From Hoylesella nanceiensis DSM 19126 = JCM 15639 (lineage in GTDB: Bacteria > Bacteroidota > Bacteroidia > Bacteroidales > Bacteroidaceae), in assembly GCF_000379965.1 (NCBI RefSeq), contig NZ_KB904328.1, forward strand, positions 434,001 through 498,000: a stretch of DNA of 64,000 bases, given 5' to 3'. The first letter of the stretch is position 1. Each line of letters begins with the position of its first letter. This document shows positions 1-64,000 of the stretch, one piece after another. Position numbers and translations under genes: made by a program. A model generated the notes under the pieces. That model was not told where the DNA came from and searched no databases. It saw nothing but the letters and a program-made list of their open reading frames with translations.

Positions 1-2949
1 TTAGTTTCTTACATCGGCTTTGTCACTAAAGAAGTGAAAGCGAATGCCAATTTAGATGTAACCCTAAGTGAAGACAATCACTCGTTAGACGAAGTGGTTG
101 TGGTGGGTTATGGCAACATGAAAAAGAGAGATTTAACAGGAGCTATATCATCAGTAAAAGGCTCTGAGGTGGCATTAGCAGGTGTTGCGTCGGCCGCTCA
201 TGCGTTAGCTGGAAAGGCAGCAGGTTTATATGTTCGCCAAAACTCTGCACAGCCAGGTGGTGGACTCGATATCTTGGTGCGTGGAGCAGGCTCGGTGAAC
301 GCCAATAACGACCCCCTTTATGTTGTAGACGGATTTCCTATTGCAAAGATCGATCAGCCTCAAGGTGTGAACGATCGTATGAATCCAGGAACACAAGGTG
401 TGCTTAACTTCCTTAACCCTAACGACATCGAACGAGTTGAGGTGCTTAAAGACGCTTCGGCAACAGCCATTTATGGTGCTCGTGCGGCAAATGGTGTGGT
501 GATTATCACCACTAAACGAGGTGCTGAAGGTAAGCCACAGGTTGACTATTCGTATAACTATTCGTTCCAAAAATACTCTGATAACTACGACATGTTATCA
601 CTTCAAGAGTGGATGGTTGAGAAAAACAAATCTACTTGGGAGTATTGGGTTTGGGAAAACGGCGTTGGTCCATGGGGAGGAAAGACTCTCGAGGCTGCCA
701 TTAGATCGCCTAAAGGTGGCTTATCTTACACTCAACCTTACACCGAAGCGCAAATTGCAGCAGCAGGAGCAGGCACCAATTGGTTGGATCTTATCACTCG
801 AAACGGACAAGTGCAAGAACATAACCTTAGTTTAAGAGGTGGTTCGAAGGCTACACAATATATGCTTTCGCTCAATTATTTCGATAATCAAGGTATTATT
901 CGCAATTCGGGAATGACCCGTTACACCCTTAAAACAAATATCGACCAAAAGTTCTTAGACATATTTAAATTGGGATTGAACCTCACCCTCACTCGCATCG
1001 ACAACGCTAACACACAGCTTGGTGGCGAAAGATGGGAAAAATCGGGAATGATTAGAGCTGCCGTTCAAATGGGACCTCATATCAAAGCCTTCGATCCTGT
1101 TACAGGAACTTATCCTATCAACCCATTATTGGGAACTCAACCCAACCCCTATTCGTTGCTCAACAACATCGACGAGAGTAGAACCGACCGTCTTTTGGGT
1201 AACATCTTCCTTGAGGCTACTCCTATTCAAGGACTTAGTTTGAAATTGAATGCAGGTATCGACCGCACCAGTCTCTTCCGTGGAACCTACGAACCCAAAA
1301 CAACTTTGTGGGGACATAACACCAATGGAAATGCAGATGTGTATAACAACGACAACAATCAATATTTGTTAGAAGCCACAGCAAGCTACACTCGTACCTT
1401 TAAAGACATTCACAAGTTATTGCTTTTGGCTGGTACATCATACGAACAGTTCGAATTTAAGAACTCAAGAGCAGGTAACAACGACTTCCTTACCGACGCC
1501 TTTGGCTATCATAACCTTGATGCTGGAGCAGGACAAAAGCGTGTTGGATCGGGATATAGCAAGAATAACATGGAGAGTTATTTCTTTAGAGCTAACTATA
1601 TCTTGAAAGACCGCTATTATCTCACTGCTACTATGCGTGCCGATGGTGCCAGTGTGTTTGCAAAGAACCACAAATGGGGTTATTTCCCATCTGTTGCTTT
1701 AGGCTGGACAATGAGCGAAGAGCCCTTTATGAAAGACCTTCATTGGCTAAGTATGCTTAAATGGCGTTTGAGTTGGGGACAAACTGGTAACTCAGACATT
1801 GGTACAAACGCTTTCACAAGCTATGCTGCACACGCTGCTTTCAATAAAGAAAACAACTCACAAGTGATGGGTGTGTATCGCTCAAGATTGGCTAATCCCG
1901 ACCTAAAATGGGAAACTACCACTGAATGGAACTTGGGTTTGGATATGGGTTTCTTGAATAACCGTATCCTTGCCAGCGTTGAATTCTATCATAAGGTGGT
2001 TTCTGACTTGTTGAACTACAAGCCTTTGAATGCTTATCAAGAGATTACACGAGTGATGGCCAACGTGGGAAAAACCCAAAGTACGGGTGTTGAGCTCACA
2101 ATTAATACCAAAAACATCGAATCACGCAACTTTAAATGGTCTACAGACTTCACTTTCACTGCCTATAAAGACCGTTGGAAGGAGCGTACTCCCGACTGGA
2201 AGCCTGGCGTTTACGAACGAGTAGACGACCCAATTCGTCCTATCTACACTCGTTTGGCAGACCATATCTTGCAAATTGGAGAGCAAGTGCCCGATGCACA
2301 ACCTCTTTTACGTCCAGGAGAACTCGTTATTAAAGACATCAACGGATATCGTCGTGACGCTAACAAACAACCTATTGTAGACGAAAATGGTCGTTTTGTG
2401 CTCACAGGAGAGCCCGATGGCTTGATTGATGATGCCGATAATGTGCTTTTAGGCTCACAAGATCCCAGTTGGTTAGCAGGTATTACCAATACATTTAAAT
2501 ACAAAGATTTCGACTTGAACATTCAACTCAATGGTATGTTTGGTCGCAGAATGCAAGATCCTACAGAGATGGCTTATGGTCTTGGCGGTGGAGATTTGGC
2601 TCGATATGGCTACAATGCGTTGAGAAAGATTAAAGATCGTTGGACTTGGGACAACCCTTCTACCACCCAACCCACTTCGTTTAATGGCTGGGGAAACAAC
2701 TACACATCAGGCGATTGGTATTATCAACGTGCATGGTTCATACGCTTAACCAACATAAGTTTTGGTTGGACGTTGCCAAAAGCATGGATAGCACGCACTA
2801 AAGTGTTGTCTCGTGTTCGTCTATCGCTTAGCGCAAACAACCTATTCTGCATCACTCCGTATAAGGGATTAGACCCCGAAACCGACTATTATGCAGCTTC
2901 TTATCCCAATGCTCGTACCTATAGCATGGGTATCAATGTAACATTCTAA
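1..2949 (+). CDS. SusC-like TonB-dependent outer-membrane transporter (5' partial)
   Basis: This is the outer-membrane beta-barrel that imports oligosaccharides with its SusD partner, powered by TonB. The reading frame is open from base 1, where it encodes LVSYIGFVTKEV, the end of a carboxypeptidase-regulatory-like domain. It then shows the family hallmark DEVVVVGYG, a plug domain with NDPLYVVDGFPI and SATAIYGARAANGVV, and a long barrel ending in an aromatic residue (INVTF). The signal peptide and the start lie left of the window, so the GTG at 34 is not the true start. SusD begins 13 bp after the stop, so the two are co-transcribed. The substrate cannot be read from the sequence; the locus context suggests an alpha-linked glycan. 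The family call is secure. Confidence 0.95.
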   Translation, partial: LVSYIGFVTKEVKANANLDVTLSEDNHSLDEVVVVGYGNMKKRDLTGAISSVKGSEVALAGVASAAHALAGKAAGLYVRQNSAQPGGGLDILVRGAGSVNANNDPLYVVDGFPIAKIDQPQGVNDRMNPGTQGVLNFLNPNDIERVEVLKDASATAIYGARAANGVVIITTKRGAEGKPQVDYSYNYSFQKYSDNYDMLSLQEWMVEKNKSTWEYWVWENGVGPWGGKTLEAAIRSPKGGLSYTQPYTEAQIAAAGAGTNWLDLITRNGQVQEHNLSLRGGSKATQYMLSLNYFDNQGIIRNSGMTRYTLKTNIDQKFLDIFKLGLNLTLTRIDNANTQLGGERWEKSGMIRAAVQMGPHIKAFDPVTGTYPINPLLGTQPNPYSLLNNIDESRTDRLLGNIFLEATPIQGLSLKLNAGIDRTSLFRGTYEPKTTLWGHNTNGNADVYNNDNNQYLLEATASYTRTFKDIHKLLLLAGTSYEQFEFKNSRAGNNDFLTDAFGYHNLDAGAGQKRVGSGYSKNNMESYFFRANYILKDRYYLTATMRADGASVFAKNHKWGYFPSVALGWTMSEEPFMKDLHWLSMLKWRLSWGQTGNSDIGTNAFTSYAAHAAFNKENNSQVMGVYRSRLANPDLKWETTTEWNLGLDMGFLNNRILASVEFYHKVVSDLLNYKPLNAYQEITRVMANVGKTQSTGVELTINTKNIESRNFKWSTDFTFTAYKDRWKERTPDWKPGVYERVDDPIRPIYTRLADHILQIGEQVPDAQPLLRPGELVIKDINGYRRDANKQPIVDENGRFVLTGEPDGLIDDADNVLLGSQDPSWLAGITNTFKYKDFDLNIQLNGMFGRRMQDPTEMAYGLGGGDLARYGYNALRKIKDRWTWDNPSTTQPTSFNGWGNNYTSGDWYYQRAWFIRLTNISFGWTLPKAWIARTKVLSRVRLSLSANNLFCITPYKGLDPETDYYAASYPNARTYSMGINVTF

Positions 2950-2962
2950 CCCTTAAAAAAGT

Positions 2963-4516
2963 ATGACGATGAAAAAGATAAAAGGCTTAACCCTATTATT
3001 TACTATGGCTGCTATGGCATTTACCACAGCATGCTCAGACCTTACGCCTGTTGATTATTCTGAAATCAATCCTAATAACTTCCCTAAAAACGAAAGTGAC
3101 GTAGAGGCTTTGGTGATGGATTGCTATCGACCTTTGCGTGGTGACTGGTGGGATGGAATATATTCGCCATCTGAAAGGGGTGTGATGTTTATCAATGACT
3201 GCACAACTGGTATCTTAACAGGCGACTTTGGAGCCCAAAAGATGGCTGCAGAGCTCAATTTCTTCCCCACAAGCGAAGAGATCACTTGGTTTTATTTCAC
3301 CCGAAACACCTCAAGTTATAGTGGTGGATACATCAATAAAATAAGTACTTGCACCCTCACTCTCGACGACATAGCTAACGCTCCTATCAGTGATAGCAAG
3401 AAAAAGGAATTCGAAGCCGAAGTGCGTTGCGCTCGTGCGTTCCTCACTTACACTCTATATGATATGTACGGACCATTGGTTATCGCTCCATTAGAGGTGT
3501 TGAAGAATCCTTTACAAGAGCAACCACTACCCCGTTTGTCAAGAGAAGAGCAGGTGAAGTTTATCGAAGACGACTTGTTGTTTGCTGCAGAGCACCTTCC
3601 TATGCCTAATAAAGCAGAGTATGGACGTTTCAGTAGCGGCTTTGCTAAGATGTTGCTCATACGTCTTTATTTGCACGAAACAGCTGTAAACAAAGACTAT
3701 TACAACAAAGTAGAGACCGTAGCAAACGAGTTAATGAGCCCACAATATGGCTATCAGTTGCAAAGAGATTATGTAAAGATGTTTGAACTCGGCGGACAGG
3801 GCAGCGCAAACAAAGAAATTATCTATGCTTTACCTTGTTCTTACGACGGACCAGGCGTTAATCAGTGGCACATGATGGTGCTTCCTACCGACTTTGCACA
3901 AGGAGGTATGAGCGGAGGATGGGCAACTGTAACCAGTACATGGGCGTTCTACGATTCATTCGAGGCTAAAGACGTGCGCAGAACAAAGTTGCTCACCAGC
4001 TATATGAGCTCAACTGGCGAACAGATCGACCGCAACACTCCTCAATCTAAATTGGCAATGGGTCCTATTGCATTGAAGATGGGTTACGATCCACGTGTTA
4101 GTGCAAGTGGAGGACATTCGGATATCGACCTCATTCTATATCGTTATGCCGATGTTTATTTGTCTTTGGCAGAAGCATTGTCGCAAAAAACAGGTGCATC
4201 AGGTGCCGATCTTGCTAAGGCAGTGAGCCTTATCAATGTTGTTAGACAACGTGCTGGCCTCGATAACCTATCTGCAAGCAACCTCAACACTCCTGAAAAG
4301 GTGCTCGATGCATTGTTAACAGAACGTTGGCACGAGTTCTGGTGCGAGAATGGACAGTTCCGTTCCGACCTCATTAGACATCATAAGTTGGTGCAATGGG
4401 TAAAGAAAATCAACAATTCGCCTTATGCTGAAGAGTATAAAGAGTTGTATCCCCTTCCTTTATCTGCCATTATCGATGGCAAGGGTGCAGTAAAACAAAA
4501 CGCAGGATATCAATAA
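2963..4516 (+). CDS. SusD/RagB family surface glycan-binding lipoprotein
   Basis: This is the lid and binding partner of the preceding SusC transporter at the outer leaflet of the outer membrane. The N-terminus is a lipoprotein signal with lipobox FTTAC and Cys24 (Cys22 if the second Met at 2969 is used), followed by acidic residues typical of surface export. The body has the SusD pattern: an N-terminal SusD-like segment (DLTPVDYSEINPNNF), TPR-like helices, and a C-terminal RagB/SusD region containing YADVYLSLAEAL, VNVVRQRAGL-like text and TERWHEFWCEN. Length (517 aa) is normal. It is second in the operon, 13 bp after SusC, and a strong hairpin follows it. Confidence 0.95.
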   Translation: MTMKKIKGLTLLFTMAAMAFTTACSDLTPVDYSEINPNNFPKNESDVEALVMDCYRPLRGDWWDGIYSPSERGVMFINDCTTGILTGDFGAQKMAAELNFFPTSEEITWFYFTRNTSSYSGGYINKISTCTLTLDDIANAPISDSKKKEFEAEVRCARAFLTYTLYDMYGPLVIAPLEVLKNPLQEQPLPRLSREEQVKFIEDDLLFAAEHLPMPNKAEYGRFSSGFAKMLLIRLYLHETAVNKDYYNKVETVANELMSPQYGYQLQRDYVKMFELGGQGSANKEIIYALPCSYDGPGVNQWHMMVLPTDFAQGGMSGGWATVTSTWAFYDSFEAKDVRRTKLLTSYMSSTGEQIDRNTPQSKLAMGPIALKMGYDPRVSASGGHSDIDLILYRYADVYLSLAEALSQKTGASGADLAKAVSLINVVRQRAGLDNLSASNLNTPEKVLDALLTERWHEFWCENGQFRSDLIRHHKLVQWVKKINNSPYAEEYKELYPLPLSAIIDGKGAVKQNAGYQ

Positions 4517-4523
4517 ATAATAT

Positions 4524-4556
4524 GCTCCACCTAAGCTCTTGCGCTTTGGGTGGAGC
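4524..4556 (+). promoter_or_regulatory. Intra-operon hairpin between susD and the DUF4832 gene
   Basis: The arms GCTCCACC (4524-4531) and GGTGGAGC (4549-4556) pair perfectly. The interior continues with AAGC/GCTT, giving about 12 bp in total with one mismatch and a 6-nt loop. No U-run follows (the next bases are CCAAATAAAAAC), so it is not a standard terminator. Position suggests an mRNA processing or stability element that could set SusCD levels apart from the downstream genes. The structure is seen; the role is inferred. Confidence 0.6.
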
Positions 4557-4571
4557 CCAAATAAAAACAAT

Positions 4572-6011
4572 ATGAAGACATTACATAACATTTTGTTGGG
4601 TGCATTGACACTTATGGCTGTGGCATGCGGAAGCGATAGCAAAGGAGGCGACCCCGTTGTAGAGCCTCGTCCAACCACATCTACCGCTCTAAAGACTGTT
4701 CATTTAAGCCTAAGCAATGCCGAAATTGCCAACCCTGAACGTGGTTTCTACAATTTGTTAGAAACCAATTCTACCGATCCCGTTACCTTACAAGCTCTTA
4801 AGAAGATAAGAAACGACGGTAAAACATTGGTTCAGTTGGTGTATTATCTACCCGAATATCGCACAAGTGATTTGCCAGAAAGCTTTATAACCAAAGTAGA
4901 AGCAGACCTTGACAGAGTGCGTGAGGTAGGAATGAAAGCCATTTTGCGCTTTGCTTACACAAGTGATCAAAACGGATCAGATGCTCCAATGAGCAGTATT
5001 TTGCGTCATCTCGACCAAATTAAACCTATTCTACACCACAAAGTGGGAGTCATTGCTTGCGTTCAAGCAGGCTTTATAGGCGCTTGGGGCGAGTGGTATT
5101 ATTCGTCAAATCATCTTAATAACACCACAGCTTACAACCAAGTGATTAGTAAGTGGCTCGAAGTGTTGCCCGAAGAGCGTTGTGTTCAGGTTAGAACGCC
5201 TAAATATAAGCAAGATTTTGTGGGCAATAGCAATCCTCTTACCCTCGAAACTGCATTTAAAAACACTCCAATAGCACGCATTGGACACCACAACGACGCC
5301 TTTATGACCGACGATACCAACATGGGTACCTATCAAAACGTTGATAAAGACAAGCGTTATGTGGCTCAAGATGCTCTTTATGTGCCATTAGGAGGCGAAA
5401 CAACCAAGCCTTCGGGAGCTAAAATGGCTTCTGGTAAAGAGGCTTTAGCTGAGATTCAAACCCTACACTGGTCGTTCTTGAACGATGGTTATTACAAACC
5501 ATTGCTCGATAACTGGAAAACAGGAGGCTATTTAAATCAGATGAAGAAACTACTTGGCTATCGACTCTATGTAAGCAAGGCTGAGTTCAGCGAGCAAAAT
5601 GCACCTGGAAGCGACCTTGTTTTAAACTTAACAATGGGCAATGCAGGCACAGCATCGATGTATAACGCTCGTCCTGCAGTGATAGTACTTGTTCAAGAGG
5701 GCACCAACAGCGAGTATGAGGCAGTTAGTGGCATCGACTTGCGCACCATTCAACCTGAAACAACCACTACATTTAAGTTGACTTTCAAGCTTCCAAGCAC
5801 TATTGCTGAAGGAAAATATAAGGTGATGATGTGGCTTCCCGATGGCAATAACGAGTTGAAAAACACGCCCGCTTATGCCGTGCAGTTGGCAAACAACAAT
5901 GTGTGGAACAGCTCAACAGGTTATAACAACTTAGGCATCAGCATCAATATTGCTCAAAGCAAAGATGCTAAAGCAGGCACCTCATCTATCACTTTCGTGA
6001 AGAAAAAATAA
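4572..6011 (+). CDS. DUF4874/DUF4832 lipoprotein, putative glycan-active protein
   Basis: The ATG at 4572 is preferred over an in-frame TTG at 4539 because it gives a clean lipoprotein signal (lipobox MAVAC, Cys19) and 479 residues. The motif NPERGFY at about residues 54-60 marks the DUF4874 N-terminal domain. The DUF4832 part follows, with VQVRTPKYKQDF and GHHNDAF, and a beta-rich C-terminus. Repeated charged and aromatic residues on predicted barrel strands (ILRFAYTSDQ, GFIGAWGEWYY) resemble a TIM-barrel glycosidase fold, but I know no proven activity for the family. Position between susD and an acyltransferase implies a surface or periplasmic role on the locus glycan. The domain call is firm; the function is open. 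Confidence 0.8.
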   Translation: MKTLHNILLGALTLMAVACGSDSKGGDPVVEPRPTTSTALKTVHLSLSNAEIANPERGFYNLLETNSTDPVTLQALKKIRNDGKTLVQLVYYLPEYRTSDLPESFITKVEADLDRVREVGMKAILRFAYTSDQNGSDAPMSSILRHLDQIKPILHHKVGVIACVQAGFIGAWGEWYYSSNHLNNTTAYNQVISKWLEVLPEERCVQVRTPKYKQDFVGNSNPLTLETAFKNTPIARIGHHNDAFMTDDTNMGTYQNVDKDKRYVAQDALYVPLGGETTKPSGAKMASGKEALAEIQTLHWSFLNDGYYKPLLDNWKTGGYLNQMKKLLGYRLYVSKAEFSEQNAPGSDLVLNLTMGNAGTASMYNARPAVIVLVQEGTNSEYEAVSGIDLRTIQPETTTTFKLTFKLPSTIAEGKYKVMMWLPDGNNELKNTPAYAVQLANNNVWNSSTGYNNLGISINIAQSKDAKAGTSSITFVKKK

Positions 6012-6090
6012 AGAACAACACCTCAATAGAATTGGTTGAAGGCGTAATACCTCACCTATTGATGATTTCAATCTATACCAAAGCAACAAA

Positions 6091-7320
6091 ATGACTCATC
6101 TAAACACCTCTAATAGCCCAACAACCACCACCCCTAAGGGTGATAACTGCTTGGCACAAGGCTCTTCAACAGAGACCTTTAACAAGGCAACTGCGCCACA
6201 TTCGGGACGATTATTATCGCTCGACCTACTGAGAGGGGCCGACTTAGCCCTCTTAGTGCTCTTTCAACCCATTATTTATCAATGGGTAGAAGCCAGCGAA
6301 CCCACGCCTGGAAGCTTCGGAGAGATGGTCTTTGGGCAGATAACCCACGTGCCTTGGGAGGGCTTTTGCTTTTGGGACATCATCATGCCGCTGTTTATGT
6401 TCATGTCGGGAATAACCATTCCCTTTTCAATGGGCAAGTATCAGCAAGGCAAAGTAAAGGCCGATAAAGGCTTTTTGTGGCGTCTTTTAAAGCGATTTGT
6501 GGTGTTATGGGTTTTAGGAATGATTGCACAAGGCAACTTGTTGTCGTTCGATCCACGCCTCATTCACCTTTATAGTAACACCCTTCAGAGTATTGCTGTG
6601 GGCTATGTGGTGGTGGCTTTGCTCTTTGTTTACACCTCGTGGCGCACACAATTGACTGTTGTTGCGGCCTGTTTGGTGGGCTATGTTGCGGTGTTTGCTA
6701 TCTGGGGACAGATGGATTTCACCATAGATGCAAACATTTGCGAAGAGATCGACCGACAAGTGTTGGGTCATTGGCGAGATGGTGTGCTGTGGAAGGGCGA
6801 CAATTGGTATTGGAACGATTCCTATCACTACACTTGGATTCTCTCATCGCTCAACTTTGTGGTAACCGTTTACCTTGGTTGCGTGGCAGGAATGATACTT
6901 AGAATGAAGCTACAAGACCTCAAAAAAGTACGCATCTTGTTGTTCTCGGGTGTGGCACTCATTGCTTTGTCGTTCCTTCTTCACCCCGTTGTGCCCATCA
7001 TCAAGCACATTTGGTCTACCTCAATGACCTTTTTGTCGGGTGGAATCTGCCTTTTATTAATAGCATTAGCCTATTATTGGGTAGATATTAAAGGCAAAAC
7101 AAAGGGTATTATGTGGCTTCGTTTCTATGGAGCCAATTCACTTGTGGCCTATATGGTGGGCGATCATGTGGATTTTTCATCGATAACCAACTCTATTTTT
7201 TATGGATTTCAACCTCTGTTGGGCAACTATTACGATGTATTAGAGGCTTCCGTACAGGGAATTATCGTACTCCTCATATTAAGATGGATATACCATTCAA
7301 ACATTTTTATTAAGGCATAA
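6091..7320 (+). CDS. DUF5009 / HGSNAT-like (NagX-type) membrane acyltransferase
   Basis: This is a polytopic inner-membrane protein of the family that includes human heparan-alpha-glucosaminide N-acetyltransferase and bacterial NagX. After a Thr/Ser-rich head of about 40 residues comes the signature RLLSLDLLRGADLALLVLF. Then THVPWEGFCFWDIIMPLFMF contains His86, the position that aligns with the proposed active-site His of HGSNAT. About ten hydrophobic segments follow. Known relatives move an acetyl group across the membrane onto a terminal amino sugar. Placement inside a PUL suggests it modifies a periplasmic intermediate of the same glycan; that is inference. It ends 16 bp before the next gene, consistent with one transcript. 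Confidence 0.8.
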   Translation: MTHLNTSNSPTTTTPKGDNCLAQGSSTETFNKATAPHSGRLLSLDLLRGADLALLVLFQPIIYQWVEASEPTPGSFGEMVFGQITHVPWEGFCFWDIIMPLFMFMSGITIPFSMGKYQQGKVKADKGFLWRLLKRFVVLWVLGMIAQGNLLSFDPRLIHLYSNTLQSIAVGYVVVALLFVYTSWRTQLTVVAACLVGYVAVFAIWGQMDFTIDANICEEIDRQVLGHWRDGVLWKGDNWYWNDSYHYTWILSSLNFVVTVYLGCVAGMILRMKLQDLKKVRILLFSGVALIALSFLLHPVVPIIKHIWSTSMTFLSGGICLLLIALAYYWVDIKGKTKGIMWLRFYGANSLVAYMVGDHVDFSSITNSIFYGFQPLLGNYYDVLEASVQGIIVLLILRWIYHSNIFIKA

Positions 7321-7336
7321 CTAAAATCATAACATT

Positions 7337-9100
7337 ATGTTTAAACCAATATTTTATTCTCTTGTGTTGCCATTGGCCATCGCTTTGGTGGGATGTAGCG
7401 ACAATAATGAAGTTATAAACATGGAAAAAAATGGTCCTAAACCCACAATGGACCTTCATATAACACCTCAAGACGGCTTGGTATATGGCGAAAAGGTGAA
7501 TGTTTCGGGACTAATGACCGACGAACGCAACTTAGAACAATACGTTATAACCATCACTAACTCTGCAGGCGACACCCTTGTGCGCAAGCAACAAAGCCTA
7601 TTGGGACAAAGCTTTAACGTGAATACCGACCTACTTGTGTCGCTTCCTAAAAACGCTAAGACCGAAAATTTAAAGCTAAGAGTGCGCCTCGACAATAGTA
7701 GAAATGGCGAAGCAGTAGAAGAATTCGACATCAATAATGTGTCTGCACCCACCTTTGATCAGCTTTATCTCTTCCTTTCAACAGGCGAAGTTTATCCTCT
7801 TGTTAAGAATGGTGATGAGTTCTCTGTGGCAGACGACATCTTCTTCCCAGCCAACACCAAAGGTATTGTGGCATCAACACCCGACAATTCGGGCATGTAT
7901 TGGGGCGTTTCTAATGGCGAAATAACCACTATGGCGAAAGATTCTATCGTTATTGGTGCTGATATCGACGCCTCATTTAAAGTGGCTTTCAACCCTGTTA
8001 CCTTCGAACTGACAAAGGGTGAAAAGCATTTCTGGGCTCCTTTGAGCGACAGCGAACGCTTTTATATCTTAGGAACGATATCGGGTCACTGGAAAGATGG
8101 CGAAATTACCGAGCCTAAGAATAAAATGGCTATGAAGGGATTTGGCTACGAAGGTGCTCAATATTTCACTTGGACAGCACCCGATGGCGACGATCCTGAA
8201 GTGGGAATGTGGGGCAGTACATCGTCTGGAGTATTCAGATTGAAACAGCCTTCAACAGGAAAATACATCCTTTGGGACGGCAAGAACATTGTGATGAGCA
8301 ACACCGATGACAAGAGCAAGAGTTTCCCTGTAACCGATAAGGGTAACTTCACTATTCGTGCTGAATTCGAAAAGGGAGTGTGCACCATGGTGAAAGTGAG
8401 TGGATCGGGCAAGTCGCTCACCTTTAGTAACGGCAAAGTGAGTGTCAACGGACAAGAAATGCAGTCTACAATAACCTTGAATGGTCAGCAACTCAACATG
8501 AAACAAGGCAACAACTATGTTTACGAAGGAGTGTTGAACCTAAAAGAAGGACAAAAAATATCAGCTCCATTCAGTCTTGCTTCGTTCAAGGGTAGCACCG
8601 ATTTGTTCGACGGCGTGGGCAATGAAACATGGACATTAAAAACCGCAAGCGACAAGTATTATATCCGACTCGACCTCTTCAATGGCGAATTCTATGCTTG
8701 TCCACTTTCAGCTTATCCTCAGTTTATCTATTTAGACGGCTGGAGTTTGGCTCCAAGAGAAGATGCTAACGACATTGTTTGGAATGCCGAAAAGGTTATT
8801 CCACTTGCTCGTACAGCTGCAGGAACATACGAAGGCACCTTCTATAACTTTGGTTGGGGCGGCGATGTAGCCTTTTATGTAACCCATCCTCGTAGCGGAA
8901 AGTCTTTAAGACTGCCCAATGCGGCTTTCAACTCTACTTTCACTAACGCAGGAAGTGGCCCTGGTAGCTTCCGCATTCCTTCTGCTGCAGGCTACTATAA
9001 AGTGGTTATCGACCTAAAAGAAGGCATCGAGATTAAGCCTAACGACGAGGTTGTGAAAAAGGGTTCTACACCTTTCACACTCGACTATATAGCGAAATAA
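7337..9100 (+). CDS. SusE/SusF-like surface glycan-binding lipoprotein
   Basis: A lipoprotein of 587 residues with lipobox ALVGC (Cys20). The N-terminal domain (about 35-130) is an Ig-like SusE domain (LHITPQDGLVYGEKVNVSG). Three beta-sandwich units follow, each opening with a phrase typical of SusE/SusF starch-binding modules: TFDQLYLFLSTGEVYPL, SERFYILGTISGHWKDG and PQFIYLDGWSLAPRE. They contain many Trp and Tyr residues suited to sugar stacking. It likely holds the glycan at the cell surface for the SusCD pair. Similarity to SusE/F is at the level of layout and motifs, so the ligand need not be starch. It is followed by a terminator-like hairpin. Confidence 0.75.
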   Translation: MFKPIFYSLVLPLAIALVGCSDNNEVINMEKNGPKPTMDLHITPQDGLVYGEKVNVSGLMTDERNLEQYVITITNSAGDTLVRKQQSLLGQSFNVNTDLLVSLPKNAKTENLKLRVRLDNSRNGEAVEEFDINNVSAPTFDQLYLFLSTGEVYPLVKNGDEFSVADDIFFPANTKGIVASTPDNSGMYWGVSNGEITTMAKDSIVIGADIDASFKVAFNPVTFELTKGEKHFWAPLSDSERFYILGTISGHWKDGEITEPKNKMAMKGFGYEGAQYFTWTAPDGDDPEVGMWGSTSSGVFRLKQPSTGKYILWDGKNIVMSNTDDKSKSFPVTDKGNFTIRAEFEKGVCTMVKVSGSGKSLTFSNGKVSVNGQEMQSTITLNGQQLNMKQGNNYVYEGVLNLKEGQKISAPFSLASFKGSTDLFDGVGNETWTLKTASDKYYIRLDLFNGEFYACPLSAYPQFIYLDGWSLAPREDANDIVWNAEKVIPLARTAAGTYEGTFYNFGWGGDVAFYVTHPRSGKSLRLPNAAFNSTFTNAGSGPGSFRIPSAAGYYKVVIDLKEGIEIKPNDEVVKKGSTPFTLDYIAK

Positions 9101-9109
9101 ATCACCACT

Positions 9110-9153
9110 CACCCCCTCTCCTCCCCCCAAAAGGCGGGAAAGGGGGTGTTTTT
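9110..9153 (+). terminator. Intrinsic terminator or attenuator upstream of the GH31 gene
   Basis: CACCCCCT (9110-9117) pairs with AGGGGGTG (9141-9148) and is followed directly by TTTTT. A second C-run (9123-9128) can pair with the GG/GGG at 9133-9138. This sits 9 bp after the SusE-like stop and about 100 bp before the GH31 start, so it would end most PUL transcripts or set the GH31 level. An in-frame ATG at 9146 lies inside this element and is not a credible start. Confidence 0.7.
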
Positions 9154-9253
9154 AAAGGGAAATCTCTCTTTCAAAACAAGCACAAAAAGTGGTAGATCAG
9201 TCTATCTTGTGTTACTTAAACAACTCTTAAACATCTTAACAACAAAAAGAAAT

Positions 9254-10840
9254 ATGTACAAACGCACACGCACGCTTTTCGTTTCCCTTTTCTTTGCGCT
9301 CGCTTCGCAGGCACAACACGTTACCAACATAACGCCTTTGCCTGGAGAACGATGGTGGGGAGGGGCCACAGCCTTAGGCTCTAAAATGCCCTTTGGCAAC
9401 GAATTGCCTTCGTTTAACCTCTTTAACCAAAACAACAACAACCAAGTTTCGCCCTTATTGCTCTCTAATAAAGGCAGATATATATGGAGCGACCAACCTT
9501 TTACCTTTAGTGTAAAGCAAGGAGTGTTGAACATCGATTCGCCTTTCGAAGTGGTTGAGGCTCAAAAGCACGGCTCAACGCTTAGAGATGCTTACGTTGC
9601 TGCAATGAAAGCGCATTTCCCACCAAGTGGAAAGTTGCCCGATAGCTTGTTTTTCACCATGCCTCAATACAACACATGGATTGAATTGATGTATAATCAA
9701 AATGAAAAAGACGTGTTGAAATATGCCGACGACATCGTGAAGAATGGCTTTCCGCCTGGAATTATTATGATAGACGATAACTGGCAACACTATTATGGCA
9801 ACTTTGAGTTTAAACCCGACCGCTTTCCAAACCCCAAAAACATGGTGAAACGATTGCACGACATGGGCTTTAAGGTGATGTTATGGATCAGTCCGTTTGT
9901 CACTGCCGACTCGCCTGAATACCGATTGCTTGCCGAAAAGGGCTACTTGCTCAAAGATACGACCCAACAACCAGCTATTATTAAATGGTGGAACGGCCAA
10001 AGTGCGGTGTTCGACTTTACCAATCCCGATGCTCGTAGCTACTTTATCAATGAGTTGCGCAACATGCAACAAAGCTATGGCATCGACGGATTTAAGTTTG
10101 ATGGCGGAGATAACCAGTTTTACGACCGCAAAGATCTTGTGTCGTATGGCAATAAGCACCTCAACTCGGTGGAGCACACACGAGCATGGGCAGAAATAGG
10201 CTTGCATTTCCCTTTCAACGAATATCGTGCAGGTTGGCAAATGGGTGGAAAAGAACTCGTGCAACGCTTGGGCGATAAAGATTATTCGTGGCAGGCTGTG
10301 AACCTTCTTGCTCCTGATATGATTGCAGCAGGATTGTTGGGTTATGCTTATTCTTGTCCTGATATGATTGGTGGAGGCTCGTTTGGCACCTTCTTAGGTA
10401 TCGATTCAAAGTCGTTCGATCAAGAACTCATCGTGCGTTCGGCTCAAGTGCATGCCCTTATGCCCATGATGCAGTTCTCGGTAGCCCCTTGGCGCATTCT
10501 TGATAACGAGCATTTGCAAATTGTTTGCAACATGGCAAAGCTCCATGCCAGCTTTGGTCACTACATATTGCAGTGCGCACGTCAGTCGGCTATTACGGGA
10601 GAACCTATCGTTCAAAGCTTAGAATATGCCTACCCTAACCGTGGTTACGCTGAAATAAACAACCAATGGATGTTGGGTGGTGAGTATATGGTGGCTCCAA
10701 TGGTGGGCAAAGGCAGAAGCAGAACAGTGGTGTTGCCTCCTGGAAAGTGGAAAGACGACCAAGGACGTGTGTTAAAAGGCGCACGAACCATCACTATTGA
10801 TGTGCCTCTAAACCGCCTACCCTACTATAAAAAGATGTAA
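9254..10840 (+). CDS. Glycoside hydrolase family 31, secreted alpha-glycosidase
   Basis: The ATG at 9254 gives a clean signal peptide ending ASQAQ and 528 residues; the longer in-frame start at 9146 begins in a terminator. The GH31 barrel is clear: GFPPGIIMIDDNWQ, FKVMLWISPFV, then GIDGFKFDGGD in which Asp283 is the expected nucleophile. LGDKDYSWQ (Asp341 or Asp343) sits where the acid/base is found. GEYMVAPMV marks the end of the barrel. FKFDGGD is closer to the MYORG-like GH31 branch (FKFDAGE) than to YicI (FKTDFGE), so the specificity may be alpha-galactoside rather than glucose or xylose; this is inferred from one motif. No lipobox, so it is probably periplasmic. It is the only clear hydrolase of PUL 1 in the window. 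Confidence 0.88.
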   Translation: MYKRTRTLFVSLFFALASQAQHVTNITPLPGERWWGGATALGSKMPFGNELPSFNLFNQNNNNQVSPLLLSNKGRYIWSDQPFTFSVKQGVLNIDSPFEVVEAQKHGSTLRDAYVAAMKAHFPPSGKLPDSLFFTMPQYNTWIELMYNQNEKDVLKYADDIVKNGFPPGIIMIDDNWQHYYGNFEFKPDRFPNPKNMVKRLHDMGFKVMLWISPFVTADSPEYRLLAEKGYLLKDTTQQPAIIKWWNGQSAVFDFTNPDARSYFINELRNMQQSYGIDGFKFDGGDNQFYDRKDLVSYGNKHLNSVEHTRAWAEIGLHFPFNEYRAGWQMGGKELVQRLGDKDYSWQAVNLLAPDMIAAGLLGYAYSCPDMIGGGSFGTFLGIDSKSFDQELIVRSAQVHALMPMMQFSVAPWRILDNEHLQIVCNMAKLHASFGHYILQCARQSAITGEPIVQSLEYAYPNRGYAEINNQWMLGGEYMVAPMVGKGRSRTVVLPPGKWKDDQGRVLKGARTITIDVPLNRLPYYKKM

Positions 10841-10862
10841 GGCCATCTGCTCTTTTATTGTC

Positions 10863-11010
10863 TTAGGCAGTCTATTTAATCGCATAAGGCAGTCTGTTTA
10901 ATCGAACAAGGACTATAATTGACTGCACAAGGGGTCTAATAGACCGAGCAAGAACTCTAATTTGACAACATAAGGAGTTTAATTTACCGCATAAGGCACT
11001 CTGAAAATCC
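10863..11010. repeat. Degenerate 21-22 bp tandem repeat, seven units (TCTAATTT subfamily)
   Basis: Seven units begin at 10863, 10885, 10907, 10928, 10949, 10971 and 10992, each 21-22 bp. The loose consensus is YAAGGcagTCTaaTTTnacC. The first two units are nearly identical and the last is built into the terminator that follows. The period is not a multiple of three, and no ORF runs through it. It lies directly beside a second array with a different core at 11045-11130. Function unknown. Confidence 0.8.
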
Positions 11011-11031
11011 TCTTTTTCGGAGTGCTTTTTT
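10996..11031 (+). terminator. Rho-independent terminator of the GH31 transcript
   Basis: GCACTCTGAAAA (10996-11007) pairs with TTTTCGGAGTGC (11014-11025), 12 bp with one G-T pair and a 6-nt loop, followed by TTTTTTG. The left arm is the seventh unit of the tandem repeat, so the terminator seems to have arisen within the array. Confidence 0.85.
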
Positions 11032-11044
11032 GTTTCTTGCAAAT

Positions 11045-11130
11045 AAAAGCATTCTCCTTAGCCTTTAATAGCATTTTTATTAGCGTCTAAAAGCATTGCG
11101 GTTGGTAGGTAAAAGCACTGCGGTTAAGCG
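11045..11130. repeat. 22-bp phased palindromic-core array, locus A (4 units)
   Basis: Four units with cores reading AGCAtTCT, AGCAtTTT, AGCAtTGC and AGCAcTGC. Taking the TGC-equivalent triplet as the anchor, they lie at 11053, 11075, 11097 and 11119, exactly 22 bp apart. The same unit and spacing recur in five other gaps of this window. The gap is convergent (GH31 from the left, fimbrillin-like lipoprotein from the right). Confidence 0.75.
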
Positions 11131-11156
11131 AGCGTTTCGGGGGCATATCAAAATAA

Positions 11157-11182
11157 AAAGCGACACCATAAGATGTCGCTTT
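11157..11182 (-). terminator. Terminator of the fimbrillin-like gene
   Basis: AAAGCGACA (11157-11165) pairs with TGTCGCTTT (11174-11182). On the minus strand the hairpin is followed by TTATTTTG. It lies 28 bp beyond the stop of the leftward lipoprotein gene. Confidence 0.8.
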
Positions 11183-11210
11183 CGTTGTTTTATTGAGAAT
11201 TGAGGTACGC

Positions 11211-12992
11211 TTATCTCAAGCGGAATTTACCTGTTTGACTGAAATCTACAAGATATGGAGCACCTGTGTACTTATCGAAATTGACAAGAGAGATGGTGAA
11301 ACTTGGTGTGTCCATGTCGGCATCGTATCTTGAATGATCGTTGTCTACAAATGGAGAAACGTCGTTACGTTGGAAAGTAAAGGCCATTGCACCCTTATTG
11401 TCGGTTACTCCTGCATTTGAAGTCCAATAGAATCCTTGATCACCACAGAACAACATTATTCTAAGATTTTGCTGACTTGCCAGTGTTGGGCGACCGAAAT
11501 AGCCTGCAGCAGGCATAAACATATACTTGCTTCTGTCTGCTTTTGCAGGTCTTTCATAGTTCGCATCAGCGTCGTTGAATGTTCTCTTTGCGTGAGGGTT
11601 GTTAGTGCATGGACATGCTCTAAAGTCCATTCCGAGGAAACCTTCTTTGAGACTCTCAACTGTTACTCTTCTCTCTAAAGCAATTTGCTTGAGTGTTTTA
11701 ATCCAGATACCACCATTATAAAGATGTTTGTTCATTACATACATCTTCCATTCGTCCCACTTAGCCTCTCCATTTAGTATCAACCAAAGTGCTTCGTTGT
11801 GGTTGAATGCCACTGTTGCGCCACGAGTTGCAGCGTTGTCTGCTACATTTGAGGTAGAACCTCCAGGTATTTCGTTTTGGAAGCGTGGGTCGCTTGCCGA
11901 TGTTGCGTAACCAGTTGACTCGCTTGGCATATTTCTTCCAACACGCAATTTGTTAGTTGCGCCCTTCCAATAATATTCGTTTTGAACAGCGTCCCATGCG
12001 TAATATTCGTTTGGATCGAATTCTGTATCGAGTTTGATGTCACGAGAAAGCACACGATTTTCGCCTGCTACGAGCGTCTTGTTCTTAAATGTTTGCTTGT
12101 AATAGCCATAACCTCCTGTTTCTATATCCACTAAACCATATTCAATAGTAAGGTCTTCGTAGGTTCCAGCAGGCATAGTTATGATAATTCCGTTTTGAGT
12201 TACGTCTGCAGCTGTTGGCAAAGGCAACATGTTTTGTTGGTCACGGAAATTTGAATTGAATGATGATATGTGCTTACGACCAAGTAGTTCTTGTTTGTAG
12301 AACCATGCAATAGTGTTCTTTGCACCCGTTTTTGCCTCTCCCACTCCATTGTCGTCGAAGGCAAACTTACCGCTGATAGGCTTGTTTGCGGTTACATATA
12401 CCGCCACAACTCCTACCGAAGAAGAGAAGCCATAGGTTGAATAAGGGCTCAAAACCATGTAGGCAGCCTTGTGTTGAAGGGTGAATTGGTATTTGCCTTG
12501 AGCGTTTTTAGTTGCTACTGCCACGCCACAATCGCCATATTTGCCGATGTTGCTGGCGTCGTTTGGTGCTGTTTGAATTTGAGTTTCAGCGAAAGTCACC
12601 TCGTTAGCTGCGCTACTGTTGTTGCCAGTGTAGCGAACTTTATACGATGTTGCGTTGAGTTGGTCGTTAAAAAAGAAGTTAGCATCTTCTAACTTGCTAC
12701 CGCTTTGAATGTCGCTACCATCGTTTTTCACATAAACACCATCGTTGTTTTTGTCTATCCAAATTTGATCTCCGCTGTTCCAATAGAACAATAGTCCATC
12801 GAGACCAGAGGGAATAGTTACGTATTTGGCTCCTGTGCGGGTCTTTGCGCTGTTGGTTGCAAAGAATTCAGTGAGATGTTTGGGATTTTCTTTTGTATTT
12901 TTCTTTTGTTCTTCGGTTAAATCTTGCGAGCAAGCAGTGAAACCTGCCATTGCTATTGTAGCGAAGAATAGCTTAGTTATCAACTTATTCAT
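11211..12992 (-). CDS. Fimbrillin-like (type V pilus/Mfa-like) lipoprotein
   Basis: A 593-residue lipoprotein with lipobox GFTAC (Cys21) and an acidic stretch after the Cys. The first half follows the fimbrillin-family plan: a short linker, KTRTGAKYVTIP, then two beta-sandwich regions with LLFYWNSGDQIWID, YQFTLQHKAAYMVLSPYST and NKPISGKFAF, and a closing LVAGENRVLSRDIKL at about 330. The last 230 residues (from ALWLILNGEAKWDEW to GFYWTSNAGV) form a separate C-terminal domain in which Trp, Gly and Cys occur at intervals. It is probably surface exposed, as an adhesin or pilus component, or a stand-alone relative. No anchor or usher partners were seen nearby. A small peptide gene lies 47 bp upstream on the same strand. 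Confidence 0.65.
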   Translation of the reverse strand: MNKLITKLFFATIAMAGFTACSQDLTEEQKKNTKENPKHLTEFFATNSAKTRTGAKYVTIPSGLDGLLFYWNSGDQIWIDKNNDGVYVKNDGSDIQSGSKLEDANFFFNDQLNATSYKVRYTGNNSSAANEVTFAETQIQTAPNDASNIGKYGDCGVAVATKNAQGKYQFTLQHKAAYMVLSPYSTYGFSSSVGVVAVYVTANKPISGKFAFDDNGVGEAKTGAKNTIAWFYKQELLGRKHISSFNSNFRDQQNMLPLPTAADVTQNGIIITMPAGTYEDLTIEYGLVDIETGGYGYYKQTFKNKTLVAGENRVLSRDIKLDTEFDPNEYYAWDAVQNEYYWKGATNKLRVGRNMPSESTGYATSASDPRFQNEIPGGSTSNVADNAATRGATVAFNHNEALWLILNGEAKWDEWKMYVMNKHLYNGGIWIKTLKQIALERRVTVESLKEGFLGMDFRACPCTNNPHAKRTFNDADANYERPAKADRSKYMFMPAAGYFGRPTLASQQNLRIMLFCGDQGFYWTSNAGVTDNKGAMAFTFQRNDVSPFVDNDHSRYDADMDTPSFTISLVNFDKYTGAPYLVDFSQTGKFRLR

Positions 12993-13039
12993 ATTTCTAC
13001 TTTAAATAATTTCTATCCTGTTTAGTTTACTTCTAAAAA

Positions 13040-13237
13040 TTAATTGTCATCGTCTTCTTCTTGCCATTCGGTGCCCGTGTTGCCCGTGTGACCTGCATTT
13101 CCGCCAATTCGCTTGTTCGATCCTGCGGTGATGTGGTGTTCAATTTCTAAGTTTAGACTGCTACAACAAGGCTGAACATAGTCATTCTTTGTTAAAAGCA
13201 TCGCTCTTAACAAATCACTCTGATTTAATTTTGTCAT
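13040..13237 (-). CDS. Small 65-residue protein of unknown function
   Basis: A short ORF with a good ATG preceded by an A/T-rich leader (TTTAAACAAAAAAC), typical of Bacteroidota starts, lying 47 bp upstream of the fimbrillin-like gene on the same strand. The N-terminal half looks helical (MTKLNQSDLLRAMLL), then comes a Cys pair (PCCSSLNLE), a Gly-Gly (KRIGGNAG) and an acidic tail (EEDDDN). There is no signal peptide or membrane segment. I do not recognise a family. It may be a precursor peptide, a chaperone-like partner of the lipoprotein, or a regulator; none is shown by the sequence. Co-transcription with the lipoprotein is likely. Confidence 0.6.
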   Translation of the reverse strand: MTKLNQSDLLRAMLLTKNDYVQPCCSSLNLEIEHHITAGSNKRIGGNAGHTGNTGTEWQEEDDDN

Positions 13238-14034
13238 TGTTTTTTGTTTAAATTATTTTAAGTTCTATATCTTTTCAGTGTCGAATCGCTTATTCAAAAT
13301 CTCAAAAAAACGTAACTTTTTCATTTTTTTATTTTTGCAATTTTTTATAAATGCAATGCAAATGTATAACTTTTATGTGGAATAATTTACCTAAAATGCT
13401 TTTACTTTTGCAAATTAATATTATTTAATGAATAAAGAATTGTATACTTAGTTTGCAAAAAATGTTCCTTTTTTAGTTTTCTTGAGTTCAGTCATAATCC
13501 AATTTCTTGCCTTGTTTTTCTCTTTTTTCCATCTAATAAAAAGCAATTAGTCGCCCCCTTTTACTTCCACTTTTCCGCTTTCTCCTCCTTTTCTATCAGT
13601 TCAAACGAAGCAAGCACTTTACCCCTTTCTTTTAAGTGTTCTCCTTCTTCGCTTCAACTTAAACGCCCCTCTCGCTCTTCGCTTTCCCCATAAAAACCGA
13701 TCTTGACAACCTTGCCTTGTCAACTCAACACTTTTGTGGTTCAAAAGAATTGTTATTGAGACGAAATGTCGCCCCTTTTACAGTAGAAAAGGAGTGATTT
13801 GGCGGAGATTTTTGCGTAGCGAAAAGAAATGAGAGTCCTCCACTTAAGAAAGAAGAGCGTGAGAAGTGAAAAGAAAAGGAATATTTTTTGAAGAAAACAA
13901 AACGAGCGAAGAACGAGAAAAGACAACCTTGTAAGTAATTAAATATTAGGTGATTATAAGGTTTTTGAAATAAGATAAAAGGAAAGAAAAACAACGATGA
14001 GGAAAAAAGAGAGTGAAAAAAAGTTCGTGAAAAA
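13238..14034. other. Long gene-free region with a polypyrimidine half and a polypurine half
   Basis: About 800 bp with no credible gene. The first 200 bp are very AT-rich and should hold the promoter of the leftward operon; CAAATGTA at 13359-13366 reads TACATTTG on the minus strand. From about 13480 to 13740 the plus strand is strongly pyrimidine-rich, and from about 13790 to 14035 strongly purine-rich. GTCGCCCC(C)TTTTAC occurs twice (13550-13564, 13768-13781). A hairpin TTGACAA/TTGTCAA lies at 13703-13723. A similar tract occurs at 28136-28470. Confidence 0.6.
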
Positions 14035-14066
14035 TTTGGAGGGAATATAAAAAAGCACTACTTTTG
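14035..14066 (+). promoter_or_regulatory. Promoter of tRNA-Gln
   Basis: TTTG at 14035-14038, a 20-bp spacer and TACTTTTG at 14059-14066 match the Bacteroidota housekeeping consensus (TTTG, then TAnnTTTG). The tRNA starts 11 bp downstream. Confidence 0.8.
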
Positions 14067-14076
14067 CACTCGCAAT

Positions 14077-14147
14077 TGTCCCATGGTGTAATGGTAGCAC
14101 TACAGATTTTGGTTCTGCCAGCGGTGGTTCGAGTCCACCTGGGACAA
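14077..14147 (+). tRNA. tRNA-Gln (anticodon UUG)
   Basis: The 7-bp acceptor stem TGTCCCA/TGGGACA closes the cloverleaf, with discriminator A at 14147. The D-arm reads GTGT...GCAC with GG in its loop. The anticodon arm has loop TTTTGGT, giving anticodon TTG. The T-arm is GGTGG-TTCGAGT-CCACC. The anticodon stem has one A/C mismatch at its base (ACAGA/TCTGC). No CCA is encoded. The tRNA has its own promoter and is followed by a bidirectional terminator. Confidence 0.96.
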
Positions 14148-14150
14148 CAA

Positions 14151-14179
14151 AATAAGGCAATCATAACGATTGCCTTATT
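14151..14179. terminator. Bidirectional terminator between tRNA-Gln and HU
   Basis: AATAAGGCAATC (14151-14162) and GATTGCCTTATT (14168-14179) form a perfect 12-bp stem with a 5-nt loop. T-rich sequence follows on the plus strand and A-rich sequence precedes it, so it can serve both converging genes. Confidence 0.88.
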
Positions 14180-14202
14180 TTATTTTTGTCTGAAGCTATT
14201 AA

Positions 14203-14475
14203 TTATTTAATAGCGTCGTTTAATTCAGCACCAGCTTTAAATTTAGCTACTTTCTTAGCAGGAATGTTGATTTTTTGCTTTGTTGCAGGGTTAATACCTT
14301 GACGAGCTGGACGTTCGTTTACGCTAAATGTACCGAAACCAACTAATTGTACTTTGTCACCTGCTACCAATGCAGCTTTAATTGCTTCTGTTGTTGCATC
14401 TAAAGCCTTCTTTGCAGCTGCCTTGCTTAGGTCAGATCCAGCTGCGATTCTGTCGATTAATTCTGTTTTGTTCAT
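14203..14475 (-). CDS. HU family DNA-binding protein
   Basis: A 90-residue histone-like protein that bends and compacts DNA as a dimer. It has the full HU plan: N-terminal helices (MNKTELIDRIAAGSDLSKAAAKKALDAT), then GFGTFSVNERPAR, the beta-arm with NPATKQKINIPAK and a final helix. The proline at the arm tip (INPAT) is conserved. It is a single-gene unit with its own promoter at 14528-14558 and a terminator shared with tRNA-Gln. Several HU/IHF paralogues usually exist in these genomes, so no specific symbol is given. Confidence 0.97.
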   Translation of the reverse strand: MNKTELIDRIAAGSDLSKAAAKKALDATTEAIKAALVAGDKVQLVGFGTFSVNERPARQGINPATKQKINIPAKKVAKFKAGAELNDAIK

Positions 14476-14527
14476 AAAATCTATTATTTATTAAATAAGA
14501 GTTATCTTTATCTTCTACAATCATTCG

Positions 14528-14558
14528 CAAATATAAAGAGAACATTTCATAAAACAAA
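14528..14558 (-). promoter_or_regulatory. Promoter of the HU gene
   Basis: On the minus strand TTTG (plus 14555-14558), a 19-bp spacer and TATATTTG (plus 14528-14535) match the Bacteroidota consensus. It stands back to back with the rhomboid promoter (TATTTTTG at 14641-14648). Confidence 0.78.
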
Positions 14559-14681
14559 CAAAATCAAAGAAAAACTTCGTTATAACCCTTAAAAAAACGC
14601 TTTACGGCCCTTTATTGGGCAAAAAATCGATATTTTTTTGTATTTTTGCGCAGTTATTAAAGCTTTAAAGAAAATAGAATT

Positions 14682-15629
14682 ATGATGCGCAGTATTCCAT
14701 TCGCAACCAAGAATCTCTTGATTATAAATATAATTCTCTTCCTTGCCACTGTTGTTTATGGCGGATCTGAATTGGCAGGAGAGACACAATACCGACTAAA
14801 CGACTTGTTGGGCTTGCATTTTTTCCTTGCTCCCGACTTTAGAATATACCAACTTTTCACCTACATGTTTATGCATGGCAGTTTCCAACACTTGTTTTTT
14901 AACATGTTTGCGCTGTGGATGTTCGGTGGAATTGTTGAGGAGACCTTTGGTAGAAACAAGTTTATCTTTTTCTATTTCGTGTGCGGAATAGGAGCAGGAT
15001 TGTTTCAAGAGGCAGCTCAGTTTGGTGAGTTCTACTTCGCAGTGAAGAACCAATTGCCCGATTTCTCGTTCGCAGACATCGCCAAAGTGGCGCACAACAG
15101 CGAAAATGTACTGAACCTTTGGACCACAGTGGGGGCTTCGGGAGCCGTTTATGGCATTTTGTTAGCATTCGGAATGCTCTATCCCGAGCAACGAATTTTT
15201 ATCTTCCCCATTCCAGTTCCTATCAAAGCCAAGTGGTTTGTGATGATTTATGCAGGCATAGAGCTGTTCTATGCAATGTCGGGAACCAACAGTAATGTGG
15301 CTCATTTGGCGCATCTTGGCGGTATGGTGTTTGGCTTTATCTTGATAAAATATTGGCAGAAACACCCTGCTTCGGCAGCTCGTGTAGACGATGTGATGAA
15401 CCTTTTCGGCAATATTGGTAAGAAACGCTTCACCAATTCGAACACCCGACCACCGCATCAGGGCACTTCGAGTAGTACACATCGCACCAATGTAGATTGG
15501 GACTACAACGCAAAGCAGAAGCAAGAGCAAAAAGAAGTAGATGCCATCTTAGACAAGATTAGACGAAACGGCTATGACAGCTTAACCAAAGAAGAGAAAC
15601 AACGTCTCTTCGAACAAGGTAAAAAATAA
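14682..15629 (+). CDS. Rhomboid family intramembrane serine protease
   Basis: A polytopic inner-membrane protease of 315 residues. The catalytic dyad is visible: Ser153 in GASGAVYG and His211 in AHLAHLGGMVFG. Also present are the HGSFQHLFFNMFALWMFG helix (the HxxxN oxyanion region) and six hydrophobic segments. The cytosolic tail (about 230-315) is hydrophilic and ends with a predicted helix DSLTKEEKQRLFEQGKK, a tail often seen in Bacteroidota rhomboids. A promoter -7 box (TATTTTTG, 14641-14648) lies 34 bp upstream. The EEP gene starts 113 bp after it and may be co-transcribed. Substrate unknown. Confidence 0.92.
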   Translation: MMRSIPFATKNLLIINIILFLATVVYGGSELAGETQYRLNDLLGLHFFLAPDFRIYQLFTYMFMHGSFQHLFFNMFALWMFGGIVEETFGRNKFIFFYFVCGIGAGLFQEAAQFGEFYFAVKNQLPDFSFADIAKVAHNSENVLNLWTTVGASGAVYGILLAFGMLYPEQRIFIFPIPVPIKAKWFVMIYAGIELFYAMSGTNSNVAHLAHLGGMVFGFILIKYWQKHPASAARVDDVMNLFGNIGKKRFTNSNTRPPHQGTSSSTHRTNVDWDYNAKQKQEQKEVDAILDKIRRNGYDSLTKEEKQRLFEQGKK

Positions 15630-15741
15630 TATGATGAAGGCACTTTTTGATTGTTAACACATGGTTGAAACAAGCAAGAGGCGCCTTTTTCTCTTTTCAA
15701 TCCCCATACAAAATCAATTTAAACTACAAAAAATTAAACAG

Positions 15742-16827
15742 ATGAACATATTTAGTAGCATTATAACTCGTGGCATAGCCGTAGCCAATTGGGCGGTTGT
15801 GGTGTTGATGATGATAACGGGTTATGCTTATTTCTTTTCCCCCATTCAGCACTCTTTGATGTCGGCAATGGGCGTGTTGTTTCCCGTTTTCTTGGTGTTG
15901 AACATCTTGTTCTTAGTGTTTTGGGTAGTGGTGAAATTCAAATACAGCTACATTCCCATTCTTGGACTCGTGCTTTGCTACACTCCAACGCATCAATATG
16001 TGCCCCTAAACATAGAGAAAGAGGCTCCAAAAGGCAGTTTAAAAGTACTTTCTTACAACATACAAAGCTATGGATACTTGCCCGGTGACGAGACAAGAGA
16101 TGAAGAAAACCCCATCGTTCAGTATATTGCCAACAGCAAGGCCGACATCGTTTGCTTGCAAGAAGCCCCCAAGGCACGCATCGAACACGAAGTCGTTACC
16201 ACCCTCAACCCCATCTATCCCTATCAAAGCGAGATGGTTCACGAAACCAGTGGCGATGTGTTAACGCTGTATAGTAAGTACCCCATCATCTCAACCGAGC
16301 GCATTCCCTTCGATAGTGACATCAATCTTAGCGTAGCATACCGCATCAAAGTGGGCAAAGACACCGTGTTAGTGGTGAACAATCACCTTGAATCGAACAA
16401 CATGACCAAGGCTGATAAGGCAGGATTTAAAAACATAGTGCAAGGCAACATCACGAAAAAAGAAACCAAACAAGAAAGCAGTTTGTTGCTCAACAAGTTG
16501 GCCATTGCAGCCAAGAAAAGAGCCGTTCAGGTAGAAGCCGTGGCAAATGTGCTCAAAAAATACCAACATCTGCCCCAAATAGTATGTGGAGATTTTAACG
16601 AATGGCCCAATGGTTACGCTCTAAACACCTTGCAAAAAACGCTCACCAACAGCTTTGTTGAAAGCGGAAACGGACCCGGTTGGAGCTATCATCGCAGTGG
16701 AATGTATGTGCGAATTGATAACATCTTGTGTTCGAAAGAATTCAAGCCATACGGCGCAAAGATCGACTCAAGCATCGACCTAAGCGACCATTATCCCATT
16801 TATTGCTATTTAGAGCGCACGAAATAA
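15742..16827 (+). CDS. Endonuclease/exonuclease/phosphatase (EEP) family membrane protein
   Basis: The ATG at 15742 (MNIFSSIITRG) is preferred to the upstream in-frame ATG at 15661, because the extra 27 residues are basic and precede a good membrane segment. Three hydrophobic helices (about residues 8-95) anchor a soluble EEP domain. That domain shows SYNIQSYG, VCLQEAP, NNHLES, GDFNEWP (Asp284, Asn286) and SDHYPI (Asp349, His350), the metal and catalytic set of the Mg-dependent phosphodiesterase/phosphatase fold. Length 361. Family members cut nucleic acids, phosphoinositides or sphingomyelin, so the substrate cannot be stated. It follows the rhomboid gene on the same strand. Confidence 0.88.
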   Translation: MNIFSSIITRGIAVANWAVVVLMMITGYAYFFSPIQHSLMSAMGVLFPVFLVLNILFLVFWVVVKFKYSYIPILGLVLCYTPTHQYVPLNIEKEAPKGSLKVLSYNIQSYGYLPGDETRDEENPIVQYIANSKADIVCLQEAPKARIEHEVVTTLNPIYPYQSEMVHETSGDVLTLYSKYPIISTERIPFDSDINLSVAYRIKVGKDTVLVVNNHLESNNMTKADKAGFKNIVQGNITKKETKQESSLLLNKLAIAAKKRAVQVEAVANVLKKYQHLPQIVCGDFNEWPNGYALNTLQKTLTNSFVESGNGPGWSYHRSGMYVRIDNILCSKEFKPYGAKIDSSIDLSDHYPIYCYLERTK

Positions 16828-16884
16828 GGTAGAAAAAAAAAGCAAGAAACTATAAATATTTTTTCACTTATGATAAAAATATAG

Positions 16885-16892
16885 TATCTTTG
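16885..16892 (+). promoter_or_regulatory. Promoter -7 box for secDF
   Basis: TATCTTTG matches TAnnTTTG and is followed by CAC, 47 bp before the secDF start. A weak TTTT at 16861-16864 stands where the -33 element is expected. Confidence 0.7.
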
Positions 16893-16938
16893 CACATCTA
16901 TCTAATAGAAAAACAATAATCAAAATAATAAAAACAAA

Positions 16939-19926
16939 ATGCAAAACAAAGGAATTGTAATTGTAACAGCAGTCTTATTGACCCTTGCAAGCATCTTTTA
17001 TTTGTCTTTTTCGTTTGCTACTCGTTACTATGATAGCAAGGCAGAAGCAATAAAAGATCCTATTGCTCAGCAAGATTATAAAGACTCTGTTAAGTATTTA
17101 GGCATCTACTCTTACCAGAAATGCTTAGAAACTCAAATCGGATTAGGTCTTGACCTTAAAGGAGGTATGAACGTAATTCTTGAGATTTCAGTACCAGATG
17201 TTCTTGAAACACTTGCAGACCACAAAACAGATGCTTTCTTTGTGAAGGCTATGGAGGAAGCAAAGAAAGAAGAAGAAACAAGCCAAGGCGATTTTATTTC
17301 GTTGTTTGTTAAATCTTTTAAGAAGTATGCAGCAGGTCATCGTTTAGCTGAAATCTTTGCAACTCAACAGTTGCAAGGCAAGATTTCGCCTAATAGTAGC
17401 GACTCTGAGGTAGAGAAAGTGTTGAGAGAAGAAGTTAAAAATGCTATTGATAACTCTTTCAACGTAGTTCGTACACGTATCGACAAGTTTGGTGTTGTAC
17501 AGCCAAACATTCAAAAGTTAGAAGGACAAGAAGGCCGAATCATGGTCGAAATGCCTGGTATTCGTGAGCCAGAGCGTGTTCGTAAGCTTCTACAAGGAAG
17601 TGCAAACCTTGAGTTTTGGGAAACATTCAATTCCGATGAGATAGTTCCTTATCTTGTACAGTTAGACCAACGCTTGGCAAATGGTGAAACAACAGCCGAC
17701 ACAACAGCCGTTGCCGACACCGCAAAGGTAGCTAAAGCAGCAGAACCTAAGTTAGAGTTGAACGCTAACAAAAAAGGCAATGCAAAGCTAAATGTAACAG
17801 ACGAGGCTAAGATAGCAGAAGCAAAGCGTGCTCATCCATTGCTTTCAATGCTTCAAACAACAGGAAACGGTGCGCTTGCCCTTGTAGGTTTTGCAAGCGT
17901 TCGTGATACAGCCGAAATCAACAAAGCCATCTATTCAGCAACAGCAAAACAAGTATTGCCTTCAGATTTGAAGCTAATGTGGAGTGCTAAGCCAGAAGAT
18001 GGAATCAAAGCAAAGAACGTTTACGGCTTATATGCAATTAAAGTGACCACAGCAAACGGTAGAGCGCCACTTGAAGGTGATGTTATTACCGACGCAAAAG
18101 ACCAATTTAACAGCGTAACAGGTGCTCCTGAGGTAGGAATGACAATGAATACCGAAGGTGCAAGACGTTGGGCAGCTCTTACAAAGGCCAACACAGGCAA
18201 GGCAATTGCCATTGTTTTGGATGGAGTTGTTTACTCTGCGCCTCGTGTTAATGGCGAAATCGATGGCGGTCAATCATCAATTTCAGGTAGTTTCACTATC
18301 GAAGACACCAAAGACTTGGCTAATACACTTAAATCAGGACGTATGCCAGCACCTGCTCGCATTGTTCAAGAAGAAGTAGTAGGACCAACTCTTGGAGCAC
18401 AATCAATTCAACAAGGTATCGTTTCATTCGGTATTGCCTTCGTTGTTCTTATGATCTACATGGTAGTGATGTATGGTTTCACACCAGGTATGATGGCCAA
18501 CCTTGCATTGTTGGTTAACTTATTCTTCACACTTGGTATTTTAACATCGTTCCAAGCAGCTCTAACGCTATCGGGAATCGCTGGTATGGTGCTCTCACTT
18601 GGTACCGCTGTAGACGCAAACGTGTTGATATACGAACGTACAAAAGAAGAGTTAGCACTCGGAAAAGATACCCGTCAGGCTATGTCAGAAGGTTATCGCA
18701 ACGCATTCTCAGCGATTTTCGACTCCAACTTCACATCAATCATCACAGGTATCATTCTTTATGTGTTCGGAACAGGACCTATTAGAGGATTTGCTACCAC
18801 ATTGATTATTGGTATTATCTGTTCATTCTTCACCGCAGTTTACTTAACACGTCTTGTATTCGAGAACAGAATGAACAAAGGAAAGTGGTTAAATCTTACT
18901 TTCACAACAGGTATTTCAAGAAACCTAATGACCAACACTCACATCGGTTTCATGAACTTCTATAAGAAAACATTTAGCTTCGTAGGAGTAATTATCCTTG
19001 TAGCTATTGTAAGTTTTGCAGTTAGAGGTTTAAGTAGAAGTATCGACTTCACAGGTGGACGCAACTATGTTATCACCTTCGAACGCCCAGTTGAGCCAGA
19101 ACAAATACGTGGAATCATTGCAAATGCATTCCCAGGCACAACCACCAGTGCACTTGCGTTGGGTACCGACCACAAAACTATAAGAATTTCAACCAACTAT
19201 AAGATCGAATCTAACAGTCCAACAGTAGACGACGAGGCAGAAACAATCTTATACAAGGCATTGAAGAAAGCAGGATTTGTATCTCAACCAAACGTTGAAT
19301 CATTCAAGAATCCAGATATTAGAGAAGGCGGTTCAATCATCAGCAGTACCAAAGTAGGACCTTCAGTGGCTAAAGATATCACCCACGGAGCCATCCTAAG
19401 TGTAGTTCTTGCATTGTTCGCAATCTTCATCTACATTCTCATTCGTTTCCGCAACATGGCGTTCTCAATTGGTTCAACCATTGCTCTTGCGGTAGACACC
19501 ATCATCGTATTAGGCGTATATAGCCTATGTTGGGGTTGGATGCCATTCTCACTCGAAATCGACCAAACCTTCATCGGAGCGATCCTAACCGTTATTGGTT
19601 ACTCAATCAACGACAAGGTGGTAGTCTTCGACCGTATTCGTGAGAACATGCAACTACACCAAAAGCAAGATTTCAAGACATTGTTCAACGACAGTATCAA
19701 CCAAACCCTAACCAGAACCATCAACACATCAACTTCAACCTTAATTGTGTTGTTGTGTATCTTCTTCTTAGGTGGCGAAAGCATTCGCAGTTTCTCATTC
19801 GCAATGAGTCTCGGTGTTATCGTTGGTACCCTATCATCAATCTTCGTTGCAGCACCTATTGCCTTCCTAACACTTGGTAAGCAAAAAGGAAAAAGACGTG
19901 CATCAGAAGAAGTAGTTGAAGCATAA
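16939..19926 (+). CDS. secDF: SecDF protein translocase subunit (fused SecD-SecF)
   Basis: A single 995-residue polypeptide joining SecD and SecF, as is usual in Bacteroidota. It uses the proton gradient to help SecYEG release exported proteins. SecD has an N-terminal membrane helix, the GLDLKGGMNVILE signature, a large periplasmic P1 domain (with a low-complexity Ala/Lys/Glu insert near 250-300), and a helix block ending AVDANVLIYERTKEEL. SecF begins near 660 with GISRNLMTNTHIGFMNFYKK, has DFTGGRNYVITF and ends with the second six-helix block (GYSINDKVVVFDRIREN). It is monocistronic, with its own promoter and terminator. It is relevant here because two T9SS cargo genes follow and all must first cross by Sec. 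Confidence 0.97.
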   Translation: MQNKGIVIVTAVLLTLASIFYLSFSFATRYYDSKAEAIKDPIAQQDYKDSVKYLGIYSYQKCLETQIGLGLDLKGGMNVILEISVPDVLETLADHKTDAFFVKAMEEAKKEEETSQGDFISLFVKSFKKYAAGHRLAEIFATQQLQGKISPNSSDSEVEKVLREEVKNAIDNSFNVVRTRIDKFGVVQPNIQKLEGQEGRIMVEMPGIREPERVRKLLQGSANLEFWETFNSDEIVPYLVQLDQRLANGETTADTTAVADTAKVAKAAEPKLELNANKKGNAKLNVTDEAKIAEAKRAHPLLSMLQTTGNGALALVGFASVRDTAEINKAIYSATAKQVLPSDLKLMWSAKPEDGIKAKNVYGLYAIKVTTANGRAPLEGDVITDAKDQFNSVTGAPEVGMTMNTEGARRWAALTKANTGKAIAIVLDGVVYSAPRVNGEIDGGQSSISGSFTIEDTKDLANTLKSGRMPAPARIVQEEVVGPTLGAQSIQQGIVSFGIAFVVLMIYMVVMYGFTPGMMANLALLVNLFFTLGILTSFQAALTLSGIAGMVLSLGTAVDANVLIYERTKEELALGKDTRQAMSEGYRNAFSAIFDSNFTSIITGIILYVFGTGPIRGFATTLIIGIICSFFTAVYLTRLVFENRMNKGKWLNLTFTTGISRNLMTNTHIGFMNFYKKTFSFVGVIILVAIVSFAVRGLSRSIDFTGGRNYVITFERPVEPEQIRGIIANAFPGTTTSALALGTDHKTIRISTNYKIESNSPTVDDEAETILYKALKKAGFVSQPNVESFKNPDIREGGSIISSTKVGPSVAKDITHGAILSVVLALFAIFIYILIRFRNMAFSIGSTIALAVDTIIVLGVYSLCWGWMPFSLEIDQTFIGAILTVIGYSINDKVVVFDRIRENMQLHQKQDFKTLFNDSINQTLTRTINTSTSTLIVLLCIFFLGGESIRSFSFAMSLGVIVGTLSSIFVAAPIAFLTLGKQKGKRRASEEVVEA

Positions 19927-19939
19927 TATACAGAAAGAG

Positions 19940-19985
19940 ATGGAAGTTACACCTATTTATATATAGGGGTAGCTTCCATTTTTTA
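19940..19985 (+). terminator. Terminator of secDF
   Basis: ATGGAAGtTAC pairs with GTAgCTTCCAT (to 19979), with an inner CCTAT/ATAGG pairing, followed by TTTTTTAT. The rest of the gap to 20192 shows nothing clear beyond the leader of the next gene. Confidence 0.8.
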
Positions 19986-20192
19986 TCTTTTTATCATCAA
20001 ACTACACCCCTATTACCATCTAACTACTATCATTTTATACATTAATAAGGCAGCTTTTACACAGCTAACCCTGCAAAAAAATAAACGATTCAATACAATA
20101 GCCCTTGCAGAAAGGGTCAACACAAGCAAAGTGATGCTGTAGAGAGTCGTAAGATATATATTATTACTAACAATTTAATTCATTAACCGATT

Positions 20193-23100
20193 ATGAATAA
20201 AATTACTTTATTGGCTTGCGCCTTGATGTCGTGTACGCTCGCAAATGCACAGCGCACACCCACCCATCCATTGGATATTCAAGATGCAAATTACGACCAA
20301 TTATCTTACTATTTCGACCAATGGTCTCCAGGAACACAACCTCAAGGAGTATCACAGATGGACGACGAGTTTTATATCTCACGTGTTAAGCCTCGTAAAA
20401 GAATTTCAGAGTTAAACTATCAGGCTTCTCCTGATGCCGATCCAAATCGTAAAATGTGTATTTGGGTACCCCTCGACGACCCCACTTCTAAGTGGAAAGC
20501 CCTCCCACGTTATTGCTTCGAGGGCGATAACTTTAGTCTTTGGTCTTACATTGACATACATGGTAACTGGACAGCACCATGGATGCGTGTTTCAGCAGGC
20601 TTGTCAGACGTAGCCCATAAGAATGGTGTTAAGGTAGGATGTGTGATGAGTATTCCCTGGAATGCAAGAATATTGCTTAATCGTTGGGCTTCATCAAACC
20701 ACTCACTTGTACTTAAAAAGCTTACAGAAAAAGATGGTCAAGGCCACTTTAGAAACTCAATGAAGCTTGTAAAGTTGATGAAGTATTATGGAATTGATGG
20801 TCTTGGAGTCAATTCTGAGTTCACTTCTACACCCGAAACCATGACTACTCTTATCGACTTCTTTGCAGATTGTCACAAAAAAGCAAAAGAAATTGATTGG
20901 GAATTCCAATTACATTGGTACGACGGAACCAACGAATCAGGTAGTATTCGATTCGATTCAGGTCTTGGCAGACATAACGAAAGAATGTTTGGTGATAAAG
21001 ATCATGTTGTTACCGATATGATGTTTGCTAATTATAACTGGGGACGTGGAACCTTAACTGCATCAGAACGTACTGCAAATGAACTTGGAAGAAGCAGTTA
21101 CGACTATTATGCAGGTTTCGATATTCAAGGTCGTGCATTGAAAAATTATAGCTGGAGTGCTCTAAAGGATAGTAAAATATCTGTAGGTTTCTGGGGTGCT
21201 CACTCTCAAAGTCTTATCCATCAGAGTGCAACCGACGACGGAACAAGCGATATAGCTATTCAAAAGGCATACTTGCTCAAGCAAGAATTGATGTTTAGTG
21301 GTGGTAATCGTAACCCAGCAGCACACCCCGAAATCAATACAAATTCAACACTTGCTAACGCAAGTCTTAAAACTTTCCATGGTTTGGCTGCTTTCGTTAC
21401 AGCAAAATCAACCATCAACGAAATGCCATTCGTTACCCGTTTCAACTTAGGTAATGGTCTTTCATTCCGCAACGAGGGTAAGGTTACATTCAACCACAAG
21501 TGGTATAACCTCAATACTCAAGACTTTATGCCTACTTGGAGATGGTGGATTACAGATAGCAACGATCAAGTGAACGAGTATATTACAAGAGATCTTGTTA
21601 AAGCCGACCTCACTTTCGACGATGCTTACTTTGGTGGTTCATGCTTAAGCCTACACGGAAAAACAGAATTCTCACGTGTAAAACTCTTTAAAACCTTATT
21701 GTCTGTAGACGGAAAAGACAAAATTTCGCTTACATACAAGGTGATGAACGGCACAGAAAGCAAGGCTAAAGTCTTCGTAAGTCTTAAAGATAACGTAACA
21801 GACTATAAAGAAATTGCTCTTCCTAACGCTCCTAAAGCAGGCGAATGGACTACTTTCGATGCTAATTTGAGCCAATTAGGCATCAATTCAAGTGCAGATA
21901 TTGCAATGATTGGTATCGTTGTTGAAGGCACACCAGAGAACTATGACCTTCATGTAGGAGAACTTGCAGTGCGTAACCCACAAAAGGTTCACACACCAGT
22001 TCAACCTACTATTAAAGAAAAACAAATCATTAGAGGACTTTATAACACAGTAGACTTCAAACTTCGCTATGCAAGTAAAGATGAATCTAATGGTGATAAG
22101 TATTATAATGAAGATGTAGACACTTGGTATTACGAAATTCTTTACCAACAAGAGGGTCAAGAAGAGATGCTATTAACAACCACAGCGTCATGGGCTGCTT
22201 ATGTTGTTGATGCTCCAATTGCTAATATTGGTAATAGAAAAGTACACTTCGGCGTTCGTGCTGTTGCTCCTGATGGTAAGACAAAGAGCCAAACAAGCTG
22301 GACAGATTATGAAGAAGTTGAATACAATACTCCTAAAACAGATGTTGTTATCGACAAAGCTGTAGTGAAACCAAACGAAACATTCACTCTAAAATTTGAA
22401 GATTACCTCATAAGTCCTGCAAGAGAGTGGAAACTTATCAATTCTGCAACAGGCAATGTGGTATATAGTACAAGCAATGCAACAAGCATTACCACTTCAT
22501 TAGACGAAGTTGGTACTTACGATCTTCGCCTTATTGACTCTGAAGGCAAGGTGCATATCACTTGCGGTAAGGTGCAAATCACACCAGTAGAAACAGGTGC
22601 AGTGCCTCAAATTACAGATATTAAGGCAGATAAAGCAACTGTTGAAGCTGGCAAAGATGTAACTTATTCTGCAACCGCAACAGAAGGTTCAGGACGTGTT
22701 TCTCGTGGTTTAGTCATCTCAGACCCTAACATGTTCAAGATGCCTGCAGACCTTCAAAAGGGCAATAGCTACACTTATGCTCTTTGGGTGAAGGCAGATA
22801 AGTTTGCACACGATAAGCAAGGAACTAACCTTATCAGCAAAAACACTATCAAAGACGGTTGGCCTCACAACAACTGGGGAGACCTTTGGGTTCAAATTCG
22901 TCCACAATGGAGAGACCATATGGCTAACGAAGTGTCGTTTAACACAATGGGTTGGGAAGATCACGACGATCCAAACTCATCTGTAATGACAAAAGATCAC
23001 CCAATGTCAGTAGGCGTTTGGTATCACTTAGCCATCACTCATAACGATAATGGAGTACACGAAATGTTCGTAAATGGTAAGAAAGTGGCTACTGGTCGTC

Positions 23101-23945
23101 AACCTGTTTCTACTCGAAGAGAGAATAGAGGTGCTGGAAAAATTAAGGCTTCAGAACCTGCAGACATCTTTATTGGTGGCGGTGGTGTATACAAGAGCGG
23201 CTTCAATGGTAGTGTAGATGAAATCCAAATATGGAACAAACCACTTACAGCAGAGGAAGTTCAAGTTGCCATGAAGGGTTACAAAGAAAATGAAGTGCCC
23301 GAAGGTTTGCAAGGATATTTCACCTTTGAAAATATGAATGCAGACGGAACCTTCCCTAACTTGGGTAAAGGTGGAGCAGACAAAACAGGTAGTTTAGTTC
23401 AACTTGTTGGTAGTGGTGGTGAAAATACCTCAACAGCAAGCTACGAAACACAACACTCAGACAACAATGTTCTTGGCTATCCAGGTATCGAAGGCACACT
23501 CGAAGTAACTCCAACATACACATGGACACTCGAAGGAGCAACCACTCCAAACGTTGAAGGCGCAACTCCTACCGTTACATATACCAACGCTGGCAAGGTG
23601 GGTGCAACCCTAACACTAAGCAATCGCTGGGGAGAAGCAACCCTAACTAAGACCGAATTGGTTGAAGTAACAGCTTCTACAGGTATCAACGGCGTTGAAA
23701 ATGGTGTTGCTTTCGAGGCATTCCCTAACCCATTTGTAGAGAGTGTAAACCTTCGTTTTGCTGAAGGTGGAACCTATACTCTTAACGTGTTGAATGCAAA
23801 CGGCGTACTTGTTCAAAGCAACTTGCTAACAACTGCTGCTGGAGAAGTTACTAACGTGAGCGTAACAGGTGCTAAAGGACTTTACATTCTTCAAATCGTG
23901 AAGAACGGAAAGACCTACAAAACCATCAAATTAGTAAAGAAATAA
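20193..23945 (+). CDS. GH85 endo-beta-N-acetylglucosaminidase with LamG module and T9SS sorting domain (copy 1)
   Basis: A 1250-residue exported enzyme predicted to cleave the GlcNAc-GlcNAc core of N-glycans. The signal peptide ends LANAQ. The GH85 barrel (about 50-380) carries YYGIDGLGVNSEF with Asn207 and Glu209, the Asn-x-Glu pair of the family's substrate-assisted mechanism. A family-typical beta-sandwich (about 430-600, ADLTFDDAYFGGSCLSLHG) follows, then Fn3/Ig-like units, a LamG-like domain (about 820-1020, with DIFIGGGGVYKSGFNGSVDEIQIWN), a PKD-like unit and a type A T9SS sorting domain from FPNPF to KTIKLVKK. The protein should end up on the surface or outside the cell. It is transcribed alone, with a terminator between it and copy 2. 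Confidence 0.93.
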   Translation: MNKITLLACALMSCTLANAQRTPTHPLDIQDANYDQLSYYFDQWSPGTQPQGVSQMDDEFYISRVKPRKRISELNYQASPDADPNRKMCIWVPLDDPTSKWKALPRYCFEGDNFSLWSYIDIHGNWTAPWMRVSAGLSDVAHKNGVKVGCVMSIPWNARILLNRWASSNHSLVLKKLTEKDGQGHFRNSMKLVKLMKYYGIDGLGVNSEFTSTPETMTTLIDFFADCHKKAKEIDWEFQLHWYDGTNESGSIRFDSGLGRHNERMFGDKDHVVTDMMFANYNWGRGTLTASERTANELGRSSYDYYAGFDIQGRALKNYSWSALKDSKISVGFWGAHSQSLIHQSATDDGTSDIAIQKAYLLKQELMFSGGNRNPAAHPEINTNSTLANASLKTFHGLAAFVTAKSTINEMPFVTRFNLGNGLSFRNEGKVTFNHKWYNLNTQDFMPTWRWWITDSNDQVNEYITRDLVKADLTFDDAYFGGSCLSLHGKTEFSRVKLFKTLLSVDGKDKISLTYKVMNGTESKAKVFVSLKDNVTDYKEIALPNAPKAGEWTTFDANLSQLGINSSADIAMIGIVVEGTPENYDLHVGELAVRNPQKVHTPVQPTIKEKQIIRGLYNTVDFKLRYASKDESNGDKYYNEDVDTWYYEILYQQEGQEEMLLTTTASWAAYVVDAPIANIGNRKVHFGVRAVAPDGKTKSQTSWTDYEEVEYNTPKTDVVIDKAVVKPNETFTLKFEDYLISPAREWKLINSATGNVVYSTSNATSITTSLDEVGTYDLRLIDSEGKVHITCGKVQITPVETGAVPQITDIKADKATVEAGKDVTYSATATEGSGRVSRGLVISDPNMFKMPADLQKGNSYTYALWVKADKFAHDKQGTNLISKNTIKDGWPHNNWGDLWVQIRPQWRDHMANEVSFNTMGWEDHDDPNSSVMTKDHPMSVGVWYHLAITHNDNGVHEMFVNGKKVATGRQPVSTRRENRGAGKIKASEPADIFIGGGGVYKSGFNGSVDEIQIWNKPLTAEEVQVAMKGYKENEVPEGLQGYFTFENMNADGTFPNLGKGGADKTGSLVQLVGSGGENTSTASYETQHSDNNVLGYPGIEGTLEVTPTYTWTLEGATTPNVEGATPTVTYTNAGKVGATLTLSNRWGEATLTKTELVEVTASTGINGVENGVAFEAFPNPFVESVNLRFAEGGTYTLNVLNANGVLVQSNLLTTAAGEVTNVSVTGAKGLYILQIVKNGKTYKTIKLVKK

Positions 23946-23959
23946 TAGCGCAATAAAAG

Positions 23960-24001
23960 ATGTTGGTAGGGGCTAAACAATAGCTCTTACCAACATTTTT
24001 C
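23960..24001 (+). terminator. Terminator between the tandem GH85 genes
   Basis: ATGTTGGTA (23960-23968) pairs with TACCAACAT (23988-23996), with inner GGGGCTA/TAGCTCT pairing, followed by TTTTTC. The remaining 184 bp before copy 2 are AT-rich leader in which no exact TAnnTTTG box was found. Confidence 0.87.
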
Positions 24002-24185
24002 TTTTTATCTAACTATCAACAAAGGCGAAAACGATAGTTGCTACTTCCCTTTTAAAACCAACCAACATTGATTTTAACCGAAAACGCAACAACGCTAATA
24101 ACACAAAAAGATATGTTTAGATAACTACTCTAATGATTAATGATAACGACTTTTATCAAAACTAAATTACATTTATAATCTCATT

Positions 24186-27100
24186 ATGAAAAAAAGCTTA
24201 CTATTAGCATGTGGATTATTAACCTGCGCAACAACCTTTGCACAGCGAACTCCAACCCATCCGCTCGACATTAAGGATGCGAAATATGCTGATTTACCCA
24301 AAGATTTCGATGCTTGGGCTCCTGGAAAGCAATTGAATGGAGTGTCAAGAATGGACGATGAATTCTTTATTTCACGTGTAAAACCTCGCACAAGAATAAA
24401 GGAAGGTGATTACAAAGTAGATGAAAATGTAGACGCAAATCGCAAGATGTGTCTATGGGTTCCACTCGATGAGCCAACATCTACATGGAAAGGTTTACCC
24501 CGATATTGCTTCGAAGGCGACAATTTTAGCCTTTGGTCGTATGTGGATATTCATGGAAACTGGACTGCACCATGGCTCCGTTTAAGTGCAGGCGTGAGCG
24601 ATGTGGCTCATAAAAACGGCGTTAAAGTGGGCTGTTTGATGAGTATTCCCGAATCAGAGCGTGTTGTTTTGACCCCATTTGCACAGGGTATTAACTCAAA
24701 AGTGCTTTATAGAATTACTGACAAGGATAATCGTAATCGCTTTAAATATGCAGAAAAGCTTGTAAAGTTGATGAAATACTATGGCATCGACGGCCTTGGT
24801 GTGAACTCAGAGTTTACTACTAACTCAGGAGTTATGTCGCATCTTATCGAGTTTTTCGAACTATGTCACAAAGAAGCACGCAAGATTAATTGGGAATTCC
24901 AATTATATTGGTACGATGGAACCAACGAATCGGGTTATAGAGACTTTGATCAAGGCCTCGGAGACCATAACAAATTGATGTTTGGACGTAAGGGTCGTGA
25001 GGTAACCGATATGATGTTTGCTAACTATGGTTGGAGTGACAACACCTTAGCAAAGTCTGTTCGCAAGGCAGGAGAGCTCGAACGCAATAGCTACGACTAT
25101 TATGCTGGCTTCGATATTCAAGCTCGTGGCGTTAAAAACATCAATTGGAAGCACCTTTTAAATCATAAAATTTCGATTGGTTTTTGGGGAGCTCACTCTC
25201 AAAGTCTTATCCATCAGAGTGCAACCGATAACGGAACAAGCGACGTTGCTATACAAAACACTTACTTAAAGAAACAAGAATTGATCTTTAGTGGTGGACA
25301 TCGCAACCCAGCTTATCGTCCAAACGTGGGTAATGGTACATCTCTTGCTAATGCAGAATTAGCTAATTTCCACGGATTGGCAGCCTTCATTACCGCCAAA
25401 TCAACCATTAACGAAATGCCATTCGTGAGCCGTTTCAACTTAGGTAATGGTCTTTCGTTCCGCAACGAGGGTAAGGTAACCTTCGATCACAAGTGGTATA
25501 ACCTCGGAACACAAGACTTTATGCCTACTTGGAGATGGTGGATTACAGGCGAAAACGACCAAGTTGACGCCAGCAACTACTCTTCTTTGGTGAAAGCCGA
25601 CCTCACTTTCGACGACGCTTACTTTGGAGGTTCTTGCTTAAGTCTACACGGACAAACTGCTTTCTCACGTGTAAAACTCTTTAAAACCTTGTTATCTGTA
25701 GACGGAAAAGACAAAATTTCGCTTATATACAAGGTGATGAACGGCACAGAAAGTCATGCTAAACTATTTGTAGCGTTGAGCAATGCTCTTACAACTTATA
25801 AGGAAATAGACATTCCAAGCGCAACAAAACAAGGCGAATGGACCACTTTTGAAGCTGAATTAAGCCAATTGGGCATCACTTCAAGCAGTAAAATTGCTAT
25901 GATTGGTGTTGTGGTTAAAAACACAACAGAAGACTATAACCTTCATATTGGTGAGCTTGCAGTGCGCAATCCATCGCAAACATTCCAACCTGCAAAGCCT
26001 GAAATAAAGGATTTTGAAATCATTAGAGGTAGAGCAAAGAACATCGATTTCAAGATAAGATATGCAAGTAAGGAAGAAACAGGCGAAACAAAGACCTACA
26101 ACGAAGAAGTAGATACTTGGTATTATGAAATTCTTTATCAAGCAGAAGGCGAGCAAGAGCAAGTGTTAACCGCCACTCCTTCATGGGCAGCATACGTTAT
26201 CGACGCTCCACTTGTTAACGGAATCACCAACAGAAAGGTTCGTTTCGGTGTGCGTGCCGTTGCTCCTGATGGCGTAACTAAGTCTGCAGAGTCTTGGACA
26301 GCATATCAAGAAGCTCCTTATAACGACACCAACGACAACGTAGTGCTTAGTCGTCCTGTTATAAAGGCTAACGAAACATTCAACGTTCGCTTTGAAGATG
26401 AGTTGCACCCAGATGCAAAAGAGTGGAAAGTGGTGCAAGCTTCGACACAGAGAACCGTGAAAGTTGTACAAAATGCAAAGGCTTTTGACCTTGAATTAGA
26501 CGAGGAAGGACTTTACGACCTCACAATAACCGACAGCAAAGGAAAGGCAACAACCATTAGAGGTATCATTCAAGTGAGTCCTCAAAGCACAGGTGCTGCG
26601 CCTCAAATTACCGACATCACAGCCGATAAAGCAAGTGTTGAAGGCGGAAAAGACGTTACTTACACCGCTACAACCAACGAAGGTGAGGGACATGCATCAC
26701 ATGGTTTGATTATCGAAGACCCCAAGATGCTTCAAATTCCTGCAGCTCTTCAAGTTGGAAAGAACTACTCTTACGCTCTATGGTTCAAGGCAAATAAGTT
26801 GGCTCACGATAAACAAGGAACCAACCTCATTAGCAAGAATACCGTAAAAGACCGCTGGCCTCACAACAACTGGGGTGACCTTTGGGTGCAAATACGCCCT
26901 GAAGTAACCGATAACTATACAAAGAAGGTGCACCCAGCTAACGAAATCTCATTCAACACCATGGGTTGGACAGCTCACGATAATCCTAACTTCGGTATGA
27001 TTAGCGATGGTTATAGCATCACTCCAGGTGTTTGGAATCACCTTGTAGTATGCCATAACGATGGAAACATTCAAACAATGTACCTCAATGGACGTAAGGT

Positions 27101-27959
27101 TGCACAGGTGGCATTCCCTAATTCTATAAGAAGAGAAGACTCAAGAGACGGCAGAATACAAGTTTATCTACCTGCAGACATCTTTATTGGTGGCGGTGGT
27201 GTGTATAAGAGTGGATTCAATGGCGTGATTGATGAAGTTCAAATATGGAACAGAGAGCTATCAGAAAGCGACGTTCAACGTGCTATGAAGGGCTTTAAAG
27301 AAGGCGAAGTGCCTGAAGGTTTGCAAGGATATTTCACCTTTGAAACCAAAGAAGGTGAGAGTGTGTTCCCTAACTTGGGTAAGGGTGGAGCAGAACACAA
27401 GGCTCATTTAGTGGTAATGGCTAATAGTGGAGGTGAAGATACCTCTAAGGCTGGTTATCAAGATATGCCTGCCGACAACTCAGTAGTGGGCAATCCTGGT
27501 ATCGAAGGCTCATTGAACATCACCACAACTTACACATGGAAGCTCGAAGGAGCTAACAACCCAACCGTTGAAGGCAAAACTGCTACCGTGCAATATAGCA
27601 ACATGGGCAAGGTGGGAGCAACCCTAACACTAAGCAACCAATGGGGCGAAACAACTCTAACAAAAGACAACTTGGTAGAGGTTACATCGTCTACTGGCAT
27701 TAACGAGGTAGAGAGCGGTGTTGCTTTCGAGGCCTTCCCTAACCCATTTGTAGAGAGTGTGAACCTTCGTTTTGCTGAAGGTGGAACCTACACACTCAAT
27801 GTGTTGAACGCAAACGGCATGCTCGTTCAAAGCAACTTACTAACAACTGCTGCTGGCGAGGTGACTAACGTGAGTGTAACAGGTGCTAAAGGACTTTACA
27901 TTCTTCAAATTGTGAAGGGTGGAAAGACCTACAAAACCATTAAATTGGTGAAGAAATAA
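24186..27959 (+). CDS. GH85 endo-beta-N-acetylglucosaminidase with LamG module and T9SS sorting domain (copy 2)
   Basis: A paralogue of the preceding gene with the same 1257-residue layout. The signal peptide ends TTFAQ. The catalytic pair is Asn207/Glu209 in GIDGLGVNSEF, followed by the ADLTFDDAYFGGSCLSLHG sandwich, LamG-like domain, PKD-like unit and T9SS tail. It differs from copy 1 at many positions in the barrel and the linker domains, but the last about 89 residues differ at only four positions. Several DNA blocks are identical as well, for example around 21196 versus 25190. This points to tandem duplication with later divergence and some gene conversion. Different loops near the active site (SERVVLTPFAQG versus NARILLNRWASS) may mean different glycan preference. 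Confidence 0.93.
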   Translation: MKKSLLLACGLLTCATTFAQRTPTHPLDIKDAKYADLPKDFDAWAPGKQLNGVSRMDDEFFISRVKPRTRIKEGDYKVDENVDANRKMCLWVPLDEPTSTWKGLPRYCFEGDNFSLWSYVDIHGNWTAPWLRLSAGVSDVAHKNGVKVGCLMSIPESERVVLTPFAQGINSKVLYRITDKDNRNRFKYAEKLVKLMKYYGIDGLGVNSEFTTNSGVMSHLIEFFELCHKEARKINWEFQLYWYDGTNESGYRDFDQGLGDHNKLMFGRKGREVTDMMFANYGWSDNTLAKSVRKAGELERNSYDYYAGFDIQARGVKNINWKHLLNHKISIGFWGAHSQSLIHQSATDNGTSDVAIQNTYLKKQELIFSGGHRNPAYRPNVGNGTSLANAELANFHGLAAFITAKSTINEMPFVSRFNLGNGLSFRNEGKVTFDHKWYNLGTQDFMPTWRWWITGENDQVDASNYSSLVKADLTFDDAYFGGSCLSLHGQTAFSRVKLFKTLLSVDGKDKISLIYKVMNGTESHAKLFVALSNALTTYKEIDIPSATKQGEWTTFEAELSQLGITSSSKIAMIGVVVKNTTEDYNLHIGELAVRNPSQTFQPAKPEIKDFEIIRGRAKNIDFKIRYASKEETGETKTYNEEVDTWYYEILYQAEGEQEQVLTATPSWAAYVIDAPLVNGITNRKVRFGVRAVAPDGVTKSAESWTAYQEAPYNDTNDNVVLSRPVIKANETFNVRFEDELHPDAKEWKVVQASTQRTVKVVQNAKAFDLELDEEGLYDLTITDSKGKATTIRGIIQVSPQSTGAAPQITDITADKASVEGGKDVTYTATTNEGEGHASHGLIIEDPKMLQIPAALQVGKNYSYALWFKANKLAHDKQGTNLISKNTVKDRWPHNNWGDLWVQIRPEVTDNYTKKVHPANEISFNTMGWTAHDNPNFGMISDGYSITPGVWNHLVVCHNDGNIQTMYLNGRKVAQVAFPNSIRREDSRDGRIQVYLPADIFIGGGGVYKSGFNGVIDEVQIWNRELSESDVQRAMKGFKEGEVPEGLQGYFTFETKEGESVFPNLGKGGAEHKAHLVVMANSGGEDTSKAGYQDMPADNSVVGNPGIEGSLNITTTYTWKLEGANNPTVEGKTATVQYSNMGKVGATLTLSNQWGETTLTKDNLVEVTSSTGINEVESGVAFEAFPNPFVESVNLRFAEGGTYTLNVLNANGMLVQSNLLTTAAGEVTNVSVTGAKGLYILQIVKGGKTYKTIKLVKK

Positions 27960-28100
27960 AACGATTGTTTATTAGTACCTCAGTGTTGTTTGCACGCCTA
28001 AGTCAATAGAAACGGCAAGCACGCTGAGGTTAGTGTGACATCTTTTCGACTTTGAATGTTTGGTTAAAACGAAAAGAACACATCACTTCACAAAACCATA

Positions 28101-28140
28101 AAGAACAGGTGTAACCACTAAGGCGCATCTGTTCTTTTTC
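28101..28140 (+). terminator. Terminator of GH85 copy 2
   Basis: AAGAACAG (28101-28108) pairs with CTGTTCTT (28129-28136), followed by TTTCTTTTT. Upstream, CCTCAG (27979-27984) and CTGAGG (28033-28038) form a second, looser inverted repeat just after the stop. Confidence 0.75.
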
Positions 28141-28470
28141 TTTTTCCACTTGCCTTGCCCCTTCCTTTTGTCCTCTTCTCTCACCCCTTGTCCCCACTTT
28201 GTGGCACTCTTGCTCTCGTTTGCGCTTTCCTTCTCGATTTGTTTTTATTTCTTCTTGGTGTAGTATAAAATGCTCTTTTGCCCTTTCTGCTGTGCTTTTA
28301 CCCTCGTTTAAAAACTCGTCTTCACTCTCTTAAAACTACTTTCTCACGCACTTCCAAATCCGCTTCTACCCTCTTCCCCTTCTTTTCTGCCTCCCCTTTC
28401 TTCCCTTTTCTTCTCCTAATAAAAACTTTTTTTGCTCGCTACGCCCCTCTTTTGCATCGGGTGTAGATTG
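28136..28470. other. Gene-free polypyrimidine tract
   Basis: About 335 bp in which the plus strand is dominated by C and T, with short purine interruptions. No credible gene is present. It shares the landmark CTAATAAAAA followed by CGCCCC and a T-run (28416-28425, 28442 onward) with the tract at 13480-13564. It lies in the convergent gap after GH85 copy 2. Confidence 0.5.
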
Positions 28471-28603
28471 CTTCGTTCAGTTCTTGTAACGCCCTTGTAA
28501 GGCAGAAAAGAGCCATTGAGGGCAACATTTCTCCTCGTGGGTGCGCCCTCTTCCACTTTTTCGTCTTGCTCTCGTTCGCCCCTTGCTCGTTCCTTTAAAA
28601 CAA

Positions 28604-28703
28604 AGGGAGCAGAGAGGACAAAATAAAAGCACCGCTCTTAACGACAAAGAGCGATGCTTTTGATATCTAACGGCACTGCATTTAGCAGGCAATAGCGTTC
28701 CTA
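28604..28703. repeat. 22-bp phased palindromic-core array, locus F (3-4 units)
   Basis: Anchors lie at 28633 (AGCAcCGC), 28655 (AGCgaTGC), 28677 (GGCacTGC) and, weaker, 28699 (AGCgtTCC), each 22 bp apart. A possible further unit is at 28611. The array abuts the stop codon of the DUF3943 gene in a convergent gap. Confidence 0.75.
28625..28661 (-). terminator. Terminator of the DUF3943 gene, formed by two repeat units
   Basis: AAAAGCAcCGCTCTT (28625-28639) pairs with AAGAGCGaTGCTTTT (28647-28661), with one mismatch. On the minus strand it is followed by ATTTTGTCC. The two arms are adjacent 22-bp repeat units. Confidence 0.85.
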
Positions 28704-31262
28704 TTATAACTTACAAGAAATGCCCGCATTCACCTCATAGGTTCCTACCCATACATTGTCGTGATATTTATAGTGGGTGTAACGATGATAGAACGAGCCA
28801 GAAAGGTTGGCACTAACGGGGCCTTTGAGCTTGAATGAGAACATAGGCGACACCACAAAGAGGGCAGCATGACTGCGATCGCCCTGCACATTAAAATGCA
28901 ATTGGTTCAAGCCCGTTAAGTCTTTGTCTTCATATCCCTTGAGGGTGAAGATGTGATAAAAGTCGGTTTTCAATGTAAAGCGCACCAAACGAGGGAAATC
29001 GAGAATAGTTCTTACCTTGATGCTATAACCCATTCCCATGTTATAGTCACGTGGAGCCACTTGATTATAGTAGTCGCTTTTGGTACCACCAAGTAGGATA
29101 AGGCTCGAATAAATGTGCTGTTCAAGACGTGAAAGGTTGCCCTTGTTCTTAATTCGATACACAATACCAGGTCCAACACCCACGGCTTCCGAAATTAAGT
29201 AAGGCGTAATATTACTGCCATCTTTCACAGGAGAGCTGTCGTAGTAGTTGAAATGCTGATACACTCCGAACTCCGTTTCGATCTTTTTACCCATCACCAC
29301 AGGGGCAGTCCACAAGCGACCGAGCAGGTGAACACCACTCATTCGAGGCTGATTGCTCGAGAAGCCCATTGTAACATCGGCAGTGAAATAGTCGAAAGGC
29401 TTATTCTCTTTGTCGTTAAAGATGTCGCCATATTCGAAGAAGAAATTGACATAGGGGTTGTGTTCGCCTCTAAACAGAGCATTGTCGTCGGCAAGATAGC
29501 GGTTACCAACAGTAACTCTGAAATTCAAAGGAAAGCGGTTGATGTCGTGATATAGATAGTTCTTTTGTTTCACTTGCCAGCTTTCGCCACGCACAAGGCG
29601 GTTCACTCCACGCACAGGGTTGATAATAAAGGCTCCAGCCTCACGCAAAACACGACGGAAACCTCTCGACTTGTCGTTCAAAAGAATGCTCGATATGCGA
29701 TAAGTCACCTCACCTAAGCAGGTACCACCCATCGAAGTGGCGATCAAGTCGTTAAGAGCTGGAGGCTCGTTTTCGCCAAAATACTCCCACATCAAGCTAC
29801 CACCAAGGGCATAAGGATATGATTGCCAGAACGACATACCATTGCTTCGGGCAGCATTGAAATAGGTATTGCCGTGATAAGGGTGCATGTAGAGGTTGGT
29901 TTTAAAGGGGTCGTTGTCCCAAACAGGCAACGAACGCAAGTTTTTCCACACCGAGTTGAGGGTGATATAGCTATAATCGGCATGCTTATGGAAGCGGTTC
30001 CAGCTGAAAACGCCAACGTTGATAATAGCCGTTTGCGCTGCCGCTACCCACGGACGCTTAACAGGTGGGAGGGCATAAATATCGTTATTGGTGCTGTCGG
30101 TCAATATATCTTCTAACAAATTAAGCTCTTTGCGGTTGGCAGGGTTGTTGCGGTTGTAAGACAGGCTCAATCCTATTTCGCCAATAAACTGGTTCTTATA
30201 GAGCGTGTTTCGCTTGTAGTAGCGGGTGTGTCCGTAGCCTAATGACACGAAAGCACCGAGCTGTTTGGTGAATTGATAGTCGAGATTCACCTTTGTTTGT
30301 AGTGAGAATAGACGAGCAGGAACAAGTGGTTGCTCCTTTTTAAAGGTTTCGATATGATAGAATCCCACGTCGGCACTGAGCGTTAGGCGGGGAGATAGCG
30401 AGGCATATCGACCTATTCTGTAATACAAAGCACCGCTAAAGTCCTTGTCAAAGCCCAAATAAGGCGTTCCAAGTCCTACGATGCTATAAGTGTTTTTATT
30501 GCGAAAACGCATGGCAGCGTTAAGCAATGAGGCGTTACCAGCGTATAAAAGGAAGTCTATTTTCGTTGCAGGACTGATGTTGATGAGGCCAATCTTGCGA
30601 CGAGTAGAGTCTTGACTGATATTCATTAAACCCACTTGCCAACCCTTTTGGTTGCCTTGTGTGACATTGATTAAACCCACTTGCGCTCCAGAAAGCGTGT
30701 CGGCATAGTTGTAAGCACTTAGCTGAAAGCCCTTAACGGTGTGCGATGCCACGTTAACAAGACCCGAAATCTGTGCTCCTTTGTCTACTCCTGAGCTGAT
30801 ATTGGTGAATGCAGACAATTGAAGTCCACGCAAAGGGTTGAGCGATATGTTCGACATTCCCGACAACTGAACGCCCTTTGCTCGTCCAGCCACATTGGAA
30901 ACGGGCGAGATTTGCAAGCCTTTCATGTCGTTTCCAACGCCATTGAGCAAGCCACCAAAGGTCATTCCCTTAGCGTCTTGTCGCACTAACGACACCAAAC
31001 CGCCTATGTTTAGTCCCTTCATGTCTTGGTGAACATCGGCATGTATCACGCCTATTTGAACGCCTTTCAACAGATTGATGTTGTTGAAAATACCCAAATT
31101 GAAAAGGTGAACCTTTGTAGAATCGTTGTAAGTTTTAGTGATTGGAAGCGCAATATTAGTGCGCTGAGGATCGAGTTGTTGCTGTGCTTTGATACCACCG
31201 ATGCACAAAAATAAGGCGATATAGAAGCAAACAAAGCGTAGTTGTTTTGTGATGTTACCCAT
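28704..31262 (-). CDS. DUF3943 outer-membrane protein with LA_2272-type surface repeats
   Basis: The ATG at 31262 (MGNITKQLRF) is preferred to one 111 bp upstream, because it places a signal peptide ending GGIKAQ at the start; length is 852. After a short linker come about seven repeats of 21-24 residues with the pattern KGxQxSgxxNxs (KGLQISPVSNVAG, KGVQLSGMSNIS, GAQISGLVNVAS). These suit a stacked beta-solenoid and match the LA_2272 surface repeat as I know it. The C-terminal two thirds holds DUF3943 (about 440-560, FKTNLYMHPYHGNTYFNAAR) and beta-barrel-like strands ending in CKL. Likely an outer-membrane barrel with a repeat head. Function unknown. Its promoter (TATATTTG on minus, plus 31284-31291) lies 22 bp upstream. 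Confidence 0.8.
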   Translation of the reverse strand: MGNITKQLRFVCFYIALFLCIGGIKAQQQLDPQRTNIALPITKTYNDSTKVHLFNLGIFNNINLLKGVQIGVIHADVHQDMKGLNIGGLVSLVRQDAKGMTFGGLLNGVGNDMKGLQISPVSNVAGRAKGVQLSGMSNISLNPLRGLQLSAFTNISSGVDKGAQISGLVNVASHTVKGFQLSAYNYADTLSGAQVGLINVTQGNQKGWQVGLMNISQDSTRRKIGLINISPATKIDFLLYAGNASLLNAAMRFRNKNTYSIVGLGTPYLGFDKDFSGALYYRIGRYASLSPRLTLSADVGFYHIETFKKEQPLVPARLFSLQTKVNLDYQFTKQLGAFVSLGYGHTRYYKRNTLYKNQFIGEIGLSLSYNRNNPANRKELNLLEDILTDSTNNDIYALPPVKRPWVAAAQTAIINVGVFSWNRFHKHADYSYITLNSVWKNLRSLPVWDNDPFKTNLYMHPYHGNTYFNAARSNGMSFWQSYPYALGGSLMWEYFGENEPPALNDLIATSMGGTCLGEVTYRISSILLNDKSRGFRRVLREAGAFIINPVRGVNRLVRGESWQVKQKNYLYHDINRFPLNFRVTVGNRYLADDNALFRGEHNPYVNFFFEYGDIFNDKENKPFDYFTADVTMGFSSNQPRMSGVHLLGRLWTAPVVMGKKIETEFGVYQHFNYYDSSPVKDGSNITPYLISEAVGVGPGIVYRIKNKGNLSRLEQHIYSSLILLGGTKSDYYNQVAPRDYNMGMGYSIKVRTILDFPRLVRFTLKTDFYHIFTLKGYEDKDLTGLNQLHFNVQGDRSHAALFVVSPMFSFKLKGPVSANLSGSFYHRYTHYKYHDNVWVGTYEVNAGISCKL

Positions 31263-31513
31263 AAAAACGATTAATTTACACTGCAAATATACAACCTTTC
31301 TCTTAATAAAGATGTATTTGCGTGAAAGAAAGTAATGCTTTTGTGTCTTTGTTTTACGCTCTATCTTTCGCAATTGCAGGTATTCTAAATATTCATTCCT
31401 TTGATGATGGTAGCAGTATAGCAGTTTATTGGAGTCTTTTTTGTTGATTCTTCGTTTTATTCGCCTCTACTTGGTTGATTATAGGGGTGTTATATCATTT
31501 TTTTGGATTGTTT

Positions 31514-31545
31514 TTTGGAAAATAATAAGTATTCTTGTATATTTG
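31514..31545 (+). promoter_or_regulatory. Promoter of the small coiled-coil protein gene
   Basis: TTTG at 31514-31517, a 20-bp spacer and TATATTTG at 31538-31545, followed by CACC, match the consensus. The start codon is 31 bp downstream. Confidence 0.8.
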
Positions 31546-31575
31546 CACCGAATAATGATTATAAATGATTTAAGT

Positions 31576-31995
31576 ATGAAAAGATTATTTTTAGTGATGA
31601 TAATGGCATTATCTGTGATTGCAGGTTTTGCGCAAAACAAAGAAAGAATTAATGTATTAAAGGAGAGACAGAAAGTGCTTAAGCTAACAACTGAGCTCAA
31701 TAAGATGCAGTTAGCTTACGAAAAAGAAAAGGCAAACAATGTAGAACTCTCAAAGAAAGCAAGCGGAATCAATTTAGAAGCCAACGTGGCAACAGCTGAA
31801 TTCAACACAAACAATCCATCAAGCACAGTGAAAGATGCAAAGGCTACCATTAAAAGATTGAAAGAAACCAAGGCAATTAACAAGAAATTGGCAAAGAGTC
31901 AAAAGACTTTAGTTAAGATGGAGAAGAAGATTGCTAAGATAAAATCTAAGATTGATGACTGCAACAAACGCATTAAATTTGTGAACAACGAATAG
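31576..31995 (+). CDS. Small secreted coiled-coil protein, function unknown
   Basis: The ATG at 31576 gives 139 residues and sits just after a consensus promoter; the open frame extends 147 bp further upstream, but that part crosses the promoter. The signal peptide is MKRLFLVMIMALSVIAGFAQ. The mature part is highly charged and helical with heptad-like spacing (LKLTTELNKMQLAYEKEKAN, then KKLAKSQKTLVKMEKKIAKIKSKIDDC). It contains a short TAEFNTNNPSSTVKDA linker and one Cys near the end. It is probably periplasmic. I do not recognise a named family. A terminator follows it directly, so it is a single-gene unit. Confidence 0.75.
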   Translation: MKRLFLVMIMALSVIAGFAQNKERINVLKERQKVLKLTTELNKMQLAYEKEKANNVELSKKASGINLEANVATAEFNTNNPSSTVKDAKATIKRLKETKAINKKLAKSQKTLVKMEKKIAKIKSKIDDCNKRIKFVNNE

Positions 31996-32018
31996 AATTC
32001 ATCTATAAAGAATAAGAG

Positions 32019-32046
32019 AGGACGCTTTAAAGGCGTCCTTTTTTTG
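32019..32046 (+). terminator. Terminator of the coiled-coil protein gene
   Basis: AGGACGC (32019-32025) pairs with GCGTCCT (32033-32039), followed by TTTTTTTG. The next 268 bp up to the FecR gene show no gene and no exact promoter box. Confidence 0.85.
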
Positions 32047-32314
32047 TTGTTGATACGGCAAACTCAGGAGCCGTTAAGGGGCTTTTGGGGTGGCATTAGG
32101 GCTGTTGTGAAGGCGCAAAGAGCATGAAAAAAGTAGGTAATATGATGCCGATAACCACAGCAAAGTCAGGCACTTATGTTCGACATAAATCGATATTGCA
32201 CATAAAAAGTATGTTTTTTCGTGCTTAAAAAAGCTAAAACAGCATTTTTGTTTCAGTGGTTTTATTTTGTAGATTGTTATAAAAATAGGCAATTACATTT
32301 AACCTTTGATTCTT

Positions 32315-33316
32315 ATGGAACATCGAATTGTTCATTTTATCACTAACCAATGCTCTGAAAAAGAAATTTTAGAGTTGAACAACTGGGCAGAAAACGAACC
32401 TCAAGAATTTAACCATCATGCAGAACTTTACCACGTTTACATGATGGCAAAGGCAACAACTATCTCAGAAGACGACGTCGATTTGGCTTTCAGACGATTG
32501 CAAGAACGCATCAATGGCGAATCTATTGAAATAGAGATGCGCCGTCCTTGGTGGCAAAGCCGACACATTGCCGCTTCCATTATCTTCTTTTTAAGTCTTT
32601 TTGGTACTGCTCTTGGTTGGCAGTGGTGGAGCAACAGAGCTGTAAACGAGCCCGAAATGGTGAGCGTTTGCACCAATGCTAACGACGTGAAGAATGTGAT
32701 TTTGCCCGATGGAACAAGTGTTTGGCTCAACAACAACAGCGAGTTGAGCTATCCAAAAGAATTCACAAACATTGCCAGAGAGGTGCGCTTGAAAGGCGAA
32801 GGCTATTTCAATGTAGTGCGAAAGCCTCATCTTCCATTCATAGTTCACAACGAAGACCAAGACATTAGGGTGCTTGGTACGGTGTTTTATGTATCGAATA
32901 GCCCAGCTAAACACGAGTATATTGTGAGCCTAATAAGGGGTTCTGTGGAGGTGAATAACAACATTTCGAACGACAGAGTGATACTTCTTCCTGGTCAAAG
33001 AGCCATTGCCAACGATCAAGATGGAGAGATTTCAATCGACGAGATACCTGCAACCAACGACCAGTTGTGGCACCATAAAGTGCTATCTTTTAAGCAGTCG
33101 ACCATCAGTAACATCATGGCTACCCTCGAAAACATCTATGGCATCGACATCAAGGTGAAGGCTTTGCGCCACAAAAACAACACCTATTCGGGCGAAATTG
33201 CGCCTAAGCAAGATATAGAAGGCACGTTGAAGCTCTTGCAACTCACCCTGCCTTTCAGCTATAAGAAGCTCGTTAGCGACTCGAACAACAGCTATTTTGA
33301 AGTAACAAGCAAATAA
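32315..33316 (+). CDS. FecR-type anti-sigma factor
   Basis: The ATG at 32315 is preferred to a TTG nine bases earlier; length is 333. It has a cytosolic N-terminal region (1-83) that would bind an ECF sigma factor, one membrane segment (about 84-101, HIAASIIFFLSLFGTALGW) and a periplasmic FecR domain. That domain shows the familiar phrases ILPDGTSVWLNNNSELSYP, VRLKGEGYFNV, FIVHNEDQDIRVLGTVFYV and LLPGQRA, and a C-terminal DUF4974-like part (STISNIMATLENIYGIDIKV). In Bacteroidota such proteins pass a signal from a TonB transporter to an ECF sigma factor. Here neither partner is adjacent. The N-terminal WAENEPQ motif is kept, so it should still bind a sigma factor coded elsewhere. Confidence 0.9.
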   Translation: MEHRIVHFITNQCSEKEILELNNWAENEPQEFNHHAELYHVYMMAKATTISEDDVDLAFRRLQERINGESIEIEMRRPWWQSRHIAASIIFFLSLFGTALGWQWWSNRAVNEPEMVSVCTNANDVKNVILPDGTSVWLNNNSELSYPKEFTNIAREVRLKGEGYFNVVRKPHLPFIVHNEDQDIRVLGTVFYVSNSPAKHEYIVSLIRGSVEVNNNISNDRVILLPGQRAIANDQDGEISIDEIPATNDQLWHHKVLSFKQSTISNIMATLENIYGIDIKVKALRHKNNTYSGEIAPKQDIEGTLKLLQLTLPFSYKKLVSDSNNSYFEVTSK

Positions 33317-33376
33317 ACGATATACCAACAGGGCATGTTTTGCTCTGTTTCATTATCCAAAATTCATTCGCAATGC

Positions 33377-33407
33377 AAGACAACTCCGCTTTTGGGGTTG
33401 TCTTTTT
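33377..33407 (+). terminator. Terminator after the FecR gene
   Basis: AAGACAAC (33377-33384) pairs with GTTGTCTT (33397-33404), with CC/GG inside, followed by TTTG. Beyond it, TAACTTTG at 33512-33519 is the likely -7 box of the next gene. Confidence 0.8.
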
Positions 33408-33587
33408 GTATGGCACAAGGCCTGCTCTTATCAACGAAAAGACAAAGGTGAAAGAGTGAAAAAAGCACGAAAAAACATAGCAAAGCATGGTTTAAACCAA
33501 GAAAAATATTGTAACTTTGTAGAAAAGGACAATGAGACAAAAACATAATTAACAACAAAAAGAACAACAAAACGAAAGGAAATATAA

Positions 33588-34151
33588 ATGAAAAAAGTAT
33601 TAATTGTTTCAGGACACTCTAACATTCAACACGATTCTGTGGTGAATTCACTCATATTAAAGCAAGTAAAACAAGCCCTTCCACAGGTAGAAATCGACTT
33701 GTTATGCGAGCTTTATCCCGACTTTAAAATTGATGTTGCAGCCGAACAAGCAAAGGTTTTAGAGGCAGATATCATCGTGTTTCAATTCCCTTTGTATTGG
33801 TTTGCTAAGCCATCTATCCTTCAACGCTGGGAAGAAGAAGTGTTCTTGCACGGCTTTTCACACGGAAGCAATGGCGATAAGCTCAAAGGAAAGAAGCTAA
33901 TTGTGTCGTTCACAGTGGGCGCACCGGGTGAAGTTTACTCACGAGAAGGCGGACTTGGCTACACACTTGAAGACCTATTGCTACCCGTTAGCCGTTCAAC
34001 AGCAGGCTTTGTGGGCATGACTCTCGAGCCATTTATTTATACAACAGGTGTTTCTTACGCTCTACGTGGCGACGAAGCACAAGCAAAACAACTTGAAGAG
34101 AAGGCACTTTTGCACGCTCAACGCTTAGTTGAAGCCATCGAAAAGGCCTAA
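33588..34151 (+). CDS. Flavodoxin-fold NAD(P)H:quinone oxidoreductase (KefF/MdaB-like)
   Basis: A 187-residue cytosolic FMN or FAD reductase of the Flavodoxin_2 family. It opens with a beta strand and loop KKVLIVSGHSN and contains the dinucleotide-site phrase DIIVFQFPLYWFAKPSILQRWEEEVF. It ends with SFTVGAPGEVYSREG and a final helix. These enzymes reduce quinones by two electrons and guard against redox stress, or act as ancillary subunits of Kef potassium channels; no kef gene is in the window. RNase R follows 67 bp downstream on the same strand and may be read from the same promoter (TAACTTTG, 33512-33519). Confidence 0.9.
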   Translation: MKKVLIVSGHSNIQHDSVVNSLILKQVKQALPQVEIDLLCELYPDFKIDVAAEQAKVLEADIIVFQFPLYWFAKPSILQRWEEEVFLHGFSHGSNGDKLKGKKLIVSFTVGAPGEVYSREGGLGYTLEDLLLPVSRSTAGFVGMTLEPFIYTTGVSYALRGDEAQAKQLEEKALLHAQRLVEAIEKA

Positions 34152-34218
34152 CCCCAATGCGCAACAACACAGCGCATCTCTTTAAAAGACAATATTATCA
34201 ACCTCTTAAACATTAGTT

Positions 34219-36423
34219 ATGTCGAAAAAAAAGAAAGGCGGAAAGAGAATGTCTGCCAATAAAATGGTAGAAAAACTCGAAGAGTTCTTCCGCTCACACC
34301 CCAACAAAAGCTACTCGTTTAAAGAAATATTCAAGAACTTAAAGCTCGATACTCACCCCTTAAAGATGCTCGCCATTGATTTAATGGAAGAGTTGGCGTG
34401 GGAAGATTTCTTAACTCCTGTAGCCGATAACGCCTATCGTTTGAATGTAGACACACAGGTTCAAGAGGGGCGTTTCGTTCGAAAAAACAACGGAAAGAAT
34501 GTCTTTATTCCCGATAATAGCGACCTTTCGATCTTCGTTGCCGAACGAAATTCGATGTTTGCACTTAACGGCGACAGGGTGAAGGCTACCCTATTGGCTC
34601 GCAGAGAGCACCACATGAGAGAAGCAGTGGTGGTTGAAATACTTTCACATGATAAGGATACGTTCGTGGGAACGCTAAGAGTTGAACACGACTTGGCTTT
34701 CCTTTCTACCGAAAGCAACATCTTTGCGCACGACATTGTCATTCCTAAACGCAAGCTAAAAGGCGGTAAAGATGGCGATAAAGCGGTGGTAAAGATCATT
34801 CAGTTCCCTGGAAAAGAATCGAAAAACATCATCGGTGAGGTGATTGATGTCTTGGGAGTGAGTGGCGATAACGATGTAGAAATGAACACAATACTTGCTC
34901 AATACGGCCTACCTTATAAGTATCCGAAGGCAGTTGAGCAGGCAGCAGAACGCATTTCGGCAGAGATCACGCCCGAAGAGATTAGTAAGCGTGAGGATTT
35001 CCGTGAGGTATTCACCTGCACCATCGACCCTAAAGACGCCAAAGACTTCGACGATGCGCTCTCTATCGTGCAACTTCCCAACGGCAATTGGCAAGTGGGT
35101 GTGCACATTGCAGACGTTTCTCACTATGTAAAAGAAGGCTCTATCATCGACAAGGAGGCGCAAAAGCGTGCCACTTCGATTTATTTGGTAGACCGAACCA
35201 TACCAATGTTGCCCGAACGTTTGTGCAACTTTATCTGCTCTTTGCGTCCTGATGAAGAGAAACTGGCATACAGCGTGATCTTTGAAATGGACGAATTGGC
35301 CAACATTAAGAACCATCGTGTGGTGCATACCGTGATTAAAAGTAATCGAAGATACGCCTATGAAGAGGTGCAAGCCATTCTTGAAGACAACGGGGTGGTT
35401 GATGGAACGGGCGAACCAGCACCTAAAAAAGATCCAAAAGACTACAAAGGCGAGAACGCCTACTTGCTCGTTATGCTCGACACCTTGGCTAAACAGCTTC
35501 GAAAGGCACGCTTTAATAATGGCGCAGTGAAGTTTGATAGAGAAGAACTGCACTTTGATATCGACGAAAAAGGACGTCCAACACGTGCTTATTTCAAGAT
35601 GTCGAAAGACGCTAACAAGCTAATCGAAGAGTTTATGCTCCTTGCAAACCGCACAGTGGCAGAGGATATTGGTCGTGTTAAGAAAGGAAAGAAGGCGAAA
35701 ACCCTACCCTATCGTATCCACGATAACCCCGATCCGTTGAAGTTAGAGACCCTAAGAGAGTTTGTTACGAAGTTTGGTTATAAGCTAAAGACTGAGGGAA
35801 CAAAGGGTGAAGTGGCTCGTTCATTAAACCAATTGATGGACAAGTCGAGCGAGAGTGTTAATCAAAAGCTCATTCAAACCATTGCTCTAAGAGCGATGAT
35901 GAAGGCAAAATATTCGGTACATAACATCGGACACTTCGGCTTGGCGTTTGAATATTACACCCATTTCACCAGTCCTATCCGTCGATATCCCGACACAATG
36001 GTGCATCGTTTGCTCACCCATTATGCCCAAGGAGGCCGTAGTGGCAACAAAGATCATTATGAAGAGTTGTGCGAACACTGCTCTGAAATGGAGCTTGTGG
36101 CACAAAATGCCGAGCGAGACTCTATCAAATACAAGATGGTTGAGTTTATGAATGAGCACTTAGGCGAATGCTTCGACGCTCATATTAGCGGTATTACGTC
36201 GTACGGAATCTATTGTGAGATCGACGAAAACCACTGCGAGGGTATGATTCCTATGCGTGATTTAGACGACGACTACTACGACTTCGATGAGCGAAACTAT
36301 TGTCTTGTGGGACGAAGAAAGCACCACACCTACCGTTTGGGCGATGCGCTTAGAATTAAGGTGGCACGTGCTAACCTCGAAAGAAAGCAACTCGACTTTA
36401 CGCTAAGCGACGATAAAGAGTAA
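34219..36423 (+). CDS. rnr: Ribonuclease R
   Basis: A 734-residue 3'-5' exoribonuclease that degrades structured RNA. The N-terminus is Lys-rich (SKKKKGGKRMSANKM) with a helix-turn-helix-like segment and two cold-shock OB folds (about 20-240). The RNB catalytic domain follows with DPKDAKDFDDALS at 270-282, where Asp270, Asp276, Asp278 and Asp279 are the metal ligands. It closes with HFTSPIRRYPD. An S1 domain (about 640-730) starts at FDAHISGITSYGIYCEI. The C-terminus stops soon after S1 without the long basic tail of the E. coli enzyme. Length is normal for Bacteroidota. Confidence 0.96.
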   Translation: MSKKKKGGKRMSANKMVEKLEEFFRSHPNKSYSFKEIFKNLKLDTHPLKMLAIDLMEELAWEDFLTPVADNAYRLNVDTQVQEGRFVRKNNGKNVFIPDNSDLSIFVAERNSMFALNGDRVKATLLARREHHMREAVVVEILSHDKDTFVGTLRVEHDLAFLSTESNIFAHDIVIPKRKLKGGKDGDKAVVKIIQFPGKESKNIIGEVIDVLGVSGDNDVEMNTILAQYGLPYKYPKAVEQAAERISAEITPEEISKREDFREVFTCTIDPKDAKDFDDALSIVQLPNGNWQVGVHIADVSHYVKEGSIIDKEAQKRATSIYLVDRTIPMLPERLCNFICSLRPDEEKLAYSVIFEMDELANIKNHRVVHTVIKSNRRYAYEEVQAILEDNGVVDGTGEPAPKKDPKDYKGENAYLLVMLDTLAKQLRKARFNNGAVKFDREELHFDIDEKGRPTRAYFKMSKDANKLIEEFMLLANRTVAEDIGRVKKGKKAKTLPYRIHDNPDPLKLETLREFVTKFGYKLKTEGTKGEVARSLNQLMDKSSESVNQKLIQTIALRAMMKAKYSVHNIGHFGLAFEYYTHFTSPIRRYPDTMVHRLLTHYAQGGRSGNKDHYEELCEHCSEMELVAQNAERDSIKYKMVEFMNEHLGECFDAHISGITSYGIYCEIDENHCEGMIPMRDLDDDYYDFDERNYCLVGRRKHHTYRLGDALRIKVARANLERKQLDFTLSDDKE

Positions 36424-36435
36424 TAATTCAATAAC

Positions 36436-36466
36436 TCCATACGATGTAGAGCGAGTCCATACGATG
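36436..36466. repeat. 11-bp direct repeat pair after rnr
   Basis: TCCATACGATG occurs at 36436-36446 and 36456-36466, 20 bp apart, right after the rnr stop. No function is evident. Confidence 0.5.
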
Positions 36467-36597
36467 GACGACGAAGTTTATTTAAGGATGAAAAAAAGGC
36501 TGTGTTGCAGGCAAATAAAATTATTTTCCAAAGCAACCAAAAGAAATTTTCATGTTGAACGCCTCTCCCCTTTGTTTATAAGGCTTGTGAGAGTGCA

Positions 36598-36690
36598 AAA
36601 GAAAAGCAACGCTATTGCAGTGCAAGGGCGTTGCTTTTTGTATGTAATAGCGTTGCTTTCGTGCGCTAATTGGATAGCAACAGAAATGGA
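36598..36690. repeat. 22-bp phased palindromic-core array, locus B (3-4 units)
   Basis: Anchors lie at 36610 (AGCAaCGC), 36632 (GGCgtTGC) and 36654 (AGCgtTGC), with a degenerate fourth at 36676; spacing is 22 bp throughout. The first two units pair as AAAGCAACGC/GCGTTGCTTT (36603-36612 and 36628-36637) followed by TTG, and A-rich sequence precedes them. This can serve as a bidirectional terminator between convergent rnr and the GT4 gene. Confidence 0.78.
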
Positions 36691-36699
36691 AGGAAATGT

Positions 36700-37806
36700 C
36701 TATCCCTCTTTCAAAATATCGAGGTAGTAGTTGATGTATTCGTCTACTGCCTTGTCCCAGCAGAATTGTTGGGCTTGAGCCAAACACATCTTTTGGCGGG
36801 TTTCAGGGTCTTTTTCATATTCAGCCAACAACTTTTGTGTTGTTTGCGCCATCTTTTCAGGCTCCAACTCATCGAAATAGTAAGCGGCATCGCCTCCAAT
36901 TTCGGGCAAAGAGGTGAGCTTCGAGCAGAAAACAGGCTTACTTGCCGTCATCGCTTCGGCCACAGGCAAACCAAATCCCTCGCTCTTTGACACGAAGAAA
37001 AACGCCTTACAATTGCGGTATAGATAGGCTTTCTCGCCTGCCGACACGCAACCCACAAAGCGAACATTGGTGAGTTGATAGCGTTCAACAAGTTGATGGA
37101 GCATTTTAGTGTATTCTTTGTCGCCCTTTCCTGCCACAACCAAAAACTCATTGGGCAAGAATCGCATCATTTCAATTAAGAGATGCACATTCTTCTTGTC
37201 GTCTAATCCCGACACAGAAAGGAGATATTGAGATGGAAGTCCGTCGATTTTCTCTTGTGGAACCTGCATTTGATCGGTCACACCATTATATATCACTCGC
37301 TTAGGTTGATGCACATTGAAACGGCTCACCACATCATTTTCAGAGAATTGAGAGATAAACGAGAGATGGGTTGCAAAGCTAAGCGTGCGGTTAATCTTGC
37401 GTGTTCGCTTGTCGATCTTCTTTTGTGGAATGTTATTATGGAAGTAGTTGACATCGTGAATGGTCACCAAAGCCTTTGGAGAGATGGTGGTGTGAATGCG
37501 AGGAAGTTGCTGAGTCCAGTGCACAAGGTCTACTTTAGGGAAGAAAAGGTGCTTGATGAAGCGTGGAAGACGAGCGTTTAGAAGGATGTAACGCCACTTT
37601 CTTAAAACGAGATAGTCTACCTCATCGCCATAATCTCCACTCATACCCTTAGGCACAAGGAAACAAAATTCGAGGTTGTGTTGTGTTTTTAGCTCGGCAG
37701 CCTTTGCGCTCATGCGAATGGCAAGGTTATGTGCAAACTCGCCAAGTCCCACATATTTGTTAGAAAGGTTATATAGATAAACGGCAACTTTCTTTTTTTT
37801 AGTCAT
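36700..37806 (-). CDS. Glycosyltransferase family 4
   Basis: A 368-residue GT-B fold enzyme that moves a sugar from a nucleotide-sugar donor, probably in cell-surface glycan synthesis. The N-terminal domain begins KKVAVYLYNLSNKYVGLGEFAHNLA and includes VTIHDVNYFHN. The C-terminal donor domain has YLLSVSGLDDKKNVHLLIEMM, VVAGKGDKEY, and SKSEGFGLPVAEAM, in which the Glu after SKS and the later Glu are the EX7E donor-binding pair. It is a single gene with a convergent rnr on one side; the MaoC gene lies upstream on the same strand 122 bp away, with a hairpin between. Acceptor unknown. Confidence 0.93.
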   Translation of the reverse strand: MTKKKKVAVYLYNLSNKYVGLGEFAHNLAIRMSAKAAELKTQHNLEFCFLVPKGMSGDYGDEVDYLVLRKWRYILLNARLPRFIKHLFFPKVDLVHWTQQLPRIHTTISPKALVTIHDVNYFHNNIPQKKIDKRTRKINRTLSFATHLSFISQFSENDVVSRFNVHQPKRVIYNGVTDQMQVPQEKIDGLPSQYLLSVSGLDDKKNVHLLIEMMRFLPNEFLVVAGKGDKEYTKMLHQLVERYQLTNVRFVGCVSAGEKAYLYRNCKAFFFVSKSEGFGLPVAEAMTASKPVFCSKLTSLPEIGGDAAYYFDELEPEKMAQTTQKLLAEYEKDPETRQKMCLAQAQQFCWDKAVDEYINYYLDILKEG

Positions 37807-37833
37807 GTTCTTGTAGTCTTATAATGTAAATAT

Positions 37834-37863
37834 AGCCTACTTTAAACGCTCTTAAAGTAGGCT
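37834..37863 (-). terminator. Hairpin between the MaoC and GT4 genes
   Basis: AGCCTACTTTAA (37834-37845) and TTAAAGTAGGCT (37852-37863) form a perfect 12-bp stem with a 6-nt loop. On the minus strand it is followed by ATATTTACATT, a weak T-tract. It probably ends MaoC transcription just before the GT4 start, although it could be a leader structure of the GT4 gene. Confidence 0.65.
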
Positions 37864-37928
37864 TTAGGTTGCTCTGCATCAACGTGTTTGTTGTGTTAGG
37901 TCGATGCAAAGTAAGTTGTTCGAACCTC

Positions 37929-38393
37929 TTATTCGAAGTAATATAAGAAGGTAGCCACGCCCTCTAAGGCATGTTTTCTTTGTCCTTCAATTTCGATTTT
38001 AAATTCAATCTCAGCTTTGCAAATACCACGAAGGTTGCTAATGGCTTGCAATTTAGTAACTAAGCGCACCTTACTTCCAGTAACAACGGGTTGTCCGAAG
38101 CGCATTTTATCCATTCCATAGTTCACAAGCATCTTGATATTATTTACCTCGATGATTTGCGACCACAAATAAGGAAGGAGCGAAAGAGTTAGATATCCGT
38201 GTGCAATAGTGTTCTTGTATTGGCTTTCTTTCTTTGCTTTTTCCACGTCAACGTGAATCCATTGATGGTCTAAAGTAGCGTCGGCAAATAGGTTTATACG
38301 CTCTTGATCCACCTCTAACCAATCAGAAACACCAAGCTGTTCACCCAAATGAGCAGCAAACTCTTCGTAAGAATTGATAATTAACTTTTCCAT
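37929..38393 (-). CDS. MaoC family (R)-enoyl-CoA hydratase-like protein
   Basis: A 154-residue hot-dog fold protein. The hydratase motif is visible: DATLDHQWIHVDVEKAKKES, then NTIAHGYLTLSLLPYLW, which gives the catalytic Asp and His of the family. The C-terminal strands (GSKVRLVTKLQAIS, CKAEIEFKIEIEG) complete the fold. Close relatives hydrate short or medium trans-2-enoyl-CoA. No fatty-acid or PHA genes are nearby, so its pathway is unknown. It is divergent from cysS. Confidence 0.9.
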   Translation of the reverse strand: MEKLIINSYEEFAAHLGEQLGVSDWLEVDQERINLFADATLDHQWIHVDVEKAKKESQYKNTIAHGYLTLSLLPYLWSQIIEVNNIKMLVNYGMDKMRFGQPVVTGSKVRLVTKLQAISNLRGICKAEIEFKIEIEGQRKHALEGVATFLYYFE

Positions 38394-38564
38394 TTAGTAT
38401 GCTATTAATTAGTGTTTGCAAAGATAAGCGTTTTCTTTTTTACGACAATATTTTTCCTATTTAAAGTAAAGAAATCAACACTAAATAACGAAATAACAGG
38501 TCGTTTTTGATTTATTTCTATCGTTTTATTGCGCCATTGTGGTAGTATTATGTGTGAAAATTAC

Positions 38565-38572
38565 TACCTTTG
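38565..38572 (+). promoter_or_regulatory. Promoter -7 box of cysS
   Basis: TACCTTTG matches TAnnTTTG and stands 21 bp before the start codon. No good -33 TTTG is seen at the usual spacing. Confidence 0.65.
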
Positions 38573-38593
38573 TAACAAATAAAAATATAGATT

Positions 38594-40087
38594 ATGGAGA
38601 AACAACAGCTTGTTATTTACAATACTCTTAGTAGAAAGAAAGAGACATTCGAGCCTCTTAATGCCCCAAACGTGGGTATGTATGTTTGTGGACCAACCGT
38701 TTATGGCGATCCACACTTAGGACATGCACGCCCATCAATCACCTTCGACATCTTGTTTCGCTATCTAAAGCACCTCGGTTACAAAGTTCGTTATGTGCGA
38801 AACATCACCGATGTGGGTCATCTTGAGCACGATGCCGACGAGGGAGACGACAAGATTGAGAAGAAAGCACGCCTTGAACAGCTCGAACCAATGGAGATAG
38901 CACAGTACTACACCAATCGTTATCACGATGCAATGAACGCTCTTAACGTGCTTCCTCCAAGCATAGAGCCACAGGCAACGGGTCATATTATAGAGCAAGA
39001 GCAATTGGTGAAAGAAATAATGGATAACGGCTTTGCTTATGAAAGTAATGGCTCTATCTATTTCGATACCGCAAAATACAATGAAAAATACCACTATGGC
39101 AAGCTCTCGGGACGTAATCTCGACGACGTGATCAACGCTTCTCGTGAGTTAGGAGGCGTGGAAGACAAACGCAACCAAACCGACTTTGCCTTGTGGAAGA
39201 AAGCCACTCCAGAGCATATTATGAAGTGGCCAAGTCCTTGGAGCGAAGGTTTTCCAGGCTGGCATTGCGAATGTACAGCCATGGGACGCAAGTATTTAGG
39301 TAACAACTTCGATATTCATGGAGGCGGAATGGACCTTATGTTCCCACATCATGAGTGCGAAATAGCTCAAGCAGTGGCATCGCAAGGACACGACATGGTG
39401 CGCTATTGGATGCATAACAACATGATAACCATCAACGGAAAGAAGATGGGAAAGAGCTTAGGCAACTTTATTACACTCGAAGAGTTCTTTAAAGGCACCC
39501 ACGAAGCATTGACACAGGCCTACAGCCCCATGACCATTCGCTTCTTTATACTTAGCGCACACTATCGAGGAACAGTAGACTTCTCGAACGAAGCCCTACA
39601 AGCTGCCGAGAAAGGACTCAACCGTTTGTTGTCGGGAATAAAGGATTTAGACCGCATTCAGCCCTCTGCTGAGTCGGATAAAGCCACTGCAGACTTTGTA
39701 AAAGAATTCCGTTCAAGATGCTATAACGCCATGAACGACGACCTACAAACACCTGTTGTGATTAGTATTCTATTCGAAGCATGTCACATCATCAACACCA
39801 TTGTAGACCATAAAGGCACTATCTCTGCCGAAGATCTCGCAGAATTGAAAGAGACCATGCATCTCTTTGCCTTTGATTTGATGGGACTTCGTGCCGAAAA
39901 TTCTGATAACAATCAAGCTCGAGAAGAGGCTTATGGCAAGGTAGTAGATATGGTGTTAGACCTCAGATCGAAAGCTAAAGCCGACAAAGACTGGGCTACA
40001 AGCGATAAAATTCGTGATATGTTGGCAGATGCAGGCTTTGAAGTTAAAGACACAAAAGACGGTGCAGTGTGGAAATTAGATAAGTAA
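38594..40087 (+). CDS. cysS: Cysteine-tRNA ligase
   Basis: A 497-residue class I synthetase that charges tRNA-Cys. It shows the zinc Cys32 in VCGPTVYG, the HIGH motif as HLGH (41-44), NITDVG, a second metal-site region [13 protein letters not shown] with [18 protein letters not shown], and the KMSKS loop as KKMGKSLGN. The C-terminal DALR anticodon-binding domain starts near 345. KMGKS in place of KMSKS is a common variant in this enzyme. The start ATG is preceded by a TACCTTTG box. The GT2 gene follows after 60 bp. Confidence 0.97.
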
Positions 40088-40147
40088 TCCGCACGCATTG
40101 TCTATCCCTATACATTCCATCACTCCCCTAAATCCACGCCAAACACA

Positions 40148-41122
40148 ATGATTCTCTACATCGTTATTCCCTGTTACAACGAGCAAGAGGTGCTTCAATG
40201 GGCAGTAGATAAGCTACAACCCATTATCGAAACACTTCAGAACGAATTGCAAATAACAACCCGTTTGATGCTTGTAGACGACGGAAGTAAAGACGAAACA
40301 TGGAATATTTGCAACCAACTGACTCAACAATACAACAATGTTGAGGCACTAAAGTTGGCTCATAACGTTGGGCATCAAAACGCATTGTGGGCAGGTATGG
40401 AGCAAGTTGTGGAGCATTGCGATGCCATGGTGTCGATAGATGCCGACCTACAAGACGACCCTTATGCCATAATAGAAATGGCTAAGCAATTGAAATACAA
40501 TCATTGCGACATAGTTTATGGCGTTCGTAAGGAGCGAAAGACCGACAGCTTCTTTAAAAGAACCAGCGCATTGGCCTTTTATAGGGTGATGCAATGGGTC
40601 GACAAAGAGACCATTTACAACCATGCCGACTTTAGAATGATGAGCAAGAGGGCACTCACCGCCCTATTGCAGTATAGCGAACGCAATTTATTTTTGCGTG
40701 GAATTGTTCGTCAATTGGGCTTTAAAGAGGCCAGAGTCTATTATAATAGAACCGAAAGAACCGCTGGAGAGAGCAAATATCCATTGCGCAAGATGATCAG
40801 TTTCTCTGTGCAAGGCATCACATCGTTCTCTACTGCCCCACTACGTTTCATCACATTGATAGGCTTAAGCATGACCCTCGTGTCGGTAGTGATGATCATC
40901 TTCGGCTTAGTAGACTACCTAATGGGCAACACAATACAAGGTTGGACGTCGCTATTGGTGTCGCTTTGGTTCATAGGAGGCATCACAACCACAGGTGTAG
41001 GCATAACAGGAGTGTACGTAGGAAAGATCTATAACGAGGTAAAAAGACGCCCTCGCTACTTCATTGAGCAAACAATTCAATCTAAACAAATCAATAAAAA
41101 CGAGATAGAAGCGCAGAAATAG
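40148..41122 (+). CDS. Glycosyltransferase family 2 (GtrB/DPM1-like polyprenyl-phosphate sugar transferase)
   Basis: A 324-residue membrane-bound GT-A enzyme. It starts with the family opening LYIVIPCYNEQEVL and carries the LVDDGS and SIDADLQDDP motifs that hold the metal and nucleotide sugar. The acceptor-loop phrase RTERTAGESKYPLRKM is typical of enzymes that load a sugar onto undecaprenyl phosphate. Two C-terminal membrane segments follow (about 232-260 and 268-295). It likely makes a lipid-linked sugar donor for glycan decoration. It lies between cysS and the DUF4254-GT9 pair, which has its own promoter. Confidence 0.93.
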   Translation: MILYIVIPCYNEQEVLQWAVDKLQPIIETLQNELQITTRLMLVDDGSKDETWNICNQLTQQYNNVEALKLAHNVGHQNALWAGMEQVVEHCDAMVSIDADLQDDPYAIIEMAKQLKYNHCDIVYGVRKERKTDSFFKRTSALAFYRVMQWVDKETIYNHADFRMMSKRALTALLQYSERNLFLRGIVRQLGFKEARVYYNRTERTAGESKYPLRKMISFSVQGITSFSTAPLRFITLIGLSMTLVSVVMIIFGLVDYLMGNTIQGWTSLLVSLWFIGGITTTGVGITGVYVGKIYNEVKRRPRYFIEQTIQSKQINKNEIEAQK

Positions 41123-41141
41123 CAAAAAAGCAACTATTTAT

Positions 41142-41172
41142 TTTGCAGTTGTTTTTAATTGCATTATCTTTG
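41142..41172 (+). promoter_or_regulatory. Promoter of the DUF4254-GT9 pair
   Basis: TTTG (41142-41145), a 19-bp spacer and TATCTTTG (41165-41172), followed by TG, match the consensus. The first gene starts 80 bp downstream, leaving a leader in which I see no strong structure. Confidence 0.8.
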
Positions 41173-41251
41173 TGTTCGATAGAAAGTTATTCGTAATGAA
41201 GTAATTCTTACGATGAAAGTGAAAACGTGTTGAAACATTATTAGGTACTTT

Positions 41252-41866
41252 ATGGAAATATCATTCACTCATCATTGCAACGAAATCTTTAATAAAGCCA
41301 TTCAAGATTATCATTTAAAAGATAATGTTGACACGCCTATTAGCAACCCATATCAGCACGATACAATTGAAAACCGATTGTATTTAAAGTGTTGGATAGA
41401 CACCGTTCAGTGGCATTTAGAAGATATTATCCGTGATCCGCATATCGATCCGCTCGAAGCATTGCAGTTAAAGCGACGCATCGACCGCAGTAATCAAGAC
41501 CGAACAGACTTGGTTGAGCAGATTGATTCATACTTTAGACATAAGTATTCCGACGTAAATGTAAAGCCAGATGCACGTTTAAACACCGAAAGTCCAGCGT
41601 GGGCGATCGACAGATTGTCTATTCTTGCGTTGAAGATCTACCACATGAACGAGCAAACATTGCGTTCAGATGCTTCAAATGAGCATCTAACAAAATGCAA
41701 AGAAAAGCTCAATGTGTTGTTAGAGCAACAAAAAGACCTCGGAACAGCTATCAATCAGCTTTTAGAAGATATTGAAGCAGGCAAGATATATATGAAGGTT
41801 TATCGTCAAATGAAGATGTATAACGACCCTTCAACCAACCCCGTTCTATATCAAAACAAGAAATAA
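41252..41866 (+). CDS. DUF4254 protein, function unknown
   Basis: A 204-residue soluble, mostly helical protein without signal peptide. It matches DUF4254 by its length, the N-terminal phrase NPYQHDTIENRLYLKCWIDT and the ending NDPSTNPVLYQ. Conserved charged residues (EDIIRDPHIDP, LKRRIDRSNQDRTDLVEQID) suggest a binding surface or active site. It ends 3 bp before a GT9 gene. This pairing with a heptosyltransferase-like gene is common in Bacteroidota and points to a role in lipopolysaccharide or related glycan assembly. No activity is known to me. Confidence 0.85.
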   Translation: MEISFTHHCNEIFNKAIQDYHLKDNVDTPISNPYQHDTIENRLYLKCWIDTVQWHLEDIIRDPHIDPLEALQLKRRIDRSNQDRTDLVEQIDSYFRHKYSDVNVKPDARLNTESPAWAIDRLSILALKIYHMNEQTLRSDASNEHLTKCKEKLNVLLEQQKDLGTAINQLLEDIEAGKIYMKVYRQMKMYNDPSTNPVLYQNKK

Positions 41867-41869
41867 AGC

Positions 41870-42946
41870 ATGCGCAGTGAGCATCTATTGATCATTAGAT
41901 TCTCTGCAATTGGCGATGTAGCAATGATGGTTCCTGTCGTAGCCTCATTGGCTTCACAATATCCTCACTTGCGAATTACAGTGCTAAGTAGACCCTTTGC
42001 ACGGGTATTCTTTGAGCATCTCGCCCCCAATGTCAGTTTCATGGGAGCCGACATCAATAAAGATTATCGTGGAATATTGGGTTTAAACAACCTTTTCAGA
42101 CGGCTTTCTGGAAAGCGATTTACAGCAGTTGCCGACTTTCATGATGTGCTTCGAACAAAGTATTTGCGCCTAAAATTCTGGTTTGATCACATTCCTACCG
42201 CCCATATCAATAAGCATCGAGAGGGCAAGAAGGCACTCACTGCCAAGCACAACAAACGCTTTGAGCAACAGCCAACATCGTTTCAGAATTATGCCGACGT
42301 GCTAAAAGAGTTGGGATATCCCGTTCAATTGACTTTTAAGTCACTCTTCGAAGGCACCAATTCACAGCTCAACACCTTGCCAAACAGCATTGTTGAGGCA
42401 GTAAACAAGGCGCAAGTAAACATCGGTATAGCCCCTTTCGCAGCACATCAAGGCAAGATTTATCCCCTTGAAAAGATGCAAGTGGTGATCGATGAATTAG
42501 AAAGTAAGATCGAAAATCTACAGATATACCTCTTCGGAGGAGGCGAACAAGAAAAGCAACAAATTGCTAATATGGTGCAGCAGCACCGCCATTGCATCAG
42601 TGTTCCAGAGCATTTAAAAGGCTTTCAGCAAGAACTTATATTGATGAATGAGCTCGATGCAATGATAAGTATGGACAGTTCGAACATGCATTTAGCCTCT
42701 CTTGTAGCCACACCAGTGGTGAGTGTGTGGGGAGCAACGCATCGTTTTGCAGGCTTTATGGGCTGGAATCAAAAGCCAGAGCATGCAGTAGAACATTCAA
42801 TAGCATGTCGTCCATGTTCCATTTACGGCAATAAACCGTGTTATAGAGGCGATTTTGCGTGTATGCAAAGCATCGAACCGCATCAAATAACACAAAAGGT
42901 GATGGCAATTATCAATGCTCAACAGGGCAAAGAAACAAACAATTAA
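41870..42946 (+). CDS. Glycosyltransferase family 9 (ADP-heptose:LPS heptosyltransferase-like)
   Basis: A 358-residue GT-B enzyme of the heptosyltransferase family, acting on lipopolysaccharide core at the inner face of the inner membrane. Motifs in order are LLIIRFSAIGDVAMMVPVV, ITVLSRPFARVFFE, VNIGIAPFAAHQGKIYPLE, IYLFGGGEQEKQQI, and the donor-site block MDSSNMHLASLVATPVVSVWG. Four Cys occur near the end (SIACRPCSIYGNKPCYRGDFACM), a feature seen in many Bacteroidota members that could bind metal. It is translationally close to DUF4254 (3-bp gap). Confidence 0.93.
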   Translation: MRSEHLLIIRFSAIGDVAMMVPVVASLASQYPHLRITVLSRPFARVFFEHLAPNVSFMGADINKDYRGILGLNNLFRRLSGKRFTAVADFHDVLRTKYLRLKFWFDHIPTAHINKHREGKKALTAKHNKRFEQQPTSFQNYADVLKELGYPVQLTFKSLFEGTNSQLNTLPNSIVEAVNKAQVNIGIAPFAAHQGKIYPLEKMQVVIDELESKIENLQIYLFGGGEQEKQQIANMVQQHRHCISVPEHLKGFQQELILMNELDAMISMDSSNMHLASLVATPVVSVWGATHRFAGFMGWNQKPEHAVEHSIACRPCSIYGNKPCYRGDFACMQSIEPHQITQKVMAIINAQQGKETNN

Positions 42947-43027
42947 AAGCGAACAAACAATAATTAAAACAGGTGGAAACACCCTTTTATTAAATAAGTA
43001 AATATAAACAATAAAACAAAAATTATT

Positions 43028-43192
43028 ATGGCAAAGTACGTATGTGATGTTTGCGGGTGGATATATGACCCTGCAGTAGGAGATCCAGATGGTGGAATTG
43101 AACCAGGAACAGCATTTGAAGATATTCCAGATGATTGGGTTTGTCCTCTATGTGGTGTGGGTAAAGACGATTTCTCTTTAGTTGAAGAATAA
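43028..43192 (+). CDS. Rubredoxin
   Basis: A 54-residue iron-only electron carrier, short enough to fall below common length cut-offs. The four iron ligands are present as Cys6 and Cys9 (YVCDVCG) and Cys39 and Cys42 (WVCPLCG). The aromatic core residues (Tyr4, Trp11, Tyr13, Phe30, Trp38) and the acidic middle ([10 protein letters not shown]) are those of standard rubredoxins. It follows the GT9 gene by 81 bp of AT-rich sequence and is followed by a terminator. It probably supplies electrons to oxygen- or peroxide-reducing proteins in an anaerobe; its partner is not in the window. Confidence 0.96.
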
Positions 43193-43218
43193 TTGTTCAT
43201 TTACAATATCAGTCAATA

Positions 43219-43345
43219 GGCAGTGCTCTCTTTTTGAGGGTGCTGCCTTTTTCGTTTTCAATAGCACAGCTTTTGCGGTGCAAAGAGACTGCTTTTAGGG
43301 GACAATAACAACCCTTTCGAGAAGTAAGAGCACAGCTTTTGAAAG
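43219..43345. repeat. 22-bp phased palindromic-core array, locus C (5-6 units)
   Basis: Anchors lie at 43224 (GGCagTGC), 43268 (AGCAcAGC), 43290 (GAGacTGC), 43312 (AACAaCCC) and 43334 (AGCAcAGC), with a poorly matching position at 43246. All fall on one 22-bp register. The first unit forms the left arm of the rubredoxin terminator (GGCAG 43219-43223 with CTGCC 43243-43247, then TTTTTC). The gap is convergent with GH85 copy 3. Confidence 0.75.
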
Positions 43346-43522
43346 AGCGTTGCGCTGAGGCTGTGTTTAAAGGCAACGTAGAGCGTTCATTAAGTGAATT
43401 GGAATAGTTGTTCGTCGAGCCGACTCTTGCGCGCTTAGAACAAAATTATAGCCCCTTTGCAAGGCTTCCACACAGAGCAAGTGCAGAGGTGTTGCTGAAC
43501 AATAGAAAAGGGGGAATATAAA

Positions 43523-43557
43523 AAATCACCAGTAAGACATTTGCTTACTGGTGATTT
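43523..43557 (-). terminator. Terminator of GH85 copy 3
   Basis: AAATCACCAGTAAG (43523-43536) and CTTACTGGTGATTT (43544-43557) form a perfect 14-bp stem. On the minus strand TTATATTCC follows. It lies 36 bp past the stop. Confidence 0.87.
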
Positions 43558-43593
43558 ATTGTTAAAGTAAATCGTTTATTTGTATTTCGATGA

Positions 43594-46500
43594 TTATTTT
43601 CTAATCAACTTCACAGTGCGTAAAGTCTTACCTTCCTTCTTCACTTTGAGGATGTAAACGCCTGAGTTAGCAAGGTGTAAGCGTACAGTGTTGCCTGTAG
43701 CTACATTCACATTGTTCTTAAGCACTTGCATACCATCGATGCTATAAACCTCGAATGTGTAAGCACCAGCTTGTGCGCATTCAACAAGGATATCATCGTT
43801 TACAGTGTAAGCCTTCACCTCTTCGGTAGTTGTTTCGTTGATTCCAGTTGTAGCGTCGATGTGGATCACTTGGAATGTACGTTGATCTTTACCATAAGAG
43901 TTTTCAAGTGTAAGAGTTACTTCATAGTCACCACCAGTTGGGTAAGTAACTTTTGCAGAACCTGCAACGTCGTTTCCAGTCATATCTGTGAACGAACCCT
44001 TACGAGTTTTCCATGTTGCTTTAGTTTCAACAGAGAATGCTTCACCTGCAACGAATGGAGAACCAGCTTCGTAGATTGGCTCTACTGGAACAAGAGAACC
44101 TTGTCCTTCGCCTGCACCTGTTTCAAGTTCAGCACGATAACCCTTAACTGTTGTTCCGTTAGCAACGCTTGCAAACTTGTTATTTCCATCAGCATTTTGT
44201 TCGAAATCCCAATAAGCTGTCATGTTTGCAGTATTCTTTTCGGTTGAACGATAATTGCTTGCAACTTCTGTTTCGTTTAATTGTTTGCTGAAGAACTTCA
44301 CATCATCGATCACACCATCAATGGCTGCTTGTCCTGCTCTACCAAATCCTAACATGAAGTTGTTTTCGTCCCACCATGTAGTTGTTGGAGAAAATTCTGT
44401 AGTATAGCCTCTTCCACTTAAACCATTGTAACGCCAATCTTTAGCAGTTGCAGGTTTACCGTTGATAAATAGATGTTCTCTTACACCACGTGTACCCTTT
44501 TCCATTGTGATAGTTACATGGCTCCAAACACCTGGTTCGAATTCAACCGACCAGTTTTGTGTGTGCTCAGGGCTACCATTATTTCTGGTGTCACGGATGG
44601 TAAAGCTAAGAACTTTGTTTGCAGGATCGTATCCTGACCAGATAGAACCCCAGTTATTTTGTGGCCAACTTGTGTATTGATGACGCAAGTCGAGGATTTG
44701 AATACCACCACTTGGAAGGCTGTTGAACTTCAACCAGAATGACATTGTCCACTCTTGGTTGTTAGATGTTAGACCAACTTCTGTAGCTTTGAATACGAAA
44801 CCCTTTTCTTTTAGGTTGATACCTCTTGACAATTTACCATCAGCAGGGCGACCTGTGTAAGCCATTGTTACTGCTTGGTTAGCTTGAACATCAATTCTTG
44901 AGTCTGAACCATTAGCTGTTAATGTCTTAATTTGAGGAAGAGCACCAGTTTCATTGCCTGTTATTTGAACGAAAGCTTTGAATGTTCTTGTTGTTGTTTG
45001 TACACCTGTTTCGCTATGTACTTCACCTGTTACCTCTAAGTCGTAGTTACCTACAGCAGAAAGGTTGTTTACAGTGAATTCAGTTGTACCATTTGAAGAA
45101 GCAACTGTTTGTCCTTCGCTGTTCTTAAGTGTCCAGTTCGCAGCTGTGTGACGTGGGTCTACGAAACCAATCTTAAAGTCTTCGTTTGGCTTAATGATGG
45201 TTTTGTTGCAATGAACTGCATCGTTATAAGCGTAAGCAGGAGCTTGTTCGTAGTTTGTCCATGCAATTGGTGATTCGTTCTTCATATCTAATGATACTGC
45301 AGAAACACCTAAACGAACTTTTGTACTGTTGTTAGATAGGTTCAAAGGAATGCTATAGAACATACCAGCCCATGATGTTGTGATACCCATTAGAGTTGGG
45401 TTTGCTTCGCCTTCTTGTTGTGCCCACAACTTAAATACAGACACATGAACATCTGAGTTGTAGCAAGGTTCGCCTGGATTTTTGGTGTTTGCCATCTCAA
45501 AGATAAGCTTTCCGTCTACACCTGACTTGCTGAATGCAAGTAATTTAGATGAGGTAATGGTTGGAGTTTCAGGAGTTCTTGCTGCTGTTCTAACGATAGA
45601 GCACTCTCCAAGATACATGTTGATGTTGTTAGTATTCTCGAAGTGAAGTGCAATCAATGCAAGATCTTTACCTGCAAGTTCGCTACCTACAGTGAAAGTC
45701 TTTTCTACCCAGTGCTCATCATCAATTGCTTGATCACGTGTTAGCAATGTGAATCCGTTCTCGTTGATAGGATTTGTTTCGCTACCTTTAGCGGTAAGTA
45801 CCAACTTAACATCACCCGAACCACTCAAATGTTTGTATTTAAAGGTGATAACGTCACCTGTTTGTAGAGTGTATTGAGTTTTAAATAGGTGTAGATATTC
45901 GTTTGTATGTGTACCAAATACACGAACACAAGAACCTCCTACGTATGCATCGTCCCATGTAAATTCAGCATCTAAGCCTGTTTCAGGAACGTTTCTGCCA
46001 AGTAGATTAGTGCTAAACCACCAGCGCCATGTAGGCAAGTAGTCTTGAACACCAATGTTATACCAAGAGTTATTGTTCTTTCTTTCACCCTTCCAGTTAA
46101 AGAATTTACCATTACCAAGGTTGAAATAAGAGATGAATGGCTCGTCTGTTAGGTTCCAGCTTAGAGTACTCTTAGCTGTCATCCATGTAGACATACCATG
46201 CCAATCTTTATTGTCTACGTTGTATTTCATTGCGCTTGTTACGGCTGGAGTGTTAGCTGGGTTACGTGTACCGCCAGTGAAATAGCGTTCAGTTCTTAGC
46301 ATATAAGAACGTTGCATGGTTTCTTCTGAGCTACCTTTTTCATTTCTACTTTCCCAGAACATGTTCTTAGAGTGAGCCCCCCACAAACCAATTGAAATAG
46401 GATAGTCTTTCAATAGTGGCCAACTATCTGTTCTTGGTTCACCTCCTTGCATGTTAACACCTGCATAAAGGTATAGAGGATCTCTGTTAAGACTTCTTGC

Positions 46501-47337
46501 ATAATCTACCGAATTTGCAAGACGTTGTCTAAAGTTCCAGTTATAATTAAGGAAAAGAGAGAATGCTTTATTGTCTTTATCACCAAAAGTTAGTGCGTAA
46601 TTGTTATCTAATACGTTAGAAAAACCATTAACACCTCTATCTTGGGTCAATCCATACCACATGTTTTCGAATATTGGGTTCTTGCTTTCCATTAGCTTAT
46701 TAACCTCAATATGCTTGTTTCTTAATCTTTGAGTGATGCGGTTCCATTCTGACCATTCAGAGTTATAGCCCAATCCATCTTGTCCATAATAGTAAAGGAA
46801 GTTTGCTAATTTTTGTGCATCTAATAAGCCGATAGCTCTCAATTCACGCTCCCATTCAGAACCAAGGTTACCAAATGGCACTGTACCTGCAGATGAAACA
46901 GCTACACCATTCTTATGTGCTACGTCCATTAAAGCAGCTGGAATACGTCCAAGAGGAGCAGTCCAGTCTCCCCAGTGGCTAACATACGACCATAGAGAGA
47001 ATACCTCTGAGTCGAAAATACCATCGGGTAGAGCGTTGGTTTCGGGGTTGTTAAAAGGAACCCAAGCCACCAAACGCTTGTCGTTGGTGTCGTTTAAGTC
47101 TTTTAATACCTGTGTGTTTTGGTTACGGAAACGTGCCTTAGGTTTAACACGAGAGATGAAAAAGTTATCATCACTTGTTACTTTTCCATTTCTGCTCCAT
47201 GCTTCTACTGTTGCAGAAAGCTTGTCGCCTTCGCTGTTTTGCCATCGAATGTACTCTTTTTTCAATGACTGTGCTTGCAGAATTGCTGGTGAAACCAAGC
47301 AACCAAGCATAAGCAATTGTAGTTTCTTACTTGCCAT
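43594..47337 (-). CDS. GH85 endo-beta-N-acetylglucosaminidase with LamG module and T9SS sorting domain (copy 3, divergent)
   Basis: A 1247-residue exported enzyme of the same class as the tandem pair but clearly more distant. The signal peptide ends AILQAQ. The barrel has FYYYGQDGLGYNSEWSEW, giving Asn192 and Glu194 as the expected catalytic pair, and the family phrase FSLWSYVSHWGDWTAPLGR. The beta-sandwich (AEFTWDDAYVGGSCVRVFG), Fn3-like units, a LamG-like domain (about 850-1040) and a PKD-like segment follow. The tail (GINETTTEEVKAYTVNDDILVEC to RTVKLIRK) is a T9SS sorting domain of a different sequence from that of copies 1 and 2. This argues that it did not arise by the recent local duplication. 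It has its own promoter and terminator. Confidence 0.92.
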   Translation of the reverse strand: MASKKLQLLMLGCLVSPAILQAQSLKKEYIRWQNSEGDKLSATVEAWSRNGKVTSDDNFFISRVKPKARFRNQNTQVLKDLNDTNDKRLVAWVPFNNPETNALPDGIFDSEVFSLWSYVSHWGDWTAPLGRIPAALMDVAHKNGVAVSSAGTVPFGNLGSEWERELRAIGLLDAQKLANFLYYYGQDGLGYNSEWSEWNRITQRLRNKHIEVNKLMESKNPIFENMWYGLTQDRGVNGFSNVLDNNYALTFGDKDNKAFSLFLNYNWNFRQRLANSVDYARSLNRDPLYLYAGVNMQGGEPRTDSWPLLKDYPISIGLWGAHSKNMFWESRNEKGSSEETMQRSYMLRTERYFTGGTRNPANTPAVTSAMKYNVDNKDWHGMSTWMTAKSTLSWNLTDEPFISYFNLGNGKFFNWKGERKNNNSWYNIGVQDYLPTWRWWFSTNLLGRNVPETGLDAEFTWDDAYVGGSCVRVFGTHTNEYLHLFKTQYTLQTGDVITFKYKHLSGSGDVKLVLTAKGSETNPINENGFTLLTRDQAIDDEHWVEKTFTVGSELAGKDLALIALHFENTNNINMYLGECSIVRTAARTPETPTITSSKLLAFSKSGVDGKLIFEMANTKNPGEPCYNSDVHVSVFKLWAQQEGEANPTLMGITTSWAGMFYSIPLNLSNNSTKVRLGVSAVSLDMKNESPIAWTNYEQAPAYAYNDAVHCNKTIIKPNEDFKIGFVDPRHTAANWTLKNSEGQTVASSNGTTEFTVNNLSAVGNYDLEVTGEVHSETGVQTTTRTFKAFVQITGNETGALPQIKTLTANGSDSRIDVQANQAVTMAYTGRPADGKLSRGINLKEKGFVFKATEVGLTSNNQEWTMSFWLKFNSLPSGGIQILDLRHQYTSWPQNNWGSIWSGYDPANKVLSFTIRDTRNNGSPEHTQNWSVEFEPGVWSHVTITMEKGTRGVREHLFINGKPATAKDWRYNGLSGRGYTTEFSPTTTWWDENNFMLGFGRAGQAAIDGVIDDVKFFSKQLNETEVASNYRSTEKNTANMTAYWDFEQNADGNNKFASVANGTTVKGYRAELETGAGEGQGSLVPVEPIYEAGSPFVAGEAFSVETKATWKTRKGSFTDMTGNDVAGSAKVTYPTGGDYEVTLTLENSYGKDQRTFQVIHIDATTGINETTTEEVKAYTVNDDILVECAQAGAYTFEVYSIDGMQVLKNNVNVATGNTVRLHLANSGVYILKVKKEGKTLRTVKLIRK

Positions 47338-47412
47338 ACGATTGTTTATAATTGTAAAAATTTAGTCAATATCATTAACTGTTAGGGTGAATAATAAATG
47401 CTTATAGCGGTG

Positions 47413-47444
47413 CAAATATACATCATTATTTGATATAAAACAAA
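47413..47444 (-). promoter_or_regulatory. Promoter of GH85 copy 3
   Basis: On the minus strand TTTG (plus 47441-47444), a 20-bp spacer and TATATTTG (plus 47413-47420) match the consensus, 75 bp upstream of the start codon. Confidence 0.8.
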
Positions 47445-47499
47445 TTTTTGGGATAATTTAGTTGATTTTAGTCAATGAACTTCTATCTGCCTGAGAATG

Positions 47500-47606
47500 A
47501 GGAGTTGAGCTATGCCTTTTGAACAGCATTGCTATTGAGGTGCAAAACGATTGCTTTTGAGTGCAAAGAGCAATGTTATTGAAGGGTGAAAGCAGTGCTG
47601 TTGCCA
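47500..47606. repeat. 22-bp phased palindromic-core array, locus D (4 units)
   Basis: Anchors at 47530 (AGCAtTGC), 47552 (ACGatTGC), 47574 (AGCAaTGT) and 47596 (AGCAgTGC) are exactly 22 bp apart, and each of the first three is followed by TTG at the same offset. This is one of the clearest arrays. A related core at 47508 (AGCTATGCC) is out of register. It lies upstream of the GH85 copy 3 promoter and downstream of the hcp terminator, both on the minus strand. Confidence 0.8.
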
Positions 47607-47622
47607 GGGGGTGAAAAAGAAA

Positions 47623-47652
47623 GGGAGACAAGAACTATTGTTCCTGTCTCCC
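47623..47652 (-). terminator. Terminator downstream of hcp
   Basis: GGGAGACA (47623-47630) pairs with TGTCTCCC (47645-47652), with GAAC/GTTC inside. On the minus strand TTTCTTTTTC follows. The 128 bp between it and the hcp stop show only a weak inverted repeat TTATCTT/AAGATAA. Confidence 0.8.
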
Positions 47653-47780
47653 AAAGTAGATACATTATTCGTATTTAGATAATTGTTTTTTCGTGTCTCA
47701 TGGATTGAATTATACTATTTATCTTTATTGAAAAACAACCATTATGAATGGAAGATAAATAAGTTTTCGAGTGTTTCTAA

Positions 47781-49430
47781 TTATCCAATCATCTTTTGAA
47801 GGTCTTCTTCTACAGTTGTAATGCCTCCTAATCCGAATTGTTCTACAAGCACTTTGAGTACTGCTGGTGAAACGAAAGCAGGAAGAGTAGGACCAATGTG
47901 AATGTTCTTCACGCCTAAGCTCAATAGTGCAAGGAGTACAATTACGGCCTTTTGTTCATACCACGCGATGTTGAATGCCAATGGAAGGTCGTTGATATCG
48001 GCAGCACCGAATATCTCTTTCAACTTAAGAGCTACGACAGCCCATGTGTAAGAGTCGTTACATTGACCTGCATCGAGCACTCTTGGTATGCCATTTATAT
48101 CTCCAAGATTTAGTTTATTGTATTTAAATTTAGCGCAACCAGATGTTAGTATCACTACATCTTGAGGCAATTGTTTTGCAAATTCAGTGTAGTAGTCACG
48201 ACTCTTCATTCTTCCGTCGCAGCCACCCATCACTACAAACTTACGAATAGCACCGCTCTTCACAGCCTCAACGATTTTGTCTGCAAGTGCAAATACCTGA
48301 TTGTGTGCGAAACCTCCAACGATTTCACCAGTTTCAATCTCTGTAGGAGCTTCGCAAGTTTTTGCCAACTCGATTACTTCAGAGAAGTCTTTGTGTCCGT
48401 TTTCGTCTGCTTCGATGTGCTTCCAACCAGGGAAACCAGTTGAGTTAAGAGTGAAAACACGATCACGATAGTTGTCTCTTGCTGTTGGAGGAACGATACA
48501 GTTGGTTGTAAAGATAATAGGTCCGTTGAATGCAGCGAACTCTTCTCTTTGCTTCCACCATGCGTTTCCGTAGTTACCAACAAGGTGTTTGTATTTCTTT
48601 AGTTGTGGATAATAGTGTGCAGGGAGCATCTCTCCGTGTGTATAAACATCCACTCCAGTACCTTCAGTTTGCTTTAATAGCTCTTCAATGTCGTGCAAAT
48701 CGTGTCCACTGATAAGGATTCCAGGGTTTTTACCAACGCCAATGTTCACCTTTGTGATTTCAGGATTACCATAAGAAGTGGTGTTTGCCTTGTCGAGAAC
48801 AGCCATTGCGCTAACGCCTTTGCTACCAGTTTCGAGCACAATATTTAGTAATGTGTTCATATCTGCATTAGGATCAGCGATGGTTGCCAATGCTTTGTGA
48901 ATAAAGTCGTTCACCTCTTGGTCGGCATAACCAAGTCTTCCAGCGTGTTCTGCATAAGCAGCCATACCCTTAAGACCAAGAACTGTGAGCTCTTTTAATG
49001 AACGAAGGTCTTCGTTTTCATTGCGAAGAATGTTCTCTCTCAAGCTTTCTGCATCGTAATCAGCTTTCTCTCCGCCCCAAGTAACTTCTTGATAGTCGGG
49101 AAGCTGAATATTGTTTTGAGCAGCGATAGCCAATAATTGCTTTTTAAGTGCTACACCTTTGTCTACTCTGCGCAAGATAGATGCATCGTCGAAGTTAGCA
49201 TTTGTGATGGTAGAGAACAATGAATCGATAACGAAACTGTCTACTCCTTCAACGCTTTGAATATTGTTTTGACGCAAAAGATGCTCGATAGTAGAGACGC
49301 CTCTCACAACTCCTAAAAGCAAATCCATATAGTTTGAGGTTGAAGCTTCTTTGCCACAAACTCCTTTAATGGTGCACGCTACACCCTTAGCTGTTTCCTG
49401 ACATTGGAAACAAAACATCTTATTTTCCAT
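47781..49430 (-). CDS. hcp: Hybrid cluster protein (hydroxylamine/NO reductase)
   Basis: The ATG at 49430 gives 549 residues, the family length; an in-frame upstream start would cross the promoter. The N-terminus [19 protein letters not shown]...GVCGK places Cys7, Cys10, Cys19 and Cys25 as ligands of the first Fe-S cluster. Later segments carry the hybrid cluster ligands, including [44 protein letters not shown] and [11 protein letters not shown]. The enzyme detoxifies NO or hydroxylamine in anaerobes and can act as an S-nitrosylase. No hcr reductase is adjacent. A 16-bp perfect palindrome lies 62 bp upstream and suggests control by a CRP/FNR-type regulator. Confidence 0.96.
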
Positions 49431-49462
49431 AATCTTTTTGTATAATTTAATCTTGTTGGGTG

Positions 49463-49470
49463 CAAAATTA
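49463..49470 (-). promoter_or_regulatory. Promoter -7 box of hcp
   Basis: The minus strand reads TAATTTTG, matching TAnnTTTG, 33 bp before the ATG. The -33 region has only TTGG at non-standard spacing, as expected for an activator-dependent promoter. Confidence 0.65.
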
Positions 49471-49491
49471 GATCTAAAAGAAAACTCCAAG

Positions 49492-49507
49492 AGTAACAAT
49501 TGTTACT
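49492..49507 (-). promoter_or_regulatory. Palindromic operator upstream of hcp (HcpR/FNR-type candidate)
   Basis: AGTAACAATTGTTACT is a perfect 16-bp palindrome. Its centre is about 33 bp from the centre of the -7 box, which puts it near -40 relative to the expected start of transcription. That is the position used by class II CRP/FNR activators. HcpR regulators of this superfamily control hcp in other anaerobes with GTnAC-type half-sites. Confidence 0.65.
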
Positions 49508-49669
49508 TTGGGGCTATAAAAAAAGTTAAGTATTTGATGTTTTTTCATTGTAAAGCCCCTGCAACAAAGGGCTACACCTATTATATATAAAAGGGATGTT
49601 GTGAGGCTTTGGTGGTGGGTATTTATTCGAGAGGAGCACAAAGACTGTGTAAAAGCTTGGTAAAATAAA

Positions 49670-49697
49670 GGGTGCACTCGAATGAACGAATGCACCC
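49670..49697 (-). terminator. Terminator of PUL 2
   Basis: GGGTGCA (49670-49676) pairs with TGCACCC (49691-49697), with an inner TCG/CGA pairing. On the minus strand TTTATTTTACC follows. Between it and the hcp promoter region I see only a short inverted repeat (AGCCC/GGGCT near 49545-49575). Confidence 0.8.
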
Positions 49698-49780
49698 TAT
49701 GTCTGTTTTATTGATGTTTTAAAACAAAAACCGAGTTTATTTTGCGTTGAAAGCAAAAGCAACGTTGGCTTTGTTAGTGT

Positions 49781-50758
49781 TTAGTCTGTACCAAAGAGGT
49801 GGAATTCTACAATACTTACACGGCCTGTTGCGGGCATCTTTAAGATGCTATATTTTAGATAACGGGCCTTAGGACTGCTTAAAAGTGTGATGTTTTGATA
49901 GCCTCCACTTGTTTGAATTGTGCCCAACGATTTCCATGTTACATTGTCTTGCGAAATGGCAACCTCCACTTCTTGGGGCGCATAGTTATTGCTTGTCCAC
50001 GACCAAGAGGTGGTGTTAACACCCGTTATGGTTTTGATACTACCAAGATCTATCGTTATTGTGAAGCCTTGTCCACTGCGTGCAACATCTGTCCAATAGT
50101 TTCCATCAATTAAATTATCACCAGAATTTTCGGCTCCTTCACTCAATGTAATAGTCCAAGAGCTACGATCTAACACGTCATTCACCTTTGGTTCGCCCAT
50201 TATCATAGATTGCAAGGCTCCTTTTTCAACCTTTGCTGTGAGATTGTTGAGCGTTGTCATGGGCGAAATGAGTGTGTTGGGTTGGGTTGTTTCGATGCTT
50301 TTTAGGGCCACATCGAACGACAAACTAACCTTTTGCTCGTTTGTTTTTAGCTCGTTAAGGTTTGTTGCTACAATGTGAAAGGTGTCGGAATGTTGCTCGC
50401 CTGCTTTGATAACAATTTGCGAAACATCGACTTTTTTGCCTTTGTTGTCTTGTAGCTCCAATCCTATATTAGAGGCGTTGGCATCACGAAGTTCGATGTT
50501 TACATGCACATCTTGGCTGGTTGGCTTTTGTGTTTTAGCCACAAAAGGCATGTTAACTTCGCCTGAAAGACCTTCTTCAGAATGATTAATATAGAAGGTT
50601 TTGGGCGATGGAGTTAAATAATCTAACCGTTGTAGGTAAACATAAGTGGCAGTCCACTCGTCTTCTGCAGTGTTGTTTTCGCTGTGACAACCACATAATA
50701 GTAGTAGGCCTGCTATGGCATAGCCACCTATTTGAAGTAGGTTATATTTGTGTTTCAT
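49781..50758 (-). CDS. Surface glycan-binding lipoprotein: DUF1735-like plus F5/8 type C (discoidin) domain
   Basis: The ATG at 50758 gives 325 residues and a lipoprotein signal (lipobox LLCGC, Cys24); an alternative ATG at 50779 would overlap the upstream gene by 10 bp. The first half (about 30-185) is Ig-like and DUF1735-like (YLQRLDYLTPSPKTFYINHS, VSLSFDVALKS). The second half (about 190-325) is a discoidin-type carbohydrate-binding module with LIDGNYWTDVARSGQGFTI, VNTTSWSWTSNNYAPQEVEV and ARYLKYSILKM. It is the last gene of PUL 2, 11 bp after its neighbour. By position it matches an SGBP of Bacteroides N-glycan PULs. Confidence 0.85.
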   Translation of the reverse strand: MKHKYNLLQIGGYAIAGLLLLCGCHSENNTAEDEWTATYVYLQRLDYLTPSPKTFYINHSEEGLSGEVNMPFVAKTQKPTSQDVHVNIELRDANASNIGLELQDNKGKKVDVSQIVIKAGEQHSDTFHIVATNLNELKTNEQKVSLSFDVALKSIETTQPNTLISPMTTLNNLTAKVEKGALQSMIMGEPKVNDVLDRSSWTITLSEGAENSGDNLIDGNYWTDVARSGQGFTITIDLGSIKTITGVNTTSWSWTSNNYAPQEVEVAISQDNVTWKSLGTIQTSGGYQNITLLSSPKARYLKYSILKMPATGRVSIVEFHLFGTD

Positions 50759-50769
50759 AACTTTTTGTT

Positions 50770-51939
50770 TTATTTCCAATCGGTATGTTCATCTGTTGAC
50801 TTTATTCCTTCAACCCAAGTAGGTGCTTGAGTTGTGGTGATGGTGTGTCCTTTTCCTGTTGCATCGTGGAACACATTGCCCGTTCCTTCGTTAAATCTCC
50901 AATAAGCTTCTAAGCCTTTTGCTTTCGGACTTACTGTTGATTGGCTCTTTTGTATTTGTGTTTCGGTGCGACAAACCGACCAAACACGGGCTTCGGTGAT
51001 TAGAATCTTGCAGTTTCCCCAACGGCTATAAGGATCATCTCCTTTGGTGAACCATTTAAATTGTTTAAAGGTGGTGCTACCAGCAGGGATGTCTTTTACA
51101 CCAGCAAAGGCACCATTGATATACAAACGATAGTGAGAACCATCGCAAGTGAGTGCCAAGTGTTGCCATTTGTTTGGCTCGAAAGAGAAAGAAGGATTCA
51201 TATAAATGCGGTTTCTGCCCACAATTTGCACCAAAGAGTGCGCCTTATGGCCTCCATTGTCGCTTTGAGGATCTTCGAAACGAAGCAATACAAAGTTGCT
51301 TTCTCCAGGTCCGCTGTTAACAAAAACGGCACGATCTCGGTCGCCTGTGTCGCTCACTTGGAACTTAACTTCTATGGTATATTCGTTAAATGTTTCGTCG
51401 CCCTTAGGCATTGCAGCCTCTAACATTGGCGCACCAGTGAACTGAGGAAGTGATGAAGTGACAATTGCTTCGGTTGTAATGACGAACGAACCCGTCTTAG
51501 GCATTGCAGGAATGTCGCTGTCTTCGCTAATAAGACGAACGGGAATGGCATAGCTTTCGCCTATCATAGCTTGTGTTAGCGGCTTGATATTGATCTTTAC
51601 AGGGTCGATAGAGTATTGTCCTTTAGGGATAACAACCTCTGAAGGCATTGTGAAGCTGCTGTCGGGAAGTGTTATATAGCTTGTTCCTTGCTGTTCGTTA
51701 TATTGATGTAGCAAGGCAGTATCTACCACAAGTTTAAGCTTGCAGTCGTGTGTTGCCATTGTAGAGAGGCATGGAGTGATTTCGGTTGTTGCACCATCGT
51801 CGGTGATAATCACTTTTGCACTCGATGAAGTGCGGCTCTCGTTGATGAAAGCACTGTTGTTTAGCGTTTTGTAATCTGCATCATTGCACGATATAAACAA
51901 TATCAGGTTACATAAAAGCATGTATCGAATTAGTTTCAT
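50770..51939 (-). CDS. Surface glycan-binding lipoprotein: DUF1735 plus LamG-like domain
   Basis: A 389-residue lipoprotein (lipobox LFISC, Cys18, then acidic NDADYK). Residues about 30-150 form a DUF1735 domain (VVDTALLHQYNEQQGTSYITLPDSSF, VIPKGQYSIDPVKINI). Residues about 165-380 form a concanavalin-like LamG domain (YTIEVKFQVSDTGDRDRAVF, WQHLALTCDGSHYRLYINGAF, EAYWRFNEGTGNVFHDATG). It probably helps hold the glycoprotein or glycan near the GH18 enzyme and the SusCD pair. It is the fourth gene of PUL 2, 92 bp downstream of the GH18 gene. Confidence 0.87.
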   Translation of the reverse strand: MKLIRYMLLCNLILFISCNDADYKTLNNSAFINESRTSSSAKVIITDDGATTEITPCLSTMATHDCKLKLVVDTALLHQYNEQQGTSYITLPDSSFTMPSEVVIPKGQYSIDPVKINIKPLTQAMIGESYAIPVRLISEDSDIPAMPKTGSFVITTEAIVTSSLPQFTGAPMLEAAMPKGDETFNEYTIEVKFQVSDTGDRDRAVFVNSGPGESNFVLLRFEDPQSDNGGHKAHSLVQIVGRNRIYMNPSFSFEPNKWQHLALTCDGSHYRLYINGAFAGVKDIPAGSTTFKQFKWFTKGDDPYSRWGNCKILITEARVWSVCRTETQIQKSQSTVSPKAKGLEAYWRFNEGTGNVFHDATGKGHTITTTQAPTWVEGIKSTDEHTDWK

Positions 51940-52031
51940 AAAAAAATCTTTTAAAATTCATTTTAAATGATATGGGCTGTTTCTTTTGCTGCCAAAGTAG
52001 AACAAAGAGCCCACCATAAGGTTTTATTTTC

Positions 52032-53102
52032 TTATCTCACTGCTGGGTTTTGAGCCTGAATGGCACGTCGTAGGTATTTATAAGCAGGTGTGTTTACTGC
52101 TTCGCCGTCGATGTGATAGGCTCCAAATCCGCCTTTCATATAGCCGTTTGTAGGTTGCCAACGAGCAAAACCTTCTAATGAACGATAAGGAGTTGAGCGT
52201 CCATCACGTGTAGAAAAAGGATAACCACCATTTAAACAATCGATTGCACTCTCTAAGTTTTCGGTCATTACATAACGATTTGTGATTTCTTCTTCAGTCA
52301 TAACTGATTTAAATTTGTTTATACCTGTTTGTAAACGGCCGTCCAAATTGCCCTCTTTAGCAAAGTAGGCTTGTATCACATAATAGCTGATATAAGGTGC
52401 TGTTTCTGCGTTTAAGGTTTGTGGTTCGCCATCTACAAGGAGCAATTTCTCGGGATGTGGCGACTTGGGTCCTATGCTTTTAGCCAGCTCGGTGATGAAG
52501 ACATGCATCAAATCGTTGTTACTTGCCAGCTTTCCTCCATAGCCATAGTTTGGTTCGAAGTCGATATCAAATCCGTCATAGTTATATTTGTTGAGCGTGT
52601 CTACAATGGCATTGGCATATTTTCGAACAGCCTCTTCTTGCTTTTTGGTGTCGCCATCTTCCCAACCCCAGAACTTATTTCGAGTGGCTTCGTCGATATC
52701 GTGTTCCTTTGGCGTTGCATGTTGTCCCACATACGATGTAAAGCTACAGAAAAGAACCTTTGTTCCCTTTACTTTTTGAACGAACTCGAGATCCTTTTTT
52801 TGTCCTTCCGACAAGTTAGTGGAGTTGTCCCAGAGTGAAACAACATCCATAGAATCGGGAAGACCTGCCAACATATTGGTTGTAGAAGCGCCTGGATTGC
52901 TCCAACCTCCAAACCAACCGAACGATATAGAGTGCTTGGTTGCTTTCCAATCTCTTAGTGCTTGGTAGTAGGTTTCTTTCTTTGCAATCTCTGTATTAGA
53001 ATATTTTGTCATTTGAACTGCCTCTGCATCAGTCCAATCACTACACGCAAACGCCACTAAAGAGCAGCTAAACAATGATAGTGCTTTAAAAATATTGTGC
53101 AT
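52032..53102 (-). CDS. GH18 endo-beta-N-acetylglucosaminidase, surface lipoprotein
   Basis: A 356-residue lipoprotein (lipobox VAFAC, Cys20, then acidic SDWTDAEA, consistent with surface export). The GH18 active-site motif is complete as YDGFDIDFEPNYG: Asp176, Asp179, Asp181 and catalytic Glu183. The sequence starts the barrel with HSISFGWFGGWSNPG and includes VVSLWDNSTNLSEGQ and YYVIQAYF, phrases typical of EndoBT/EndoF-like ENGases rather than chitinases. In the Bacteroides loci of this layout the enzyme releases high-mannose N-glycans (BT3987) or complex ones (BT1044); motifs alone do not decide which applies here. Third gene of PUL 2. Confidence 0.9.
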   Translation of the reverse strand: MHNIFKALSLFSCSLVAFACSDWTDAEAVQMTKYSNTEIAKKETYYQALRDWKATKHSISFGWFGGWSNPGASTTNMLAGLPDSMDVVSLWDNSTNLSEGQKKDLEFVQKVKGTKVLFCSFTSYVGQHATPKEHDIDEATRNKFWGWEDGDTKKQEEAVRKYANAIVDTLNKYNYDGFDIDFEPNYGYGGKLASNNDLMHVFITELAKSIGPKSPHPEKLLLVDGEPQTLNAETAPYISYYVIQAYFAKEGNLDGRLQTGINKFKSVMTEEEITNRYVMTENLESAIDCLNGGYPFSTRDGRSTPYRSLEGFARWQPTNGYMKGGFGAYHIDGEAVNTPAYKYLRRAIQAQNPAVR

Positions 53103-53184
53103 AATATATATTGTTATTCGTTTATAAATTAGGAATGATTAGATAAAACTACTAACATTTTGGTTGTTTTAATAATACCAATGT

Positions 53185-54705
53185 TTAGTTTTTTTTAGCC
53201 CAAGGCAAGTCTGTAGCCTCGTTATCTTCACCATTCAACAATTGTATTGCATTTTGATAGTTTTGCTTATTCAAGTCTTTTTCTGTGTCAGGATAGTGCA
53301 AACGGCGCATTCCTCGCATCGTATTTGTTATCACTTGAGGATTTAAATTGTTGATCGAAGGAGCCAATTCGGGGAATCCTGTGCGTCGATATTCAGCCCA
53401 TGCTTCGAGTCCCATGGGGTACATTGCAATCCATTTTTGTGTGATAATGCGTTCTAAGTTTTGATCGTTGCCATCAGCATCCCATTGAATTTTAACCTTT
53501 GTGTTGCGTTGATAGTTATATTTTGATCCACGAGGGTCGTTCGAATGTCCATCGGGTGTTGCCGTGTTGTTATTGATATAGGCTTGTATTGCATTGGCAT
53601 CTACGCCATATTGTTCCATAGAAAGTTTTATTCCTTCTTTATAAAACGCCTCAGCAGTTCCACCAACGTTCCATCCTTTCAATGCGCATTCTGCTTTTAA
53701 GAAGGCCACTTCGGCAGCAACACAAATGGGAAGGGGTGATGTTGTTTGAAATTTTGGCAACGAATAGTTTGCTACATCTCCCTTTTGGAAAGCGGCTTCG
53801 CCAGTGCGCATGCCAATATAACGAGTGTGATCGAATGCCGATGTGGTGAAATAAGCATCACGACGAGGGTCGTTATAGCCATTCATATAATCGACAATAG
53901 ACGAACTTGCACGAAGATCTCCCCAGCCTGTTGAGGCCAATTGATATGGGTTTCCTTGCACTCCAGGCGACATTAAAGCATTATATTGGTTAGCATCTAT
54001 CAATCCTGCAGGGCTTGTACATATTTGTTCTGCAGCTGTTTTGTCGCCAATTCTCACTGCTGCACGCAGTGCAATAGAGTTGGCTAAGCGTGCCCATTTG
54101 CTGTAATCACCTTCGTAAAGCAAATCGTTTGCCGCCAAAGGACGTGATGAAGGATATTGTTTGCTATATTGATATAATGTGTTGGCTGCTGATGTTAGGT
54201 CGGAAATGATGTGTGCATAAACATCTTCTACCGACTCATAAGCAGTGTTGAATTTACCATTTGCAATACTACTATATGGTATTGGGCCATAACAATCGCA
54301 CACTCTCATAAGCACAGCAGCCTTTAATAGGGTTGCCATAGCCCAGAAATGTCCCGATTTGTTAGTAGCTTCTTCTATGCTATAAAGGTTCACAAGTCCT
54401 TTAAAGGGAGTGTTAAACGGAATAGCATTCCATCCTTCCGAAGCATTAAAGGTATCGAAATTTTGTCCACCCCATCGGTTCGAGCAGGTCATATAACCAC
54501 CTAATGCACCCACCATTTGGTCTATCATCTGCGAATTGTTTTGCTGAACAAACATCAAAGGCTCCATCATTGCAGGAAGAAGCACAGAAGGTACACCTTT
54601 ATACACCGCATATTTGTTCGTGTTATACTCTTCAAAGTTGTCTGTGCACGCACTAACGCCAAGTGTAAAGAGAAAGAGTGCTATTATTTTACTTATATTT
54701 TTCAT
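53185..54705 (-). CDS. SusD/RagB family surface lipoprotein (SusD-like, BACOVA/BT3984 type)
   Basis: The ATG at 54705 gives 506 residues with lipobox GVSAC (Cys20), then TDNFEEYN; an upstream in-frame start at 54750 would overlap susC. The protein matches the SusD_2/SusD-like group used by N-glycan loci: YNTNKYAVYKGVPSVLLPAMM, NGKFNTAYESVEDVYAHIISDL, RLANSIALRAAVRIGD and a C-terminal WIAMYPMGLEAWAEYRRTGFP. It caps the partner SusC and binds the freed oligosaccharide. 16 bp separate it from susC; the GH18 gene follows after 82 bp. Confidence 0.94.
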   Translation of the reverse strand: MKNISKIIALFLFTLGVSACTDNFEEYNTNKYAVYKGVPSVLLPAMMEPLMFVQQNNSQMIDQMVGALGGYMTCSNRWGGQNFDTFNASEGWNAIPFNTPFKGLVNLYSIEEATNKSGHFWAMATLLKAAVLMRVCDCYGPIPYSSIANGKFNTAYESVEDVYAHIISDLTSAANTLYQYSKQYPSSRPLAANDLLYEGDYSKWARLANSIALRAAVRIGDKTAAEQICTSPAGLIDANQYNALMSPGVQGNPYQLASTGWGDLRASSSIVDYMNGYNDPRRDAYFTTSAFDHTRYIGMRTGEAAFQKGDVANYSLPKFQTTSPLPICVAAEVAFLKAECALKGWNVGGTAEAFYKEGIKLSMEQYGVDANAIQAYINNNTATPDGHSNDPRGSKYNYQRNTKVKIQWDADGNDQNLERIITQKWIAMYPMGLEAWAEYRRTGFPELAPSINNLNPQVITNTMRGMRRLHYPDTEKDLNKQNYQNAIQLLNGEDNEATDLPWAKKN

Positions 54706-54721
54706 AAGAATCTTTGTTGTT

Positions 54722-57700
54722 TTAGAATTGAACTTTAACATTAAAACCAATGTTTCGAGTAGAAGGTTGCATAAAATAGTCTACCCCTTGATAGAAGTTA
54801 CTACTTGTTGAAGCTGACAATTCGGGATCGAATGGAGCTTTACAATATATCATCCAAAGGTTTCGTGCAAGTAGTCCTACAGATAAATTCAACTTATTAT
54901 GGAACCATTTCTTAGGAAAATCATAGCTCAAACTCAATTCTTGAAGGCGCACATTGGTGGCACTATATAAGTAATAAGTGCCGTAACCTCCTTCTGCTGT
55001 AGATATTGTTTGATAGTATTTCTTAGCATCAATCTTTCCATAATTAATAGGAACACCGCCATTGTTGCGTGCATCTGCAGAGGCTTGCGATCCTCCATAG
55101 TAGTCTAAAATACCCTGTGTTGCCGAGTAAACCAATCCACCAACACGTGCAGAAACAACAAAACCAAGTGTAAGTCCTTGATAAGAAATAGAGTTGTTCC
55201 AGCCCACATTGTAGTTAGGAGCTAATCTTCCAGCCTTTCTCAAGCCTGTTTCTTGCATACTTAAATTGCCCGAAGAAGGATCGATAGCAATGTTTCCATT
55301 AGGATCTCTCTTCAATTCGTGCTTGATATAGATATCGCTCATGGTGCCACCTTCACGTAGAATAACTTGTGGAGCAACAGAGCTTGCGCCCAAATAGGCT
55401 TTTTGAATTTCAGGAATACCCTCGCTATTGACGCTTGCTTTTGATAATTCTTTAATTCTATTTTGGTTTAATGTGTAGGTGAGAGTTGATGCAACGCCAA
55501 TTTTTCCGAATGTGTTGCGATAGCCCAACGTTAGCTCTATACCTTGGTTTTGTACGTTTCCGCTTTGCACAATTTGTTCAGAATACAACGAAGATGTACT
55601 TGTTTTGCCATAAATTGTTTGGTTATAGGTGTTCGAGCGATATAGGGTTACATCTAAATTGATAGTGTTATTTAAGAATTTAGAGTTCAATCCAAGTTCC
55701 CACGAGCGTGTGTTCTCGGGTTTCATATGCTCTAATGGAGCGATATTAGACTTCTCCCACAAATGGGTTTGATTATTGAAATGATAGCTTGGATTAGACA
55801 AGAAACGATCAAAAGCCGAAGCAACATCAGAATAAGAGGCACGCATTTTTACAAAAGTAATCCACTTAGGAAGCTTAACCATGTTAGAAATTACAGCCGA
55901 AACGCCTACTGAAGGATAGAAGAACGACGACTGATCAGAATAAGCTAACTGCGAAGCCCAGTCGTTTCTGCCTGTAACTGTTAAGTAAAGCATATCTTTA
56001 TAGCCCAGTTCCACCGATCCAAATATCGATTGAGTTTGGTCGTGCCAGCCCTCTTGAATGGTTTTATACTTATTCGAATAGTTGATGTTGTTCATCGCAA
56101 AGAAGTTTGGTAGCAACAAATTACCTGCTCCTCCTGCAGCCTCAAACACTTGATCTTTAATCGAAGTACCAATGTTTGCCGTGAGATTATAATCCTCTCC
56201 AAAACGTTTGTTGATGTTAACCATCACATCACCATATATTGTTCGGTCGTGTTGTGTTTGGTCTCCGTAGCCTCCATTCGCATCCGAAATGGTTAAAAGA
56301 GTCGAAGCATAGTTCTTATTTAACAAACGATATTCTGAGTTATCCACTCTAACACGTCCAACAACATTTAGCCAATCGAGCACATTCCATTTTAAAGAAG
56401 CGTTCAACATATAGCGATGTTTGTCTGTGGTGCGTGTCATTCGCTTTTGAATCCAATAAGGATTTTGCAACGAATGCACCCCTTCTCCATAGGGCCAATA
56501 TTGTGTCATGTAGCCCAAAATAGGGTCCCAACGCTCAAAATTGCGAATTTCATCGAAGTGATCTCCTCGTGGAAATAAATACAAAGCAGGCAAAGGGTTG
56601 TTGTATTTACCCTGAGAAACCATGTTAGCATCTTTCTGAACGATATAGTTTGCACCAAAATCTAACAGCAATTTATCGTTAAGAAACGATGTTGTGTTGC
56701 GTGCTGTGAAATTATAACGTGAATAAGTGTTTTCTAAAACAATTCCTTTTGCGTTTGTAGTAGAAACCGATATATAGGTTTGATTTTTGCTATTACCAGT
56801 TGATAGCGACACCGAATTAATGATGTTAGAGCCTGTATTGAAAAATTTAGCAATGTCGAAATTGCCGTTTTGTGGGCTTCCCCAGCTCATTAAACCCGAG
56901 CTTGTGCCATAGCTGTTTTGAGTTTTTGGCAAGAAGGTCGCATGCGAAAACGTGCTACTATTGCTCACCGTAACCGTTGTTTTGTCTTTACTTCCACGCT
57001 TGGTGTTAATAATCACAACACCATTGGCAGCGTCGCTACCATATAAAGCCGCAGCCGATGGACCTGTTAACATGTTTACACTCTCAATATCTTCGGGGTT
57101 TATGTCAGCCGAACTCTCCGAACCCATCGGTGTTGAGTAGGCTCCTTCGCCTCCACCAAAAGAGTGATTATACATTGGAACACCGTCTATTACATACAAA
57201 ACGTTGTTGCTTTTTTCGATAGACTTTGTACCACGCATCACCACACGCACAGCACTTCCTGCTCCACCTGCACCTGTATTGATTTGAACACCAGCTACCT
57301 TGCCCACTAACGAGTTAACAAAGTTGGCGTCTTTGTTGCGTGTAAGCTCTTCGGCCGACACCTTTTGCACGTTGTAGCTCAATGCTTTTTCTGCACGTTT
57401 AATACCCAATGCCGTCACCACCACTTGGTCTATTGTGAGTGCATCGCTTTTTAAAACAATGTTTAAACTGCCACTTCCTGCATGTTTTACCTCTTGAGTA
57501 GCCATACCAATGTAGCTCACTAAAAGGGTTGCACCTTTAGGAATGGTTAACGAGAACTTGCCATCTGCATCTGTTATGGCACCATTGGTAGCAGCTTTTG
57601 CGCCTTTTATGCGAATGGTTGCACCAATAACAGGCTCGCCTGCTTCGTCTACAACTCTTCCTGCTACCTTAACATCACTGTTAGACTGTTGTGCTTCTCG

Positions 57701-57844
57701 GTTCTCTAAAGCTGTTACATTTGGGCTAAGATCCATTGAACTTCTACCTAAAAGATGAGTAGAGTTGGCAGGTGCACTTGCAAATGCTTCTAAACAGCAG
57801 CAAGATAGAAAAACACTTACTGGGAAAATTTTTCCTGTTTTCAT
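54722..57844 (-). CDS. SusC/RagA family TonB-dependent outer-membrane transporter
   Basis: A complete 1040-residue transporter, first gene of PUL 2. It has a signal peptide containing an unusual Cys run (FLSCCCLEAFASA), then a 30-residue linker. The carboxypeptidase-regulatory-like domain (about 60-140) includes VAGRVVDEAGEPVIGATI and LLVSYIGMATQEV. The TonB-box region is IDQVVVTALGIKR. The plug contains NNVLYVIDGVPM and AAALYGSDAANGVVIINTKRG, and a 22-strand barrel follows, ending VKVQF. No N-terminal signalling (STN) extension is visible, so it is not expected to pair directly with an anti-sigma factor. It probably imports N-glycan oligosaccharides released by the GH18 enzyme. Confidence 0.95.
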   Translation of the reverse strand: MKTGKIFPVSVFLSCCCLEAFASAPANSTHLLGRSSMDLSPNVTALENREAQQSNSDVKVAGRVVDEAGEPVIGATIRIKGAKAATNGAITDADGKFSLTIPKGATLLVSYIGMATQEVKHAGSGSLNIVLKSDALTIDQVVVTALGIKRAEKALSYNVQKVSAEELTRNKDANFVNSLVGKVAGVQINTGAGGAGSAVRVVMRGTKSIEKSNNVLYVIDGVPMYNHSFGGGEGAYSTPMGSESSADINPEDIESVNMLTGPSAAALYGSDAANGVVIINTKRGSKDKTTVTVSNSSTFSHATFLPKTQNSYGTSSGLMSWGSPQNGNFDIAKFFNTGSNIINSVSLSTGNSKNQTYISVSTTNAKGIVLENTYSRYNFTARNTTSFLNDKLLLDFGANYIVQKDANMVSQGKYNNPLPALYLFPRGDHFDEIRNFERWDPILGYMTQYWPYGEGVHSLQNPYWIQKRMTRTTDKHRYMLNASLKWNVLDWLNVVGRVRVDNSEYRLLNKNYASTLLTISDANGGYGDQTQHDRTIYGDVMVNINKRFGEDYNLTANIGTSIKDQVFEAAGGAGNLLLPNFFAMNNINYSNKYKTIQEGWHDQTQSIFGSVELGYKDMLYLTVTGRNDWASQLAYSDQSSFFYPSVGVSAVISNMVKLPKWITFVKMRASYSDVASAFDRFLSNPSYHFNNQTHLWEKSNIAPLEHMKPENTRSWELGLNSKFLNNTINLDVTLYRSNTYNQTIYGKTSTSSLYSEQIVQSGNVQNQGIELTLGYRNTFGKIGVASTLTYTLNQNRIKELSKASVNSEGIPEIQKAYLGASSVAPQVILREGGTMSDIYIKHELKRDPNGNIAIDPSSGNLSMQETGLRKAGRLAPNYNVGWNNSISYQGLTLGFVVSARVGGLVYSATQGILDYYGGSQASADARNNGGVPINYGKIDAKKYYQTISTAEGGYGTYYLYSATNVRLQELSLSYDFPKKWFHNKLNLSVGLLARNLWMIYCKAPFDPELSASTSSNFYQGVDYFMQPSTRNIGFNVKVQF

Positions 57845-57959
57845 TTATTTATAGATTTATTAATGCTCTGTTCGAACATAAGACCTCAATAAAAGATATC
57901 GAGAGAGCTTCATTTTATTGTATAGCTATTGATTGTTTAGCCGTTTAGGTTTATCAATG

Positions 57960-57967
57960 CAAATATA
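57960..57967 (-). promoter_or_regulatory. Promoter -7 box of PUL 2
   Basis: The minus strand reads TATATTTG followed by CATTG, 116 bp upstream of susC. No -33 TTTG is found at 19-20 bp, so an activator is likely. The rest of the gap (57968-58232) is AT-rich near the promoter and shows no gene. Confidence 0.65.
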
Positions 57968-58232
57968 TATAATGATTTGTAAAGGTTTGTTTTCTATGTA
58001 CTTGTTTAACATTAATAAGTAAAACTAAATACAAATTTAATGAAAGGGAGTGGATATAAGTGTGTTATAGGCACCCAATGAAGCCTATTGAAAACCATTG
58101 TTTGACCCTTTTCCTGAGCTTTTCAGCAAAGCTTTTCCACAAAAGAGCATCATTAAGTTAGATTATTGAGCACACAACCCACCAACAAAAGAGGCAGGCG
58201 TGTTGAGGTAAAGACGAGCACTTCGTTTGCAA

Positions 58233-58991
58233 TTAGCCGAGCGTGAAGAGCAGTTTGCCTGCTTTTTTATCTTCAGAATGAAACTCGAAACCTTCAAAAT
58301 CGAAGTTTTTTAGCTGGTCGATATGCTTACATTCGTTCTCAATGATATATCTTGTCATCGTTCCTCGACACATCTTTGCATATACAACAATGCTCTTTAG
58401 TTTTCCATCTTTGTGCACCATAAACTCGGGTTGAACCACTTTAATGGCCTTAGTAACCTTCTTCCAGTCGAACAAACGTTTCATTTCAGCACTGGCAAGA
58501 TACACAAGTATGCCGTCGTCTTGCTTCACCGAGTCGATTAAACAATCGGTAAGCAGAGGCTTCCAATAGTCGAACATCGACTGATTGTTATGGGGGAGCA
58601 CCACATTTCCTTCGAGTCGGTAGTTCTTAATGCCGTCGCATGGGCGCAAAAGACCATATAAGAACGAGGTGATCCACAGGTGTTTCTGAGCGAAATTCAT
58701 CTGTTTTTTCGAGAACGACTGCGCATTTAAATACTTATATGCAATGCCCGAATAAGCCAAAACCGCTGGGAGCGTGGTTTGAGGGAGCATGAAATCGTTG
58801 TAGCGCATTTTGTTGATCGCCCCCAACTGAGCGTTGATTTTGAGCATGCTCGACAGCTCTTCTGCCGAATAAGCAGCCATTTCACGAGCATTGTTGATGG
58901 CTTCTTGCAGAAAGAGGGGTTCAGTTTGTTGAATTTTTGCACACTCGGCTTGGGCAATCATGTCTTTAGCACACGACAAAAGTATTTGCAT
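58233..58991 (-). CDS. yaaA: Peroxide stress protein YaaA (DUF328)
   Basis: A 252-residue cytosolic protein of the YaaA/UPF0246 family, which lowers free iron and protects DNA under hydrogen peroxide stress. Family hallmarks are seen along the chain: YNDFMLPQTTLPAVLAYSGIAYKYLNAQSF, HLWITSFLYGLLRPCDGIKNYRLE, ILVYLASAEMKRLFDW, and the end FDFEGFEFHSEDKKAGKLLFTLG. Length is as expected. It is divergent from pncB, with a phased repeat array between the two genes. Confidence 0.95.
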   Translation of the reverse strand: MQILLSCAKDMIAQAECAKIQQTEPLFLQEAINNAREMAAYSAEELSSMLKINAQLGAINKMRYNDFMLPQTTLPAVLAYSGIAYKYLNAQSFSKKQMNFAQKHLWITSFLYGLLRPCDGIKNYRLEGNVVLPHNNQSMFDYWKPLLTDCLIDSVKQDDGILVYLASAEMKRLFDWKKVTKAIKVVQPEFMVHKDGKLKSIVVYAKMCRGTMTRYIIENECKHIDQLKNFDFEGFEFHSEDKKAGKLLFTLG

Positions 58992-59073
58992 ATAAAAAAG
59001 AATTATTTGAGGTTTATTAAGGGCAAAGATAGTGTTTTTCTGTTAAAACGAGAGCGTTCTAAAAATTTAATCG

Positions 59074-59081
59074 TACTTTTG
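59074..59081 (+). promoter_or_regulatory. Promoter -7 box of pncB
   Basis: TACTTTTG matches TAnnTTTG. It lies 112 bp upstream of the pncB start and just before a repeat array, so the array would be transcribed as part of the pncB leader. Confidence 0.65.
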
Positions 59082-59085
59082 CGTT

Positions 59086-59172
59086 GCTAATATCAATGCT
59101 ATTGAGTGCCAATGTCACTGATATTGCACATCAAAAGCAATAACATTGCAGTGTAAAAGCATTGCTTTCTTC
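59086..59172. repeat. 22-bp phased palindromic-core array, locus E (4 units)
   Basis: Anchors at 59097 (ATCAaTGC), 59119 (GTCAcTGA), 59141 (AGCAaTAA) and 59163 (AGCAtTGC) are exactly 22 bp apart. In the first three units ATTG stands at the same offset after the core. It lies between the pncB promoter and start codon. Confidence 0.78.
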
Positions 59173-59192
59173 ACTCACTTAAGAAACTGATT

Positions 59193-60413
59193 ATGAATCA
59201 AATCATTCAACACTTCACCGACAACGATGCCTATACCTTCAGTTGTCAATATTATGTACTTCAGAAATACCCTCGTGCTGAAGTAGAATATACCTTCTTC
59301 GACAGAAATAAAACAGTGTATCCAAAAGGTTTCGACCAACTGGTTCAAGAGCAAATCAACTTGATGCCCAACGTGGTTATTACCGAAGAGGAAATACGTT
59401 TCATGCAAGAAAAGATGTATTATCTGCCTAAGTGGTTCTTTACTTTCTTGAGAGGCTATCGCTTTAATCCTAATGAAGTGATGATAAATCAAGACGAAGA
59501 AGGACATCTTGCTATCTCTATTCGAGGCAAGTGGTATTCTACCATTATGTGGGAGATGCCTATCTTAACCATTGTTTCGGAATTGATGCACACCCTTTTG
59601 GGCGACATTGAGCGTTATGATGCGCAAAGAGAGGAGCAAAGAGCTCGTGAAAAGGCTGTTGAAATTTTTTCGAACGGCTTGGTGTTGAGCGACATGGGCA
59701 CCCGAAGACGCTTGTCGTTTGCACATCACGACATGGTGGTTCGTGTGTTGAAAGAGGTGTATCAAGAGAAAGGTACTACCGATGCCGACGGCTTTCATGC
59801 GTGGACGGGTAGATTAGTGGGCACAAGTAATGTCTACTTTGCTATGAAACATCAACTCACCCCCATTGGAACAATGAGTCACCAAATCATCGAATTTGAA
59901 GAAAATGTGAGCGGAGTGTTCGAATGTAACTTTAATGTGATGCGCAAATTTAGCGACGTTTACGACGGAGATAATGGTATTTATCTTTACGATTGCTTTG
60001 GCGATAAGGTGTTCTTCAACAACCTTTCGAAGCGTATGGCTATGATGTTTACGGGCTTGCGTGTAGACAGTGGCGTGGAAGAAGAGCAAGTTGAGAAGAT
60101 TATCTCTAAATACAAACAATTGGGAATCAATCCTCAAACCAAACAAGTGGTGTTTAGTAACGGGTTGAACATTAAGCGAGCAATTGAAATTCACAAGTAT
60201 GTCGACGGCAGAATGCAAGACAGCTATGGTATAGGAACATTCTTAACATGCGATGTGGAGAACGCTAATTCGATGAATATCGTGGTGAAATTGACTCAAT
60301 GTCGCATCACTGAGAATCGTGAATGGCACGATTGTGTGAAGCTTTCGAACGACAAAGGCAAGACACTTGGTAACCCCGAGAAATGCGCTTACTTGCTTAA
60401 AATGATTAAGTAG
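59193..60413 (+). CDS. pncB: Nicotinate phosphoribosyltransferase
   Basis: A 406-residue enzyme of the NAD salvage pathway that joins nicotinate to PRPP with ATP hydrolysis. The N-terminus NQIIQHFTDNDAYTFSCQYYVLQKYP matches the substrate domain of the short (E. coli-like) PncB type. FSNGLVLSDMGTRRRLSFAHHD and GTSNVYFAMKHQLTPIGTMSHQ follow; His230 in GTMSHQ is the residue phosphorylated during catalysis. FSNGLNIKRAIEIHKYV is the later PRPP-site region. It is a single gene. Its leader holds a 22-bp repeat array and a terminator follows at 60565. Confidence 0.95.
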   Translation: MNQIIQHFTDNDAYTFSCQYYVLQKYPRAEVEYTFFDRNKTVYPKGFDQLVQEQINLMPNVVITEEEIRFMQEKMYYLPKWFFTFLRGYRFNPNEVMINQDEEGHLAISIRGKWYSTIMWEMPILTIVSELMHTLLGDIERYDAQREEQRAREKAVEIFSNGLVLSDMGTRRRLSFAHHDMVVRVLKEVYQEKGTTDADGFHAWTGRLVGTSNVYFAMKHQLTPIGTMSHQIIEFEENVSGVFECNFNVMRKFSDVYDGDNGIYLYDCFGDKVFFNNLSKRMAMMFTGLRVDSGVEEEQVEKIISKYKQLGINPQTKQVVFSNGLNIKRAIEIHKYVDGRMQDSYGIGTFLTCDVENANSMNIVVKLTQCRITENREWHDCVKLSNDKGKTLGNPEKCAYLLKMIK

Positions 60414-60564
60414 AATAGTTGGCGGGTGACTTGGCTCGTGCTTTTCGTTCTCATTCAGATAGAAGTACGACCCTAAAGGCTTTTTCGTTCGCCTTTATAC
60501 AGACTGATAAATGCCTGCACCGCCTATCTCTATAGATGCAAAATAAACTACAATCTTTATATCG

Positions 60565-60600
60565 TCGCACGCTCTTTGAAAGATAAGAGGGTGCGATTTT
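60565..60600 (+). terminator. Terminator downstream of pncB
   Basis: TCGCAC (60565-60570) pairs with GTGCGA (60591-60596), with inner CTCTT/AAGAG pairing, followed by TTTTTC. It lies 151 bp after the pncB stop. The rest of the 350-bp gap up to ychF shows nothing else beyond the ychF promoter. Confidence 0.78.
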
Positions 60601-60700
60601 TCTTTTAATCACAACTAAATGAAAACCAAAGAGAACAGCCACTTATGCCCCACAACAATGCCTTTGAGTGATAAAAAACAAAAAACAATGGTTCTTTCTC

Positions 60701-60731
60701 TTTGTAAACTCTCCTTTTTACGCTAACTTTG
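60701..60731 (+). promoter_or_regulatory. Promoter of ychF
   Basis: TTTG (60701-60704), a 19-bp spacer and TAACTTTG (60724-60731) match the consensus, 31 bp before the start codon. Confidence 0.8.
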
Positions 60732-60762
60732 TAGGCAAAAGAAAATCATAAATAAGAATTAG

Positions 60763-61863
60763 ATGTCATTAAAATGCGGTATAGTTGGACTTCCAAACGT
60801 TGGTAAGTCAACTCTTTTTAACTGTTTATCGAGCGCAAAAGCGCAAGCAGCAAACTTCCCTTTCTGCACAATTGAACCCAATGTAGGTGTTATTACCGTT
60901 CCTGATGAACGACTAACAAAGCTTGCAGAGATCGTTAATCCAGGCAGAATTGTTCCTGCTACATGCGAAATTGTAGACATTGCAGGACTTGTTAAGGGTG
61001 CATCTAAAGGCGAAGGACTTGGTAATAAGTTCTTAGGTAACATCAGAGAAACAGATGCAATTATCCATGTTCTTCGTTGTTTTGAAGACGAAAACATTAC
61101 ACACGTAGACGAAACCATTGATCCTGTGCGTGATAAAGAGATTATTGACACCGAACTTCAATTGAAAGACCTCGAAACGGTCGACAATCGTTTGGCTAAA
61201 GAACAAAAGATTGCAGCCGCAGGAAATAAAGATGCAAAGGTGATGGTTACTGTTTTGCAAGCTTATAAAGAGGTTCTTGAACAAGGACTCAATGCAAGAA
61301 CGGTGCAATTCGAAAGCAAAGAGGAAATACAAGCAGCACACGACTTGTTCCTTCTCACTTCTAAACCTGTGCTATACGTTTGTAACGTAGACGAAACAGC
61401 AGCGAAAGAGGGTAATGAGTTCACTCAAAAAATAGCTGAAATAGCTGCTACTGAGGGCGCAGAGGTATTGGTTATCGCTGCCAAAACCGAAGAGGATATC
61501 GCCTCATTAGATAGCTATGAAGACAAACAAATGTTCCTTGAAGAGCTCGGTTTGACCGAATCGGGAGTGAATAGATTAATTAAAAAGGCTTATTCGCTAT
61601 TGAACTTGGAAACATTTATCACTGCTGGAGAAATGGAAGTGAAGGCTTGGACCTACCAAAAGGGCTGGAAAGCTCCTCAATGTGCAGGCGTTATTCACAC
61701 CGATTTCGAGAAAGGTTTTATCCGTGCAGAGGTCATTAAGTATGCAGATTACATTCAATACGGCTCTGAAGCAGCTGTTCGTGAGGCTGGAAAGCTTGGT
61801 ATTGAAGGTAAAGAATATGTGGTGCAAGATGGCGATATTATGCACTTTAGATTTAACGTGTAA
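60763..61863 (+). CDS. ychF: Redox-regulated ATPase YchF (Obg-like ATPase)
   Basis: A 366-residue P-loop protein of the Obg family that binds ATP rather than GTP and interacts with ribosomes. The P-loop is GLPNVGKST (9-17), switch II is DIAGLVKGASKGEGLGNKFL, and the base-recognition motif is NVDE in YVCNVDETA, the non-NKxD form that marks the ATP preference of this group. A helical coiled-coil insert and the C-terminal TGS domain (AGEMEVKAWTYQKGWKAPQCAGVIHTDFEKGFIRAEV) complete the standard layout. lgt follows after 120 bp on the same strand. Confidence 0.97.
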   Translation: MSLKCGIVGLPNVGKSTLFNCLSSAKAQAANFPFCTIEPNVGVITVPDERLTKLAEIVNPGRIVPATCEIVDIAGLVKGASKGEGLGNKFLGNIRETDAIIHVLRCFEDENITHVDETIDPVRDKEIIDTELQLKDLETVDNRLAKEQKIAAAGNKDAKVMVTVLQAYKEVLEQGLNARTVQFESKEEIQAAHDLFLLTSKPVLYVCNVDETAAKEGNEFTQKIAEIAATEGAEVLVIAAKTEEDIASLDSYEDKQMFLEELGLTESGVNRLIKKAYSLLNLETFITAGEMEVKAWTYQKGWKAPQCAGVIHTDFEKGFIRAEVIKYADYIQYGSEAAVREAGKLGIEGKEYVVQDGDIMHFRFNV

Positions 61864-61983
61864 CGCAACTAACTTATAAGCATAGCGTCTTTTACTGTCC
61901 AAAGCGACATATTGAGAGGCTATGCTCTTTTTATTTATATATCAACGGGTGCAAAACAAAATGCCCTTCAACATCAACTTATT

Positions 61984-62835
61984 ATGCTAAACACTATCCT
62001 TTATATTGTTTGGAACCCCAACGTAGAGTTGTTTAGAATTGGTTCTTTAGCCATTAGATGGTACTCTTTGTGCTGGCTTCTTGGTCTTTTATTCGCTTAT
62101 CTCATTGTGAAAAAGCTCTATAACGACCAAAAAATCAAGGAAGAATACTTCGATCCGCTCTTTCTTTATTGCTTCTTTGGCATCTTGTTGGGCGCACGTT
62201 TGGGGCATTGTCTATTCTATCAGCCCGATTATTTCTTGAGTTCGTTTCAGCATTTCGTTGAGATTTTAGTGCCAATAAAGTTCTTACCTAATGGAGGTAT
62301 GCACTTTACGGGCTACGAAGGCTTAGCTTCTCATGGCGGAACGCTGGGCTTAATGATTGCACTCTACCTGTATTACAAACACACTCACGTTAATCTTTGG
62401 CGTGTACTCGATAACATTGCCATTGCAACACCAGTGACAGCGTGTTTCATTCGCTTAGGTAATTTGATGAATTCAGAAATCATTGGTAACGTAACCGATG
62501 TGCCTTGGGCTTTCATCTTTGAGCGTGTTGACATGCAACCACGTCACCCTGGTCAGCTATATGAGGCCATTGCTTATGCCATCTTCTTTTTCATTGGCTG
62601 GTATTTCTATAAGAAAAAGCCTCAAAAAGTGGGCTCGGGCTTCTTCTTTGGCTTGTGTTTAACCCTCATTTTCACCTTCCGTTTCTTTATAGAATACACC
62701 AAAGAGGTGCAGGTGAGCTTTGAGTCGGGAATGCTTTTCAATATGGGTCAATTACTAAGTGTGCCCTTTATCATCATCGGAGTGGCATGTATGGTGGGCG
62801 GAAAGTGGCTCAAAAAGTTAGGAGCTGAATCGTAA
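61984..62835 (+). CDS. lgt: Prolipoprotein diacylglyceryl transferase
   Basis: The ATG at 61984 ([13 protein letters not shown]) gives 283 residues, the family length; an upstream in-frame start at 61912 is less likely. The enzyme moves diacylglycerol from phosphatidylglycerol to the lipobox Cys of prolipoproteins in the inner membrane. Seven hydrophobic segments are visible. Key residues include [10 protein letters not shown], the His117-Gly-Gly motif ([10 protein letters not shown]) and the [12 protein letters not shown] loop with Arg157. It ends with RFFIEYTKE and [12 protein letters not shown]. It is needed to anchor the many lipoproteins encoded in this window. Confidence 0.96.
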
Positions 62836-62865
62836 TACGAACGCATTGAATAACAATATACAACT

Positions 62866-62904
62866 AAAGCGGAGATAGTTTGTGTGACTATCTCCGCTTT
62901 TCTT
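62866..62904. terminator. Terminator of lgt
   Basis: AAAGCGGAGATAGT (62866-62879) and ACTATCTCCGCTTT (62887-62900) form a perfect 14-bp stem, followed by TCTT on the plus strand and by TTAGTTG on the minus strand, so it may act in both directions. Confidence 0.87.
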
Positions 62905-62970
62905 ATATCAATGAAGGCCTTTAAACGAAAGGAACAGATCGTATAATAGAGTCATAGTAGTGCCTAATTC

Positions 62971-63183
62971 TCATTTATCTCTTTCGCTAAAGAAATCTGC
63001 CCAATATGGATTTTCCTTATCAAATATTTCCTTTTGTTCTTTATTTAACTTGTAAGGGTAGTCTCTAAACAGGTTATATATTGTTTTCTTGTCAAAAGAA
63101 AACAGAAATTCTCCTATGATATCATAATTGTCAACCCAGTATATTGTGTCCTTTTTGTTGTTTTTATAAAAATCATATTTCAT
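62971..63183 (-). CDS. Small 70-residue protein of unknown function
   Basis: A short ORF 22 bp downstream of the LtaS-like gene on the same strand, with an A/T-rich start region. It is rich in Lys, Asp, Tyr and Phe (YDFYKNNKKDTIYWVDNYD, FRDYPYKLNKEQKEIFDKEN) with no signal peptide or membrane segment. Its base composition is visibly more AT-rich than that of its neighbours, which may mean recent gain. I recognise no family with confidence. The even spread of aromatic and charged residues looks like a real folded protein rather than a chance ORF. Confidence 0.6.
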   Translation of the reverse strand: MKYDFYKNNKKDTIYWVDNYDIIGEFLFSFDKKTIYNLFRDYPYKLNKEQKEIFDKENPYWADFFSERDK

Positions 63184-63205
63184 AATTTCTTCTTCTTATT
63201 TCACC

Positions 63206-64000
63206 CTATTTCTTTTGCGAAGGCATTTTATTGAAGCGCAACATCAAGTCGGAGATGTGCCAAGCACGTTTTAGTCGGTTGATTTCTTGTGCCGAAACGC
63301 CCTTGGTATTGCCCACAACTTCGCCGTTAGGACTTATTGCAATGGGGGCTTTTCGTGAGTCGAATATCGTTTGTCCCATTCCTTTCCAAGCGTAGTTGTT
63401 CACTTGAAACAGGCTTAAAATGGTGGGATACATATCTATTTGACCCATCACCTCGTTATAACGCATAGCCTTTGGCGAGTTAAGAACGATGAAAGGAGTG
63501 AACTGCTGTGGCGACACGATGCCCTTACCTGCGGTAGATTGGCATAGAGAAGCACGATCGGCAGCAAGTCCTTCGTGGTCTCCTGTAATCACAATAAGCG
63601 TATTTTCGTAGTCGGGTCGGCTCTTTAAATAGTCTACAATGATGCCAATTGCCTTGTCAGTGTAGTTCGCCATGATCATATAGTCACGCATTCTTTCAGG
63701 ATAATCGCCCTTTAATTGAATTTGTTGGAGTGCTTCAGGCAGTTTAAAAGGATTGTGACCCGAGTAGGTTACGAATTGAAGATAGTTGTTGTTGGGGCTC
63801 ATTCGCACCACATTTTTCTTGATTTTCTCTACCGATTGTTTCATAAACGACACGTCGCCGAGCTTCTTTCTCGAGCCCACTTTCTCGTCTAACACCCAGC
63901 TATCTTTACTGAATATGGTGCCAATACCAAAGGCTTTAGCCACCATTCCTTGGTTCCATGTCACCTCTTTGTCGACGGTTAAGAGCGTAGCATTGTGCTT
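63206..64000 (-). CDS. LtaS-like sulfatase-fold phosphoglycerol transferase/phosphatase (5' partial)
   Basis: The frame is open to the right edge of the window, so this is the C-terminal 264 residues of a membrane-anchored enzyme of the alkaline-phosphatase superfamily. Seen motifs are YLQFVTYSGHNPF, TDKAIGIIVDYLKSRPDYENTLIVITGDHEG (the Asp-His metal pair), and FIVLNSPKAMRYNEVMGQIDMYPTILSLFQV. The last of these resembles the His/Asp region of LTA synthase and phosphoethanolamine transferase proteins. Bacteroidota make no lipoteichoic acid, so the likely role is addition or removal of phospho-alcohol groups on lipids or glycans. A GTG at 63964 is internal, not the start. Confidence 0.88.
   Translation of the reverse strand, partial: KHNATLLTVDKEVTWNQGMVAKAFGIGTIFSKDSWVLDEKVGSRKKLGDVSFMKQSVEKIKKNVVRMSPNNNYLQFVTYSGHNPFKLPEALQQIQLKGDYPERMRDYMIMANYTDKAIGIIVDYLKSRPDYENTLIVITGDHEGLAADRASLCQSTAGKGIVSPQQFTPFIVLNSPKAMRYNEVMGQIDMYPTILSLFQVNNYAWKGMGQTIFDSRKAPIAISPNGEVVGNTKGVSAQEINRLKRAWHISDLMLRFNKMPSQKK

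Follow-up and report, generated by a model that had tools for sequence, protein, structure and literature searches.

Intergenic arrays of four 22-bp units in Hoylesella nanceiensis and related species: candidate protein-binding sites at chromosome scale

Introduction

The iterons of plasmid and chromosome-2 origins are direct repeats about two helical turns apart that are bound side by side. The nucleoid-occlusion sites of Noc and SlmA are palindromic single sites that occur chromosome-wide, become rarer near the terminus and serve an oligomerising protein. REP/BIME elements are numerous, intergenic, short and partly palindromic, with a species-specific sequence (PMC2817692). The ends of Tn7-type elements consist of multiple 22-bp TnsB sites (PMC9371665).

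Here, we describe a family of intergenic arrays in H. nanceiensis that shares features with several of these systems. Like iterons, the arrays repeat a unit of constant length, near 22 bp, directly and in tandem, but iterons lie at one origin beside a rep gene, whereas the 144 arrays are spread over the four stretches of genome that were sampled. Unlike single Noc/SlmA sites, they are mostly four-unit arrays and are still present near the terminus of contig C1 as inferred from GC skew alone; because dnaA sits on another contig (C7), leaving only the skew, placement relative to origin and terminus carries no weight. Unlike REP/BIME elements, to which they are similar in all the respects named above, they consist of exact 22-bp head-to-tail units facing the same way, with no selection for a hairpin and no match to a Y1 transposase in the same genome. 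They resemble Tn7-type ends in having several direct 22-bp sites, and immunity could space such copies, but neither a clear target duplication nor a common terminal sequence accompanies them (64 flanks in this genome; 10 copies in a related one, G012). MITEs have near-identical copies with a shared boundary, whereas the arrays of this genome are divergent and their flanks unconserved; a dispersed element around some of the G012 arrays does look like one. Finally, CRISPR loci combine near-identical repeats with unique spacers of similar length, whereas here the units diverge and ~7 bp separate successive cores. The first-pass annotation of this DNA knew of no described element of such a form, and we found no description in the literature searched, with most subscription journals outside reach.

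Arrays in the 64-kb window

The window is the whole 64-kb stretch of DNA analysed here. Six loci with 22-bp periodicity had been proposed in it from the sequence alone, four of them in convergent gaps, and a profile of the unit recovers all six in those settings, with the other two in one codirectional and one divergent gap. The convergent arrays begin with 11041..11128, assigned to the minus strand with a polarity margin of −13.3; its four units (at 11041, 11063, 11085 and 11107; 8.3, 12.2, 17.9 and 17.5 bits) total 55.9 bits, and the in-phase neighbours score −20.8 and −25.9. The array at 28621..28708 (no strand assigned) has four units of 13.7, 12.4, 14.8 and 16.6 bits, the last of which (28687-28708) overlaps the end of a neighbouring minus-strand ORF by 5 bases and sat partly outside the ORF-delimited gap. 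Three units (16.9, 14.0 and 17.2 bits) make up 36598..36663 (no strand assigned), and the next 22 bp, 36664-36685 (−3.6 bits), may be a degenerate fourth. The last convergent array, 43256..43343 (plus strand, polarity margin at least 3), has units of 19.6, 16.0, 8.8 and 16.3 bits. An additional unit had been placed here at position 43224, which falls inside a degenerate in-phase unit (43212-43233, −1.0 bit).

The codirectional array, 47518..47605 (minus strand, polarity margin at least 3), has units of 14.8, 16.5, 14.0 and 17.0 bits. The divergent one, 59085..59172 (no strand assigned; 18.1, 14.5, 10.9 and 18.2 bits), lies between a yaaA-like gene on the minus strand and a nicotinate phosphoribosyltransferase gene on the plus strand, both identified by Pfam. 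Array edges are sharp across the window, where the adjoining in-phase units score between −3.6 and −37.6 bits. A seventh, weak array lies at 13717..13804 (plus strand, polarity margin at least 3; units of 4.3, 13.2, 6.4 and 7.7 bits, 31.6 in all). It overlaps a short ORF, 13725-13994, that is possibly not a gene. The autocorrelation check proposed with the original observation gave an identity at lag 22 in the window's gaps of 0.321 vs 0.281 ± 0.006 in 200 dinucleotide shuffles (z 6.4).

A standard 22-bp architecture

Gene boundaries throughout are mechanically called ORFs, and arrays and unit numbers are profile calls. The six loci belong to a far larger family: a profile scan of 1.255 Mb sampled from the 2.65-Mb genome yielded 144 arrays, with one common unit in all sampled parts. 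The loci do hold arrays, as first described, but where three to six units had been given, four is the usual number, found exactly in 109 of the 144 and giving a typical length of 88 bp. Arrays occur one to a gap, with a single instance of two. The consensus unit is approximately YAAWAnnCAnTGCTTTTRCn followed by a two-base spacer. The proposed constraint on spacing receives strong support: 350 of 374 neighbouring strong units no more than 120 bp apart are exactly 22 bp apart, and 12 are at 44 bp. Similarly, 40 arrays align over 88 columns without any gap.

Several controls support these calls. At a score of at least 20, real gaps contained 86 arrays, whereas none of three shuffles contained any. 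Training on the window, C5 and C1:1-400000 gave a profile that found 58 arrays in the held-out C2:1-400000, 45 of them with four units. In the whole genome, AAAAGCANTGCTTTT occurs at 66 places and its control at 0; exact core pairs with a free gap of 2-40 bp gave 32 matches (14 forward and 18 reverse, some of them one place), all spaced 22 or 44 bp, with 0 for the reversed control. In 150 kb of E. coli K-12, the lag-22 z was 1.5 with 0 segments; for just the first 50 kb, z was 2.4. Among pooled loci L031-L110, the best 80 of 595 matches, the commonest high-identity lags were 22 bp (23 segments) and 21 bp (14 segments), with lag 21 leading outside the Prevotella-named loci. Restriction of the signal to intergenic DNA had been named beforehand as support. 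This nearly holds, but a slight excess at lag 22 also occurs in coding sequence (z 4.4 among lags not divisible by 3), and 5 arrays exceed the threshold within 676 kb of ORFs.

Conservation within the unit is not uniform. The AA/TT positions are kept in 322-329 of 334 units (96-99%), whereas at the intervening positions the most frequent base accounts for 42-84%. The flanks of 64 four-unit arrays carry almost no information. Tandem, mostly non-coding repeats of this kind could be neutral minisatellites produced by slippage, and adjacent units do resemble each other a little more than expected (4347 vs 4193 identities, z 5.6). We regard this origin as barely credible: spacers differ, indels within arrays are almost absent, four is the usual unit number, conservation is selective, the arrays are regularly spaced, and a single unit is common to the sampled genome. 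The 22-bp architecture, its exact spacing and its pattern of constraint are thus directly visible in the sequence.

Polarity and palindromy of the units

The unit had been described as having a palindromic core. It is partly palindromic, but it is directional within an array. Units face the same way (leave-one-out total 5274 vs 5207 ± 4.8 in 12 nulls with units flipped independently), and strong halves avoid facing each other both inside units (OR 0.25, p 1.7e-10) and across junctions (OR 0.22, p 1.4e-8), recurring instead on the same side (left OR 2.7, p 5e-5; right OR 1.4, p 0.13). The polarity of whole arrays does not follow gene strand (21 agree, 17 disagree), nor does it depend on the contig or on the neighbouring array (34 of 66 neighbours point the same way), and a strand-directed signal of the Chi or KOPS kind is unsupported.

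Protein binding and RNA folding had both been suggested for the arrays. Partial palindromy would suit an RNA element in which the transcribed array forms hairpins, but within-unit Watson-Crick covariation is negative (z −3.9 at ±3 and −4.7 at ±5), also after orientation (z −2.4 and −3.7). RNAalifold returned 0 consensus pairs for 40 gapless arrays. Rfam covariance models at gathering scores matched a tRNA and nothing else in the window, and array orientation is random relative to genes. The negative covariation and lack of a consensus fold lead us to reject the RNA reading, to which we assign a very small probability. The same results run counter to a hairpin selected from an imperfect palindrome, as in REP/BIME elements, and the Y1 (RAYT) family PF01797 had 0 matches in the window's genome; a REP/RAYT system is rejected on the latter ground. 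By contrast, non-uniform conservation and same-way units agree with protein binding, as far as sequence can indicate it.

Placement along the genome

Arrays are unevenly dense at large scale, with a mean interval of 4.7-11 kb depending on the region, but locally they tend to be evenly spaced. Against a null of randomly drawn gaps, matched in orientation type and weighted by length, spacing was more even than random in 8 of 9 stretches by a local measure and in 5 of 9 by the coefficient of variation (CV). The CV was 0.435 vs 0.833 for C1 (0 of 2000 random choices), 0.395 vs 0.781 for C5:183-391 kb (0 of 2000), 0.496 vs 0.744 for C5:0-90 kb (p 0.02), 0.509 vs 0.739 for C2:100-300 kb (p 0.002) and 0.432 vs 0.792 for G012 (0 of 2000); the sub-range of C2 and the division of C5 were picked after a density change and an array-free region had been seen. 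CV regularity was not significant for the whole of C2 (p 0.125) or for G061 (p 0.195; local CV2 p 0.015), was borderline in G004 (CV p 0.051, CV2 p 0.044), and was not significant by either measure in G016 (CV p 0.93, CV2 p 0.26). The array-free region, 96 kb of C5, encodes CTnDOT-type TraJ, TraM and TraG, a relaxase and an integrase (9 of 61 ORFs scanned).

Gap type also matters in the window's genome: gap-length-adjusted odds are 3.5 for convergent and 0.58 for divergent gaps relative to codirectional ones, and the codirectional ones among the first 86 arrays lie at median distances of 144 bp (upstream stop) and 228 bp (downstream start). Each of these trends would be expected if a bound array, as a roadblock or terminator, stopped transcription from either side at the ends of genes. 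Of 72 convergent gaps of at least 150 bp, though, 27 have no array, and 17 of 73 divergent gaps have one; array polarity is indifferent to gene strand, and a transcription boundary does not predict the regular spacing. Counts from related species weaken this reading further. G004 has 5 divergent, 5 codirectional and 1 convergent array (8 divergent and 5 convergent gaps of at least 150 bp), and G012 has 5, 15 and 5 (7 divergent and 9 convergent such gaps). Convergent bias is thus dropped as a general rule, promoter avoidance is unsupported in these two species because the bias is absent there, and a boundary function seems improbable to us.

Arrays in related species

Relatives share the feature, which the first-pass annotation had named as support, with related or different unit sequences by species. 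Six genomes were sampled at 120-260 kb, one at 400 kb and others at up to 20 kb; match numbers in the unit search are lower bounds (40 candidates scored per genome, elsewhere 150 or 5). In four of the other species sampled, 22-bp arrays form families with another spelling: G061 (17 arrays in 400 kb), G012 (25 in 260 kb), G004 (11 in 120 kb) and G016 (8 in 120 kb). G024 has only three similar arrays, G026 has mixed families, and a 120-kb sample of G045, a complete genome of the genus, has no array family; these cases imply that the feature is dispensable or replaced. Genes flanking arrays in two species numbered 15 against an expected 10.7 ± 1.4 (p 0.003; 75 gene-side pairs), permuting within genome pair and gap-length bin of one member and dropping ortholog pairs below 40% identity; without identity filter and strata, the table is 19/6/21/45 (OR 6.8). 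Whole gaps conserved between species number 8, too few to judge.

In G012, 10 of the 25 arrays lie inside a dispersed ~370-bp element whose copies look like a MITE. This fits a mobile origin, in which a transposase would bind tandem 22-bp sites as at a Tn7-type end, target immunity would space the copies and each spelling would mark a separate element family. The period shared with TnsB sites (PMC9371665) and the over-dispersed spacing that immunity would give point the same way. Still, the 10 copies have no clear target-site duplication (the strongest candidate, a 4-mer present in 8 of the 10, falls within conserved element sequence), the 64 flanks in the window's genome are almost unconserved, and neutral decay would not keep AA/TT and the 22-bp spacing while other positions diverge. 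PF01797 matched 7 of 12 genomes, including G045, whose 120-kb sample lacks an array family, and had 0 matches in the window's genome, G012, G024, G026 and G047; PF09299 (Mu/Tn7 transposase) matched in 0 of 8, a zero that carries no information since the controls did not match either. Mobile-element remnants are, in our estimate, an unlikely alternative and, with transcription boundaries, one of the two main rivals.

Possible mechanism

We tentatively favour, at a little short of an even chance, the reading that the arrays are head-to-tail sites for a sequence-specific DNA-binding protein acting at chromosome scale. One protein unit, probably a dimer, would occupy each 22-bp unit; a repeat of about two helical turns would place four such units on one DNA face, where they could form a short cooperative assembly. 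Arrays tiled through intergenic DNA, independent of transcription direction, might then anchor or insulate loops or supercoil domains. A species with a differently spelled array would need a co-evolving protein.

Bending could also pin supercoil apices with no specific protein, through intrinsically curved, A-tract-phased DNA. In the arrays of the window's genome, A/T content shows autocorrelation at 11 and 22 bp, and predicted bend (wedge values, base-composition shuffles) exceeds the shuffled 95% limit in 94% of arrays in G061, 84% in G012 and 73% in G004, but in only 31% in the window's genome and 25% in G016. A-tract phasing has been linked to nucleoid loops (PMC3940949). Bending needs neither a strict word per species nor unit polarity, and we give curvature little chance of being the explanation.

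Several observations count against arrays as anchors: the uneven CV results (C2, G061, G016 and G004), the uneven large-scale density, the convergent bias that is not general, the G045, G024 and G026 samples with no, few or mixed arrays, the likeness of adjacent units, the coding lag-22 excess and the G012 arrays within a dispersed element. Rapid change of the unit inside one genus is also unusual for a chromosome-structuring protein.

Implications

Little is known about chromosome folding and insulation in Bacteroidales, and we know of no evenly tiled insulator-like sites of this kind from any bacterium. A regularly spaced, sequence-defined element is a direct handle on that folding. If the spacing is instead due to target immunity, a transposon would have left an ordered array over a genome. 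If the arrays are anchors, one probe should retrieve the binding protein, the sites should be readable in Hi-C and ChIP, and related species with a changed word would provide a natural experiment. It is possible, though on balance doubtful, that Prevotella-type species have a previously undescribed chromosome address system: directional, mostly four-site arrays, probably a few hundred per genome, evenly spaced and absent from newly acquired DNA, with word and binding protein changing by species, that would anchor loops or supercoil domains.

An exact 22-bp period between genes

Intergenic DNA in the window carries arrays of a 22-bp unit with a partly palindromic core. The first-pass annotation placed six such arrays here, and a profile search bears out all six positions, adding a weak seventh at 13717-13804. 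In the window's gaps, the highest identities at lags of 10 or more fall at 22 and 44, and identity at lag 22 exceeds that of dinucleotide shuffles by 6.4 SD, in line with the period originally read from the sequence. A different 21- to 22-bp tandem repeat, of the AAGGnAnTCTAATT type and with ~6 copies, lies at 10865-11002 and shares its gap with the first array.

The period extends to the rest of the Hoylesella nanceiensis genome. When pairs of exact cores were sought across the whole genome, allowing any distance of 2-40 bp between the two, all 32 matches fell at 22 or 44 bp, forward and reverse matches at one place being tallied separately. Looser cores within gaps, in 855 kb sampled, are 22 (n = 49), 44 (n = 32), or 66 bp (n = 17) apart, any other distance occurring at most once each among those listed. 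The YchF protein encoded by this genome most resembles its counterparts in Prevotella and other Prevotellaceae.

Anatomy and polarity of the arrays

A cyclic 22-bp profile, trained on contig positions C1:1-400000, contig C5, and the window, finds 86 arrays in 86 gaps of these training regions, 64 of them with exactly four units. The same threshold yields no arrays in three shuffled sets and five in ORFs totaling 676 kb. Outside the training regions, C2:1-400000 adds 58 arrays (45 four-unit), for an overall 144 in the sampled genome, 109 of them four-unit; only one gap holds two arrays. A sequence model built from these arrays has at least 160 matches in the same genome at an E value of 0.01 or better, with both strands counted and 150 of 3,749 first-look candidates scored.

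Array boundaries are sharp: in the 64 four-unit arrays, information is 14.6-17.0 bits per unit, versus 1.7-2.3 in flanking 22-mers, and 40 arrays align without gaps over 88 columns. Spacing is constrained, as had been proposed, with exactly 22 bp between 350 of 374 neighboring strong units within 120 bp. AA at −7,−6 and TT at +6,+7 are highly conserved (322 to 329 of 334 units), and the triplet between these positions and the core is variable, its changes being linked.

RNA folding, which had been put forward as one basis for the spacing, fares poorly. Complementary pairing positions within the unit are rarer than expected (z = −3.9 and −4.7) and stay below expectation once arrays are oriented (z = −2.4 and −3.7); RNAalifold predicts no pairs on 40 arrays.

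Strong-type half-sites rarely face each other, whether within a unit or over a unit junction, and they recur on the same side in successive units, clearly so for left halves (p = 5e-5) and not significantly for right halves (p = 0.13). Self-oriented arrays have a leave-one-out score of 5274, compared with 5207 ± 4.8 for 12 nulls in which units were flipped independently. Therefore, the arrays are head-to-tail repeats that keep residual dyad symmetry. Among the 70 of 109 arrays with polarity confident enough to count, polarity is not associated with gene strand (21 of 38 agree), with the neighboring array (34 of 66 alike), or with contig.

Arrays in other species

A two-core search matched 8 of 119 relatives' genomes, own included. 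Paired cores lie 22 or 44 bp apart in 11 of 11 matches in G012, 21 of 23 in G014, and 21 of 26 in G047; four further genomes have one match each, none at either distance. Scoring 40 candidates per genome, the sequence model has matches in at least 31 of 109 genomes, own included and all but one of the same genus, with 10 or more matches in at least 16 other genomes.

Unit sequence and number vary among relatives. De novo analysis of G061 gives 17 arrays in 400 kb with a different unit, CGAAWTTGnWnWGCAAAWTSGG, repeated four times in 8 arrays, five times in 5, and three times in 4. G012 has 25 arrays in 260 kb (17 five-unit), G004 has 11 in 120 kb (8 four-unit), and G016 has 8 in 120 kb, with five to seven units; G024 has three similar arrays, and G026 mixed families. 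The ychF region of Prevotella aurantiaca JCM 15754 (NZ_BAKF01000007.1, locus L044) contains 22-bp repeats spelled differently, and paired cores in this species (genome G119) are 44 bp apart at both places found. The 120 kb sampled from G045, also a member of the genus and with a complete genome, has no 22-bp array family; the single run found is of low complexity, and the strongest lags are 21 and 42.

Other periods occur as well. One locus (L154, G009:C1) has strong intergenic periods of 14, 21, 28, and 35 bp rather than 22, which suggests a 7-bp repeat family. At loci not named Prevotella (L049-L110), among the best 80 of 595 matches, the top pooled intergenic lag is 21 bp, not 22.

In G012, 10 of the 25 arrays are embedded in a ~370-bp dispersed element, with 10 copies in 260 kb, each with a five-unit array inside (L211-L223, G012:C51); flank likeness is 82% on the left and 60% on the right. 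The whole element was not found in the other relatives searched. At least six of the 119 relatives searched match it, five only over or beside the array part; the sixth, G081, has a 47-base match elsewhere (E = 7e-4). Thus, judging from these two states in different species, arrays may have spread by mobile copies and then been retained through selection on the 88 bp alone.

Placement between genes

Among gaps of at least 150 bp in the own genome, an array is present in 45 of the 72 that are convergent, compared with 74 of 213 for codirectional gaps and 17 of 73 for divergent ones. The length-adjusted odds ratios relative to codirectional gaps are 3.5 (convergent) and 0.58 (divergent). This convergent bias could reflect work at transcription boundaries, with an array-bound protein acting as a roadblock or terminator at gene ends. 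However, G004 arrays lie in 5 codirectional, 5 divergent, and 1 convergent gap, and G012 arrays in 15, 5, and 5, respectively; the bias is not general, and these counts slightly lower the likelihood of a boundary function, which we consider improbable. Genes beside an array in one species also lie beside an array in another more often than expected (15 versus 10.7, p = 0.003). This test used 75 gene-side pairs of ≥40% identity, with permutations confined to the same genome pair and to one member's gap-length bin.

Spacing along the chromosome

In most stretches tested, arrays are more evenly spaced than randomly chosen gaps of the same orientation types, weighted by length (2,000 simulations). 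On C1, the coefficient of variation (CV) is 0.435 versus 0.833 for random choice (0/2,000 simulations). The corresponding values are 0.395 versus 0.781 for C5:183-391 kb (0/2,000), 0.496 versus 0.744 for C5:0-90 kb (p = 0.02), and 0.509 versus 0.739 for C2:100-300 kb (p = 0.002), the C5 split and C2 sub-range having been picked post hoc with the data already seen. For the whole of C2, CV is not significant (p = 0.125), and its local counterpart, CV2, is (0/2,000). Array density in C2:100-300 kb is ~1 per 4.7 kb, more than twice that on C1 (11 kb).

Regularity in G012 equals that of the own genome (0/2,000). It is borderline in G004 (p = 0.051; CV2, 0.044), local only in G061 (CV p = 0.195, CV2 p = 0.015), and not seen in G016 (CV p = 0.93, CV2 p = 0.26). 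Across the nine stretches tested, one nested in another, p is <0.05 for CV in five and for CV2 in eight. Target immunity could also be the source of this regular spacing.

The profile finds no array across 96 kb at C5:87-183 kb (L135-L140). Nine of the 61 ORFs there were compared with Pfam: five are integrase, relaxase, CTnDOT-type TraG, TraJ, and TraM, and the other four are restriction-, nuclease-, or DarT-type.

Possible function

We found no matching description of the element or its setting in the literature searched. The sequence features suggest that protein could assemble cooperatively, side by side, on the units; such assembly would require selective conservation at a few positions, exact two-turn spacing, units facing the same way, and a usual unit number. 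Arrays are regularly spaced and almost never share a gap, their polarity is random, and the conjugative region lacks them; these features point to a role that would operate at the scale of the chromosome.
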